64,000 nt of DNA from the NCBI RefSeq assembly GCF_040819555.1, contig NZ_CP161920.1, forward strand, positions 2,169,001 through 2,233,000, read 5' to 3'. Each line of letters opens with the position of its first letter. Position 1 is the first letter of the stretch. The position numbers were made by a program, and so were the translations under genes. Source of the DNA: Nitratireductor sp. GISD-1A_MAKvit. Its GTDB lineage: Bacteria; Pseudomonadota; Alphaproteobacteria; Rhizobiales; Rhizobiaceae. This document shows, in pieces, positions 1 through 64,000 of this stretch. The notes under the pieces are model-generated. The model searched no databases. It had not been told where the DNA came from and saw nothing but the letters and a program-made list of their open reading frames with translations.

Positions 1-1873
1 CGCTTGCCGAGGCGGCCCTATCTGGCAGCCCTGCCAAAAGGCCCTTCCAACTATCATCCGTTTCGTCATACCGAGCGTGCCATCGAGCGTCGCAACTGGG
101 TGATCGATCAGATGGTCGCAAACGGCTACGCCTCCGCTGAGGAAGGCGCGAAGGCAAAGGCGACGGATCTCAATGTCTCACCACGTCGTCGGGGCACATA
201 TCTGTTCGCCGGCGAGTACTTCACCGAGGAAGTTCGGCGCGACATCATTTCCCGCTACGGGGAAGATGCTCTCTACGAAGGGGGGCTGTCGGTTCGCACG
301 ACACTGGATCCACAATTGCAGCGTTACGCCCGCAAGGCCCTGCAGAACGGCCTGATCCGCTACGATACATTGCGTGGTTACCGGGGCCCGGTCACACGGA
401 TCGATGTTTCGGGCGACTGGGGCGTGCCGCTGGCTGAGGTTCAGGGGCTGAGCGATGTTCCCGAGTGGAAGCTGGCGGTTGTCCTTGGCACCGAAGATGG
501 CAAGATTTCCATCGGACTGAAGCCCGAACGCAAGATGTCCGGCGAATTGTCCGATCAGCGTGAAACAGGCACGATCGCGCTGGACGACATGAAATGGGCG
601 ATGCGCCACGTGGTGGATGGCAAGCGCGTCAAGGCCGCGAGGCAGTCCGACGTTCTCAAGCCCGGCGATGTGATCTTTGTCGAAAAGAAAGCCGATACCG
701 AGCGCGCGTGGAAACTGCGCCAGGTCCCCGAAATCGAAGGCGCGCTCGTTGCCATGGATCCACACACGGGGCGCGTTCTGGCCATGGTTGGCGGCTTTTC
801 CTATTCGGGCTCGCAGTTCAACCGTGCCACCCAGGCCTATCGGCAGCCCGGATCAGCCTTCAAACCCATCGTCTATGCGGCTGCGCTCGACAATGGGTAC
901 ACGCCGGCCCTCCGTCGTTCTCGACGCGCCGATTTCGATCCAGGTCGGCAATGATGTCTGGGAGCCGAAGAACTACGGCGGCAAATCCGCAGGCCCGTCA
1001 ACTCTGCGGGCAGGCATCGAGCGGTCCAGGAACCTTATGACCGTGCGACTTGCCAAGGATATGGGCATGCAGCTGGTTGCCGATTATGCCGAGCATTTTG
1101 GCATCTACGACAAGATGCTTCCGGTTCTTGCCATGTCACTCGGTTCCGGCGAAACCACGGTGATGCGGATGGTGTCCGCCTATGCAGTCATGGCAAATGG
1201 CGGGAAACAGATTGTTCCCTCTCTGGTCGACCGCATTCAGGATCGCTACGGCAAGACCGTCTACAAGCATGATCGCCGTGAATGCATCGGCTGTGTCGCG
1301 ACCGAATGGAAGGGCCAGGACGAGCCGGAAATCGTCAATGACAGGGAGCAGGTCCTCGATCCGATGACAGCCTATCAGATCACTTCCATGATGCAGGGGG
1401 TTGTATCTCGCGGAACTGCCGTAAGTGTTTCCGAGCTCGGACGCCCCATCGCGGGCAAGACAGGCACGACCAATGATGAAAAGGATGCCTGGTTTGTTGG
1501 GTACACGCCCGATCTGGTGGTTGGCGTCTTCATGGGCTTCGACACTCCGAAGCCCATGGGACGTGGCTCCACCGGTGGTGGTCTTGCTGCACCGGTTTTC
1601 AAGGAGTTCATGGCGAAAGCCCTGGAAAACATGCGGCCGGTGGATTTTCAGGTCCCAGAAGGCATGAACATCATTCCAATCGACCGAAAGACCGGGATGC
1701 GTGCGCAGGCGGGCCAGCCCGGCGTCATCATGGAGGCGTTCAAGCCTGGCACCGGACCTGCCGACAGCTACTGGGTCATCGGCATGGAAGATCTCGAAGG
1801 GGCGGGCCAGCAGCGCGTGATCTCTCCGCAGGCCAACCGGGCTGTCAATTCCGGAGCCGGTGGTCTCTACTGA
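1..1873 (+). CDS. mrcA: Class A penicillin-binding protein 1A, C-terminal part (5' end outside window)
   Basis: Bifunctional peptidoglycan glycosyltransferase/transpeptidase of the inner membrane. The window opens near the end of the glycosyltransferase domain ([19 protein letters not shown]). It continues through the linker/OB-like region and the transpeptidase domain, with the three active-site motifs in order: SAFK (near 860), SRN (near 1025) and KTGT (near 1460). The reading frame breaks twice by one extra base, in GGCCC at 14-18 and again at 906-910. Removing one C at each site restores a continuous protein ending at 1873. An apparent start at position 4 is therefore false. The gene precedes prfB with about 120 bases between. 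Identity is firm; the breaks look like sequence errors, because both parts keep all motifs without other damage. Confidence 0.93.
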
Positions 1874-1994
1874 TCCTCACTCACTGGTTGGAGAGTGTCT
1901 GCTTTACACGGGCGGACACGCTCCATATGTTCCGTCACGATTCAGGGCGCAGCTTCTGAAACCGCAACCACAATATTCGAGGTGTTGATCTGCA

Positions 1995-3127
1995 ATGCGT
2001 GCGGAAACCGAAAAACTTGTCGACGAAATCAAGCAGGCCATAAGCCTGCTGAGGAGGCATCTTTGACTGGGATGAGGCTGTAAAGAGACTGGATTATCTC
2101 AATGCCCGCGCCGAAGAGGCCGATCTGTGGAACGATCCGCAGGAGGCGCAAAAACTGATGCGCGAACGTCAGTTGCTGGACGAGAGCATCAATGGCGTTC
2201 TCCAACTCACACAATCGCTCGAAGACAGTGTGGGGCTGATCGAGCTTGGTGAAGAAGAAGGCGACAGCGATGTGGTCGCAGAAGCCGAGGAGACGCTGCG
2301 CGGCCTGAGCGAGCAGATTGCGGCACGTCAGGTCGAATCGCTTCTGTCCGGTGAGGCTGACGGCAACGACACCTATCTCGAGATACACGCCGGTGCCGGT
2401 GGCACGGAAAGCCAGGACTGGGCGCAGATGCTTCTGCGTATGTACACGCGTTGGGCGGAACGCCGGGGCATGAAGGTCGATGTTATGGAGCTGCACGACG
2501 GCGAGGAGGCGGGCATCAAGTCGGCCACTCTGCAGATTCGTGGCCGCAATGCATATGGCTGGCTGAAAACGGAGTCGGGCGTTCACCGCCTGGTCCGCAT
2601 TTCGCCATACGACAGCAATGCGCGCCGCCACACGTCGTTCGCAAGTGCCTGGGTTTATCCGGTCATCGACGATACGATCGACATCGACATTCCCGACTCG
2701 GATGTTCGGATTGACACCTACAGGGCATCGGGTGCCGGTGGACAGCATGTGAACACCACGGATTCGGCCGTTCGCATCACTCACATCCCATCGGGCATTG
2801 TTGTGCAGTGCCAGAAAGAGCGTTCCCAGCACAAGAACCGTGCGTCGGCCCTGGGACATGCTTCGTGCGCGGCTCTACGAGGAGGAGCTCAAGAAGCGTG
2901 AGGATGCAGCCAGCGCGACAGAGGCCTCCAAGACCGATATCGGCTGGGGACATCAGATCCGTTCCTACGTGCTTCAGCCTTATCAGCTGGTGAAGGATCT
3001 GCGCACCGGCGTTGAGAGCACCAGCCCTCAGGACGTGCTTGACGGAAAACTCGATGCCTTCATGGAGGCGGCACTGTCACAGCGTGTTCACGGGACCGAT
3101 ACGGGCGATGTCGAGGATATTGCCTGA
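1995..3127 (+). CDS. prfB: Peptide chain release factor 2
   Basis: RF2 releases nascent chains at UGA and UAA codons. Translation starts at ATG 1995 ([15 protein letters not shown]) and needs the programmed +1 shift at 2061-2067. The GGQ-type hydrolysis motif lies in [16 protein letters not shown] near 2735, inside the conserved domain that follows [17 protein letters not shown] second break, an extra C in GGCCC at 2847-2851, splits [17 protein letters not shown]. This one has no recoding signal and matches the window-wide GGCC anomaly. With both corrected the protein is about 376 residues, normal for the family. A strong terminator follows. Confidence 0.95.
2052..2067 (+). promoter_or_regulatory. 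prfB: Programmed +1 frameshift site of prfB
   Basis: The first prfB frame from 1995 runs 23 codons to CTT TGA C at 2061-2067. An internal Shine-Dalgarno-like AGGAGG at 2052-2057 sits three bases before the CTT slip codon. This is the classic RF2 autoregulatory signal: low RF2 lets ribosomes pause at UGA and slip +1 to read GAC. The downstream frame then continues [12 protein letters not shown], as in RF2. Unlike the other frame breaks in this window it is not at a GGCC and is an established biological signal. Confidence 0.95.
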
Positions 3128-3153
3128 GATTACAGGGCTCTGATTTTCCGATG

Positions 3154-3184
3154 CGGGCGGGTGTTGCGATACCCGCCCGTTTTC
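3154..3184 (+). terminator. Intrinsic terminator after prfB
   Basis: Nine-base stem CGGGCGGGT (3154-3162) pairs with ACCCGCCCG (3171-3179) across an eight-base loop and is followed by TTTT. It lies between the convergent prfB and M23 peptidase genes. Only the plus-strand side has a T-run. Confidence 0.88.
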
Positions 3185-4483
3185 TTATGACTTGGCGTCG
3201 AGGTACTTGGCGATCTTCCTGCCCACTGCCAGAAAGCGGGCCGGATTGACCGCGTTGCCGGAGCGGCGCACTTCATAGTGGAGATGCGGCCCGGTGGAGC
3301 GTCCGCTGGAACCGACTTTTCCCAGGGGGGTACCCGCCTCAACCCTGGTCCCCTTCGTGACGCTGATCTTGCTCAGATGCGCATAGCGGGTGGTCAGGCC
3401 GTTTCCATGGTCGATTTCAACCATGCGCCCGTAGCCGCCATTCCAGCCGGCCTTGATGACCGTTCCTGCACCGGTGGCCAGAACCGGGGTGCCACGTGCT
3501 GCCCTGAAGTCTATGCCGGAATGATGCGCCAGTCGTCCAAGGAAAGGGTCCTTGCGGGCGCCAAACCGGCTGGAAACGGAAGCGCCCGGGGCAGGGCTTT
3601 TAAGCGGTAGCTGCAATGCAGTCGACTTGACCTCGTTCAGATGTGTGAGTGCTTCGTCGAGCTCCCGCACATGATCTTCGAAAACGAGTGCCGAAGTGGA
3701 TGCCAGCAACGGGCCGCCGACACTCTGTTCGCGGTCTACGGAGGCATGCATGAGACCGACATCCTCCAGCGGACCGGCTATTGCATCGGCTGTCTGATAT
3801 GCGTTCTCCGCCAGTACCCGCACGCTGTCGATCTGCTCCGTCTCGATGGATTCGAGCGCGCGGTTGAGTTTCACAAAGAGATAATCGGCTTTGTCTGCGG
3901 GAGAAAGTACGGCGGGCTGTTGATTGCTCTGGGAGCGTAGCGGCCAGGGAATGCTGCTATCATGCGATGGTGCGAAGGAAGCCACGGCGATGCTGCCGGT
4001 GCGGGTGGGGTCGATGACCGGGGTGGCACTGGCCTTTACGCGCGGGCGTGGACTGGGAACAGGTGCCTTTCCTGGAAGATCTTCGGCGCCCTTGCTGTTT
4101 AGTACGGGTGTCAGCCTGCTTTGGCGTTTGGTCAACTGATCCTGCCGTGCCAGCAGTTCTCCGACCTTCTCCTGCATGAACTGCTGATCCAGCAATTGCC
4201 GGCTCGTGACCCGGTCCAGCTGCGCACGCAGGGCAGATATCCGGTCTTCATAGGCCTGCTGCAGCCGCGCCTGCCTCGCCATTGCGGCCCCGATCAGATC
4301 ATCGCGCAAAACCAGATAGGAGGTCGCCAGAAGATAGCCGATGGCAAGCGCGGCAACGGTTGAACCCGCTATTGCCGCCATCCACGGCCGCACCGTGAAG
4401 TGCCGGATTTCATCGCCACGCGCAATGATGATCGTGTGGGGCTCTTTCCGTTTGCCGAATACGGCAGATCGCTGTGAGTGCAT
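3185..4483 (-). CDS. Membrane-anchored M23 (LytM-type) peptidase
   Basis: 432-residue protein with a short cytoplasmic N-terminus and one transmembrane helix (about residues 34-57, MAAIAGSTVAALAIGYLLAT). A Gln/Arg/Leu-rich coiled-coil follows (about 70-130), then a proline-rich linker and a C-terminal peptidase_M23 domain. The zinc and catalytic residues are present: HSGIDF (H...D), YAHL and HLHYE. The layout resembles periplasmic EnvC/NlpD- or MepM-like proteins that either cut peptidoglycan or activate amidases. The intact metal ligands favour an active endopeptidase. The gene is convergent with prfB and lies about 100 bases downstream of bcp on the same strand. The specific partner cannot be told from sequence. 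Confidence 0.88.
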   Translation of the reverse strand: MHSQRSAVFGKRKEPHTIIIARGDEIRHFTVRPWMAAIAGSTVAALAIGYLLATSYLVLRDDLIGAAMARQARLQQAYEDRISALRAQLDRVTSRQLLDQQFMQEKVGELLARQDQLTKRQSRLTPVLNSKGAEDLPGKAPVPSPRPRVKASATPVIDPTRTGSIAVASFAPSHDSSIPWPLRSQSNQQPAVLSPADKADYLFVKLNRALESIETEQIDSVRVLAENAYQTADAIAGPLEDVGLMHASVDREQSVGGPLLASTSALVFEDHVRELDEALTHLNEVKSTALQLPLKSPAPGASVSSRFGARKDPFLGRLAHHSGIDFRAARGTPVLATGAGTVIKAGWNGGYGRMVEIDHGNGLTTRYAHLSKISVTKGTRVEAGTPLGKVGSSGRSTGPHLHYEVRRSGNAVNPARFLAVGRKIAKYLDAKS

Positions 4484-4586
4484 CGAAAACCGAACTTCTG
4501 TTCATGAGACAGGACTGGTTTTTGATTACACTTGATTAGGGTTAATAAAGATTTTCAGAGAAACCTTTGTGTGGCCCAAAGAGCGA

Positions 4587-5066
4587 TCAGCTGGCGAGCC
4601 TGAGCTTTCTGGCCGCCTCCAGAACGGCCTGGGCATGCCCGGCGACCTTAACCTTTCGCCAGATTTCAGCGACGTTCCCCTCAGCGTCGATAAGGAATGT
4701 CGTTCGCTCGACGCCCATGTATTTGCGCCCATACATGCTTTTTTCAACCCACACGCCGTAGTCGTGCAGCGCAATCTTTTCCTGATCGGAAACCAGGTCA
4801 ATCGTGAGCGCATGCTTGGCCTTGAACTTGTCATGGCTTTTGGGCGTGTCAGGAGACATGCCCAGCACCACCGCGCCCAGAGCATCGAACTCGGGCTTGA
4901 GCGCGGTAAAGTCTATGGCTTCGGCGGTGCAGCCGCTCGTGTCGTTCTTGGGGTAGAAAAACAGAACGACGATCCGGCCACGCAAGTCAGCCAGTCTGAT
5001 CTCGCGGCCACCGTCACCGGGAAGCACAAAATCCGGAGCCGGGTTCCCAATGGCGACTTCTGTCAT
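4587..5066 (-). CDS. bcp: Thioredoxin-dependent thiol peroxidase (Bcp/PrxQ)
   Basis: Cytoplasmic peroxiredoxin that reduces hydrogen peroxide and organic hydroperoxides. I chose ATG 5066 (MTEVAIGNPAPDF) because an AGGGGA-type ribosome-binding site precedes it; a longer frame to 5189 has no family support. That gives 159 residues. The peroxidatic cysteine is C46 in NDTSGCTAEA. The residue five places later, where two-Cys members of the family carry the resolving cysteine, is isoleucine, so this looks like a one-Cys-type Bcp. It is transcribed away from the AsmA-like gene, with about 95 bases between the two starts. Confidence 0.9.
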   Translation of the reverse strand: MTEVAIGNPAPDFVLPGDGGREIRLADLRGRIVVLFFYPKNDTSGCTAEAIDFTALKPEFDALGAVVLGMSPDTPKSHDKFKAKHALTIDLVSDQEKIALHDYGVWVEKSMYGRKYMGVERTTFLIDAEGNVAEIWRKVKVAGHAQAVLEAARKLRLAS

Positions 5067-5161
5067 TTTCTTTCCCCTGTTTGTGGATAGGCGATGGATT
5101 GCAGAGATATAATGATGTCGGTGGATTCGTCCATGGCTGCGGGGTATCGACAGGAACAGTT

Positions 5162-8100
5162 GTGGATCAGCACGAGGCTTCACGCACAAAAGTCAGGTTC
5201 AGACGCGGCGACATCGCTGCGCTGGAAACATATCCTTCATCGCGTGGGGGGGCGCGCTCCGGGCTAAGGCACACTCGTGTCCTGCGCTGGTTCCGGCGGG
5301 TGCTGTTGAGCGTTGCATCGGTTGCGGCACTGCTGGTGGTTGCAGCGCTGCTGCTCAATGTCGTTGGGACCGGAACCTTTGGTCAGGATCGCCTGCGCAA
5401 CGCTGCCCAACGCGCATTGACCTCGCTCGCCGGGTATGAGGTTGAGGCAGAAATCGGCGCTCTGCGCCTTGTTCTCAATGATCGCAGCCTGATCGCTCTG
5501 GAGCTCAGCGATGTCGAAATTGCGAGGGCTGCGACCGATGAGACCCTCATCGACGCAGACATTTTGCGGTTTGGCTTCCGCCTGCTGCCGCTCTTCAAGG
5601 GACAGCTAAACGTCGGCAATGTCGAGCTCGTTGGGGCCACGGTTCAACTGGAAGCATTGTCGCAACAGTCCAACGAGGTCGCCGCGGTGGCGCAATGGCA
5701 AAAGCCCGTGAACCCTGCGCTGGTCGAAAACAGTATTTTTGATGGCCTGCGACGCATTTATGCTTTGACGGAGCGTGTGGGAACACGCCATTTGCGGCTT
5801 CGCGACGTATCCATCGTCCTTGATCGGGAGACACAGCGCAGCGTTGCGGTGGATATCAATGCATCCATGGCCCCTTCGGGAAAGCTTGAGTTTCGCGCGA
5901 CTGCAGCTCTCGACGGGAGAGAGATCGAGCTTACCGGCGCTGCCCTGCGGCCCGTGCGCAACGGACCGATCAAGTCTCTCGACGTGGAGATTGGTGCGGC
6001 AGAGCCGGGCTTGCTTTCAGCTGCGCGCAACGAAACCGAGCTCCGTGGCCACGGCTCGTTTCTCTCTGCCTTTCATATTTCCCTGAAGGGCGGCGAAGCA
6101 ACAGTCGGGCAGGGGAGACTGGAGATCGAACTGGCGCTGGACAAGGCGCCTTTCGATCTTGGCGACGATGGCGTCCTGACGGCCTCGGGGCGTGTTCTTG
6201 CCCGGGTCGACAGGGATGCGGGCATGCTGATCATCAGGCGTGCCAACCTCATGGTGGGACGCTCTGCCTTTGATTTCCAGGGGCGTATTGCTCCTGAGGA
6301 GTCTTCCGATTCCGAAGGTGCCGTTTACCGTTTCGATCTTGCAAGCGCCAAATCGACCATCGCTCCCGTTGACTCACCGGAGGCATCTGTTCCGTTTGTC
6401 GCTGCGGGGTCGGGCAGGATCGATACCGGGACCGGCCGTATCATCGGCGACACGATACGCATTGCCACCACGACCGGAGTGATCACAGCCAGTGCGGCCG
6501 TCGCTTTTGAGGCCGGAAAGACGCCCGGCCTTTCTCTTGCCGTTTACACGGAAGGCATGCCCACTCACGAGGTAAAACAGTTCTGGCCCTGGTTTGCTGC
6601 TTCCGGTGCTCGAGAATGGGTGCTTGAAAACCTGTTCGGAGGGCGGGTGGTTGAAGGCAATCTGCGATTGCGGGTACCGCCGGGTCGTTTCGGCAACGGA
6701 AAACCGCTCGACAGGGATGAGGTGAGCGGGGCTTTCGAGGTGGCCAATGCCCGCTTTGACATCGCCGGGCGTATTCCTCCGGTGCGTGACGCCGCAGGCC
6801 GCATCTCGTTTGCTGGCTCAGACATCGACATAGCGATCGACGCCGGGACCGTTTACATGCCGAGTGGACGCAGGGTCGCGGCCAGCAACGGCACTCTGAC
6901 GGTGCGCGATGCTCACATCAAGCCCCGGATCGGAAAGCTCGACATCGATGTTTCGGGGAAGGCGCCTGCAATCGTGGAGCTTGCGTCCTATGAACCGATC
7001 GACGTGTCCGACCAGATCGATCTGGCTCCCGACGATGTGACCGGTGACGTCTCTGGTCATGTCCAGGCTGATATTCCCCTCAGCGATGGAATTGCGCGAG
7101 AAGACCTGGGTTGGCAGGCGACGTTCGAATACGACAATCTGTCCATTGCAAAGTCGTTCGATGGCCAGATGGTGGCGGCAGCCAAGGGGGTATTGATGGT
7201 CGAGCCGGGTCGGGCGGACATATCCGCTTCAGCGACGCTGAATGGCATCCCGGCAAAGCTCGAGCTTGTCGAACCGTTTGGCAGGTCGTCGGTCAAACGG
7301 TCTCGCAAAATCTCCCTCTCTCTGGACGACAAGGCGCGTCGCAAGGTTGTGCCGGGGCTTGATGGCATTCTGGCAGGGCCGGTAGAGGTCGACTATTCCG
7401 AACTGAACGATGGACGAAAGGCTCTTTCGGTCAAGCTGGACCGCGCGCGCCTGTCCCTTCCATGGATCAACTGGAGCAAGGGACCGGGTATCCCGGCCAC
7501 GGCTTCCTTTGTTCTGGCCGAAAGTTCCTCCTCCATGGAGCTCACCGAATTCCAGCTTTCAGGAAAATCCTTTTCGGCAACCGGGCGCCTCACGCTCTCT
7601 TCCGGCAGGCTTTCGAGCGCCCGGTTCGAGAAGGCCCGGCTTAACCGCGGCGACAGTTTTTCTGTTGCGATCGACCGGCAGGGCGACCGATACAATGTGA
7701 CGGTTCGCGGCGCTACGGTCGATGGACGTGCGGTCATCAAGCATTATCTGGGGGCGGGGCAGGCGCGCGCAGCATCTGGCGACGGCGGGGATATCGGTGC
7801 CGGGGTCCGGCTTGATGCGAAAATTGAACGTGTCACGGGTTTCGGTGGTGCGGTATTGCACGGCGTAGCGCTGAGCTATTCGGCGGATGCCGGAAAGACC
7901 GGGAGGCTTGATCTGAGCGCCACGACAGCCTCGGGGGGCAATGTGACGCTTCGGCGCGATGCCAAGGGTATTGCCGCCAACACGTCTGATGCGGGCAGCG
8001 TGGTCAGGTTCGTGGATTTCTACGAAAACATGGAGGGGGGGCAGATGACTGTCTCCCTCAGCCAGGGCAATGAAGGCGTTCTGAGCGGTCGGGTCTCGGC

Positions 8101-8530
8101 AGAAAACTTCGACATCGTCGATGAACCGCGCCTGCGTTCACTGGTGGCCGCAACAGAAAGCAATGGTGAGGTGGACAGCGCCCGGATACGATTTGAGCGC
8201 GGAAATGCGATTGTGCTGAAGGCGCCGGGGCGGCTCGATCTGAAAGATGGTGTCTTGCGCGGTCCTTTGATTGGCACGACGTTTCAGGGAATGCTCTTCG
8301 ATGCCGATGACAACATCGCGATCACCGGCACCTTCATGCCGCTCTATGGGTTGAACCGGATTTTTGGCGAAATCCCTCTGTTCGGGGAGATTCTTGGCAA
8401 TGGCCGCGACCGTGGATTGATCGGGATCACATACAGGCTTTATGGCAAGCTCTCCGAGCCTCAGATGGAGGTCAATCCGATTTCCGCCATCGCGCCGGGC
8501 ATTTTCCGACAGATATTCGAGTTTCGATAG
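5162..8530 (+). CDS. AsmA-like/DUF3971 envelope protein (YhdP type)
   Basis: Very long envelope protein (about 1,122 residues) with a single N-terminal membrane helix (VLLSVASVAALLVVAALLLN), then beta-rich repeats through the periplasm. The C-terminal AsmA-like region ends in TFQGMLFDADDNIAITG and a terminal phenylalanine-rich tail. Family members (AsmA/YhdP/TamB) are thought to bridge inner and outer membranes and carry phospholipid. I place the start at GTG 5162, with AGGA six bases upstream (5152-5155) and the product beginning VDQHEASRTKVRFRRGD. An upstream ATG at 5081 would encode a poor-quality extension. Broad function is inferred from the family; substrate is unknown. Confidence 0.82.
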   Translation: MDQHEASRTKVRFRRGDIAALETYPSSRGGARSGLRHTRVLRWFRRVLLSVASVAALLVVAALLLNVVGTGTFGQDRLRNAAQRALTSLAGYEVEAEIGALRLVLNDRSLIALELSDVEIARAATDETLIDADILRFGFRLLPLFKGQLNVGNVELVGATVQLEALSQQSNEVAAVAQWQKPVNPALVENSIFDGLRRIYALTERVGTRHLRLRDVSIVLDRETQRSVAVDINASMAPSGKLEFRATAALDGREIELTGAALRPVRNGPIKSLDVEIGAAEPGLLSAARNETELRGHGSFLSAFHISLKGGEATVGQGRLEIELALDKAPFDLGDDGVLTASGRVLARVDRDAGMLIIRRANLMVGRSAFDFQGRIAPEESSDSEGAVYRFDLASAKSTIAPVDSPEASVPFVAAGSGRIDTGTGRIIGDTIRIATTTGVITASAAVAFEAGKTPGLSLAVYTEGMPTHEVKQFWPWFAASGAREWVLENLFGGRVVEGNLRLRVPPGRFGNGKPLDRDEVSGAFEVANARFDIAGRIPPVRDAAGRISFAGSDIDIAIDAGTVYMPSGRRVAASNGTLTVRDAHIKPRIGKLDIDVSGKAPAIVELASYEPIDVSDQIDLAPDDVTGDVSGHVQADIPLSDGIAREDLGWQATFEYDNLSIAKSFDGQMVAAAKGVLMVEPGRADISASATLNGIPAKLELVEPFGRSSVKRSRKISLSLDDKARRKVVPGLDGILAGPVEVDYSELNDGRKALSVKLDRARLSLPWINWSKGPGIPATASFVLAESSSSMELTEFQLSGKSFSATGRLTLSSGRLSSARFEKARLNRGDSFSVAIDRQGDRYNVTVRGATVDGRAVIKHYLGAGQARAASGDGGDIGAGVRLDAKIERVTGFGGAVLHGVALSYSADAGKTGRLDLSATTASGGNVTLRRDAKGIAANTSDAGSVVRFVDFYENMEGGQMTVSLSQGNEGVLSGRVSAENFDIVDEPRLRSLVAATESNGEVDSARIRFERGNAIVLKAPGRLDLKDGVLRGPLIGTTFQGMLFDADDNIAITGTFMPLYGLNRIFGEIPLFGEILGNGRDRGLIGITYRLYGKLSEPQMEVNPISAIAPGIFRQIFEFR

Positions 8531-8534
8531 AAGC

Positions 8535-8566
8535 AATAAAAAACGTGCGTCCGGATGGACGCACGT
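8535..8566 (-). terminator. Intrinsic terminator of tyrS
   Basis: ACGTGCGTCC (8543-8552) pairs with GGACGCACGT (8557-8566) across a GGAT loop. The A-rich tract at 8535-8543 gives a U-run on the minus strand, so it serves tyrS. Read on the plus strand it has no T-run, so the AsmA-like gene may share only the hairpin. Confidence 0.85.
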
Positions 8567-8595
8567 CTGATGTTCACGATCGAAGGGGCTGCGTG

Positions 8596-9849
8596 TTAGA
8601 CCGGACGCAGAAGCACATGTTTCTTTTTGCCCAGTGAAAGCTTCACGACGCCTTCTGCGGTGACGTCGGACAACGTGACCGTCTGCCGCTCATCGCTCAC
8701 GGGCCTGTCGTTCAGGCGCACCGCGCCACCCTTGACATGCCGGCGCGCCTCGCCGTTCGACGTCGCAAGCCCTGCATCGACGAAGAGCGAGAGAACGCCC
8801 ATGCCTGCTTCGAGCGCCGACCGTTCGACCTCGATCGTCGGCAGGCTTTGTGCAAGCGCGCCTTCTTCAAAGGTTTTGCGAGCGGTTTCCGCCGCTTCCT
8901 CGGCCGCGCCACGACCGTGCAGCATCGCTGTGACCTCGGTGGCGAGGATCTTCTTCGCTTCGTTCAGCTCGGCCCCCTGCAGCGCTGCCAGGCGGGCGAT
9001 CTCGTCAAGTGGCATGGTCGTGTACAGTTTGAGAAAGCGGCCTACATCAGCATCCTCGGTGTTGCGCCAGTATTGCCAGAAATCGTAGGCACCGAGCATC
9101 TCGGGATTGAGCCATACCGCGCCATCGGCACTCTTGCCCATTTTCGCGCCGGACGAGGTGGTCAGCAGCGGCGAGGTGAGGGCGTAGAGTTGCGGCGTGC
9201 CCATGCGGTGACCAAGATCGATCCCGTTGACAATGTTGCCCCACTGGTCGGAGCCGCCCATCTGCAGGCGGCAGCCAAGCCGCCTGTTCAGCTCCACATA
9301 ATCGTATGCCTGGAGGATCATGTAGTTGAACTCCAGGAAGGACAGCGACTGCTCCCGGTCAAGCCTCAGTTTCACCGAATCGAACGACAGCATGCGATTG
9401 ACCGAGAAATGGCGGCCCACATCGCGCAGGAATTCGAGATAGTTGATTTCAAGCAGCCAATCCGCATTGTTGACCATCAGGGCGTCCTGTGGGCCCTCGC
9501 CGAAGGTCAGGTAATTGGCAAACACCTTCTTGATGCCGGCGATGTTTTCGGCAATCGTTTCCGGCGTCATCAGCTTGCGCGCTTCGTCCTTGAAAGACGG
9601 ATCGCCCACCATGCCTGTTCCGCCACCCATCAGCGCCACGGGCCTGTGGCCAGTCTGCTGCAGCCAGTGCAGCATCATGATCTGGATCAGCCCGCCGGCG
9701 TGAAGGCTGGGCGCGGTGGGATCAAAGCCGATATAGGCCGTGACCGTCTCCGTCCGGAAGAGTTCATCGAGACCCGAATCGTCCGAGGTCTGGTGAATGA
9801 ACCCGCGTTCGCTGAGCGTGCGCAGGAAATCGGATTTGAAGGCAGTCAT
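8596..9849 (-). CDS. tyrS: Tyrosyl-tRNA synthetase
   Basis: Class I aminoacyl-tRNA synthetase that charges tRNA-Tyr; its tRNA is also in this window at 23572-23656. The 417-residue protein has the Rossmann catalytic domain with a HIGH-like signature degenerated to HAGG ([10 protein letters not shown]), the tyrosine-binding YMILQAYDY segment, and a KMSKS loop as KMGKS. A C-terminal S4 RNA-binding domain includes [19 protein letters not shown]. The length is normal. It begins 63 bases before the neighbouring hydrolase stop in the same orientation, so the two may be co-transcribed. Confidence 0.96.
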
Positions 9850-9912
9850 GGTCTTTCGTGCTCTTTGGCTCTGGGGCAGGTGGCACCCCTCGGAAGAGGA
9901 GCGCCGGAAAGT

Positions 9913-10587
9913 CTATTTGAGGCGTTTGGGACGGGGCTCGGACAGTTCACCACGCAGACGGCGATCGAGATAATCCGAGCACTCGGCGATCAGCTCGTCC
10001 GTGTGATCGGAATAAAAATGATTCACGCCGGGCATTGTCTTCTGGGTGATTGTGATGCCCTTCTGGGACTGGAGCTTGTCGACCAGACCCTGGACATCTC
10101 CGGGCGGTGCGACCTTGTCGGCGTCGCCATGGATGATGAGCCCAGAAGACGGGCAGGGGGCCAGGAATGAGAAATCATAAAGATTGGGCTGCGGCGAGAT
10201 CGACATGAAGCCCTCGATCTCCGGACGACGCATCAAAAGCTGCATGCCGATCCATGCGCCGAAGGAATAGCCGGCGATCCAGCAGTTCTTCGAGTCGGGA
10301 TGCAGGGATTGAACCCAGTCGAGCGCTGCCGCCGCGTCCGACAGCTCGCCCGTTCCATGGTCGAACGCGCCCTGGCTGCGTCCGATACCGCGGAAATTGA
10401 AACGCAGTGTGGTGAAGCCCCGGTTCTGGAACATGTAGAAAAGATCGTAAACGATCTTGTTGTTCATCGTGCCGCCGAAATGCGGATGTGGATGTAGAAT
10501 GAGCGCGATCGGCGCATTCTTTTCCTTCGACGGCTGATACCGCCCTTCCAGACGTCCGGCAGGCCCGGCAAAAATGACCTCAGGCAT
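9913..10587 (-). CDS. Alpha/beta hydrolase of the dienelactone/CocE-like type
   Basis: 224-residue cytoplasmic hydrolase without a signal peptide. It has an oxyanion-region motif HPHPHFGGTMNNKIV, the nucleophile elbow GYSFG (serine in GxSxG near residue 107), an aspartate in IIHGDADKV and a catalytic histidine in GVNHFYSDH. The HPHPxxGG-MxN pattern is typical of a conserved proteobacterial family with unknown substrate. It lies upstream of tyrS on the same strand and is divergent from the suf operon, with a 260-base regulatory gap between. Confidence 0.8.
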   Translation of the reverse strand: MPEVIFAGPAGRLEGRYQPSKEKNAPIALILHPHPHFGGTMNNKIVYDLFYMFQNRGFTTLRFNFRGIGRSQGAFDHGTGELSDAAAALDWVQSLHPDSKNCWIAGYSFGAWIGMQLLMRRPEIEGFMSISPQPNLYDFSFLAPCPSSGLIIHGDADKVAPPGDVQGLVDKLQSQKGITITQKTMPGVNHFYSDHTDELIAECSDYLDRRLRGELSEPRPKRLK

Positions 10588-10648
10588 GAGTACTCCACAT
10601 TGGGGCGCCGCGGCACTTGGTTTGGTCTGAAACCTGGTTCCTTAACCC

Positions 10649-10677
10649 TTGACGCGACGCCGACGCCTCCATAGAAG
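10649..10677 (+). promoter_or_regulatory. Putative sigma-70 promoter of the suf operon
   Basis: TTGACG at 10649-10654, a 17-base spacer, then TAGAAG at 10672-10677. The -35 box matches consensus at five of six positions and the -10 box at four of six. The predicted start of transcription falls at about 10684, inside the Irr-type box at 10682-10698. Confidence 0.6.
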
Positions 10678-10681
10678 CTAG

Positions 10682-10698
10682 TTTAGAATTGTTCAAAA
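10682..10698. promoter_or_regulatory. Irr-binding ICE box upstream of suf operon
   Basis: TTTAGAA-TTG-TTCAAAA differs by one base from the published iron-control-element pattern TTTAGAAnnnTTCTAAA bound by the haem-responsive regulator Irr in rhizobia and relatives. It overlaps the predicted transcription start, a position expected for repression under low iron. Irr itself is not in the window. Confidence 0.72.
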
Positions 10699-10783
10699 AT
10701 GATGCCGCGCTTGTCAGCATCACGTTGGCAAGCCGGGTAGATAGGACGGCTCGCCCTTCGAATTCAAGGAAATTACGTCATAC

Positions 10784-10800
10784 TGGCCAAGTTTGGCCAA
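10784..10800. repeat. Direct repeat TGGCCAA x2 in suf leader
   Basis: TGGCCAA occurs at 10784-10790 and 10794-10800, exactly one helical turn apart. The core TGGCCA is itself palindromic. It lies in the untranslated leader about 100 bases downstream of the predicted start of transcription and 48 bases before the coding start. No regulator is assigned. Confidence 0.5.
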
Positions 10801-10847
10801 TAAGGCGTGAAGCAGGCGTCGGATTCGCGGAGAAAAGCGTAAAATCA

Positions 10848-12012
10848 ATGTCGGCAATGCGTGCATATCTCGACTACAACGCCAGTGCGCCTCTTTTGGA
10901 GAGTGCGCGCGCGGCAATGGTCGATGCACTGGCCCTGCCGGCGAATCCCTCATCGGTGCACACTGAAGGGCGAGCTGGCCGGCGCGTGGTCGATGATGCT
11001 CGCCGGACGGTGGCGTCGCTCGTGGGCGGCTCGCCCGAAAATGTGGTGTTCACATCGGGTGCGACCGAGGCCGCTGCCACATTGCTGACCCCGCGCTGGA
11101 AGATGGGGCGTGCGCCTCTCGTGGCTTCCGCCGTTTATGTCAGTGCGGCCGACCATCCGTGCCTATTGATGGGCGGGCGCTTTGGCGCCGGTTCCGTCAG
11201 GATGACAGGCGTCCGTCCAGACGGTCGGATCGATCTGGACGATCTTGAAATGCAGCTTTCCCGCCACGACCGGGAAGCGGGCGTTGCACTGGTGGCCATC
11301 CACGCGGTCAACAATGAGACGGGTGTCATTCAGCCGCTTGCCGAAATCGGCAGAATAGCCAGGGCCCACGGCGCCATCATCGTTTTGGATGCCGTTCAGG
11401 CTGCGGGAAGAATTAAGCTCGATATTACAGCCGGATACGCGGATTATTTCATTCTCTCCTCGCACAAGATCGGTGGTCCCAAGGGGGCTGGTGCCATTGT
11501 TGGCAGTGCGGATCTGATGATGCCTGAGCCGCTGATTGATGGCGGTGGGCAGGAAAAGGGCCATCGTGGGGGTACCGAGAATGTGCCAGCCATTGCCGGC
11601 TTCGGCGCAGCCGCAGAAGAGGCGCTCGACGCGCTCGGGCATGCGTCCACACTGACAGCCATGCGCGATCGTTTTGAGGCAACAGTCCTCAGACATGTTC
11701 CCGATGCGGTTTTCCACGGGCGAGAGGCGCCGCGTGTCGGCAATACGAGCTTTTTCTCGATACCCGGAACCAGGGCCGAAACGGCGCAGATCGCTTTTGA
11801 CCTTGCGGGCGTGGCGCTCTCGGCAGGTTCGGCCTGTTCGTCGGGGCCGGGTGGGGCCGAGCCACGTGCTGGAGGCCATGGGACTTGGGGACCAGGCAAG
11901 TGCATTGAGGATCTCCATCGGTCGAGCAACCGGTGAGAGCGAGCTGGCGCTTTTCGACGCTGCACTGGCCAATATCGCCCGGCGACGCAAGGGGGCTTTC
12001 GAGGCTGCCTGA
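10848..12012 (+). CDS. Cysteine desulfurase family protein (IscS/NifS-like), first gene of suf operon
   Basis: PLP enzyme that takes sulfur from cysteine for Fe-S assembly. The chosen start is ATG 10848 (MSAMRAYLDYNASAP); ATG 10857 is also possible. Class V aminotransferase features are present: the PLP-binding lysine in SSHKIGGPKGAG and the mobile-loop cysteine in SAGSACSSG. The frame breaks just after that cysteine by one extra G in GGGGCC at 11843-11848. Correcting it gives RVGPSHVLEAMGL and a normal C-terminus at 12012, about 387 residues. It is the first of two cysteine desulfurases in the operon (SufS is the other). Its product is closest in style to the IscS/NifS group, so it may serve a different acceptor from SufS. 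Confidence 0.88.
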
Positions 12013-12194
12013 TGCGGTGTCGTGTGACAAATGAGACTGATGAAGAATAAAATGGAGAAAAAGAAGCATATTTTATATGTGACCGGATGAAACATCCGCT
12101 CCGACGCACTACATCAGGGTTGCCGCAAGGCAATCACGGTGTGCCCAATTTGAAGACGGCCGGGTCTTGACCCCGGCATGGATGGAGAACGCAT

Positions 12195-13719
12195 ATGCCT
12201 GCCGTGCAGGAGACGATTGATCAGGTCCGCATGATCGATGTGGATCAGTACAAATATGGTTTCGAGACCCTCATCGAAAGCGATCTCGCCCCCAAGGGGC
12301 TGAATGAGGACATCATCCGTTTCATTTCGGCCAAGAAGGAAGAGCCGGAATGGATGACGGAATGGCGGCTGAACGCCTACAAGCGCTGGCAATCCATGGA
12401 AGAGCCAGGCTGGGCGCGTGTCAGCTATCCCAAGATCGATTTTCAGGACCTGCATTATTACGCGGCTCCGAAGAGCCAGTCCGGTCCCAAGTCGCTGGAT
12501 GAAGTCGATCCGGAACTGCTTCGTACTTACGAGAAGCTCGGTATCCCATTGAGGGAACAGGAGATTCTTGCTGGTGTGCGCAAGCAGGGCGAGCCGAGTG
12601 AACTGCAAGATAATCCGAGCGACAATGTCTACAGCTCCGGCCGGGTTGCGGTCGATGCGGTATTCGACTCCGTTTCGGTCGTGACCACCTTCAAGGAGGA
12701 GCTTGCCAAGGGCCGGCGTGATCTTCTGTTCGATTTCCGAGGCAATCCGCGAGCATCCCGAGCTGATCCAAAAATATCTGGGATCGGTCGTGCCGGTTTC
12801 GGACAATTATTACGCTGCGCTCAACTCGGCAGTTTTCACCGACGGTTCGTTTGTCTACGTGCCCAAGGGCGTTCGCTGCCCGATGGAATTATCAACATAT
12901 TTCCGCATCAACGAGCGCAATACCGGCCAGTTCGAGCGCACGCTGATCATTGCGGAAGAGGGCGCTTATGTGTCCTATCTGGAAGGCTGCACTGCGCCGC
13001 AACGCGACGAAAACCAGCTGCACGCGGCCGTTGTCGAGCTGATTGCGCTGGACGATGCGGAGATCAAGTACTCCACCGTTCAAAACTGGTACCCGGGTGA
13101 CTCCGAGGGCAAGGGCGGCATCTACAACTTCGTCACCAAGCGCGGCGATTGCCGGGGCAACAATTCCAAGATTTCCTGGACCCAGGTCGAGACCGGTTCG
13201 GCGATCACGTGGAAGTACCCCTCCTGCATCCTGCGTGGCGACAACAGCCGCGGCGAGTTCTACTCGATTGCCGTGTCCAACGGCCATCAGCAGATCGATT
13301 CCGGCACCAAGATGCTGCATCTGGGCAAGAACACGTCGAGCCGCATCATCTCCAAGGGCATTTCCGCCGGCAATTCGCAGAACACCTATCGCGGACAGGT
13401 TTCGGCGCACCGCAAGGCGGCCAATGCCCGCAACTTCACCCAGTGTGACAGCCTGTTGATCGGAAACGAGTGTGGCGCTCACACGGTGCCCTATATTGAA
13501 GCCAAGAATGCCACCGCGCAGTTTGAGCACGAAGCAACCACCTCGAAGATTTCCGAGGATCAGCTGTTCTATGTCATGCAGCGTGGCATTCCCGAGGAAG
13601 AGGCGATCGCTCTCATCGTCAATGGCTTCGTCAAGGACGTCATCCAGGAATTGCCGATGGAATTCGCCGTCGAGGCGCAGAAGCTTATCGGTATTTCGCT
13701 TGAAGGTTCGGTCGGCTGA
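12195..13719 (+). CDS. sufB: Fe-S cluster assembly scaffold protein SufB
   Basis: SufB joins SufC and SufD in the cytoplasmic SufBC2D scaffold that builds Fe-S clusters. The start is ATG 12195 ([13 protein letters not shown]) behind GGAGA. The frame breaks at 12710-12714, where GGGCC carries one extra G; restored, the text reads [21 protein letters not shown]. The corrected protein is about 507 residues. Conserved landmarks include [21 protein letters not shown], the beta-helix core, [19 protein letters not shown] and the C-terminal [15 protein letters not shown] segment. A 180-base gap without a recognised element separates it from the upstream desulfurase gene. Confidence 0.96.
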
Positions 13720-13746
13720 GGCCGGCGCATTTGTTTGGAAAAAATC

Positions 13747-14502
13747 ATGCTTGAGATCAAAAACCTGCACGCCCGCATCGCCGAGGATGGCACCGAGATC
13801 ATCCGGGGCCTCAACCTGTCCGTGAAGGCCGGTGAAGTGGCCGCGATCATGGGGCCAAACGGCTCCGGCAAGTCCACCCTGTCATACATCCTCGCGGGTC
13901 GTGAGGACTATGAGGTCACCGAGGGCGAGATCCTCTACAATGGTGAATCCATTCTGGAGATGGATCCGGCCGAGCGCGCTGCCTCAGGCATCTTTCTGGC
14001 CTTCCAGTACCCGCTTGAAATCCCCGGCGTTGCCACGATGGAGTTTTTGAAGACCGCCATCAACGCGCAGCGCAAGGTGCGCGGCGAGGAAGAGCTGAAG
14101 ATCCCCGAAATGCTGAAGCGCGTGCGCACTGCAGCCGACGAACTGGACATGAGCATGGACATGCTCAAGCGTCCGCTCAATGTCGGTTTCTCCGGCGGCG
14201 AGAAGAAGCGGGCCGAAATCCTGCAGATGAAGCTTCTGGAGCCGAAACTCTGCGTTCTCGACGAGACCGATTCCGGTCTCGACATCGACGCGCTGAAGAT
14301 CGTCGCCGACGGCGTAAATGCCCTGCGTTCGCCCGACCGCACCGTGCTGGTGATCACTCACTACCAGCGCCTCCTTGACTACATCGTCCCCGACACGGTT
14401 CATGTTCTTTACCGCGGCCAGGTTATCAAGTCTGGTGACAAGGATCTGGCGCTTGAGCTGGAGAAGAACGGATATGCCGGCGTCATCGACGCAGCCGCTT
14501 GA
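13747..14502 (+). CDS. sufC: Fe-S assembly ATPase SufC
   Basis: ABC-type ATPase subunit of the SufBC2D complex, soluble and without membrane helices. The chosen start is ATG 13747 (MLEIKNLHARI), with GGAA about nine bases upstream; a TTG twelve bases earlier is less likely. It has Walker A GPNGSGKST, the signature FSGGEKKR, Walker B LCVLDETDSGLD and the switch histidine in LVITHYQRLLDYI. The protein is 251 residues, normal for SufC. It follows sufB by 27 bases and precedes sufD by nine. Confidence 0.97.
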   Translation: MLEIKNLHARIAEDGTEIIRGLNLSVKAGEVAAIMGPNGSGKSTLSYILAGREDYEVTEGEILYNGESILEMDPAERAASGIFLAFQYPLEIPGVATMEFLKTAINAQRKVRGEEELKIPEMLKRVRTAADELDMSMDMLKRPLNVGFSGGEKKRAEILQMKLLEPKLCVLDETDSGLDIDALKIVADGVNALRSPDRTVLVITHYQRLLDYIVPDTVHVLYRGQVIKSGDKDLALELEKNGYAGVIDAAA

Positions 14503-14511
14503 GGTGATGAG

Positions 14512-15783
14512 ATGAACCTTCACGCTCAAAACACCATGACGGAGGCCGAGACCGCGCTGGTGGATGGCTACTCCAGCCGTTTTTCCGACCTGCCGGGCGA
14601 TGCGGAGGTCACCGTACGTCGCGATGAGGCGCTCGAGCTTCTCAAGCAGGGTTTGCCCACGCGCCGCGTCGAAGCCTGGCATTATACCGATCTGCGCCGG
14701 CTTCTGTCTTCGGTTCCGGAGTTCAAACCGGTGGCCAATGCCGAGGCGGTTTCGCCGCTGCTCGACAATGCCCTTGTCCTGCCGGTGCTCAACGGCACCG
14801 CGCATGGCCGTGATGCGGGCCCCGAGGGTCTGACCATTGCCACGCTGGCCGACAAGCTGCAGGAAGGAGCGCTGTCTGCCGAATGGCTGACGGCCTCCGA
14901 CCGTTTCGACGCCGTCGGCGCGATCAACGCGGCCTTTGTCTCTGACGGCTACTGGCTCGACCTCGCCGAGGGTGCGGAACTTGATCGTCCGATCGAGCTG
15001 CAGAACGTTCATGCGGGCGGTCAGGTCCATGGCCGCTTTGTCGTCAACGCAGCAGCCGGCTCAAAGGCGACCATCATCGAACGCCAGACCGGTGCCGGCG
15101 ATGCGCTTGCATCTTCCGTCACGCATCTGGACGTTGCCGATGGCGCGGACGTGTTCTGGATTCTGTTGCAGGAACAGCCCGATGATGCTGCCTATCTTGG
15201 CCAGTTCACGGCTTCTCTGGGTAAGAATTCGAGCCTCACGCTCTTCATTCTGAACAGCGGCGGCAAGCTTGTTCGCCAGGAAGTGAAGGTTGCAGCGCGG
15301 GGCGAAGGTTCGGATTTCAAGCTTCGCGGCGTGAACCTATTGGGTGGCGAAACCCATTGCGACGTGACCATGGTGCTCGATCACCTGGCGCCCGACACGG
15401 TCTCCACCGAGACCTTCCGCAATGTCGTCACGGGCAAGGCCAATGGCGTGTTTCAGGGTCAGATCCGTGTCGCGAAGATCGCCCAGAAAACTGACGCCAA
15501 GATGGCCTGCAACACGCTGTTGCTTTCCGATGAAGGCGGGTTTTCGTCCAAGCCCGAACTTGAGATCTTCGCCGACGATGTGGCCTGTGGCCACGGCGCG
15601 ACGGTGACCGATATCGAGGACGAGCATCTGTTCTATCTGATGGCCCGCGGTATTGACGAAAAGACCGCGCGCGGTCTGCTGGTCAAGGCATTCGTGGCCG
15701 AGGTCATCGAGGAGCTTGAGGATGAAACCGTGATCGAGGCGCTGGAGGCCAGGCTGGTCGACTGGTTCGCCGAGCACGGCTAA
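14512..15783 (+). CDS. sufD: Fe-S cluster assembly protein SufD
   Basis: 423-residue partner of SufB and SufC; a scaffold paralogue of SufB needed for iron delivery to the complex. The N-terminal helical part contains RRVEAWHYTDLRRLL, a typical SufD motif. The right-handed beta-helix core follows, ending with CNTLLLSDEGGFSSKPELEIFADDVACGHGAT and FYLMARGIDEKTARGLLVKAF, where the conserved histidine of CGHG lies at the SufB interface. It starts nine bases after sufC. The frame is intact. Confidence 0.96.
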   Translation: MNLHAQNTMTEAETALVDGYSSRFSDLPGDAEVTVRRDEALELLKQGLPTRRVEAWHYTDLRRLLSSVPEFKPVANAEAVSPLLDNALVLPVLNGTAHGRDAGPEGLTIATLADKLQEGALSAEWLTASDRFDAVGAINAAFVSDGYWLDLAEGAELDRPIELQNVHAGGQVHGRFVVNAAAGSKATIIERQTGAGDALASSVTHLDVADGADVFWILLQEQPDDAAYLGQFTASLGKNSSLTLFILNSGGKLVRQEVKVAARGEGSDFKLRGVNLLGGETHCDVTMVLDHLAPDTVSTETFRNVVTGKANGVFQGQIRVAKIAQKTDAKMACNTLLLSDEGGFSSKPELEIFADDVACGHGATVTDIEDEHLFYLMARGIDEKTARGLLVKAFVAEVIEELEDETVIEALEARLVDWFAEHG

Positions 15784-15839
15784 TCCCAAACCACTCACGC
15801 CCGCCTTTCTTGATGAGGGGCGGGCACGCGGGGTTCGAA

Positions 15840-17081
15840 ATGGACCAGAAGGTCGACACTATGCGTTATGACGTTGAAGCCGTTCGCCGGGATTTCCCCA
15901 TCCTGGCGCGCGAGGTCTACGGCAAGCCACTCGTCTATCTCGACAATGGCGCATCGGCGCAGAAGCCGCAGGCGGTGATCGATGCGATCACGCACGCTTA
16001 CAGCAATGAGTACGCCAATGTTCATCGCGGTCTGCACTTTCTCTCGAACGCCGCCACGGATGCCTATGAAAAGGCTCGTGAAACGGTCCGGCGCTTTCTG
16101 AATGCGGAAAGCACCGATCAGATCATTTTTACCAAATCGGCCACCGAGGCGATCAACACGGTCGCCTATGGCCATGCGATGCCGAATATCGGCGAGGGCG
16201 ATGAGATCGCCCTGTCGATCATGGAGCATCATTCCAACATCGTTCCCTGGCACTTCCTGCGCGAGCGCCATGGCGCGAAGCTTGCCTGGATCCCGGTCGA
16301 CGAGGAAGGCGTGCTCACCGTGGAGGCGTTTGAGAAGACGCTCACCGACCGTACGAAGCTCGTCGCCATCACGCACATGTCGAACGTGCTTGGCACGGTC
16401 ACGCCACTGAAAGAGATCATCCAGATCGCCCATGAGCGCGGCATTCCGGTTCTCGTCGATGGCAGCCAGGGGGCCGTGCATCTGCCGGTCGACGTGCAGG
16501 CGCTCGACTGCGATTTCTATGTCTGCACCGGGCACAAGCTTTACGGCCCTTCGGGCATTGGCGTGCTCTACGGCAAGAAAGAGCGCCTTGCCGCCATGCG
16601 CCCCTTTCAGGGAGGCGGCGAGATGATCGAGGACGTGACGCTCGACAATGTCACCTACAACGATCCGCCGCATCGCTTCGAGGCGGGTACGCCGCCCATC
16701 GTGCAGGCGATAGGCCTTGGCGCGGCGCTGGAATATGTTGAAGGCATTGGTCGCGAGGCGATTGCCGCCTATGAGGCGGACCTGGTGCAGTATGCGCATG
16801 AACAGCTCGGCAAGATCAATTCGCTGCGTATCTTCGGCAATGCGCCGGACAAGGGTGCGATCGTATCGTTTGAGATCGAGGGCATTCACGCGCATGATGT
16901 CTCCATGGTGATCGACCGGTCGGGCATCGCGGTCAGAGCAGGAACGCATTGCGCCCAGCCGCTCTTGAAACATTTCGGCGTGACCTCCACATGCCGTGCA
17001 TCGTTTGGCATGTACAACACGCGCGGGGAGGTCGACGCCCTCGCTGAAGCGCTTGAGAAAGCGCGGCGTTTTTTCGGATGA
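15840..17081 (+). CDS. sufS: Cysteine desulfurase SufS
   Basis: PLP-dependent desulfurase that supplies persulfide sulfur to the Suf scaffold. The chosen start is ATG 15840 (MDQKVDTMRYDVEAVRRD); ATG 15861 is an alternative with a better-spaced AAGG. Family marks: YLDNGASAQKPQAVIDA, the PLP lysine in CTGHKLYGPSGIG and the catalytic cysteine in RAGTHCAQPLL. At 413 residues it has the normal SufS length. Its stop overlaps the start of the DUF59 gene by four bases (ATGA). No SufE gene is seen in the operon, so its sulfur acceptor lies elsewhere or is one of the neighbours. Confidence 0.96.
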   Translation: MDQKVDTMRYDVEAVRRDFPILAREVYGKPLVYLDNGASAQKPQAVIDAITHAYSNEYANVHRGLHFLSNAATDAYEKARETVRRFLNAESTDQIIFTKSATEAINTVAYGHAMPNIGEGDEIALSIMEHHSNIVPWHFLRERHGAKLAWIPVDEEGVLTVEAFEKTLTDRTKLVAITHMSNVLGTVTPLKEIIQIAHERGIPVLVDGSQGAVHLPVDVQALDCDFYVCTGHKLYGPSGIGVLYGKKERLAAMRPFQGGGEMIEDVTLDNVTYNDPPHRFEAGTPPIVQAIGLGAALEYVEGIGREAIAAYEADLVQYAHEQLGKINSLRIFGNAPDKGAIVSFEIEGIHAHDVSMVIDRSGIAVRAGTHCAQPLLKHFGVTSTCRASFGMYNTRGEVDALAEALEKARRFFG

Positions 17082-17488
17082 ACAAGATGACTGAAACACC
17101 GCAGCAGGACACCGGCCAGACGGGCGAAGGCTCATCCCCGCAGGAAACGGAGGCCAGGACGTCTTCCATCCCGCAGGAGGAGCTCGCACGGCTCACGGAT
17201 GATATCGTCAGTGCGTTGAAAACCGTCTACGATCCCGAAATCCCGGCCGACATCTACGAGCTTGGTCTGATCTACAAGGTCGATATCGAGGATGACCGCT
17301 CCGTAAAGATCGACATGACGCTGACCGCGCCTGGCTGTCCGGTTGCCGGTGAGATGCCTGGATGGGTTCAGAACGCCGTGAGTACCGTGGAAGGCGTCAG
17401 CGACGTTGAGGTGACCATGGTCTTCGATCCGCCCTGGACCCCTGATCGCATGTCCGAAGAAGCGCAGTTCGCGGTGGGCTGGTATTGA
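17078..17488 (+). CDS. SUF-system DUF59 (MIP18/PaaD-like) Fe-S assembly protein
   Basis: 136-residue protein with an acidic, low-complexity N-terminus (about 35 residues) followed by a DUF59 domain: VYDPEIPADIYELGLIYKVDIE, TAPGCPVAGEMPGW with the conserved cysteine, and VFDPPWTPDRMSEEA. DUF59 proteins, often called SufT, act in maturation or transfer of Fe-S clusters. The four-base overlap with sufS implies translational coupling. The identification as a family member is firm; the exact step is not known from sequence. Confidence 0.92.
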   Translation: MNKMTETPQQDTGQTGEGSSPQETEARTSSIPQEELARLTDDIVSALKTVYDPEIPADIYELGLIYKVDIEDDRSVKIDMTLTAPGCPVAGEMPGWVQNAVSTVEGVSDVEVTMVFDPPWTPDRMSEEAQFAVGWY

Positions 17489-17588
17489 CCGAACATGAGG
17501 CGACCCTCTTGCAACGGCAGCGTTGGTCGCCCATCTTCATGACAAGCCCTTTCCGCGAGCCTTTCACTCGCCGCGAACGGAGAAGTTG

Positions 17589-17969
17589 ATGAGCCGATTT
17601 CAAGTGATGACCATGACGGATGCAGCCGCCAAGCGCGTTCGCGAGATCGTTGCTGGCCGCGAAGGGGCGACCGGTGTGCGAGTCGGCATCAAGAAGGGCG
17701 GATGTGCCGGGATGGAATACACGGTCGACCTTGTCACCGAGGCCGATCCCAAGGACGATCATGTGGAACATGACGGTGCGCATGTTTATGTCGCGCCTGA
17801 GGCTGCCCTGTTCCTGCTTGGCACCGAACTCGATTTCGAGGTGACCAGGCTGCGCACCGGCTTCACCTTCAACAATCCCAACCAGACGTCGGCCTGTGGT
17901 TGCGGCGAATCCATCGAGTTGAAGCCTGCAGACCTGAAGGCACTCGCCGAAGCGCGTGGCACGGTCTGA
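17589..17969 (+). CDS. sufA: A-type Fe-S cluster carrier SufA
   Basis: HesB/IscA-family protein of 126 residues that carries clusters from the scaffold to client enzymes. The start is ATG 17589 (MSRFQVMTMTDAAAKRV) with GGAGAAG upstream; the 22-codon extension to 17523 is unlikely. The three cluster-ligating cysteines are present in GGCAGMEYT and in SACGCGES near the C-terminus. It is the last gene of the suf operon and is followed by a terminator at 18030. Confidence 0.95.
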   Translation: MSRFQVMTMTDAAAKRVREIVAGREGATGVRVGIKKGGCAGMEYTVDLVTEADPKDDHVEHDGAHVYVAPEAALFLLGTELDFEVTRLRTGFTFNNPNQTSACGCGESIELKPADLKALAEARGTV

Positions 17970-18029
17970 TCTCAACCGGTTGAAGGAGTTTTCCCCTCCG
18001 GGCGCGAATATTTCTTGCCACACAAAGAC

Positions 18030-18068
18030 AACCGCCGATGGCTTGGGGCCCGCGGCGGTTTTTGTTTG
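18030..18068 (+). terminator. Intrinsic terminator of the suf operon
   Basis: AACCGCCG (18030-18037) pairs with CGGCGGTT (18053-18060), followed by TTTGTTTG. It lies 60 bases after sufA and just before the convergent helicase gene. Confidence 0.85.
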
Positions 18069-18088
18069 TCCGGAAATGAATAGATCCG

Positions 18089-19546
18089 TCAGGTCTTCAC
18101 CGGAATCTTCATGAACGCGGGGACATCGTCACCAAAGCCCACGGTGGTGTTGTCGTCGTCCCGTGACTTGCGCCTGTTTTCCCGCCGCGGTTCTGCCGAC
18201 TGCGGCTTTCCCTTGCGTTCGGAATTGTCCGACTTGATGTCTTCCTTGCGCGCTTTCCTGTCGGAGCCCTGCGTCGCTTCCGGACTTTCCGGCGTCTCGG
18301 CATCTTTCTTTACCGTCCGCCTGGAGCTGCCGCGACCGCGCTTTTCCTCTGTGCTGCTCATCTCGTCAGCCTGAAGCGTGGTCAGGTCGCCATCGAGCCA
18401 TTCGACGTCCTGGCCGATCAGTTTTTCGATCGAATCCATGTATTTGCGGTCCGCCTTGGTGATCAGCGTGAACGCCTTTCCATCGCGTCCGGCACGTCCG
18501 GTTCGACCGATGCGATGGACATAGTCGTCAGCATGCGTCGGGATGTCGAAGTTGAAGACATGGCTGACCGCTGGAATGTCCAGACCGCGTGCAGCAACGT
18601 CTGAGGCGACCAGAAGCTTGAGATTGCCCTTGCGGAAGTTCTCCAGCATCGTCATGCGCGCGCGCTGATCCATATCGCCATGCAAGGCGCCGGCATCATA
18701 TTCGTGCCTGACCAGCGAGCGGAAAAGGGTCGCAACTTCACTCTTGCGGTTGCAGAAAATGATGGCGTTCTTGAGTGTGTCGCCTTCTGCATCGATGAGC
18801 TTGCGCAGCCGGTCACGCTTGTCCCAGGGTTTGTTGCCGCATTTGACAAAACGCTGGGTGATGTTCGTTGCCGTTGTCGCAGGTTTGGACACTTCCACCC
18901 GAACCGGCGCCTGAAGAAACTGCTGGGTCAGCTTGGTGATCTCAGGCGGCATGGTCGCCGAAAAGAAAAGTGTCTGCCGGGTGAACGGGATGAGCTTGCA
19001 GATGCGCTCGATATCGGGAATGAAGCCCATGTCGAGCATGCGGTCGGCTTCATCGATGACGAGAATGTCGACGCCTGTCAGAAGAAGTTTTCCGCGCTCG
19101 AAATGATCGAGCAGTCGACCGGGGGTCGCGATCAGGACATCGGCTCCGCGCTCCAGCTTCTTTTCCTGTTCGTCGAAGGAAACTCCGCCGATCAGCAGCG
19201 CGATGTTGAGCCGGTGATTCTTGCCGTATTTTACAAAATTCTCTTCCACCTGAGCAGCGAGTTCGCGCGTTGGTTCGAGAATGAGGGTGCGTGGCATGCG
19301 CGCCCTGGCACGACCGCGCTCCAGACGCGTGAGCATGGGCAGCACGAAAGATGCGGTCTTTCCGGTGCCTGTTTGTGCGATGCCGAGCACATCCTTGCCG
19401 CCCAGCGCATGCGGTATCGCACCTGCCTGGATCGGTGTGGGCTGCGTGTAGCCTGCATCGGCCACGGCGGAAAGGACCTTTTGGGACAGGCCCAGATCGG
19501 AAAATGTCAACGCTTCCTGAGCGGTGTCTTGTTCTTCTGCTGGCAC
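18089..19546 (-). CDS. DEAD-box ATP-dependent RNA helicase (RhlE-like)
   Basis: 485-residue RNA helicase, probably acting in ribosome assembly or RNA decay. Motifs appear in canonical order: Q motif (GYTQPTPIQ), I (AQTGTGKT), Ia (PTRELA), GG/TPGR, II (VIDEADRM), III (FFSATMP), V (DVAARGLDIPAV) and VI (HRIGRTGRAG). The C-terminal tail of about 110 residues is rich in Lys, Arg, Ser and Glu and looks disordered and RNA-binding, as in RhlE. It is convergent with sufA and separated from nadK by about 130 bases. The subfamily is inferred. Confidence 0.93.
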   Translation of the reverse strand: MPAEEQDTAQEALTFSDLGLSQKVLSAVADAGYTQPTPIQAGAIPHALGGKDVLGIAQTGTGKTASFVLPMLTRLERGRARARMPRTLILEPTRELAAQVEENFVKYGKNHRLNIALLIGGVSFDEQEKKLERGADVLIATPGRLLDHFERGKLLLTGVDILVIDEADRMLDMGFIPDIERICKLIPFTRQTLFFSATMPPEITKLTQQFLQAPVRVEVSKPATTATNITQRFVKCGNKPWDKRDRLRKLIDAEGDTLKNAIIFCNRKSEVATLFRSLVRHEYDAGALHGDMDQRARMTMLENFRKGNLKLLVASDVAARGLDIPAVSHVFNFDIPTHADDYVHRIGRTGRAGRDGKAFTLITKADRKYMDSIEKLIGQDVEWLDGDLTTLQADEMSSTEEKRGRGSSRRTVKKDAETPESPEATQGSDRKARKEDIKSDNSERKGKPQSAEPRRENRRKSRDDDNTTVGFGDDVPAFMKIPVKT

Positions 19547-19674
19547 GTTTTGGCTGTCTTTGTTCCTGCGGCGGAATGCCGCCGTTAATAGGGCTCGGGG
19601 CCCGAATCCCTTGAGGGCGTACGGGTTGGCGCCTGCGTTGTCAACAGATCAGTTGCCGTAAAGTCATCTAATGT

Positions 19675-20449
19675 TCAGTAACGGAACTGCTCTGAAAGTA
19701 TGCGTTCGTTCCAGGAGTGGCTCTCATCGAACAGCACGGTGATGGTCTCGGAGTGAGATTCGCGCACCGTCACCGACACCACCGATTTGATTTCCGTGTG
19801 ATCTGCGACCGCGTTCACCGGGCGCTTTTCGGGCTCCAGAATGTCGAAATGTACCGTTGCCTGATTGGAAAGGAGGGCGCCGCGCCAGCGCCGTGGGCGA
19901 AACGGGCTCACCGGCGTCAGCGCGAGAAGGGGGGCGTCGAGGGGAAGAATGGGACCATGCGCCGACAGGTTGTACGCGGTGGATCCCGCCGGAGTTGCCA
20001 CCATCACTCCGTCGCAGATCAATTCCTCAAGGCGCAGTTTCTCATCGATCGAAATTCGGATCTTGGCGGCCCTGATAGGACTGGCGCAGGAGCGACACTT
20101 CGTTCACGGCAAGTGCCCTGAATCTTTCGCCATTGGCATCCGTTGCCTCCATTTGAAGCGGACGAACCGTTTCCGGGATAGCGGCTGCGACCCGTTCGCG
20201 CAGACCCTCCTCACGATACTCGTTCATCAGGAAACCGATGGAACCACGGTTCATGCCATAGATGCGTTTTCCGGCTCCCATGGTTTCACGCAATGTGTGC
20301 AGCATGAACCCGTCGCCGCCAAGAGCGACGATCACGTCAGCATCTTCGGGACGCTCCTGGCCATAGAGCGCGGAAAGGCGTTTGGCCGCCTCGCGTGCGT
20401 CTTCGGTATCGGCAGAAACAAAGGCGAGGGCCATTGCTTGGTGGGTCAT
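19675..20449 (-). CDS. nadK: NAD kinase
   Basis: Phosphorylates NAD to NADP in the cytosol. The start is at 20449 ([18 protein letters not shown]). Motifs: the catalytic GGDGFML, the conserved NEVSLLRQ region and [21 protein letters not shown] in the C-terminal domain. One extra base in GGCCC at 20068-20072 (GGGCC on the coding strand) breaks the frame between QSYQ and [13 protein letters not shown]. Corrected, it is about 257 residues, typical for alphaproteobacterial NAD kinases. Both halves keep all motifs, so I treat it as one functional gene. Confidence 0.93.
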
Positions 20450-20609
20450 GGCAGTCAGGGGCCCTGAATTCGAGGCATTTGGTTATCGGTTAGCATGAGT
20501 GCGTTTGGCCTGCAAAGGCATTGAGGGCGCCATTGATGGGGCAAACTTCTTGTGAGTATGCGAGTTTTGATTTCACTCCTGCGCAGTTTGTGCTAACGGA
20601 GCGCCCAAT

Positions 20610-20685
<76 letters not shown>

Positions 20686-20708
20686 CCCAAAAATTTGTAC
20701 AGCCCGGA

Positions 20709-20746
20709 GACATAGGTAACAGATTGTACCTAAGACATGGGTGACA
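20709..20746. repeat. Paired transposase-site-like boxes at IS left end
   Basis: GACATAGGTAACA (20709-20721) and GACATGGGTGACA (20734-20746) are repeated 25 bases apart in the same orientation. The second box overlaps the last codons of the transposase. The right end holds matching inverted copies. Confidence 0.65.
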
Positions 20747-21917
20747 ATCTCGTGCCGAACGGGTTGTCGATTGTTTGCAATGTTCTCTGCTCCAGGTCGA
20801 TATATCCCAGATCATAGTGCATGAAGCTGATCAGCCAAATGCCATCATCCACCTCCTTGATTCCAAGCCTCTGACCGGCCATGACGGTCGAGACGTTGAT
20901 CTTCTTTCTTGCCATGCAGATGCGACCGCATGCGGTGACGAGGATATCCTTGTCGTGGAAGGGGTATTCCACATCCGGCAACCCCTGATAGGCTCTTGAA
21001 GCAGGCGTGTAGAGCTGGGCTGGCGTTTTCATATTGAGGGCTTCGTGTGGCCGTTCCTGGTTGAACTCGCTGACGAAGTCGTCGAAGCGGGCCTGCTGCT
21101 GAAGGGTGTTCATGCCAGGCGGCCGTGCGGTCTCCTGCTTGAGGGTCCGGTGCATGCGCTCGTGGCGTCCGTTCTGTTGCGGGTGGCCCGGCCTGATGCG
21201 CTCGATGGCGATCCCCAGTCTCAACCAGAATACGGACAGCTTCGACAGGTTGTAGAGCCCGTTGGGGCTGGCAAAGGGTAAACCGTTGTCGGTGCGCATC
21301 GCACCCGGCAGACCGCGCTCCTTGAACAGGCGCAGGAAGGTCTCGATGACCGGCTTCTCCTTCGTGCTCTCAAGGGCTTCGCAGGAAAGGATCATGCGCG
21401 AATCCTGATCGGTGACCGTCAAGGGGTAACAGGTGCGACCGTTGCCGAGCTTGAACTCGCCTTTGAAATCGGCGCACCACAGATCGTTCGGGAGAGTGGC
21501 TTGCGACAACGGCGTGCCCTCGGCCTTCATCCGCCGCCTGAGGCGCGCGCGTTTGACCAGACCGTGCCGGTCGAGCACCGCATGCACCGTGGACTTGGCC
21601 GGAATGCGCACGTCGCCGGCCAGCTTGCGGACCAGCAACTCGCGTATCTTCCTGGCACCCCAGTGCGGCTTCTCGCGCTTGCTCTCGACGATCAGCTGCT
21701 CGATCTGCTCGGGCAACTGGTTGGCATAGCGCACCGGTCGCCGTGAGCGATCACAGAGCGCATCAAGACCTTCCGCCCTGTAGCGGTTGAGGATCTTGTA
21801 GCCGGTCTTGCGCGAAATGCCGAACTCCCGGCACACATCGCTCATGCCTTCTCCTTCCAGAAGGCGGGCGACAAAACGTAGACGTTCTTCCATTACCGAA
21901 CTTTCTCTCCACGGCAT
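20730..21917 (-). CDS. IS481-family transposase
   Basis: DDE transposase of about 395 residues. I chose ATG 21917 (MPWRESSVMEERLRF) because GGGAGG lies six bases upstream; a TTG at 21932 gives a slightly longer product. The N-terminal helix-turn-helix reads MSDVCREFGISRKTGYKILNRY. An integrase-core rve domain follows, with D in LWCADFKGEF, D in MRTDNGLPF and E in QQNGRHERMHRTLKQE, so the DDE triad appears complete. A C-terminal extension of about 75 residues follows RPHEALNMKTPAQLY. The gene is intact and nearly fills the element, so the copy could be active. Confidence 0.93.
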   Translation of the reverse strand: MPWRESSVMEERLRFVARLLEGEGMSDVCREFGISRKTGYKILNRYRAEGLDALCDRSRRPVRYANQLPEQIEQLIVESKREKPHWGARKIRELLVRKLAGDVRIPAKSTVHAVLDRHGLVKRARLRRRMKAEGTPLSQATLPNDLWCADFKGEFKLGNGRTCYPLTVTDQDSRMILSCEALESTKEKPVIETFLRLFKERGLPGAMRTDNGLPFASPNGLYNLSKLSVFWLRLGIAIERIRPGHPQQNGRHERMHRTLKQETARPPGMNTLQQQARFDDFVSEFNQERPHEALNMKTPAQLYTPASRAYQGLPDVEYPFHDKDILVTACGRICMARKKINVSTVMAGQRLGIKEVDDGIWLISFMHYDLGYIDLEQRTLQTIDNPFGTRLSPMS

Positions 21918-21941
21918 CAACACCTCCCGCAAAGCGAAAAG

Positions 21942-21979
21942 TGTTACCCATGTGTCCGGTACGTTCCGTCACCTATGTC
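21942..21979. repeat. Paired transposase-site-like boxes at IS right end
   Basis: Inverted counterparts of the left-end boxes: TGTTACCCATGTGTC (21942-21956) and CGTCACCTATGTC (21967-21979). The first is two bases longer than the left-end equivalent. Confidence 0.6.
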
Positions 21980-22026
21980 TCGGGTCGCTCAATTTCCCGT
22001 CCTGTTCTGGACATTAATTTGAGCTG

Positions 22027-22446
22027 TCAGCGCTCGAAACCGTCGCAGTTTTCAGCGATCTGCGATTGTTCGCTGCGTTTGATCCTGTGATTCTCAATCT
22101 GAAATTGTTCGCTTGTTAGAACGGAATTTCCGGGGAAATCGTAGCACACGGTGACCATCAACGACTTGCCGTTTTCTTCGTCGAGGCGATAGCGAATCTC
22201 CGTGTCGTCTCCTGCCGCATCTTCCCATGCGTCCAGCGAGGCCAAAAACTCCTGCTTCGTCTGTACGACGCCAATGTCATTGAGGACGATTTCTGCGTCG
22301 CTCGACAAAAGTTCAGAGATTTTTTGCCGATCTGATGTTCGCAGGGCTTCGAACCATTCCTCCAGCGAGGAGGTTTCCTGAGCAATTGCTGCGGAAACCG
22401 TGAAGGCTGTGGCGGCAAGAAGCGTAGTGGTGCGATGCAGTTTCAT
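22027..22446 (-). CDS. Small secreted protein of NTF2/SnoaL-like appearance
   Basis: 139 residues with a clear signal peptide (MKLHRTTTLLAATAFTVSAAIAQ, likely cleaved after AIA). A compact domain follows: SSLEEWFEALRTSDRQKISELLSSDAEIVLNDIG, then KQEFLASLDAWEDA and two cysteines (VTVCYDF and ENCDGF) that may form a disulfide. The pattern of an N-terminal helix pair followed by strands suggests an NTF2-like fold, but I do not recognise the protein. It sits between the IS element and rlmB on the same strand as both. Confidence 0.65.
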   Translation of the reverse strand: MKLHRTTTLLAATAFTVSAAIAQETSSLEEWFEALRTSDRQKISELLSSDAEIVLNDIGVVQTKQEFLASLDAWEDAAGDDTEIRYRLDEENGKSLMVTVCYDFPGNSVLTSEQFQIENHRIKRSEQSQIAENCDGFER

Positions 22447-22521
22447 TCGTGACCCCTGTCGTGGAGCCGCTTATCCTAACGCGTCTTGACCGGAAACGAA
22501 AACCGGGGCAGAGAGGGGCGT

Positions 22522-23382
22522 TCAGACAGGTACGCCGTTCTTCTTCTCGAGATAGAGATTTGCTGCGTAGAGGGAGACTGCGGCGGCGTTTGAGACATTT
22601 AGCGAGCGGATCGCACCGGGCATGTCGAGCCTTGCCAGCGCAGAGACCGTCTCGCGTGTCTTTTGTCGAAGCCCCTTGCCTTCGGCGCCGAGCACAAGAG
22701 CAATCCTGTCTGACGAGAAGGTGCTTTCCAGCTGTTTCGGGCCGTCGGAATCAAGGCCGATTGTCTGAAAGCCTGCCTGCGAAAGATCCTCCAGCGCAAC
22801 TGCAAGATTGCGCACTGTCAGATGGTCAATATGCTCGAGCGCACCCGATGCGGCCTTTGCCAACACGCCCGATTCGGCCGGGCTGTGACGCGTGGTCGTA
22901 ACCAGCGCGTTGACACCGAAGGCAACGGCCGAACGCATGATGGCACCCACATTGTGTGGATCCGTGACCTGATCGAGGACAAGCACGAGTGCGGCTCCCT
23001 GCAAATCGCCGAGCGGTTTTGGGCTGAGAGGGGCAGCCTCCAGAAGAACTCCTTGATGCACGGCATCGGTGCCGACCAGCCGGTCGATTTCGCGTGGTTC
23101 TACAATGTGCGCCGGGAAGGGCAGGGTGTCCGTATCCGCCAGTTCGAGCCTTGCGGCCGCGTTTCGGGTGATGCGGAGGCTTTTGATTCGCCGTTCGGGA
23201 TTGTCGAGCGCGGCCTTGACCGTGTGTAGTCCGTATAGGCGAACGCCTGCGTCGCCATCTCCGCCACCGCGGGGGGCAGCGTTCCCGTTACCGCTCTTTT
23301 GCTGGGCACGGTCCCTGTGCGCCCGCCGGAGGCGTGCGTAATGGCTGTCTTTCGGGGTTCTGGAATTCTGATTGTCGCTCAT
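22522..23382 (-). CDS. rlmB: 23S rRNA 2'-O-methyltransferase RlmB (TrmH/SPOUT family)
   Basis: Methylates a ribose in 23S rRNA (G2251 in E. coli). The start at 23382 (MSDNQNSRTPKD) is favoured over an upstream in-frame codon at 23403. The basic, low-complexity N-terminus of about 50 residues is followed by the substrate-binding domain (YGLHTVKAALDNPERRI). The SPOUT domain has motif 1 LVLDQVTDPHNVGAIMRSA, motif 2 LVLGAEGKGLR and motif 3 IRSLNVSNAAAVSLYA, which form the AdoMet knot. It lies divergent to the tRNA-Tyr/Gly unit, splitting that unit from tRNA-Thr. Confidence 0.92.
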   Translation of the reverse strand: MSDNQNSRTPKDSHYARLRRAHRDRAQQKSGNGNAAPRGGGDGDAGVRLYGLHTVKAALDNPERRIKSLRITRNAAARLELADTDTLPFPAHIVEPREIDRLVGTDAVHQGVLLEAAPLSPKPLGDLQGAALVLVLDQVTDPHNVGAIMRSAVAFGVNALVTTTRHSPAESGVLAKAASGALEHIDHLTVRNLAVALEDLSQAGFQTIGLDSDGPKQLESTFSSDRIALVLGAEGKGLRQKTRETVSALARLDMPGAIRSLNVSNAAAVSLYAANLYLEKKNGVPV

Positions 23383-23467
23383 TGGCTCTCTATAGGCCTG
23401 CATCCTTTGTCTGGAAACTGCTTTTGCATTGCGTGAGTTTTTTTCAGTTCAGAATTACGACAGGCGG

Positions 23468-23496
23468 TTGACACCGCACACACGTCTCTGCATAAG
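23468..23496 (+). promoter_or_regulatory. Promoter of the tRNA-Tyr/tRNA-Gly unit
   Basis: Perfect -35 TTGACA (23468-23473), a 17-base spacer, then CATAAG (23491-23496), which matches the -10 consensus at four of six positions. The expected start is near 23503, about 70 bases before tRNA-Tyr. It is one of the best sigma-70 matches in the window. Confidence 0.75.
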
Positions 23497-23571
23497 GCGC
23501 ATCGCGGACTTTGGAAGGGTGCTTCGCCCCTTTTTGAAGCGCCGCCACGTCGCTGAGGCTCCGACGGAAAC

Positions 23572-23656
23572 GGAGGGGTGTCCGAGTGGTTAAAGGAGAC
23601 GGACTGTAAATCCGTTCGCTATGCGTACGCTGGTTCGAATCCAGCCCCCTCCACCA
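23572..23656 (+). tRNA. tRNA-Tyr (GUA)
   Basis: 85-base class II tRNA. The acceptor GGAGGGG pairs with CCCCTCC; the anticodon stem-loop ACGGACTGTAAATCCGT has anticodon GTA; there is a long variable arm after the anticodon stem; the T loop is TTCGAAT; CCA is encoded. Confidence 0.98.
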
Positions 23657-23686
23657 CCGTCGATCAGAGCCAGCGCAACGGACCCG

Positions 23687-23760
23687 GCGGGTATAGCTCA
23701 ATGGTAGAGCAGCAGCCTTCCAAGCTGAATATGCGGGTTCGATTCCCGCTACCCGCTCCA
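23687..23760 (+). tRNA. tRNA-Gly (UCC)
   Basis: 74-base cloverleaf. The acceptor GCGGGTA pairs with TACCCGC; the anticodon loop CTTCCAA has anticodon TCC; the T loop is TTCGATT; CCA is encoded. It lies 30 bases after tRNA-Tyr, evidently in one transcript. Confidence 0.98.
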
Positions 23761-23879
23761 GCCTTCCTCCCTGTGTTTCTTTGCCGCAGCGCCTTTATTG
23801 TGCTGGCTGGCGGCCATGTTTCGTTGCACCCTGTGATTGATGACTGTCGATACGAACACAATTTTGTGGAGCATTCGAT

Positions 23880-24344
23880 GTGCTGATGTCAGAGGTGGGA
23901 CGCGCTGAAGCGCCAACCGTTTTGCCCGGTGCGCGATTTTCCGACACGTTTTCGGCAGTGTCACGCCAGCTGGTCGATGCAAACACTGCATTGGAGCGCG
24001 GTTTTGGTGGATTTCCCGGCTGGGTCGAGGCCTTGATGAGGCTGCGCAACCGGATCGTTCGGCCTTTCGGTCTGAAGACACCGCAACAGGCGGTCGGCCA
24101 AGCCCGAAAAGTCATTTTCCCGGTCCTTGAACAGTCGCCCGAGCGAGTGGTCCTGGGAACCGATGACCGGCATCTTGATTTTCGGGTGATTCTGGGGACC
24201 TGCGAACTGAACGAGGGGAGGACCCGTATCTCCTGCACAACGCTGGTACGCCCGCACAACCTTGCCGGTTGGCTCTATCTCGGCGCGGTTCTTCCGTTCC
24301 ACAAGCTTATCGTGGCCTCGACAGTGCGTCGCATGCGCGCCTGA
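23880..24344 (+). CDS. DUF2867 domain protein
   Basis: 154-residue protein whose C-terminal signature RPHNLAGWLYLGAVLPFHKLIV is the hallmark of DUF2867. The function is unknown; related domains are found fused to NAD-dependent epimerase-like proteins. GTG 23880 is favoured because GGAG lies eight bases upstream; ATG 23886 is an alternative. It lies between tRNA-Gly and tuf, which are adjacent or nearly so in many proteobacteria, so it looks like a lineage-specific insertion into the cluster. Confidence 0.75.
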   Translation: MLMSEVGRAEAPTVLPGARFSDTFSAVSRQLVDANTALERGFGGFPGWVEALMRLRNRIVRPFGLKTPQQAVGQARKVIFPVLEQSPERVVLGTDDRHLDFRVILGTCELNEGRTRISCTTLVRPHNLAGWLYLGAVLPFHKLIVASTVRRMRA

Positions 24345-24494
24345 GCTTTTTTCGCGCACCAGATCGCCGTTTGCGCGTGCAAACCCGTGTGCAGAAGGGA
24401 CTGCGTGGGAAAGGGGCTTGTAATTTCCCGTCTTTATCGGTAATCGCCCCGCATCGAAAACCCAAACGCATCTACGGCGCCAAAGGAAGTTGCA

Positions 24495-25671
<1,177 letters not shown>

Positions 25672-25718
25672 GAAGCGCAACGGCGCTTCACACGCGTCGC
25701 TGACATATCGCTGATTTG

Positions 25719-25750
25719 AGCGGGGTGCTGTATACAGTGCCCCGCTTTTG
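25719..25750 (+). terminator. Intrinsic terminator after tuf copy 1
   Basis: AGCGGGG (25719-25725) pairs with CCCCGCT (25740-25746), with inner self-complementary CTGTATACAG, followed by a TTTT run. It separates tuf from the small Cys-rich gene. Confidence 0.85.
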
Positions 25751-25770
25751 TATGTCGGGTGGTGCGAGCA

Positions 25771-26043
25771 ATGTTGAGGGCGTTTCTCATTCTGGTGGCG
25801 CTGTCGGTGACGGTGTCGGTGACAGAGGGCGAGGCGGCACGCAACTGTCCCGAACGCCCGCCATGTCGCGGGTGCGGATGCAAGGGCGGGCCGGGATACC
25901 GCGCGCCCGACGGGAAATGCGTCGGCTACAAAAACCTTTCACGAAAGTGCGGCAATCCGCCGGAAACACGCTGCGTGTTCGAAAATGCGCCCGGCACCGG
26001 TGCCAACCGTAGCTGCGCGTTGCAAAACCAGCGAAAAAAATGA
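25771..26043 (+). CDS. Small secreted cysteine-rich protein
   Basis: 90 residues from ATG 25771 (MLRAFLILVALSVTVSVTEG), a signal peptide followed by a short mature domain with eight cysteines: RNCPERPPCRGCGCKGGPGYRAPDG, GKCVGY, RKCGNP, TRCVFE and NRSCALQ. The even number suggests disulfides in the periplasm. I do not recognise a named family. An in-frame GTG at 25759 could extend it by four residues. It sits between the tuf terminator and tRNA-Trp, so it probably has its own promoter. Confidence 0.65.
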   Translation: MLRAFLILVALSVTVSVTEGEAARNCPERPPCRGCGCKGGPGYRAPDGKCVGYKNLSRKCGNPPETRCVFENAPGTGANRSCALQNQRKK

Positions 26044-26111
26044 GGTTTTCGGCGCGTCAGGCCAAACTACTTCTTGAACTGCAAATAGGTTTGGGCAATA
26101 AGGGCGCCGAT

Positions 26112-26187
<76 letters not shown>

Positions 26188-26481
26188 TAAGACCTGCCAG
26201 ACACCGAACCGCTTACAGCTTCGGCTTCATGTTGCCACATTCAGTCGTGGGGGCTTGCAAGAATCGCTGTTCGGTTTTATGTAGGGCGAACAGACACGCG
26301 GTGCGTGGAGCCGGGAAAGCGGCTTTACGCGCCTTTGTCGTATGGGTGGAATATGAGAATCGATTCGGTTTTCGTGCTTCTTCCCTGATCGGAGCGGGGC
26401 AACCCGGCTTCATCATCTCTCCCGGATTTCCGGGAACAATAACAAACCTGGCTCGCCAGGCTTCAGAACCAAGAGCGGCAA
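26188..26481 (+). other. Untranslated region upstream of secE with two hairpins
   Basis: Non-coding stretch of 294 bases. It holds a perfect inverted repeat TCCCGGA-TT-TCCGGGA (26420-26435) and a smaller hairpin CCTGG-CTCG-CCAGG (26447-26460) just before the secE start. No convincing promoter or gene is seen. Confidence 0.5.
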
Positions 26482-26685
26482 ATGGCGTCGAAAACCACGA
26501 ATCCCTTCACGTTTCTACAGCAGGTTCGGTCCGAGACTGCCAAAGTTACGTGGCCCTCGCGGCGTGAGACATTGATTTCAACGGTCATGGTTATCGCGTT
26601 TGCCACGCTGGCGGCGATTTTCTTTTTCGCTGCCGATCAGCTGATGGCTTACGGCATTGAGCTCATTCTTGGCATTGGCGCCTGA
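26482..26685 (+). CDS. secE: Preprotein translocase subunit SecE
   Basis: Short (67-residue) SecE with the conserved cytoplasmic amphipathic segment FLQQVRSETAKVTWPSRRET and one transmembrane helix (TLISTVMVIAFATLAAIFFF). This minimal form, without the two extra helices of E. coli SecE, is normal in alphaproteobacteria. It clamps SecY, whose gene is at 53423. It lies 29 bases before nusG, the universal neighbour. Confidence 0.97.
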   Translation: MASKTTNPFTFLQQVRSETAKVTWPSRRETLISTVMVIAFATLAAIFFFAADQLMAYGIELILGIGA

Positions 26686-26714
26686 TCCTGGACGATTGAC
26701 GGAGTGCGATTGAA

Positions 26715-27242
26715 ATGACTGCGCGTTGGTACATCGTCCACGCCTACTCGAATTTTGAGAAGAAGGTTGCCGAATCCATTGAGGAGCAGGCGCGCCAGAA
26801 GGGGTTGACCGACAAGGTCGAGCAGGTGGTCGTGCCCACCGAGAAGGTCGTGGAAGTGCGCCGCGGTCGCAAGGTCGATGCCGAGCGCAAGTTTTTTCCC
26901 GGCTATGTGCTTGTGAAGGCGCAGCTCACCGATGCCGTGTTCTCGATGATCAAGAACACGCCGAAAGTCACCGGGTTCCTTGGTGACTCCAGGCCCGTCC
27001 CGATCACCCAGGCCGAAGCGGATCGCATTCTGACTCAGGTTCAGGAGGGCGTGGAGCATCCCAAGCCTTCGGTCACCTTCGAGATCGGAGAGCAGGTGCG
27101 CGTGTCGGATGGTCCTTTCGCTTCCTTCAACGGTTTCGTTCAGGAAGTGGACGAAGAGCGTTCGCGCCTCAAGGTCGAAGTGTCTATTTTTGGACGGGCA
27201 GTGCCCGTCGATCTGGAATTCGGTCAGGTCGAAAAGGGCTGA
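26715..27242 (+). CDS. nusG: Transcription termination/antitermination factor NusG
   Basis: 175-residue elongation factor that binds RNA polymerase through its NGN domain (RWYIVHAYSNFEKKVAESI, FFPGYVLVK) and other partners through its C-terminal KOW domain (GEQVRVSDGPFASFNG, VEVSIFGRAVPVDLE). It links transcription to translation or to Rho. The start at 26715 is preceded by a GGAGTG site. It is co-located with secE and rplK. Confidence 0.97.
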   Translation: MTARWYIVHAYSNFEKKVAESIEEQARQKGLTDKVEQVVVPTEKVVEVRRGRKVDAERKFFPGYVLVKAQLTDAVFSMIKNTPKVTGFLGDSRPVPITQAEADRILTQVQEGVEHPKPSVTFEIGEQVRVSDGPFASFNGFVQEVDEERSRLKVEVSIFGRAVPVDLEFGQVEKG

Positions 27243-27376
27243 CCGGCCCGCCCTTCGGGGCTTCGTCGGTGGAAGGGAAGGCGGCTTAGCCGGTCGCTGG
27301 TTTCCGGACCACCAAACTGCAGTGCCAGGCCGTTCTGTTTGTGAATGGCTGGTGTGAACGACAAGGCAGATGAGAT

Positions 27377-27805
27377 ATGGCTAAGAAAGTTGCAGGCCTG
27401 CTCAAGCTTCAGGTTCCCGCGGGTTCGGCGACGCCGTCGCCCCCGATCGGCCCTGCGCTTGGTCAGCGCGGCATCAACATCATGGAGTTCTGCAAGGCAT
27501 TCAATGCGCAGACCCAGGAGATGGAAAAGGGCTCACCGATCCCGGTGGTGGTGACCTACTACCAGGACAAGTCCTTTACCTTCACGATGAAGACGCCGCC
27601 GGTGACCTATTTCCTCAAGAAGGCGATTAATCTGAAGTCCGGTTCCAAGGAGCCTGGCAAAGTGGTTGCCGGCAAGATTTCGCGCGACAAGGTTCGCGAG
27701 ATCGCCGAAGCCAAGATGAAGGACCTGAACGCGACGGACGTCGACGCGGCCATGCGCATGGTCGAAGGTTCGGCCCGCTCCATGGGCCTGGAAGTGGAGG
27801 GCTGA
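27377..27805 (+). CDS. rplK: 50S ribosomal protein L11
   Basis: 142 residues. The N-terminal domain has the proline-rich [19 protein letters not shown] and the C-terminal rRNA-binding domain ends [18 protein letters not shown]11 binds the GTPase-associated centre of 23S rRNA with L10 and L7/L12. It follows nusG by 134 untranslated bases that are GC-rich and lack a clear terminator, and it lies four bases before rplA. Confidence 0.98.
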
Positions 27806-27809
27806 GGAT

Positions 27810-28514
27810 ATGGCGACGAAACTTTCCAAGCGCGTTGCAAAGGCTCGCGAAGGCATTGATCGCGACAAGGAATATGCTCTCGACGAGGCTGTTGCGCTGC
27901 TGAAAGAGCGTGCGACCGCGAAATTCGACGAGACCATCGAGGTTGCGATGAACCTGGGTGTGGATCCGCGTCATGCAGACCAGATGGTGCGTGGTGTGGT
28001 CAATCTGCCCAACGGCACGGGCCGTACGGTTCGCGTTGCCGTCTTCGCCAAGGGGGACAAGGCTGACGAAGCCAAGGCTGCCGGCGCGGATATCGTCGGT
28101 GCAGAGGATCTGGTCGAGATCGTTCAGAAGGGCGAGATCGATTTCGATCGCTGTATCGCAACACCCGACATGATGCCGCTCGTTGGCCGTCTCGGTAAGG
28201 TTCTGGGCCCCCGTGGCCTGATGCCGAACCCGAAGGTCGGTACGGTGACGGCAGATGTGACCGCAGCGGTCAAGGCTTCCAAGGGCGGTGCTGTCGAGTT
28301 CCGCGTCGAGAAGGCCGGTATCGTGCATGCAGGCGTCGGCAAGGCTTCCTTTGATGCCAAGGCCATTGCCGAGAATGTGCGCGCTTTCACGGATGCCGTG
28401 ATCAAGGCAAAGCCGGCTGGTGCCAAGGGCAACTACCTGAAAAAGGTTGCCATCACCTCGACCATGGGCCCCGGCCTGCGCATTGACGTGGCCAGCCTTT
28501 CGGCTGCGTCCTGA
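27810..28514 (+). CDS. rplA: 50S ribosomal protein L1
   Basis: 234-residue L1-stalk protein, with [20 protein letters not shown], the signature [20 protein letters not shown] and the C-terminal [11 protein letters not shown]. In E. coli L1 represses its own operon by binding the rplK leader; whether that holds here is not visible. It starts GATATGGCG right behind rplK. The frame is intact. Confidence 0.98.
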
Positions 28515-28856
28515 TGAATACCGGGGAGGGGGCTCCGGCACCCTTCCCAGACTTTCCGGGTCTTCGGAGCCGGAAACCGGAAGGAAACTTCCGGAACATC
28601 CTGTCCGAGATTGCAGGCGGTTCGCCTTAATCCCGCAAGGGGTCTGCATGAGACGGGTGGGACCGGAAAACGGGGCAATGCTCCGGTGGAAGGTTCGTAC
28701 CGTGTTGGCCTTTTGTCCGATACCGGGTTTCCCGGTCGGCGAAAGGGGACAGGATCCTCGAGCGTCGCTTGGGTGATCCGAGTTTGCGGATGCCCTGCGG
28801 CAAAAGGCAAACCGGCGGATATGTCTCTCGGGACTTTCCGTCAAATGGAGAAGGCA
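28515..28856 (+). promoter_or_regulatory. Ribosomal protein L10 leader
   Basis: A 342-base untranslated gap between rplA and rplJ, longer than any other gap in this operon. It holds several G/C-rich complementary tracts (CCGGAAACCGGAAGGAAACTTCCGG around 28569-28593) and a block around 28611-28660 (GCAGGCGG, TTCGCC, TTAATCCCGC, TGAGACGG) that resembles the L10-L12 autoregulatory binding structure known in many bacteria. The role is inferred from position and pattern; no folding was run. A 75-codon open extension of rplJ through it is not credible. Confidence 0.6.
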
Positions 28857-29375
28857 GTGGACAGAGCGGAAAAGCGCGAATTCGTCGCGGATCTGAACCA
28901 GGTGTTCAACAACACCGGTTCCGTCGTCGTAGCCCACTATGCCGGTCTGACCGTGGCGCAGATGAACGAGCTTCGTTCAAAAATGCGCGGCGCGGGCGGT
29001 ACCGTCAGGGTTGCGAAGAACCGTCTCGCCAAAATCGCCCTTCAGGGAACTCCGTCCGAAGGCATTCAGGCCCTTTTCGAAGGCCAGACCCTGATTGCCT
29101 ATTCGGACGATCCGGTTGTCGCTCCCAAGGTCGCCAATGACTTTGCCAAGACCAATGACAAGCTTGTCATTGTTGGCGGTGCCATGGGTGAGACCGCGCT
29201 CGACGCCGACGGTGTGAAGGCACTTGCCTCGCTGCCGTCGCTGGACGAGCTCAGGGCGAAACTGGTCGGCATGATTTCGACGCCGGCCACCCGGATCGCA
29301 CAGGTTGTCAACGCGCCCGCGGGTCAGCTCGCACGCGTCTTTGGCGCCTATTCCAAGAAGGACGAGGCGGCGTGA
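28857..29375 (+). CDS. rplJ: 50S ribosomal protein L10
   Basis: Stalk-base protein that anchors L7/L12 dimers. I choose GTG 28857 ([17 protein letters not shown]): GGAGAAGG at 28847-28854 is correctly spaced and the resulting 172 residues match rhizobial L10. Upstream in-frame ATGs at 28821 and 28845 add residues that are not conserved. Landmarks: [17 protein letters not shown] and [16 protein letters not shown]. The C-terminal helix binds L12. Confidence 0.95.
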
Positions 29376-29426
29376 TGCCGGTCCTCAAGACCAACAACAC
29401 AGTTCGAACCTATAAGGAATTTTACA

Positions 29427-29804
29427 ATGGCTGATCTTGCTAAGATCGTTGAAGACCTGTCGAGCCTGACCGTCCTCGAGGCGGCTGAGCTTTCCAAGAT
29501 GCTTGAAGAGAAGTGGGGCGTTTCCGCCGCAGCTCCGGTGGCTGTTGCTGCCGCTGCCGGTGGCGCTGCCGGTGGCGACGCTGCTGAAGAGAAGACCGAG
29601 TTCGACGTCGTTCTCGCCGATGCAGGCGCTCAGAAGATCAACGTCATCAAGGAAGTTCGCGGCATCACGGGTCTCGGCCTGAAGGAAGCCAAGGACCTCG
29701 TTGAGTCCGCTCCCAAGGCGATCAAGGAAGGCGTGTCCAAGGACGAAGCCGAGAAGATCAAGGAGCAGCTCGAAGGCGCAGGCGCCAAGATCGAGCTGAA
29801 GTAA
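29427..29804 (+). CDS. rplL: 50S ribosomal protein L7/L12
   Basis: 125 residues: an N-terminal dimerisation helix pair ([27 protein letters not shown]), an Ala/Gly-rich hinge ([20 protein letters not shown]) and the factor-binding C-terminal domain ([24 protein letters not shown]). It is the multi-copy GTPase-activating stalk protein. It follows rplJ by 51 bases with an AAGGAA ribosome-binding site. Confidence 0.98.
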
Positions 29805-29813
29805 TTCGGCGTT

Positions 29814-29912
29814 CGGTCCGCGTGGATTTCGATCTGCGCGGACCGGAACACTGAAGTGGAACCGAAACCTATTTCCTGTGGGCCGCAAGCGGTCGTCAGG
29901 AAACGGGTTTTT
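29814..29912 (+). promoter_or_regulatory. rplL-rpoB attenuator-like hairpins
   Basis: Two stem-loops fill the gap. CGGTCCGCG (29814-29822) pairs with CGCGGACCG (29837-29845). TTTCCTG (29872-29878) pairs with CAGGAAA (29897-29903), with an inner GGCCGC-AA-GCGGTC, and is followed after CGGG by TTTTT (29908-29912). A partial terminator and an RNase III site occupy this gap in E. coli, so a similar uncoupling of rpoBC from the ribosomal genes is plausible. Confidence 0.6.
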
Positions 29913-29983
29913 ATCCGTTTGGATTGACCGCCGGGATGGCGGTTCATGTGGTGCATGCAAGCCAGGCAGGGCAAGGAGCGACG

Positions 29984-34125
<4,142 letters not shown>

Positions 34126-34134
34126 GCGTTATCG

Positions 34135-34160
34135 CGTGTCGCAGGAAAGCCTGCGGCACG
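34135..34160 (+). promoter_or_regulatory. rpoB-rpoC intercistronic hairpin
   Basis: CGTGTCGCAGG (34135-34145) pairs with CCTGCGGCACG (34150-34160) around AAAG, an 11-base stem with one T-G pair. No T-run follows, so it is more likely an RNA processing or stability element than a terminator. Confidence 0.6.
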
Positions 34161-34200
34161 CATCGTCGTTCGCAAGGCAGCATAGCGGCCAAGCATTTGA

Positions 34201-38473
<4,273 letters not shown>

Positions 38474-38502
38474 TCCCAGGGCGTTTCAATGCAAGAATAA
38501 AG

Positions 38503-38535
38503 AAGGCCGGGCGCTTGCGCCCGGCCTTGTTTTTG
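38503..38535 (+). terminator. Intrinsic terminator of the rpoBC operon
   Basis: AAGGCCGGGCG (38503-38513) pairs perfectly with CGCCCGGCCTT (38518-38528) around CTTG, then GTTTTTG. This is the strongest terminator in the window. Confidence 0.95.
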
Positions 38536-38631
38536 CTCCCTATCCGAAGATCTGCTCTTGCGAACGCACCGATAGCCGAAAGGGAAGGGGACTTGTTGGG
38601 TGTTCGGCGCGCGCGGTGCGAGGGGCTACGA

Positions 38632-38913
38632 TCAGGCGGGTTCCTCGAACGTCACGATCGCGATCTCACCCTCAAGTGCGCCCTGCCACGCGGAGAGGTG
38701 TGGTTCCTCGTCGGGCTCGCCCTGCATGTCGCCGATCTGATCAAGTTCGGCTTCCGCATAGCCTTCCCGTGCTAGTGCTTCGAGGGCCAGCTTGACGGCC
38801 GTATCGTCATCGGGTGCCTGCAGCATGATATGGACGCCTTCGCTCGGGTCTCCCTTTTCCCTCCAGACGCGTCCGGTGATGATGGTAACTGGACGTTGTT
38901 CAATCTCGCTCAT
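38632..38913 (-). CDS. Conserved hypothetical protein, small and acidic
   Basis: About 93 residues starting at 38913 (MSEIEQRPVTIITGRVW); a seven-codon extension to 38934 is less likely. It has no signal peptide or membrane segment. The pattern GRVWREKGDPSEGVHIMLQAPDDDTAV, then ALEALAREGYAEAELDQIG and EPHLSAWQGALEGEIAIVTFE, is well behaved and looks like a small alpha/beta cytoplasmic protein. I know no function. It is the only minus-strand gene between nadK/rlmB and the end of the window, sitting alone between the rpoBC and str operons. Confidence 0.7.
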   Translation of the reverse strand: MSEIEQRPVTIITGRVWREKGDPSEGVHIMLQAPDDDTAVKLALEALAREGYAEAELDQIGDMQGEPDEEPHLSAWQGALEGEIAIVTFEEPA

Positions 38914-39380
38914 GGTGATTCCTGATTCTTGCATTTGCGCTTTTCGGTCTTATATGGACACTGCTTCTTGCATGCGGGTGAGGGGAATGACAGTCATCTC
39001 ACCGAATTCGGCGCTCGCAGCCCCGCGTTTTTGAGCAGAACCGGTCATTTTTCGGTCTCCTGGGCGCTAATCGTCGACCGTGTTTAGAATATCGCAACAC
39101 TGGGGTTGACGGTTCACCGACATGCGAGTAATACCCGCCTTGTCCGAGCCGATGTGAGATTTTTTCTTTCGGGGCGACGCGCCCCGGATCAGATCTCAAA
39201 CAGGGTTCGTTTTTGCGAGCGACAGAATTTGCGGCGCATGAAGCGGAAACGCTTCCTCTGCTGTTTGTCCGGGCAAGACCGCTGAAGCGGTTTCGCGGCC
39301 CGGTTTTGTGCATGACGCGCATTCTGTTCTCGATGCGGCCCTCGGGCTTGAGACACGGAATTGTAACAAGGGAAGGTTTG
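38914..39380 (+). promoter_or_regulatory. Promoter and long folded leader of the str operon
   Basis: Non-coding stretch of 467 bases. TTGACG (39106-39111), a 17-base spacer and TAATAC (39129-39134) form a plausible promoter. Downstream lie CGGGGCG-ACG-CGCCCCG near 39170-39186, GAAGCG-GAAA-CGCTTC (39240-39255, a GNRA-type loop), and CCGGGC (39269-39274) pairing with GCCCGG (39298-39303) around an inner ACCGCTGAAGCGGT, then TTTTG. The leader to rpsL is about 240 bases. S7 autoregulates str operons in E. coli, but at another site; here only structure and position are seen. Confidence 0.6.
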
Positions 39381-39752
39381 ATGCCTACCGTTAACCAGTT
39401 GATCCGCAAGCCGCGCACAGCGCCGGTTAAGCGCAATAAGGTTCCGGCCATGCAGGCCAACCCGCAGAAGCGGGGTGTTTGTACGCGTGTCTATACGACA
39501 ACGCCGAAAAAGCCGAACTCGGCCATGCGTAAGGTGGCCAAGATCCGCCTCGCCAATGGTTTCGAGGTGATTGGCTACATCCCTGGTGAGGGGCACAATC
39601 TTCAGGAGCACTCCGTGGTTATGATCCGCGGTGGTCGCGTGAAGGACCTTCCGGGTGTTCGTTATCACATCATTCGTGGTGTGCTGGACACGCAGGGTGT
39701 GAAGAACCGCAAGCAGCGTCGTTCGAAGTACGGCGCCAAGCGTCCGAAGTAG
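39381..39752 (+). CDS. rpsL: 30S ribosomal protein S12
   Basis: 123 residues from ATG 39381 ([18 protein letters not shown]) after GGAAGG; the longer frame to 39213 runs through the leader. It is the decoding-centre protein. The streptomycin-determining lysines K43 (TTPKKPNS) and K88 ([12 protein letters not shown]), numbered with Met1, are wild type, so no ribosomal streptomycin resistance is predicted from this gene. It is the first gene of the str operon. Confidence 0.98.
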
Positions 39753-39800
39753 GTTTCCCGGCTTCGGCGCTTTCTTTTTGAGCCGGGCCATCGAAGGTAA

Positions 39801-40283
<483 letters not shown>

Positions 40284-40310
40284 CCTTACGGATCGAAGAG
40301 GTACACGACG

Positions 40311-42401
<2,091 letters not shown>

Positions 42402-42476
42402 TCCCTCCCGGCACATTCGGTACGGATTATCAGAAGTTGAAAGAGCCCCGACGGGCAGAAGGAATGGAGAGCTCAC

Positions 42477-43652
<1,176 letters not shown>

Positions 43653-43670
43653 GAACGGGAACCTTCCGGC

Positions 43671-43692
43671 GCGGCGCGGTCTCCCGCGCCGC
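43671..43692 (+). promoter_or_regulatory. Perfect hairpin in front of rpsJ
   Basis: GCGGCGCGG (43671-43679) pairs without mismatch to CCGCGCCGC (43684-43692) around TCTC. It has no T-run and lies 21 bases before the rpsJ start, so it could be an RNA processing point between tuf and the S10 genes, or a weak attenuator. Confidence 0.55.
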
Positions 43693-43713
43693 AGCGGAAC
43701 AAGGAAGTGACAC

Positions 43714-44022
43714 ATGAACGGACAGAATATCCGTATCCGCCTCAAGGCGTTTGATCATCGCGTTCTTGATGCCTCGACGCGGGAAATCGTGTCGACGGCG
43801 AAACGCACGGGCGCGAATGTGCGCGGCCCTGTGCCGCTGCCCACGCGCATCGAGAAGTTTACTGTGAACCGGTCTCCTCACATCGACAAGAAGAGCCGGG
43901 AGCAGTTCGAGATGCGCACCCACAAGCGGCTGCTCGATATTGTCGACCCGACGCCGCAGACGGTTGATGCGCTTATGAAGCTTGACCTCGCTGCCGGCGT
44001 GGATGTCGAGATCAAGCTCTAG
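43714..44022 (+). CDS. rpsJ: 30S ribosomal protein S10 (NusE)
   Basis: 102 residues: [41 protein letters not shown] and the C-terminal [15 protein letters not shown]. It is a head protein of the 30S subunit and, as NusE, a partner of NusB and NusG in antitermination. It is the first gene of the S10 operon, only 61 bases after tuf, so str and S10 genes may be read as one unit. The start follows AAGGAAG. Confidence 0.98.
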
Positions 44023-44105
44023 GGCGCAAGACAAAAAGTCAGGAACCCGAGCTTTCCCCGTGATTATTCGGGAGAGGCTGGGAACCCCGAAAGGAAATCG
44101 AACCG

Positions 44106-44828
44106 ATGCGTTCAGGTGTTATCGCACAAAAAATCGGTATGACACGCGTCTACAACGAAGCGGGAGAGCATGTTCCCGTGACGGTTCTGCGCATGGAGAA
44201 CTGTCAGGTCGTTGCGCAGCGTACCGAGGAGAAGAACGGCTACACGGCTGTTCAGCTTGGCGTTGGTCTGGCCAAAGTGAAAAACACGTCGAAGGCTCTT
44301 CGCGGTCATTTCGCGACAGCCTCCGTCGAACCCAAGGCCAAGGTGGCCGAATTTCGTGTGTCGCCCGACAATCTTCTTGATGTCGGCGCCGAGATCACGG
44401 TCGAGCATTTCGTTCCCGGCCAGAAGGTCGATGTAACGGGCACCTCGATCGGTAAAGGGTTCCAGGGTGTCATGAAGCGTCACAACTTTGGTGGCGGTCG
44501 TGCGACCCATGGTAACTCGGTTTCGCACCGTTCGCACGGCTCTACCGGTCAGCGCCAGGACCCCGGCAAGGTGTTCAAGGGCAAGAAGATGGCCGGACAC
44601 ATGGGTGCTCATCGCGTGACCACCCAGAATCTTGAAGTTGTATCGACCGACAGCGAGCGCGGCCTCATCCTGGTCCGCGGTGCGGTCCCCGGCTCCAAGG
44701 GTGCCTGGATCACCGTGCGTGATGCGGTGAAGGTTCCGCTTCCGGACAATGTGCCGATGCCCGCCGCCGTTCGTGCCAATGGCGCTGCAAAGGCTGAACA
44801 GGCTGCCGCCACCGAGGGGGCTGAATAA
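44106..44828 (+). CDS. rplC: 50S ribosomal protein L3
   Basis: 240 residues. It opens [20 protein letters not shown] and has the conserved core [26 protein letters not shown] and [18 protein letters not shown]. The C-terminal alanine-rich extension ([17 protein letters not shown]) is usual in rhizobial L3. It is an early 50S assembly protein near the peptidyl transferase centre. The stop shares one base with the rplD start (TAATG). Confidence 0.98.
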
Positions 44829-45448
44829 TGGACATTAAGATTACCACCCTCGCAGGCAAGGATGCCGGCAAGCTGAAGGTCTCTGATGAGATTTTCGGAC
44901 TGGATCCGCGCGAAGATATCCTGCACCGGGTCGTGCGCTGGCAGCTTGCCAAGAAGCAGCAGGGCACGCACAAGACCAAGGGACGTTCGGAGATCTCGCG
45001 CACCGGTGCGAAGATGTACCGCCAGAAGGGTACGGGCCGCGCCCGTCACTCTTCCGCCCGTGTGCCGCAGTTTCGCGGTGGTGGGCGCGCCCATGGCCCG
45101 GTCGTTCGCGATCACAGCCATGACCTTCCCAAGAAGGTTCGTGCGCTCGGTCTCAAGCACGCTCTGTCCGCAAAGGCCAAGGATTCCAGCCTCATCGTCA
45201 TCGACGATCTGACCCTGGCCGACGGCAAGACCAAAACTTTGCTTGAGAGCTTCGCCAAGCTTGGCCTGAGCAATGCGCTGCTTATCGGTGGCACGGAAGT
45301 GGATACCGGCTTCAAGCGTGCAGCCCAAAACATTGCCAACATCGACGTTCTGCCGGTGCAGGGCATCAATGTGTACGACATTCTGCGCCGCGGCACGCTG
45401 GTCCTTTCCAAGGCCGCCGTCGAGGCCCTCGAGGAGCGTTTCAAATGA
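44828..45448 (+). CDS. rplD: 50S ribosomal protein L4
   Basis: 206 residues, with the exit-tunnel extension [24 protein letters not shown] and the globular part [21 protein letters not shown]4 is the translational repressor of S10 operons in gammaproteobacteria; no matching leader is evident here. It overlaps rplC by one base and rplW by four, indicating translational coupling. Confidence 0.98.
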
Positions 45449-45738
45449 CGGAGCTTCGCCACTATGACGTGATCGTCAGCCCGGCGATCACCGAGAAATC
45501 GACCATGGCGTCAGAGAACAACCAGGTGGTCTTCAACGTGGACCGCAAGGCGACCAAGCCGGAAATCAAGGCAGCAGTCGAGGCTCTGTTCGGGGTCAAG
45601 GTGACCGGCGTCAACACGCTTGTTCGCAAGGGCAAGGTGAAGCGTTTTCGCGGAACGATTGGGCGCCAGAACGACGTGAAGAAAGCGATCGTCACGCTGG
45701 CTGAAGGTCATTCCATCGATATCGCGACCGGCCTGTAA
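45445..45738 (+). CDS. rplW: 50S ribosomal protein L23
   Basis: 97 residues: [44 protein letters not shown] and [20 protein letters not shown]. It lies at the tunnel exit and docks SRP and trigger factor. It starts within the rplD stop (ATGA overlap). Confidence 0.98.
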
Positions 45739-45759
45739 TCGGGCGGCGAGGAAGAGACA

Positions 45760-46596
45760 ATGGCACTGAAGAAGTATAAACCGGTAACTCCAGGCCAGCG
45801 TCAGCTGGTCATCGTCGACCGCTCGGGCCTTCACAAGGGCAAGCCCGTGAAAGGGCTCACCCAGGGTCTTTCGGGCAAGGGTGGTCGCAACAATACGGGG
45901 CGTATTACGGCGCGCTTTCAGGGTGGTGGTCACAAGCGGACCTACCGTCTGATCGATTTCAAGCGTCGCAAGCTTGATGTCTCGGCGACAGTCGAGCGCA
46001 TCGAATACGATCCCAACCGTACTGCGTTCATCGCGCTGGTCCGGTATGAGGACGGTGAACTGTCCTACATCCTGGCGCCTCAGCGTCTGGCTGCAGGTGA
46101 CAAGATCATCTCCAGCGAGAAGTCGGTCGATGTTAAGCCCGGCAATGCGATGCCTCTGGCTGCGATGCCGATCGGAACGATCGTGCACAATGTCGAGATG
46201 AAGCCCGAAAAGGGCGGTCAGATCGCACGTTCGGCCGGCGGCTATGCACAGCTCGTTGGTCGCGATCAGGGCATGGCGATCCTGCGTCTTAACTCTGGTG
46301 AACAGCGTCTCGTTTCGGGTCGTTGCTTTGCGACGGTTGGCGCCGTTTCGAACCCCGATCACGGCAATGTGAGCCTGGGTAAAGCCGGTCGCAAGCGCTG
46401 GATGGGCAAGCGTCCGCACAACCGCGGCGTTGTCATGAACCCGGTCGATCACCCCCATGGTGGTGGTGAAGGCCGCACCTCCGGTGGACGTCATCCGGTG
46501 TCGCCCTGGGGTAAACCCACCAAGGGCATGAAGACCCGGTCGAACAAGTCGACCGACAAATTCATCATGCGCTCGCGCCATAAGCGCAAGAGCTAA
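45760..46596 (+). CDS. rplB: 50S ribosomal protein L2
   Basis: 278 residues. N-terminal [41 protein letters not shown], and the conserved C-terminal [25 protein letters not shown] with the histidine implicated in peptidyl-transferase centre assembly. It binds 23S rRNA domain IV. It is 21 bases after rplW and 16 before rpsS. Confidence 0.98.
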
Positions 46597-46612
46597 GGAA
46601 AGGTAGCGGCAA

Positions 46613-46891
46613 GTGTCCCGTTCAGTCTGGAAAGGCCCCTTCGTCGACGGCTATCTCCTGAAGAAGGCCGAGAAGGTGCGCGATAGCGGCCGTAACGAGG
46701 TTATCAAGATGTGGAGCCGTCGCTCCACCATCCTGCCCCAGTTCGTGGGTTTGACCTTTGGTGTTTACAACGGCCAGAAGCACATTCCCGTATCCGTCTC
46801 CGAGGAGATGGTCGGTCACAAGTTTGGTGAGTTTGCTCCGACCCGCACCTATTACGGCCATGGGGCGGACAAGAAGGCAAAGAGGAAATAA
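46613..46891 (+). CDS. rpsS: 30S ribosomal protein S19
   Basis: 92 residues from GTG 46613 (product [20 protein letters not shown]), with AAGGAAAGG upstream. Core [21 protein letters not shown] and [27 protein letters not shown]. It forms the head of the 30S subunit with S13, encoded at 55548. The GTG start is the only reasonable one. Confidence 0.97.
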
Positions 46892-46893
46892 CG

Positions 46894-47283
46894 ATGGGCA
46901 AGGCCAAAGCGCCGCGCAGGCTTGCTGACAACGAGGCTCGTGCCGTATTGCGCACGATCCGCGTCAGCCCGCAGAAGCTTAACCTTGTTGCTGCGATGAT
47001 CCGCGGCAAGAAGGTGGCGACCGCGCTCGCCGACTTGGAGTTCTCGCGCAAGCGGATCGCCGAGACCGTCAAGAAGACGCTGGAATCGGCAATCGCTAAT
47101 GCGGAAAACAATCACGATCTGGACGTGGATGCGCTGGTCGTGGCCGAAGCCCATGTCGGCAAGTCGATCGTGATGAAGCGGTTCCATGCGCGTGGTCGTG
47201 GCCGCGCCAGCCGCATCGAGAAGCCGTTCTCGCATCTGACGATCGTCGTGCGCGAAGTGGAAGAGAAAGTGGAGGCCGCCTGA
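46894..47283 (+). CDS. rplV: 50S ribosomal protein L22
   Basis: 129 residues. N-terminal [27 protein letters not shown], the tunnel beta-hairpin [21 protein letters not shown] and C-terminal EVEEKVEAA. It contacts all domains of 23S rRNA. It is two bases after rpsS and shares one base with the rpsC start. An AGGCCG at 47273-47278 in its last codons is intact, a useful counter-example for the frame anomaly. Confidence 0.98.
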
Positions 47284-47990
47284 TGGGTCAGAAAATCAAT
47301 CCGATCGGGTTCCGTCTCGGTATCAACCGCACATGGGATTCCCGCTGGTACGCCAACGATGGTGAGTACGGCGATCTGCTTCACGAGGATTTCAAGATCC
47401 GCAACTACATCGAGAAGGAGCTCAAGCAGGCTGCCATCTCCAAGGTTGTGATCGAGCGTCCGCACAAGAAGTGCCGCGTCACCATTCACTCGGCGCGTCC
47501 TGGCCTGATCATCGGCAAGAAGGGCGCCGACATTGAGAAGCTGCGCCGCAAGGTTTCGCAGATGACCAATGCCGAAACCCACCTCAATATCGTTGAGGTT
47601 CGCAAGCCCGAGATCGACGCAACGCTGATTGCACAGTCGATTGCACAGCAGCTCGAGCGTCGTGTGGCTTTCCGCCGTGCCATGAAGCGTGCCGTTCAGT
47701 CGGCCATGCGTCTTGGCGCAGAAGGTATCCGCATCAACTGTGCCGGCCGTCTCGGCGGTGCAGAGATCGCCCGGATGGAATGGTACCGCGAGGGCCGCGT
47801 TCCGCTGCACACGCTGCGCGCCGATGTCGATTACGGCACTGCTGAAGCAAAGACCGCTTATGGCATCTGCGGCGTGAAGGTCTGGGTGTTCAAGGGCGAG
47901 ATCCTCGAACATGACCCGATGGCTTCCGAGCGCCGTGCCACGGAAGGTGATCAGGGCGGCAGCAGCAACCGGCGTCGCGAGAACGCTTAG
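47283..47990 (+). CDS. rpsC: 30S ribosomal protein S3
   Basis: 235 residues: [23 protein letters not shown], the KH motif [18 protein letters not shown] and the C-terminal domain [36 protein letters not shown]. The C-terminal tail is Arg/Asn/Gly-rich. It lines the mRNA entry site and acts as a helicase with S4. It starts inside the rplV stop codon. Confidence 0.98.
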
Positions 47991-48010
47991 GAATTTTGGA
48001 GTAGAGAACG

Positions 48011-48424
48011 ATGCTGCAACCAAAGCGCACAAAGTTCCGCAAGCAGTTCAAGGGCCGTATCCACGGCGTTGCCAAGGGCGGCACGGAACTCAACTTTGGA
48101 TCCTTCGGTCTGAAGGCTCTTGAACCGGAACGCGTTACCGCGCGTCAGATCGAAGCGGCTCGCCGTGCGATCACCCGCTACATGAAGCGTCAGGGCCGCG
48201 TCTGGATCCGTATCTTCCCGGATCTTCCGGTAACCTCGAAGCCGACCGAGGTCCGCATGGGTAAGGGTAAGGGCTCTGTCGATTACTGGGCATGCCGTGT
48301 TAAGCCCGGCCGCGTGATGTTCGAGATTGACGGCGTTGGTGCCGATGTGGCGCGTGAAGCGTTGCGCCTGGGTGCTGCGAAATTGCCGGTCAAGACGCGC
48401 TTCGTGCAGCGTATTGCAGAGTAG
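48011..48424 (+). CDS. rplP: 50S ribosomal protein L16
   Basis: 137 residues: [24 protein letters not shown], the conserved [27 protein letters not shown], and [23 protein letters not shown]. It sits near the A site and is one of the last proteins added to the 50S. It is 20 bases after rpsC with a GGAGT site. Confidence 0.98.
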
Positions 48425-48438
48425 GAAAGGCGGACGCT

Positions 48439-48639
48439 ATGAAGGCTGTTGATGTCAGGGCGATGACGCCGGATCAGCTCAACGACGAGCTGGTCAAACT
48501 CAAGAAAGAGCAGTTCAACCTTCGTTTTCAGAAAGCGACTGGTCAGCTCGAAAAAACCGCACGCGTTAAAGAAATCCGTAGGGATATCGCGCGCATTAAG
48601 ACAATCGCGGCCGAGAAGTCGGCTGCTAGCAAGGCCTGA
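48439..48639 (+). CDS. rpmC: 50S ribosomal protein L29
   Basis: 66 residues of helical hairpin: [53 protein letters not shown]. It lies at the tunnel exit next to L23. It is 14 bases after rplP and 11 before rpsQ, with a GGAAAGG site. Confidence 0.97.
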
Positions 48640-48650
48640 GGACAGCGAAT

Positions 48651-48893
48651 ATGCCAAAGCGCGTTTTGCAGGGCACCGTGGTGAGCGACAAGAACGACAA
48701 GACTGTTGTCGTCCGTGTCGAGCGTCGCTTTACCCATCCGATGATGAAGAAAACGGTGCGCATGTCCAAGAAGTACAAGGCGCACGATGAAGAGAATTCG
48801 TGCAAGGTTGGTGATCAGGTGATGATCCAGGAGACCGCGCCGATTTCGAAGGACAAGAACTGGGTCGTCCTCAAGGACGCTCAGGCGCAGTAA
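48651..48893 (+). CDS. rpsQ: 30S ribosomal protein S17
   Basis: 80 residues: [29 protein letters not shown] and the OB-fold end [21 protein letters not shown]. It is a primary 16S rRNA binder. It ends the S10-type gene group; a 65-base gap with no terminator separates it from rplN. Confidence 0.98.
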
Positions 48894-48958
48894 GTATTGA
48901 AATTGCCGGAAAGCGGAGTATCTGGACCGCTTTCCATTGAACGAGAAGGCGGCCAGTC

Positions 48959-49327
48959 ATGATTCAGATGCAAACAAACCTCGATGTGGCGGATAATTCC
49001 GGCGCACGTCGTGTCATGTGCATCAAGGTGCTTGGCGGTTCGAAGCGGAAATATGCCTCTGTGGGCGACATCATTGTCGTGTCCGTTAAAGAGGCTATCC
49101 CGCGCGGCCGCGTGAAGAAAGGCGATGTGATGAAGGCAGTTGTTGTGCGTACGGCGAAGGATATTCGTCGCGCCGACGGCAGCGTCATCCGCTTCGACAA
49201 GAACGCAGCCGTTCTGGTCGACAACAAGAAAGAGCCTGTCGGCACGCGTATCTTCGGACCGGTCCCGCGCGAACTTCGCGCCAAGAACCATATGAAGATC
49301 ATTTCGCTCGCGCCGGAAGTGCTCTAG
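48959..49327 (+). CDS. rplN: 50S ribosomal protein L14
   Basis: 122 residues: [44 protein letters not shown] and the C-terminal [24 protein letters not shown]. It forms intersubunit bridges and is the target of the silencing factor RsfS. It is the first gene of the spc group. Confidence 0.98.
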
Positions 49328-49339
49328 GAGGCCGGGGAT

Positions 49340-49654
49340 ATGCAGAAGATTAAAAAAGGCGACAACGTCGTCGTTCTGGCCGGCAAGGACAAGGGCCGTA
49401 CCGGCGAAGTGGTGAAGGTGATGCCGAAGGAAGACAAGGCGCTTGTGCGCGGCGTCAACCTGGTTCGCCGCCATCAGAAGCAGTCCGCTCAGGCAGAGGG
49501 CGGCATCATTACCAAGGAAGCGCCGATTCATCTTTCGAATCTTGCGCTGGCCGATCCGAAGGATGGCAAGCCGACCCGTGTCGGCTTCAAGGTCCAGGAA
49601 GATGGCAAGAAGGTGCGCGTGGCAAAGCGCTCTGGAGAATTGATCGATGGCTAA
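49340..49654 (+). CDS. rplX: 50S ribosomal protein L24
   Basis: 104 residues with the KOW motif ([27 protein letters not shown]), then [13 protein letters not shown] and [12 protein letters not shown]. It is an assembly initiator of the 50S. It overlaps the rplE start by eight bases, indicating coupled translation. Confidence 0.98.
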
Positions 49655-50204
49655 TGCTCAGTACCAGCCGCGCTGGAAGAAGAAGTATGACGAGGTGATC
49701 CGCAAGGAACTCCTCGAAACCTTCAAATACGAGAACGAGATGCAGGTGCCGCGCATCGAGAAAATCGTCATCAACATGGGCGTTGGCGAGGCCACCGGCG
49801 ATTCCAAGAAGCCAGCTTCGGCTGCGGATGATCTCGCCAGGATTTCGGGCCAGAAGCCGGTCATCACGCGTGCCTCCAAGTCGATCGCCGGCTTCAAGGT
49901 GCGTGAGGGCATGCCGCTTGGCACCAAGGTCACGCTCCGCAAGGACCGCATGTACGAATTTCTGGATCGGCTGGTGACGATCGCGCTGCCGCGCGTTCGC
50001 GACTTCCGCGGCCTCAATCCGAAAAGCTTCGATGGCCGCGGCAACTTCGCCATGGGCCTCAAGGAGCACATCGTGTTCCCTGAAATCAATTACGACCAGG
50101 TCGATGAGATTTGGGGAATGGACATCATCGTCTGCACGACTGCAAAAACCGACGACGAAGCGCGGGCCTTGCTCAAGGCCTTCAACTTCCCGTTCCGGCA
50201 GTAA
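49647..50204 (+). CDS. rplE: 50S ribosomal protein L5
   Basis: 185 residues: the N-terminal [23 protein letters not shown], then [46 protein letters not shown] and the C-terminal [21 protein letters not shown]. It binds 5S rRNA and contacts P-site tRNA. It begins within rplX. Confidence 0.98.
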
Positions 50205-50231
50205 CGGCAGGCGAGAAGAAGGACAACTTAA

Positions 50232-50537
50232 ATGGCAAAAGTCAGCGCAGTCGAAAAGAACAAGCGTCGGCGCAAGCTGGTTGATCGCTATGCTGCCAAG
50301 CGTGCAGCGCTCAAGGCGATCATCAAGGATCAGTCGAAGCCGATCGAGGAGCGCTTCCAGGCGCAGCTCAAGCTTTCTGCTCTTCCACGCAATTCCTCCA
50401 AGACGCGTATTCGTAACCGGTGCGATGTTACCGGGCGTCCGCGTGCGTATTATCGCAAATTGAAGATGTCGCGTATCGCGCTGCGTGAACTGGGCAATAA
50501 CGGGCTCATCCCGGGCCTGGTTAAGTCGAGCTGGTAA
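50232..50537 (+). CDS. rpsN: 30S ribosomal protein S14 (zinc-free type)
   Basis: 101 residues: [29 protein letters not shown] and the C-terminal [28 protein letters not shown]. The long form without the CxxC zinc motif pairs of short S14, as usual in proteobacteria. It is 27 bases after rplE, with an AGAAGGA site. Confidence 0.97.
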
Positions 50538-50549
50538 GGGGTAGAAACG

Positions 50550-50948
50550 ATGTCCGTTAATGATCCGCTCGGCGATATGCTGACCCGCATCCGCAATGCC
50601 ATTGGCCGTAACAAGCCGAAGGTATCAACGCCGGCTTCCCGTCTTCGCGCACGCGTGCTCGATGTTCTGAAGTCTGAAGGCTATATCCGTGATTATAGCC
50701 AGATCGACTACGATAACGGCAAGTCCGAGATCGAGATCGAGCTGAAGTATGCCGAAGGTGGCTCGGTGATCCGTGAGATCGCCCGTGTTTCCAAACCGGG
50801 CCGTCGGGTTTACGTGTCGGTCAGATCCATTCCGCAGGTTGCGAATGGGCTTGGTATCGCCATCCTTTCCACGCCCAAGGGCGTAATGGCTGATCACGAA
50901 GCTCGTGAACAGAATGTGGGCGGCGAGGTGCTCTGCCAGATCTTCTGA
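50550..50948 (+). CDS. rpsH: 30S ribosomal protein S8
   Basis: 132 residues: [48 protein letters not shown] and the C-terminal [31 protein letters not shown]. In E. coli it represses the spc operon at the rplE start; no test of that here. It is 12 bases after rpsN. Confidence 0.98.
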
Positions 50949-50986
50949 TCCGGCAGATAGCAGACGCAAAGAACGAGGGCAGACAA

Positions 50987-51520
50987 ATGTCTCGCATTGG
51001 CAAGAAGCCGGTCCCGGTGCCGCAGGGTGTCACCGCTCAGATCGAGGGCCAGACCGTTACGGCCAAGGGGCCTAAGGGCGAACTGAAGTTCGTCGTGAAC
51101 GACGAAGTTCTGGTCAAGCTTGAAGACGACGCGGTCGCTGTAGATCCGCGCGACCAGTCCAAGGACGCTCGCTCCAAATGGGGCATGACGCGCACGCAGA
51201 TCTCGAACATCCTGACAGGCGTCAAGGATGGTTTCGAGAAGCGTCTTGAGATCAATGGCGTTGGTTATCGCGCAGCGATGCAGGGAAAAAAACTGCAGCT
51301 TTCGCTTGGCTATAGCCACGAAGTGATTTACGAGGCTCCGGAAGGAATCACGATCACTGTTCCAAAGCCGACCGAAATCGTCATCGCCGGCATCGACAAG
51401 CAGGTGGTCGGACAGGTTGCGGCCGAGATTCGCAAGAAGCGTGGGCCTGAGCCTTACAAGGGCAAGGGCGTCAAATATGCGGACGAGACCATCGTTCGCA
51501 AAGAAGGCAAGAAGAAGTAG
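50987..51520 (+). CDS. rplF: 50S ribosomal protein L6
   Basis: 177 residues: [52 protein letters not shown], and the C-terminal signature [28 protein letters not shown]. It lies by the sarcin-ricin loop. It is 38 bases after rpsH and 11 before rplR. Confidence 0.98.
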
Positions 51521-51531
51521 GAACCCGAACC

Positions 51532-51891
51532 ATGGTCTCGAAAGTCTCCGTCAAGCGGCGTGCGGGACGTGTTCGCCGGAAGATCAAGGCGGTCTCCAAT
51601 GGCCAGCCCCGTCTTTCGGTCTACCGTTCCTCCAAGAACATCTATGTCCAGGTTATCGACGACGCCAAGGGCCACACGCTCGCGGCAGCTTCGACCCTCG
51701 ACAAGGATCTCAAGGGTCAGCTCAAGACCGGCGCAGATTCTTCGGCTGCAGCAGCCGTTGGAAAGCTGGTCGCAGAGCGCGCCAAGAAGGCAGGTGTTGA
51801 GGAAGTGGTCTTTGATCGCGGTCCTTACCTCTTCCACGGTCGCGTCAAGGCTCTTGCTGATGCAGCCCGCGAAGGTGGTCTGAAGTTCTAA
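51532..51891 (+). CDS. rplR: 50S ribosomal protein L18
   Basis: 119 residues: [36 protein letters not shown] and C-terminal [28 protein letters not shown]. It binds 5S rRNA with L5 and L25. It is followed by a strong hairpin before rpsE. Confidence 0.98.
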
Positions 51892-51897
51892 ATCGTT

Positions 51898-51922
51898 CGG
51901 GCGTTTCTTCTGGAAACGCCCG
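51898..51922 (+). promoter_or_regulatory. rplR-rpsE intercistronic hairpin
   Basis: CGGGCGTTTC (51898-51907) pairs perfectly with GAAACGCCCG (51913-51922) around TTCTG, a ten-base stem. No T-run follows, so transcription probably reads through; processing or mRNA stability is more likely. Confidence 0.6.
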
Positions 51923-51972
51923 GATTATCATTATCAAACCCGTGCTTCCGGAAAAGAACAAGGAAAAGGGCA

Positions 51973-52531
51973 ATGGCACAAGGACGTAGGGACGACCGTC
52001 GCGATCGTGATGAACGCGACAGCGAGTTCGTCGACAAGCTTGTACATATCAATCGCGTCGCCAAAGTGGTGAAGGGTGGTCGTCGTTTCGGCTTCGCCGC
52101 ACTCGTGGTGGTTGGCGATCAGAAGGGGCCGCGTTGGCTTCGGTCATGGCAAGGCGCGTGAGGTGCCGGAAGCTATCCGCAAAGCCACCGAGAGTGCCAA
52201 GCGCGACATGGTGTTTGTGCCGCTGCGCGGTGGACGTACGCTCCATCACGATGTTGCAGGCCGCCACGGCGCGGGCCGCGTGTTCCTGCGTGCTGCAAAG
52301 CCCGGTACCGGTATCATCGCCGGTGGTCCGATGCGCGCCGTTTTCGAGACGCTGGGCGTTCAGGACGTGGTTGCCAAGTCGCTGGGCTCCTCGAACCCCT
52401 ACAACATGGTTCGCGCGACCTTCGATGCCCTGAAGCATCAGTTGCATCCCAAGGACGTTGCTGCTCAGCGCGGCATTAAATATTCCACGCTTCAGGCACG
52501 CCGTGGCGCTGCCGCAGGCGGCGAGGAATAA
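51973..52531 (+). CDS. rpsE: 30S ribosomal protein S5 (frame broken once)
   Basis: S5 lies at the mRNA entry of the 30S and affects decoding fidelity. The start is ATG 51973 ([19 protein letters not shown]) with AAGGAAAAGG upstream. The frame breaks by one extra G in GGGGCC at 52125-52130; corrected text reads [20 protein letters not shown], the canonical S5 motif. Corrected length is 185 residues. Core [25 protein letters not shown] and C-terminal [13 protein letters not shown] are intact. As an essential single-copy gene it cannot be truly broken. Confidence 0.96.
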
Positions 52532-52598
52532 GGATCACGGCTGATCGGTCCATCATTGGATGGGCCTGGATCGCCCAGGTTTGCAAGGATTGATGAAG

Positions 52599-52799
52599 AT
52601 GGCAGAGAAGAAGAAGGGCAAGACGGTCACCGTTGAGCAGATCGGCAGCCCCATTCGCCGCCCGGCCAGCCAGCGTCAGACGCTGATCGGCCTTGGTTTG
52701 AACAAGATGCACCGTCGCTCCACGCTCGAGGACACCCCCTCCGTGCGTGGCATGATTGCGTCCGTGCAGCATCTCGTCCGCGTAGTGGACGAGGCCTGA
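52599..52799 (+). CDS. rpmD: 50S ribosomal protein L30
   Basis: 66 residues from ATG 52599 ([19 protein letters not shown]), chosen because AAGGA at 52585-52589 is nine bases away. ATG 52593 would add two residues and is too close to that site; 52560 has no support. Core [22 protein letters not shown] and [14 protein letters not shown]. It lies between rpsE and rplO as in all spc operons that keep it. Confidence 0.95.
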
Positions 52800-52818
52800 G
52801 GATCCCAGGAGAGACATG

Positions 52819-53289
52819 ATGAAACTCAACGAACTCAGGGACAAGGAAGGCGCCACCAAATCGCGCAAGCGTGTTGGTCGCGGCATCGGCTCGGGCACCG
52901 GCAAGACCGGCGGTCGTGGCGTAAAGGGCCAGAAGTCGCGCTCCGGCGTTTCGATCAATGGCTTCGAGGGTGGTCAGATGCCACTCTACCGCCGCCTTCC
53001 CAAGCGCGGTTTCAAGAACATTTTCGGCAAGGACTTCAACGAAGTCTCCGTTGGCCGCATCCAGGCCGCGATCGATGCCAAGAAGCTTGACGAAAAGGCC
53101 GTCATCGACGTTGCCGCTCTGATTGCTGCAGGCGTTGTTCGTCGCGCACGGGATGGTGTACGCGTTCTCAGCGATGGTGAGCTGAAGTCCAAGGTGACAC
53201 TCGAGGTTGCCGGCGCTTCCAAGGCAGCCATCGAGAAGATCGAGAAGGCCGGCGGATCGGTCAAGTTGCCGGAAGCGGCGGCTGAATAA
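52819..53289 (+). CDS. rplO: 50S ribosomal protein L15
   Basis: 156 residues from ATG 52819 ([22 protein letters not shown]); AGGAGA at 52807-52812 is better spaced for this codon than for the ATG at 52816. Glycine-rich N-terminal loop [22 protein letters not shown] and C-terminal [19 protein letters not shown]. It is a late 50S assembly protein. About 130 bases separate it from secY. Confidence 0.96.
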
Positions 53290-53422
53290 TCCGATTGACA
53301 GGCGGCGGGCGACAGTCCGCCGCTTGCATCTATGCTTGTGAAAACCTATTTCGGGTTTTCGGCAACATGCGCTTGAGTCGCATATTGATTTCATCAGCGC
53401 GTGACGAAGCGGAGAATTCTTC

Positions 53423-54763
53423 ATGGCATCGGCAGCGGAACAGCTTGCGTCAAACCTCAACTTCGCGGCCTTCGCCAAGGCTGAGGATCTCAAGAAGCGC
53501 ATCTGGTTTACGCTTGGCGCACTGCTCGTTTATCGGCTTGGCACATACATCCCGATGCCGGGGATCAATCCCGAAGCCTTTGCGCAGGCGTTCCAGCAGC
53601 AATCGGGCGGCGTGTTGGGCATGTTCAACATGTTTGCCGGTGGCGCTGTCGAGCGCATGGCGATTTTTGCCCTTGGCATCATGCCCTACATCTCGGCCTC
53701 CATCATCATGCAGCTCATGACTTCGGTTGTTCCCTCGCTTGAGCAGCTGAAGAAGGAAGGAGAGCAGGGGCGTAAGGTCATCAATCAATACACCCGTTAT
53801 GGCACGGTCATTCTGGCGACGGTTCAGGCCTACGGCATCGCCGTCGGGCTGGAGGGCGGCGCGAATATCGTTGCCGATCCGGGCTGGTTCTTCCGGATTT
53901 CAGCCGTGATCACGCTTGTTGGCGGCACCATGTTCCTGATGTGGCTGGGTGAGCAGATCACCGCTCGCGGCATCGGCAACGGTATTTCGCTGATCATCTT
54001 CTCCGGCATTGTGGCTGGTCTTCCTTCGGCCATTGGTGGCACTCTGGAGCTGGGTCGCACTGGCGCCCTGTCCACGGGTCTGATCCTTGCGATCATTGTT
54101 CTGGTGGTTGCCGTGATTGGCGTGATTGTGTTCTTCGAGCGTGCTCAGCGTCGGCTTCTGATCCAGTATCCGAAGCGTCAGGTCGGCAACCGCATGTTCC
54201 AGGGCGACACATCGCACCTGCCGCTCAAGCTGAACACGGCTGGTGTCATTCCGCCGATCTTCGCTTCCTCGCTGTTGCTGCTTCCGGCCACCGTGGCGGG
54301 TTTTTCCGACACAACGCAGCTTCCCGGCTGGGCATCGACGATGCTTGCTTCGCTTGGGCATGGTCAGCCACTGTTCATGATCCTTTACGCCGCGCTGATT
54401 GCATTCTTTGCATTCTTTTATACGGCGATCGTGTTCAATCCGAAGGATACGGCTGATCAGCTCAAGAAGCACTCAGGTTTTATTCCCGGCTATCGTCCCG
54501 GTGAGCGGACGGCCGAATACATCGATTACGTGCTGACCCGCATTACGGTCGTTGGCGCCATCTATCTTGTTTTGATCTGTCTTCTGCCCGAGTTCCTGAT
54601 TTCGGCGACGGGCGTTCCCTTCTACCTTGGCGGCACTTCGCTGCTGATCGTGGTGAGCGTCACGCTGGATACGGTTGCTCAGATGCAGGGCCACCTCATT
54701 GCCCACCAGTATGAGGGACTGATCAAGAAATCCAAATTGCGTGGGGGTAAGAGGGGACGATGA
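53423..54763 (+). CDS. secY: Preprotein translocase subunit SecY
   Basis: 446-residue channel subunit of the SecYEG translocon in the inner membrane, with ten predicted transmembrane segments. Signature motifs: [26 protein letters not shown], the plug region following [27 protein letters not shown], and the cytoplasmic loop [18 protein letters not shown]. It is the partner of SecE (26482). Its last four bases overlap the adk start. Confidence 0.98.
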
Positions 54764-55344
54764 GGCTTATACTTCTTGGACCGCCGGGAGCGGGCAAGGG
54801 CACGCAGGCCCAGCGGCTGGTCGAGAAGCACGGTGTACCGCAGCTCTCCACCGGAGACATGCTGAGAGCGGCTGTTGCTGCCGGAACCGAGGTTGGCAAA
54901 CGCGCAAAAGCGGTGATGGATGCTGGAGAGCTGGTGTCCGATGAAATCGTGAATGCAATCGTCGCAGAACGCATCGACCAGCCAGATTGTGCAAACGGCT
55001 TTATCCTCGATGGATATCCACGCACTCTTGCTCAGGCCGACGCTGTCGAGGCCATGCTGGCCGAGCGTGGTGTCAAGCTTGATGCGACAATTGAGCTTGT
55101 GGTCGATGACACGGCCCTGGTTGGGCGCATTGAGAAACGCGCGCGCGATGCGGTTGCGGCCGGTCAGACACCGCGCAAGGATGACAATGCCGAGGTGTTC
55201 GACGAGCGCCTGCGCGAGTATTACAAGAAGACCGCAGCGTTAATCGGCTACTATCACGCCAAGGGCTTCCTGAAGCGTGTCGATGGCATGAATTCCATCG
55301 ATGAGGTCACCGCAGAGATCGAGCGGGTGCTCGCCGCGCTCTGA
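54760..55344 (+). CDS. adk: Adenylate kinase (short form)
   Basis: 194 residues; ATP + AMP to two ADP. P-loop [11 protein letters not shown], the AMP-binding [18 protein letters not shown] and [12 protein letters not shown], then [21 protein letters not shown]. The LID zinc/beta domain present in long forms is replaced by a short loop ([11 protein letters not shown]), which is usual in alphaproteobacteria. It is coupled to secY by an ATGA overlap. Confidence 0.97.
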
Positions 55345-55369
55345 CGAGACATCCGGCATTCGGGATCGC

Positions 55370-55398
55370 TTGACTATCAGGCGCATATCCAGTAATGC
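55370..55398 (+). promoter_or_regulatory. Possible promoter upstream of rpsM
   Basis: TTGACT (55370-55375), a 17-base spacer and TAATGC (55393-55398). The -10 is poor, but the arrangement resembles the str-operon promoter (TTGACG-17-TAATAC). It would allow separate expression of the alpha operon after adk. Confidence 0.35.
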
Positions 55399-55547
55399 CA
55401 GCCAGTCTCCTGATCGAACGAGTCGTTAGTCGGGCCAAATGGCTCGGCTAAATTGTTTTGCAGAGAGAGTTTCCTTCCCGCAAGGGCCGGCCTCCACCGG
55501 ACGCGGGCAAACGCAGCGCCGGATCACCGGCTCACATGGAGAAGAAG

Positions 55548-55916
55548 ATGGCCCGTATTGCAGGCGTCAACATTCCGACCAACAAGCGCGTCGTGATCGC
55601 GCTTCAGTATATTCACGGTATCGGTCCGAAGACCGCCGGGAACATCGTCAAGCAGGTCAACATTCCGCTTGAGCGTCGCGTCAGCGAGCTTACCGATGCC
55701 GAGATCCTCGCCATCCGCGAGACGATCGACCGTGACCTGCGCGTTGAGGGTGATCTTCGCCGCGAAGTTTCTATGAACATCAAGCGTCTGATGGATCTGG
55801 GCTGCTACCGCGGCCTGCGTCACCGTCGTTCGCTTCCGGTCCGCGGTCAGCGCACGCACACCAATGCGCGCACCCGCAAGGGCCCTGCCAAGGCGATCGC
55901 CGGCAAGAAGAAGTAA
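55548..55916 (+). CDS. rpsM: 30S ribosomal protein S13
   Basis: 122 residues from ATG 55548 ([26 protein letters not shown]) with GGAGAAGAAG directly upstream; the longer frame to 55458 is leader. Signature [27 protein letters not shown] and basic tail. It contacts the P-site tRNA and bridge B1a. The gap from adk is 203 bases. Confidence 0.97.
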
Positions 55917-55925
55917 TTTGGGTTG

Positions 55926-55952
55926 GCCGCGCTTTTTTGGAGCGCGGCTTTT
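55926..55952 (+). terminator. Terminator-like hairpin between rpsM and rpsK
   Basis: GCCGCGC (55926-55932) pairs with GCGCGGC (55942-55948) around TTTTTTGGA, then TTTT. The distance of 60 bases to rpsK, which must still be transcribed, suggests partial termination. Confidence 0.6.
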
Positions 55953-56007
55953 CTCAGGTGGAGCCGCTGGTGTTACGGCGGTGTAGAGATCGACTGAAAG
56001 GAAGATT

Positions 56008-56397
56008 ATGGCCAAGGAAGCCGCACGCGTTCGGCGTCGCGAACGTAAGAATATCTCGTCGGGTGTTGCTCACGTCAATTCGAGCTTCAACAACACGATG
56101 ATCACCATCACGGATGCACAGGGCAATGCGATCGCCTGGTCGTCTGCAGGCGCACAGGGTTTCAAGGGTTCGCGCAAATCGACCCCGTTTGCTGCCCAGG
56201 TTGCCGCCGAGGATTGCGCACGCAAGGCTGCCGAACATGGCATGCGCACGCTTGAGGTAGAGGTTTCCGGTCCCGGTTCGGGTCGTGAATCCGCGCTTCG
56301 CGCGCTGCAGGCTGCCGGCTTCACCATCACGTCCATTCGCGATGTGACGCCGATCCCGCACAATGGTTGCCGTCCGCGCAAGAAGCGCCGCGTCTAA
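56008..56397 (+). CDS. rpsK: 30S ribosomal protein S11
   Basis: 129 residues: [52 protein letters not shown] and the C-terminal [18 protein letters not shown]. It binds near the E site and mRNA. It is 91 bases after rpsM and 97 before rpoA, both gaps holding hairpins. Confidence 0.98.
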
Positions 56398-56408
56398 TAA
56401 GAGTTTTG

Positions 56409-56442
56409 CCACAAGAGCGCTTCGGCGCTCCTCTGTGGTTTT
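56409..56442 (+). terminator. Terminator-like hairpin between rpsK and rpoA
   Basis: GAGCGC-TTCG-GCGCTC (56415-56430) is an extra-stable UUCG-type loop; outer bases CCACA (56409-56413) pair with TGTGG (56434-56438), then TTTT. Read-through into rpoA is required, so it probably attenuates or protects RNA ends. Confidence 0.6.
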
Positions 56443-56494
56443 CCAGATCGCCCGTCACGATTGGATGGTGGCGGGGTAACGGAAGGAACCCGGA

Positions 56495-57505
56495 ATGATC
56501 CAGAAAAACTGGCAAGAGCTTATCAAGCCGAACAAGGTCGAGTTTTCGTCCAAGGGGCGCACCGTCACCACCCTGGTGGCCGAGCCGCTTGAGCGTGGCT
56601 TTGGTCTGACGCTCGGCAATGCGCTCCGGCGCGTGCTGCTTTCGTCGCTGCGCGGTGCGGCTGTGACCGCAGTGCAGATTGACGGTGTGCTGCACGAATT
56701 CTCGTCCATCCCCGGCGTGCGTGAAGATGTGACGGACATCGTCCTGAACATCAAGGAGATCGCGCTCTCCATGGAAGGCGAGGGCCCCAAGCGCATGGTT
56801 GTGCGCAAGCAGGGACCCGGCACCGTAACGGCTGGTGATATCCAGACCGTTGGCGACGTGGAGGTTCTCAACCCCGATCACGTGCTCTGCACGCTGGACG
56901 AGGGGGCAGAAATCCGCATGGAATTCACCGTCGACAACGGCAAGGGCTATGTGCCGGCAGACCGTAACCGTGCAGAAGATGCGCCGATCGGTCTGATCCC
57001 CGTCGACAGCCTCTACTCGCCGGTCAAGAAGGTCTCCTACAAGGTTGAGAACACCCGTGAGGGCCAGGTTCTTGATTATGACAAGCTGACCATGACCATC
57101 GAGACCAATGGTTCGGTAACCGGCGAGGATGCCGTCGCATTTGCAGCGCGCATCCTGCAGGATCAGCTTGCACTCTTCGTCAACTTCGAAGAGCCGCAGA
57201 AAGAGCAGCCTGCCGAACAGGTGGCCGAGCTTGCTTTCAACCCGGCGCTTCTCAAGAAGGTGGACGAGCTGGAGCTTTCGGTGCGCTCTGCAAACTGCCT
57301 GAAGAACGACAACATCGTTTACATCGGCGACTTGATCCAGAAGACGGAAGCCGAGATGCTGCGCACGCCGAACTTTGGCCGCAAGTCGCTCAACGAAATC
57401 AAGGAAGTGCTGGCTTCGATGGGCCTTCACCTCGGCATGGATGTCGAGGACTGGCCGCCGGAAAACATCGAAGAACTCGCCAAGCGCTACGAAGACCAAT
57501 ACTAG
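56495..57505 (+). CDS. rpoA: DNA-directed RNA polymerase subunit alpha
   Basis: 336 residues. The N-terminal assembly domain has [30 protein letters not shown] text ([18 protein letters not shown]) and [16 protein letters not shown]; a linker ([11 protein letters not shown]) follows; the C-terminal domain has [19 protein letters not shown] and [14 protein letters not shown], which contacts UP elements and activators. It starts ATG 56495 after GGAAGGAA. It is the dimer scaffold for the beta and beta' subunits encoded upstream. Confidence 0.98.
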
Positions 57506-57555
57506 GCCCGTAGAGCCCGCTATGTTCGGGCGACGGGGATTGAAGGAGAAAGGCC

Positions 57556-57987
57556 ATGCGTCACGGAAAATCCGGCCGCAAGCTGAACAGGACGGCAAGC
57601 CATCGCAAGGCGCTCTTTGCCAACATGGCGGCTTCGCTGATCGAACATGAACAGATCGTCACCACTCTGCCCAAGGCGAAGGAACTTCGCCCGATCGTGG
57701 AAAAACTGGTGACGCTCGGCAAGCGTGGTGATCTCCACGCCCGCCGTCAGGCGATTTCGGCGATCCGCGACGAGAGCCTCGTCAAGCGCCTGTTCGACGC
57801 GATCGCTCCACGTTATGCAGAGCGCAATGGTGGTTACACCCGCATCATGAAGGCGGGCTTCCGCCATGGCGACAATGCACCGATGGCCGTCATCGAGTTC
57901 GTTGATCGCGACGTGGAAGCAAAGGGCGCGGCCGACCGTGCGCGCCTCGAAGCCGAGGGCGGCAATGAAGAGGCGGAAGCCGCGTAA
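57556..57987 (+). CDS. rplQ: 50S ribosomal protein L17
   Basis: 143 residues: [52 protein letters not shown] and [25 protein letters not shown], with an acidic Glu/Ala tail. It lies at the tunnel exit. It is the last gene of the alpha group, followed by a strong terminator. Confidence 0.98.
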
Positions 57988-58012
57988 TTCCGGCTTGCCT
58001 TGAACGTTCTTG

Positions 58013-58039
58013 AAAAAGGGGCTTTGCGGCCCCTTTTTT
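58013..58039 (+). terminator. Intrinsic terminator after rplQ
   Basis: AAAAAGGGGC (58013-58022) pairs with GCCCCTTTTT (58029-58038) around TTTGCG, ending in a six-base T-run. The A-tract makes it potentially bidirectional. Confidence 0.93.
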
Positions 58040-58160
58040 GTTGCCAAAATCCTGTTCTTGTCCGGCTTGGGCCTTTCAATGTGCACAATGCTCTGAGACA
58101 AGCATGCAGCGTTGGTGCACGATCATTTGCATTTTCTCAAAACGGATAGGGGCCAGGCAT

Positions 58161-59660
58161 ATGCGGATGCGTTCTGTTTTCCTAAGCGTCGTACTTGTTG
58201 CTTCTTTAACCGGTACTGTTCTGACGGCTTCCGTTCACGCTCAGCAGGATGACAGCGGTACCCTGCGCGGATTTCTTTCCGACCTGCTGGGTACGGATGA
58301 AAACGGGACGCTTGCGGTCCCTCAGCAGGACGCTGTGGAGCGTCGCGTGCCGTTCGGACAATCCGATATCCAGCTGTCCTTTGCGCCATTGGTCGAGGAG
58401 ACGTCGCCTGCCGTGGTGAATGTTTATGCCTCTTCCACGGTGCAGGTTCGCTCACCCTTCATGGGCGACCCCTTTTTCGAACAGTTCTTTGGTCGTCCGC
58501 AGATGCCGCCTCGCGTACGCTCTTCCCTCGGCTCGGGTGTGCTTGTCGACCCGAGCGGTGTGATCGTGACGAACAATCACGTCATCAGCGATGCCGATGA
58601 GGTGAAGGTGGCCTTGGCGGACGGACGTGAGTTCGAGAGCGAGATCCTGTTGAAGGACAAGGCGCTCGATCTAGCGGTTCTGAAAATCACCAGCGATGAA
58701 GCCTTTCCCGCTGTGGGATTGGGCGATTCCGACAATCTCGAAGTCGGCGATCTCGTGCTTGCCATTGGCAATCCCTTCGGTGTCGGGCAGACCACAACCA
58801 GCGGCATCGTATCCGCGCTGGCGCGCAGCCATGTGGGTGTGTCCGATTTCGGGTTCTTCATCCAGACCGATGCGGCGATCAATCCGGGCAATTCCGGCGG
58901 TGCGCTGATCGACATGCGGGGGCAGGTGATCGGTATCAACACCGCCATTGTCAGCCGCAGCGGTGGCTCCATCGGCATCGGTTTTGCCATTCCCGCCAAT
59001 ATGGTGCGAGCGGTGGTGAATGCCGCGCTTTCCGGTGCGGAGACCTTTGAGCGGCCGTTCTTTGGGGCGTCCTTCGATCCAGTAACGGCACAGATTGCCG
59101 AAGCACTGGGCATGCAGCGTCCCGTCGGCGCGCTGGTTCGCGAAGTGGCGCCCGACAGTCCGGCCGAACGCGCCGGTCTGCGCCCCGGCGATGTGGTGGT
59201 TGCCATGGATGGTGCCGATATCCAACATCCCGATGCACTTGAGTACCGACTTGTCACCCATCCACTCGACGAAAAGGGTGCCATCGATGTTTTGCGCGAC
59301 GGTCAAACGCTTGAACTCGGTTTCGAGCTGGAACGGCTTTCCGATGCCGATGCGCCAGACCCGGTTCTGCTTGACGGGAGAGGTCCATTCGCCGGAGCTT
59401 CGATTGCCGCGCTGGACCCGCGCCTTGCCCAGCGTCTGAAACTCCCGCTGAACCGGAAGGGTGTTATCGTCCTGGAGGTCGAGCCGCGTTCTCCTGCGGC
59501 CAGCATAGGCCTGCGCCCTGGTGACATTATCCGGGAGGTCAACGGAATCGAGATTGATGCCGTGGAGACAATGCAGGTGGTGGCCCGTGATACGTCGCGC
59601 CGCTGGGCCTTTGCCGTTGAGCGGGATGGCCGCATATTGCGTCAGCGCTTGCGCTTCTGA
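58161..59660 (+). CDS. HtrA/Deg-family periplasmic serine protease
   Basis: About 499 residues from ATG 58161 (MRMRSVFLSVVLVASLTGT), which begins a signal peptide cleaved near VHAQ; ATG 58167 is also possible, and an upstream frame to 58038 is not credible. The trypsin-like domain carries the triad: H in TNNHVISDAD, D in KALDLAVLKI and S in NPGNSGGAL. Two PDZ domains follow (PVGALVREVAPDSPAERAGLRPGD and GVIVLEVEPRSPAASIGLRPGD). It degrades or refolds misfolded envelope proteins. It is 23 bases before rarA. Confidence 0.93.
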   Translation: MRMRSVFLSVVLVASLTGTVLTASVHAQQDDSGTLRGFLSDLLGTDENGTLAVPQQDAVERRVPFGQSDIQLSFAPLVEETSPAVVNVYASSTVQVRSPFMGDPFFEQFFGRPQMPPRVRSSLGSGVLVDPSGVIVTNNHVISDADEVKVALADGREFESEILLKDKALDLAVLKITSDEAFPAVGLGDSDNLEVGDLVLAIGNPFGVGQTTTSGIVSALARSHVGVSDFGFFIQTDAAINPGNSGGALIDMRGQVIGINTAIVSRSGGSIGIGFAIPANMVRAVVNAALSGAETFERPFFGASFDPVTAQIAEALGMQRPVGALVREVAPDSPAERAGLRPGDVVVAMDGADIQHPDALEYRLVTHPLDEKGAIDVLRDGQTLELGFELERLSDADAPDPVLLDGRGPFAGASIAALDPRLAQRLKLPLNRKGVIVLEVEPRSPAASIGLRPGDIIREVNGIEIDAVETMQVVARDTSRRWAFAVERDGRILRQRLRF

Positions 59661-59683
59661 GTTGCCTGTTTGATGAATGACCG

Positions 59684-60997
59684 ATGAGTGATCTGTTTGC
59701 CAATCCTGATGAGGACGGCGTGCGTGTGAACCGTCCGCTGGCCGATCGGCTGCGCCCGCAAAAGCTCGAAGATGTCGTGGGGCAGGAGCATTTGACGGGG
59801 CCAGACGGTGTTTTGACCCGCATGATTGCCAGCCGCTCACTCGGGTCGCTTGTCTTCTGGGGTCCGCCCGGAACCGGAAAAACCACCGTCGCTCGGCTCC
59901 TGGCCGGTGAAACCGATCTGGCCTTCGAGCAGATCTCGGCCATCTTTTCAGGCGTTGCCGACTTGAAAAAAGTGTTCGAGGCGGCCCGTCTCCGGCGCAG
60001 TCAGGGACGCCAGACGCTTTTGTTCGTCGACGAGATCCATCGCTTTAACCGCTCGCAGCAGGATTCCTTTCTGCCGGTGATGGAGGACGGCACTGTCGTG
60101 CTTGTTGGCGCGACAACGGAGAACCCGTCCTTCGAGCTAAACGCTGCTCTTCTGTCGCGCGCCCGTGTGCTGAATTTCAACACGCTCGGGCCGGAAAGCC
60201 TCTCGCGCCTGCTCGAACGCGCCGAAGCGCTGGAAGAAAAACCTCTGCCGCTGGATGAGGAGGCGCGGGCGGTTCTGGTACGCATGGCCGATGGTGATGG
60301 CCGTGCTTCGCTGACACTTGCCGAAGAAGTGTGGCGTGCCGCCCGTGAAGGCGAGGTGTTCGATGCCGAGGCGCTGCAGCGTGTCGCCCAGCGCCGGGCA
60401 CCGGTCTATGACAAGGGACAGGACGGGCACTACAATCTGATTTCCGCCTTGCACAAATCCGTGCGCGGATCAGATCCCGACGCCGCGCTGTACTATCTGT
60501 GCCGCATGTTCGATGCGGGTGAGACGCCGCTTTATATCGGGCGCAGGCTGGTGCGCATGGCTGTGGAAGATATTGGCCTTGCCGACCCGCAGGCTCTTGT
60601 GATCGCCAATGCGGCCAAGGATGCCTACGAGTATCTCGGATCGCCGGAGGGCGAACTCGCTCTTGCGCAGGCCTGTGTCTATCTGGCGACGGCGCCGAAA
60701 TCGAATGGGGTTTATACTGCGTTCAAACAGGCCTTTGCCGATGCAAAGGCCAACGGCTCCCTGCTTCCGCCGAAACACATCCTCAACGCGCCGACGAAAC
60801 TCATGAAGGAGACCGGCTACGGGGCGGGCTACGCCTATGATCACGACCAGCCGGATGCGTTTTCGGGGCAAAACTACTTTCCCGAAGAGATGGGGCGAAG
60901 GCGCTATTACGATCCACCCGAGCGCGGATTCGAGCGCGAAATCCGCAAGCGGCTGGACTATTGGGCGCGCCTGCGCCGGGAGCGGGGAGAGCCCTGA
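59684..60997 (+). CDS. rarA: Replication-associated recombination protein RarA (MgsA)
   Basis: 437-residue AAA+ ATPase that acts at stalled replication forks. Walker A GPPGTGKTTVARLL, Walker B LFVDEIHRFNRSQQD, sensor GATTENPSFELNAALLSRARV, then the RarA-type C-terminal part with GQDGHYNLISALHKSVRGSDPDAALYYL and PEEMGRRRYYDPPERGFE. The start is ATG 59684 (MSDLFANPDEDGVRVNRPLADRLRP). It lies in a same-strand run with htrA-like and crcB genes. Confidence 0.96.
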   Translation: MSDLFANPDEDGVRVNRPLADRLRPQKLEDVVGQEHLTGPDGVLTRMIASRSLGSLVFWGPPGTGKTTVARLLAGETDLAFEQISAIFSGVADLKKVFEAARLRRSQGRQTLLFVDEIHRFNRSQQDSFLPVMEDGTVVLVGATTENPSFELNAALLSRARVLNFNTLGPESLSRLLERAEALEEKPLPLDEEARAVLVRMADGDGRASLTLAEEVWRAAREGEVFDAEALQRVAQRRAPVYDKGQDGHYNLISALHKSVRGSDPDAALYYLCRMFDAGETPLYIGRRLVRMAVEDIGLADPQALVIANAAKDAYEYLGSPEGELALAQACVYLATAPKSNGVYTAFKQAFADAKANGSLLPPKHILNAPTKLMKETGYGAGYAYDHDQPDAFSGQNYFPEEMGRRRYYDPPERGFEREIRKRLDYWARLRRERGEP

Positions 60998-61043
60998 TGG
61001 CGAGGCTTGTTGATTTTTGCGCAGCTTCTGCGAAAAGGGCGGC

Positions 61044-61421
61044 ATGAACCATCTGCTGATCGTTGCTGCCGGCGGGGCAATCGGCGCAAGCCTGAGACAC
61101 CTGACCGGTCTCGTCGCCATGCGTATGCTCGGGGCTGCCTTTCCCTGGGGGACGCTGACGGTCAATCTGGTCGGCTCTTTCTTGATGGGTGTGTTCGTCG
61201 AGTGGCTTTCACGGCGTGCAGGCGCTTCGCCGGAATTGCGGCTGTTCATCGCTACGGGACTGCTCGGCGGGTTCACCACCTTTTCGGCGTTTTCGCTCGA
61301 TGTTGCCGTCTTGTGGGAACGGGGTGAAGGCCTTCTTGCTGCGTCTTATGTGCTCGTCAGCGTTTGCGGGGCGATCGCCGCGTTGTTCGCAGGGCTTTAT
61401 CTGGTTCGACATTTCGCCTGA
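61044..61421 (+). CDS. crcB: Fluoride ion exporter CrcB/Fluc
   Basis: 125 residues from ATG 61044 (MNHLLIVAAGGAIGASLRHL); an in-frame ATG at 61017 is not needed. Four transmembrane helices with signature GTLTVNLVGSFLMGVFVEW and GLLGGFTTFSAFSLDV, the Fluc pore motif. It works as a dual-topology homodimer. The 46-base gap from rarA leaves no room for a fluoride riboswitch, so expression likely follows the upstream gene. Confidence 0.95.
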   Translation: MNHLLIVAAGGAIGASLRHLTGLVAMRMLGAAFPWGTLTVNLVGSFLMGVFVEWLSRRAGASPELRLFIATGLLGGFTTFSAFSLDVAVLWERGEGLLAASYVLVSVCGAIAALFAGLYLVRHFA

Positions 61422-61447
61422 GGCGATGATTTTTATGGATAGGTGAA

Positions 61448-62434
61448 ATGGCTGGCGTACAGCAGATCAAAGTGGACAAGGACGAGAGCGGGATGCGGCT
61501 TGACCGTTGGTTCAAGGCGCATTTTCCGGGCCTCGGTTTCGGCCATTTGCAAAAGCTCCTTCGCTCCGGCCAGATCCGCGTGAGCGGCAGCCGCGCCAAG
61601 GCCGATACCCGGCTTGAGCCGGGGCAGGTGGTGCGTGTGCCTCCGCTCGACGTCGACCGCAAGGGCGACGGCCAGGCCACTGCCCACAGCCTGCGCAACA
61701 CCGGCGATGCCGAAGCGCTTTCGCAGATGCTGCTCTACGAGGACCCGAAGGTCTTCGTCTTCAACAAGCCCGCCGGACTGGCCGTACAGGGCGGATCGGG
61801 CGTGAATCGTCATGTTGATGGAATGCTTGAGGCACTGCGCAACAAGAAGGGCGAAAAGCCGCGCCTGGTGCACCGCCTCGATCGCGACACGTCGGGCGTG
61901 CTTGTGGTGGCGCGTACCCGTCAGGCGGCCATGCGGCTTGCTGAAGCTTTCCGCGCCCGGGAAACGAAAAAGACCTATTGGGCGCTCGTCAAGGGCGTGC
62001 CCAACAGGGATGAAGCGCGCATCTCCACATGGCTTGCCAAGGAGCAGACCCCGGACGGAGACCGCATGCGTGTGGTCAAGCATGGCGAGCCGGATTCAGA
62101 CCATGCTGTCTCGAACTATCGTGTGGTGGAGCGTGCTGGTTCTGCGCTCTCCTGGCTGGAAATGGAGCCTTACACGGGCCGCACGCACCAGCTGCGGGTG
62201 CACGCAGCGCATATCGGCTGCCCGATCATTGGCGACCCGAAATATTTCGAGGCGGATCAGAACTGGGAGTTTCCCGGCGGCATCCAGAAACGCCTGCACC
62301 TGCATGCGCGCCGCATCGTCATTCCGAACCCTGGTGGTGGCAAGATCGATGTGACGGCGCCGCTGTCTCCCCACATGCGCCAGAGCTGGAACCTTCTGGG
62401 GTTTGACGAAGGGGCTGCGGAGGAGGGGGCATGA
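61448..62434 (+). CDS. RluA-family pseudouridine synthase (RluC-like)
   Basis: 328 residues: an N-terminal S4 RNA-binding domain (GMRLDRWFKAHFPGLGFGHLQKLLRSGQIRV) and the catalytic domain with the nucleophilic aspartate in HRLDRDTSGVLVVART and YTGRTHQLRVHAAHIGCPIIGD. S4 plus RluA layout fits RluC, which modifies 23S rRNA; the exact target is inferred. It overlaps the next gene by four bases. Confidence 0.93.
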   Translation: MAGVQQIKVDKDESGMRLDRWFKAHFPGLGFGHLQKLLRSGQIRVSGSRAKADTRLEPGQVVRVPPLDVDRKGDGQATAHSLRNTGDAEALSQMLLYEDPKVFVFNKPAGLAVQGGSGVNRHVDGMLEALRNKKGEKPRLVHRLDRDTSGVLVVARTRQAAMRLAEAFRARETKKTYWALVKGVPNRDEARISTWLAKEQTPDGDRMRVVKHGEPDSDHAVSNYRVVERAGSALSWLEMEPYTGRTHQLRVHAAHIGCPIIGDPKYFEADQNWEFPGGIQKRLHLHARRIVIPNPGGGKIDVTAPLSPHMRQSWNLLGFDEGAAEEGA

Positions 62435-63357
62435 CGGCGCTCTCTGCCGGTGCCAATTCGGGCCGGCGTGATGCAATCGACGCGTTCGCGACCGTCATCA
62501 TGATCGGACTGACACTGACGTGGGGTGTCAATCAGGTTGCCATCAAGCTGGCCAATATCGGTTTCAATCCGATGCTGTCCATGTTCTTGCGTTCGGCTGT
62601 GGCTACTCTGCTGGTTTTCCTCTGGTGCCAGTATCGCGGCATTCGCCTGTTCGAGCGTGACGCCACGCTTTGGCCGGGCATTCTGGCGGGGCTTCTGTTC
62701 GGGATTGAATTCATTCTCGTGTTTTTCGGGCTGGACTACACATCCGCCGCTCGGGGAGCGCTGATGCTGAACACCATGCCTTTCTGGGTTCTTCTCGGTG
62801 GCCACTTTTTCCTTGGCGAAAGGATGTCGGTCCTGAAATTCGGCGGGCTCCTTCTGGCATTCGCAGGCGTTGTGCTCGTTTTCTCGGACAGCCTCAGCCT
62901 GCCCGGGCCGGACGCGCTTTTCGGCGACGTTCTGTGTCTTGTCGCAGGTATTGCCTGGGCGGCAACGATTGTCGTCATCAAGCAGTCCCGGCTCTCGGAT
63001 GTGGGAGCGGAGAAGACGCTGCTCTATCAGCTTTCCGTCTCTGCTTTGCTCACTGTGCCCTTCCTTCCGTTCGGCGGGCCGCTGCTGCGTGAGGTGAGCG
63101 CTCTGGCAACAGGTGCACTGGTGTTTCAGGCCGTGTTCGTTGTCTCCTTCACCTATCTGGTCTGGTTCTGGCTGATGCGGCGTTACCCGGCATCGGGGCT
63201 TTCCAGTTTTGCATTCCTGACACCGGTCTTTGGGGTGCTGTCTGGTGGCCTTCTTCTGGGCGAACCCCTGACCATCAAAATCCTTCTGGCTCTTTGTCTG
63301 ATCACGCTTGGGCTGACCGTGGTCAATCGGCCACGGCGTCGTGTCGTTCCCGGCTAG
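62431..63357 (+). CDS. EamA-family (DMT) transporter
   Basis: 308 residues with about ten transmembrane helices in two repeated EamA halves: VIMIGLTLTWGVNQVAIKL and LCLVAGIAWAATIVVIKQS open the halves, and LTPVFGVLSGGLLLGEPLT is the typical second-half signature. It is an inner-membrane metabolite transporter of unknown substrate. It starts within the stop of the pseudouridine synthase gene and ends 32 bases before the ATP12-type gene. Confidence 0.9.
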   Translation: MTALSAGANSGRRDAIDAFATVIMIGLTLTWGVNQVAIKLANIGFNPMLSMFLRSAVATLLVFLWCQYRGIRLFERDATLWPGILAGLLFGIEFILVFFGLDYTSAARGALMLNTMPFWVLLGGHFFLGERMSVLKFGGLLLAFAGVVLVFSDSLSLPGPDALFGDVLCLVAGIAWAATIVVIKQSRLSDVGAEKTLLYQLSVSALLTVPFLPFGGPLLREVSALATGALVFQAVFVVSFTYLVWFWLMRRYPASGLSSFAFLTPVFGVLSGGLLLGEPLTIKILLALCLITLGLTVVNRPRRRVVPG

Positions 63358-63389
63358 CGAAATGACAAACACAACATATATGAAGACCC

Positions 63390-64000
63390 ATGCGTGACCT
63401 TCTGAACGATCTTGAAAGCGGAAAGACCCCTGCCGAGCTCGACCCGATCCGCCGAGCGCAGAGCACCATTCGCAAACCATTGCCCAAACGCTTCTACAAG
63501 GACGTTTCGGTAAGCGCTGGAGAGGAGGGGGGCTTTGCCGTTCAACTCGACGGCAAAACCGTACGAACGCCAGGCGGGAATGCCGTGCTTCTGCCTAACG
63601 AGGCAACGGCGCACCTGGTGGCGGAAGAATATGGGGCGCAGGGGGAGCATATCGATCCTGCCACCATGCCGGTCACACGCCTCGTCAATACGGCGGTGGA
63701 CGGTGTGGCCGTTCACTCGCAGGCGGTTCTGGAGGACGTTTTGCGCTATGCCACGGGCGATCTGGTCTGCTACCGCGCAGAAACGCCGGAGCGGCTGGTT
63801 GCCTTGCAGGCTCAGGCCTGGGATCCGGTTCTGGACTGGGCGCAGTCGCACATGGGTGCGCATTTCGTCTTGGCCGAAGGTGTGATCCATGTGGAGCAGC
63901 CCCGAGAGACGATTGCTGCCGTCAGCGCCTATCTGCGTCAGAAAAGCGAGCCATTCCGGCTTGCGGCTCTGCATGTGATGACTTCGTTGATGGGGTCGGC
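63390..64000 (+). CDS. ATP12-type F1-ATPase assembly chaperone (3' end outside window)
   Basis: Open frame from ATG 63390 (MRDLLNDLESGKTPAELDPI) to the window end, 203 codons, with no stop. RFYKDVSVSAGEEGGFAVQLDGKTVRTPGG is the conserved ATP12 start; VAEEYGAQGEHIDPATMPVTRLVNTAVDGV and DLVCYRAETPERLVALQAQAWDPVLDW follow. ATP12 proteins help the F1 alpha subunit fold in mitochondria and in alphaproteobacteria, so its presence supports the taxonomic placement. The frame is intact as far as seen. Confidence 0.92.
   Translation, partial: MRDLLNDLESGKTPAELDPIRRAQSTIRKPLPKRFYKDVSVSAGEEGGFAVQLDGKTVRTPGGNAVLLPNEATAHLVAEEYGAQGEHIDPATMPVTRLVNTAVDGVAVHSQAVLEDVLRYATGDLVCYRAETPERLVALQAQAWDPVLDWAQSHMGAHFVLAEGVIHVEQPRETIAAVSAYLRQKSEPFRLAALHVMTSLMGS

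Follow-up and report, generated by a model that had tools for sequence, protein, structure and literature searches.

The broken genes of the genome analysed here (G000, 4.1 Mb in two contigs) are almost certainly reading errors at GGCC sites, and as this genome carries the enzyme set that places sulfur in the DNA backbone at GGCC in other bacteria, the errors probably chart that mark by accident. Judged from the sequence, it appears very likely that the breaks are not mutations but have arisen in the assembly consensus as errors which derive from GpsGCC phosphorothioates, the association with dnd being drawn from one genome.

Frame Breaks in the Window

The window, i.e., the whole stretch of 64,000 nt under analysis, contains eleven +1 frame breaks, all located inside genes and within a GGCC that is enlarged by one base compared with the congener G003 (Table 1), as the first-pass annotation had claimed. 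The break at its very start has been revealed by alignment to G003 once the DNA upstream of the window was added, and the gene names at the breaks, apart from prfB, have been taken from the intact G003 orthologues. Ten of the eleven coordinates given earlier are correct, whereas 33416-33421, assigned to the second rpoB break, holds CCGGCA. That GGCC is followed by G in ten of eleven cases has been reproduced, with T following in the exception (33406), while the nine preceding purines have to be recounted: A stands directly before the enlarged run in eight of eleven, and a purine precedes the core GGCC in ten of eleven if the fourth G is counted.

Table 1. Frame breaks in the window (positions of the whole stretch).
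Gene	Break	Position	Strand	Evidence
PBP1A-family gene (mrcA in the first-pass annotation)	+1	14..18	+	alignment to G003 with upstream DNA
Same PBP1A-family gene, second break	+1	906..910	+	enlarged GGCC, alignment to congener
prfB (name from the first-pass annotation)	+1	2847..2851	+	enlarged GGCC, alignment to congener
Cysteine desulfurase (NifS/IscS-like; no model over cut-off)	+1	11843..11848	+	congener alignment
sufB	+1	12710..12714	+	enlarged GGCC, congener alignment
NAD kinase	+1	20068..20072	-	enlarged GGCC, congener alignment
First EF-Tu gene	+1	25295..25299	+	enlarged GGCC, congener alignment
rpoB, first break	+1	32077..32081	+	three references agree
rpoB, second break	+1	33406..33411	+	G003 and G007 comparisons
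rpoC	+1	35050..35054	+	congener alignments including G007
rpsE	+1	52125..52130	+	congener alignments including G007

The absence of any other kind of break, likewise claimed before, agrees with the filtered comparisons to G003 and G006, in which all window breaks fall at GGCC, but against G007 one non-GGCC change passes the filter, a -2 at 29829 between open frames that end at 29804 and start at 29924. Before filtering, nine further frame-offset changes have been found against G003, which have been ascribed to gene edges and spacers. In the prfB region, CTTTGA, a recoding-type motif, is present at 2061. The motif AGGCCG is indeed found at 6510, 35181, and 47273, three sites described as unharmed, and no break has been called at any of them. 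The second EF-Tu copy (42477-43652) is intact and has no GGCC at the place where the first copy breaks.

True insertions in the living genome, whether made by a mutagenic process aimed at GGCC or tolerated via translational recoding, are extremely improbable. The deposited sequence does contain the extra bases, and the process is specific to one motif, but insertions of this kind would break essential genes (rpoB twice, rpoC, and rpsE), and G003, G006, and G007 are free of them at every covered site. Moreover, in the stretches examined of relatives with a close DndC, the frames of dndB, dndC, and dndD are long and open, so that carrying dnd alone does not bring about breaks. The earlier proposal of a sequencing or consensus error tied to the motif, possibly through base modification, is in turn strongly supported, as the breaks are confined to one motif, spread over the genome, absent from GGCC in the three congeners that were compared at length, and hit rpoB, rpoC, rpsE, and EF-Tu.

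Confinement to GGCC Beyond the Window

A tally of frame breaks by motif extended beyond the window, as put forward in the first-pass annotation, has confirmed the enrichment at GGCC. In 484 kb (369,843 coding bp), 43 frame breaks have been called in coding DNA, and 40 of them fall in a GGCC with one additional base, although GGCC loci make up only ∼13% of the G/C runs of at least two bases in the same coding DNA (binomial 2e-32), and a scattered sample of 57 kb (56,887 coding bp) has yielded seven breaks, all of them in enlarged GGCC. At all 40 sites the +1 change is seen against every covering reference (G003, G006, G007), 27 sites being covered by two or three references and 13 by one. Of the three breaks outside GGCC, two stem from long alignments that are ambiguous, and the third is flanked on its right by a short segment.

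Of the raw frame-offset changes, 79 against G003 and 77 against G006, the coding filter has discarded 49 and 44, among which 11 and 10, respectively, were adjoined by an enlarged GGCC; seven of these discarded GGCC changes are sites that were kept against the other reference and at which the gene caller had picked another frame. A minimum segment of 30, 60, 90, or 150 in place of 45 leaves 30 of 33, 30 of 30, 29 of 29, and 24 of 24 breaks in GGCC (against G003). Without the coding filter, an enlarged GGCC adjoins 25 of the 125 single-base gains of G000 relative to all covering references. Where the references agree on GGCC, G000 differs at 395 of 985 sites, the highest rate among the ten tetramers tried (0.40, compared with 0.20 to 0.37); G-to-A at the second G, the type of error known from Pseudomonas aeruginosa, together with its mirror image accounts for 67 of the 395 (22 and 45), which is indistinguishable from ordinary divergence.

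With the same caller, 30 GGCC breaks have been kept per 2,564 sites in G000 and none in three congeners that lack dnd (0/2,384 in G003, 0/2,369 in G006, and 0/1,391 in G007, i.e., zero at 6,144 sites). In these control comparisons (G003-G006, G006-G003, and G007-G003) the filter has discarded 29 of 31, 29 of 29, and 19 of 20 changes, among them one, three, and one by an enlarged GGCC. G003 (two contigs) and G007 (one contig) are presumably long-read assemblies too. In G001, a draft congener without dnd (210 contigs), four breaks of the -1 type have been kept over 11,922 coding bp, and one of these sits in a GGCC run that is shorter than in the reference; these are losses, not gains.

A long-read error of the ordinary kind in short G/C runs, independent of any DNA modification, is on these grounds very unlikely. 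At the 40 GGCC breaks a G/C run has gained a G or a C, and 16 of the 37 orientable breaks lie in runs of at least four bases, as such an error would have it. Nevertheless, for each G/C run inside GGCC there are nearly seven outside, and CCGG loci equal GGCC loci in frequency (3,475 vs 3,051), yet all sequence outside GGCC contributes just those three breaks, and G003 and G007, presumably read by the same kind of technology, have no kept break at GGCC.

The dnd Cluster

A search for Dnd proteins, prompted by the partial GGCC pattern before the cluster was seen, has located a DndABCDE cluster in G000. DndE occurs in this genome only (one of ten in the genus) and is missing from the nine congeners. 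The NCBIfam cut-offs are exceeded by DndC (TIGR03183, 690 bits, cut-off 290), DndE (PF08870, 148 bits; TIGR03184, 128 bits, cut-off 72), and DndA (TIGR03235, 510 bits, cut-off 480), while the assembly has dndB and dndD in pieces. The first DndB piece is matched by TIGR03233 (384.5 bits, cut-off 328) and the second by PF14072; the dndD pieces match DndD/PbeC models, and the one piece scanned with NCBIfam reaches 183 bits with TIGR03185, below the cut-off of 246. Enlarged GGCC interrupts the dndD frame twice, the same artefact being the probable cause, and after merging three breaks are counted in the dnd operon, none of them farther than about 15 bases from an enlarged GGCC. If dndB and dndD owe their splitting to these errors, the Dnd system would hide itself from annotation. 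Among the selected open frames scanned near the cluster, a PbeA-like protein close to dndA has been detected (899 bits; NCBIfam dnd_restrict_1, 161 bits, below the cut-off of 600). Reference stretches chosen for the borders of the dnd island did not align (in that comparison, 6 of 17 query stretches were covered), and no solved structure matching DndC has been found.

Searches with DndE or DndC over 394, 385, 398, and 386 genomes have returned mostly many-contig matches and no independent long-read replicate. Distant DndE or DndC matches are present in the one-contig genomes G112, G153, G527, and G609. Matches on Streptomyces plasmids, with dndC and no annotated dndD or dndE (four stretches), have been left out, as have two Actinobacteria records with unusable annotation. 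In G657 (two contigs), the one genome of few contigs with a close DndC (73% identical), no coding break has been seen in the 12,118 coding bp compared; this genome may have been polished, may carry no modification, or may be sampled too sparsely.

Methylation at GGCC

The first-pass annotation had considered base modification as a possible cause of the errors and hence a GGCC-directed DNA methyltransferase in the organism; such methylation, whether m5C or m4C, now appears unlikely as the cause. The expected enzyme has not been found in the two families searched, PF00145 and PF01555: PF00145, the m5C methyltransferase family, has no match in G000, while the same search is positive in 10 of 14 control genomes, and the cluster described above is present instead. 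Of two PF01555 enzymes, one is CcrM-like and the other an orphan (C2:955742-956623); both carry DPPY and neither an SPPY-type motif. DPPY is the adenine-type motif, and GGCC contains no adenine. Furthermore, only ∼1% of the GGCC sites are broken (40 breaks vs 3,043 unbroken), and a methyltransferase normally fills nearly all of its own sites. Variants of the proposal, in which most sites are methylated but miscalled in some contexts, or in which an enzyme of another family is responsible, may be considered. The orphan enzyme is confined to G000 among the ten genomes of the genus, so that dnd is not the sole specific difference within it, and methylation-linked nanopore indels as well as modification-linked mismatches have been described (PMC12506013, PMC10687267).

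Local Context and Proposed Origin of the Errors

The broken sites share a local context, R-GGCC-K, which is found at 35 of the 37 orientable breaks compared with 1,395 of 6,086 oriented unbroken sites; the following base is G in 29 and T in eight, never A or C. Phosphorothioate sites of Streptomyces lividans lie within CGGCC or GGCCG, and GGCC is phosphorothioated by Dnd at low frequency in this species (PMC6186775). Phosphorothioation usually makes only partial use of its motif (PMC9521924, PMC8053081). The Dnd cluster is consistent with the GGCC core as well as with the incomplete use of the sites noticed in the first-pass annotation.

In the phosphorothioate model, DndA-E would substitute sulfur for a non-bridging oxygen in the DNA backbone, with GpsGCC as the putative target, as in S. 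lividans and Pseudomonas fluorescens. The modification would be set at a small subset of GGCC sites in the context R-GGCC-K, and the consensus would have been made from long reads of native DNA alone. High occupancy at these sites would then drive the signal outside the model of the basecaller or consensus caller, with one extra G (or C) being called, and the same +1 errors would split dndB and dndD. An elevated nanopore error at phosphorothioates has been published for GAAC/GTTC (PMC9069010). The literature searched, which extended neither to bioRxiv as a collection nor to most subscription papers, showed no published connection of phosphorothioation with errors in assemblies or reading frames.

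Implications

If this explanation is true, the deposited genome records a backbone modification by accident and at the level of single bases, and both the activity and the sequence preference of Dnd could be read from assemblies with no new experiments. By extrapolation, hundreds of genes in such genomes, dnd included, may be falsely scored as broken. A testable cause would also be at hand for the GGCC errors which a 2025 study met in clinical nanopore typing and for which methylation gave it no explanation. We regard it as an even bet that this holds in general, i.e., that GGCC frame breaks in public long-read assemblies are the footprint of near-fully sulfurated sites and disclose the Dnd preference (here R-GGCC-K), that the errors in Pseudomonas aeruginosa PA068 and PA188 are the same effect, and that active Dnd systems tend to be scored as degraded due to the apparent breaks in their own dndB and dndD.

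Comparison With Known Systems

In S. lividans, dndA is divergent from dndB. The G000 system shares this layout with the GpsGCC-type Dnd of S. lividans, as well as the dndA-E set and, if the breaks mark its targets, the GGCC core, the use of few sites, and the frequent G after GGCC. It differs in the R-GGCC-K context, the PbeA-like gene near dndA, and the split dndB and dndD of the assembly. A disturbance of the nanopore signal by phosphorothioates, with raised local error, was described by Wadley et al. 2022 (PMC9069010) for GAAC/GTTC in Salmonella, as read-level error against a control, whereas G000 shows GGCC and +1 insertions in a deposited consensus. As is typical for modification-mediated long-read consensus error, the G000 errors are confined to one motif and one strain lineage. 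In Listeria, such nanopore errors are similarly strain-specific, motif-confined, and ascribed to a lineage-specific modification system, but they are mostly mismatches at GCAGC/GCTGG (PMC10687267), in contrast to the +1 insertions at GGCC in G000. The 2025 study has described unexplained nanopore quality drops at ∼2% of GGCC in P. aeruginosa PA068 and PA188 (1,716 of 70,459 and 1,646 of 83,098 sites), for which no methylation fitted consistently and no common extended motif was reported; the residual errors, at 46 and 25 positions, were nearly all in GGCC and mostly G-to-A (PMC12345217). G000 resembles these strains in that its errors affect a small fraction of GGCC sites, and differs in showing +1 insertions instead of mostly G-to-A substitutions. 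The GGCC errors of P. aeruginosa are possibly the same effect as those of G000.

Frame breaks at GGCC

The genome of Nitratireductor sp. GISD-1A_MAKvit (G000) comprises 4.1 Mb at 98.8% completeness, and its two contigs suggest that the assembly originates from long reads. Among 80 named records listed, the top match to its rpoC is that of Mesorhizobium composti (89% identity). The first-pass annotation had reported eleven frame breaks at GGCC in the window, and alignment to congeners has confirmed every one as a +1 break within a gene, the first site having been checked together with upstream DNA. Ten coordinates were right, and the break placed at 33416 lies about ten bases away, at 33406. 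Named via intact orthologues in G003, one of three congeners without dnd genes used as references (G003, G006, G007), the broken genes include those of a PBP1A-family protein, SufB, NAD kinase and EF-Tu as well as rpoB, rpoC and rpsE. An additional break in an enlarged GGCC (one extra G or C) has been found ~1,773 bases upstream of the window (L239, a stretch of contig C2).

A sample of ten genomes of the genus, G000 included, has been used, and 484 kb of G000 (the window plus 420 kb adjoining) was compared with G003 and G006, then with G007. A break was called where the frame shifts relative to the reference gene and the shift persists for at least 45 columns, with substitutions mainly at third codon positions on either side. 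Against G003, all 30 coding breaks are +1 changes in enlarged GGCC; against G006 and G007, 30 of 33 and 17 of 18 lie in enlarged GGCC, in the G007 comparison the single exception, at 29829, is a −2 change located between two open frames. With G003 and G006 merged, enlarged GGCC accounts for 40 of 43 breaks over 369,843 coding bp, and the +1 change at these 40 sites is seen in every covering reference, 27 of the sites being covered by two or three references and 13 by a single one. The pattern is genome-wide: in a scattered sample of 56,887 coding bp, drawn mostly from four main-contig locations, 7/7 breaks were of this kind. Extrapolated arithmetically rather than counted, this density of 40 sites (~108 per Mb) would correspond to a few hundred broken genes.

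The same break caller has been applied to control comparisons, which yielded two breaks (G003 vs G006), none (G006 vs G003) and one each (G007 vs G003 and vs G006), and the reverse comparisons against G000 gave one for G003, one for G006 and none for G007; no enlarged GGCC occurs at any of these breaks. Opportunities are alike, the coding DNA used for comparison containing 2,564 GGCC sites in G000, 2,384 in G003, 2,369 in G006 and 1,391 in G007, and 30 GGCC breaks in G000 stand against 0 of 6,144 sites in the three references (Fisher 1e-16). The GGCC breaks are specific to G000 among the genomes compared at length. G007, a single contig, is listed with a completeness of 86%, yet over 189 kb of coding DNA no reference reveals more than one kept break in it. 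In the rpoB-rpoC region, five of six further congeners carry no kept break (9 to 13 kb coding DNA each); G001, a 210-contig draft without DndE match, shows four −1 breaks there (L107), one being a GGCC run shorter than that of G006, and these are probably draft errors. Judged from the sequence, the GGCC breaks of G000 are almost certainly an assembly artefact.

Sequence context of the broken sites

When sites are oriented by taking the G run as the longer, 37 of the 40 breaks can be placed. Immediately 3′ of the site stands either G (29) or T (8), with no instance of A or C, and the run is preceded by A (22), C (10) or T (5), with at least four G in 13 of the 15 C- or T-preceded runs. The core context R-GGCC-K is found in 35/37 broken and 1,395/6,086 oriented unbroken sites. 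Among exact GGCC, broken oriented sites amount to 16/569 for AGGCCG, 3/193 for AGGCCT and 0/676 for TGGCCG. The gained base sits in the purine-adjacent run; CGGCCT, i.e., AGGCCG read the other way, is broken in 1/554.

Candidate modification systems

A GGCC methyltransferase, previously postulated, has not been borne out: the m5C methyltransferase profile PF00145 has no match in G000, and both PF01555 matches read DPPY. One of these is CcrM-like (its score against the Caulobacter CcrM model, 646 bits, falls under the cut-off of 830), and the other is an orphan absent from the other genus genomes. Partial use of GGCC, together with the lack of an m5C match, suggests phosphorothioation over methylation. 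DndE and DndB were searched for after this idea had arisen, and both have been found, within a cluster in which dndA is divergent from dndB, dndC, dndD and dndE. At least two modification systems, Dnd being one, are specific to G000 within the genus.

Features of G000 discussed in the text
Feature	Location	Strand	Remark
EF-Tu gene 1	window 24495-25681		split at its GGCC
EF-Tu gene 2	window 42477-43652		frame intact; no GGCC at corresponding place
dnd cluster	G000:C2:2.750-2.756 Mb		dndA divergent
PbeA-like	L086 11907-13865	-	
Phage-type integrase	L087 1782-3242	-	
HNH	L087 3593-4645	-	
Mrr-type	L087 4558-5478	-	
Orphan PF01555 enzyme	G000:C2:955742-956623 (L002)	-	DPPY

A DndE model matches one of the ten genus genomes and 11 of 394 in the family, where among the others only G344 is equally strong. 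The dnd genes look degraded themselves, as dndB carries one break and dndD two, all of them located at an enlarged GGCC or close to one; the second place varies by reference (18251 to 18268 of L086). A PbeA-like gene (PbeABCD is described in PMC6459918) lies near dndA, and integrase, HNH and Mrr-type restriction proteins lie on the other side; these surroundings resemble a mobile defence island. Most likely, the artefact is caused by DndABCDE phosphorothioation at GpsGCC, whose sulfur would provoke assembly errors at GGCC.

Comparison with known systems

Several Streptomyces DndCs share 59 to 62% identity with the G000 protein, and a DndC of Escherichia coli shares 39%. Four Streptomyces plasmid stretches (L209, L210, L211, L212) carry solitary DndC homologues, with no dndD or dndE annotated in the parts seen. 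G657, the one further genome of few contigs whose DndC is close (73%), has no coding breaks in a small sample. At its expected rpoB and rpoC place (L221 5154-13556) lies one 2,801-aa open frame, apparently a natural fusion of rpoB and rpoC; frames of the congeners at rpoC measure about 1,400 aa.

In S. lividans, 471 d(GpsG) per million nt have been reported in GGCC, at CGGCC or GGCCG (PMC6186775), and G*GCC is modified on both strands in P. fluorescens Pf0-1 (PMC11931770). Phosphorothioation uses a minor share of sites, <20% for GAAC/GTTC (PMC9521924), and nanopore read error is higher at GAAC/GTTC phosphorothioates (PMC9069010). Strain-specific errors from modification or methylation are already known (PMC10687267, PMC12506013, PMC11610573). 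In two P. aeruginosa isolates, quality drops have been described at 1,716/70,459 and 1,646/83,098 GGCC sites (PMC12345217, whose main text contains neither 'phosphorothio' nor 'dnd'), and we infer that these may reflect the same effect as the breaks of G000.
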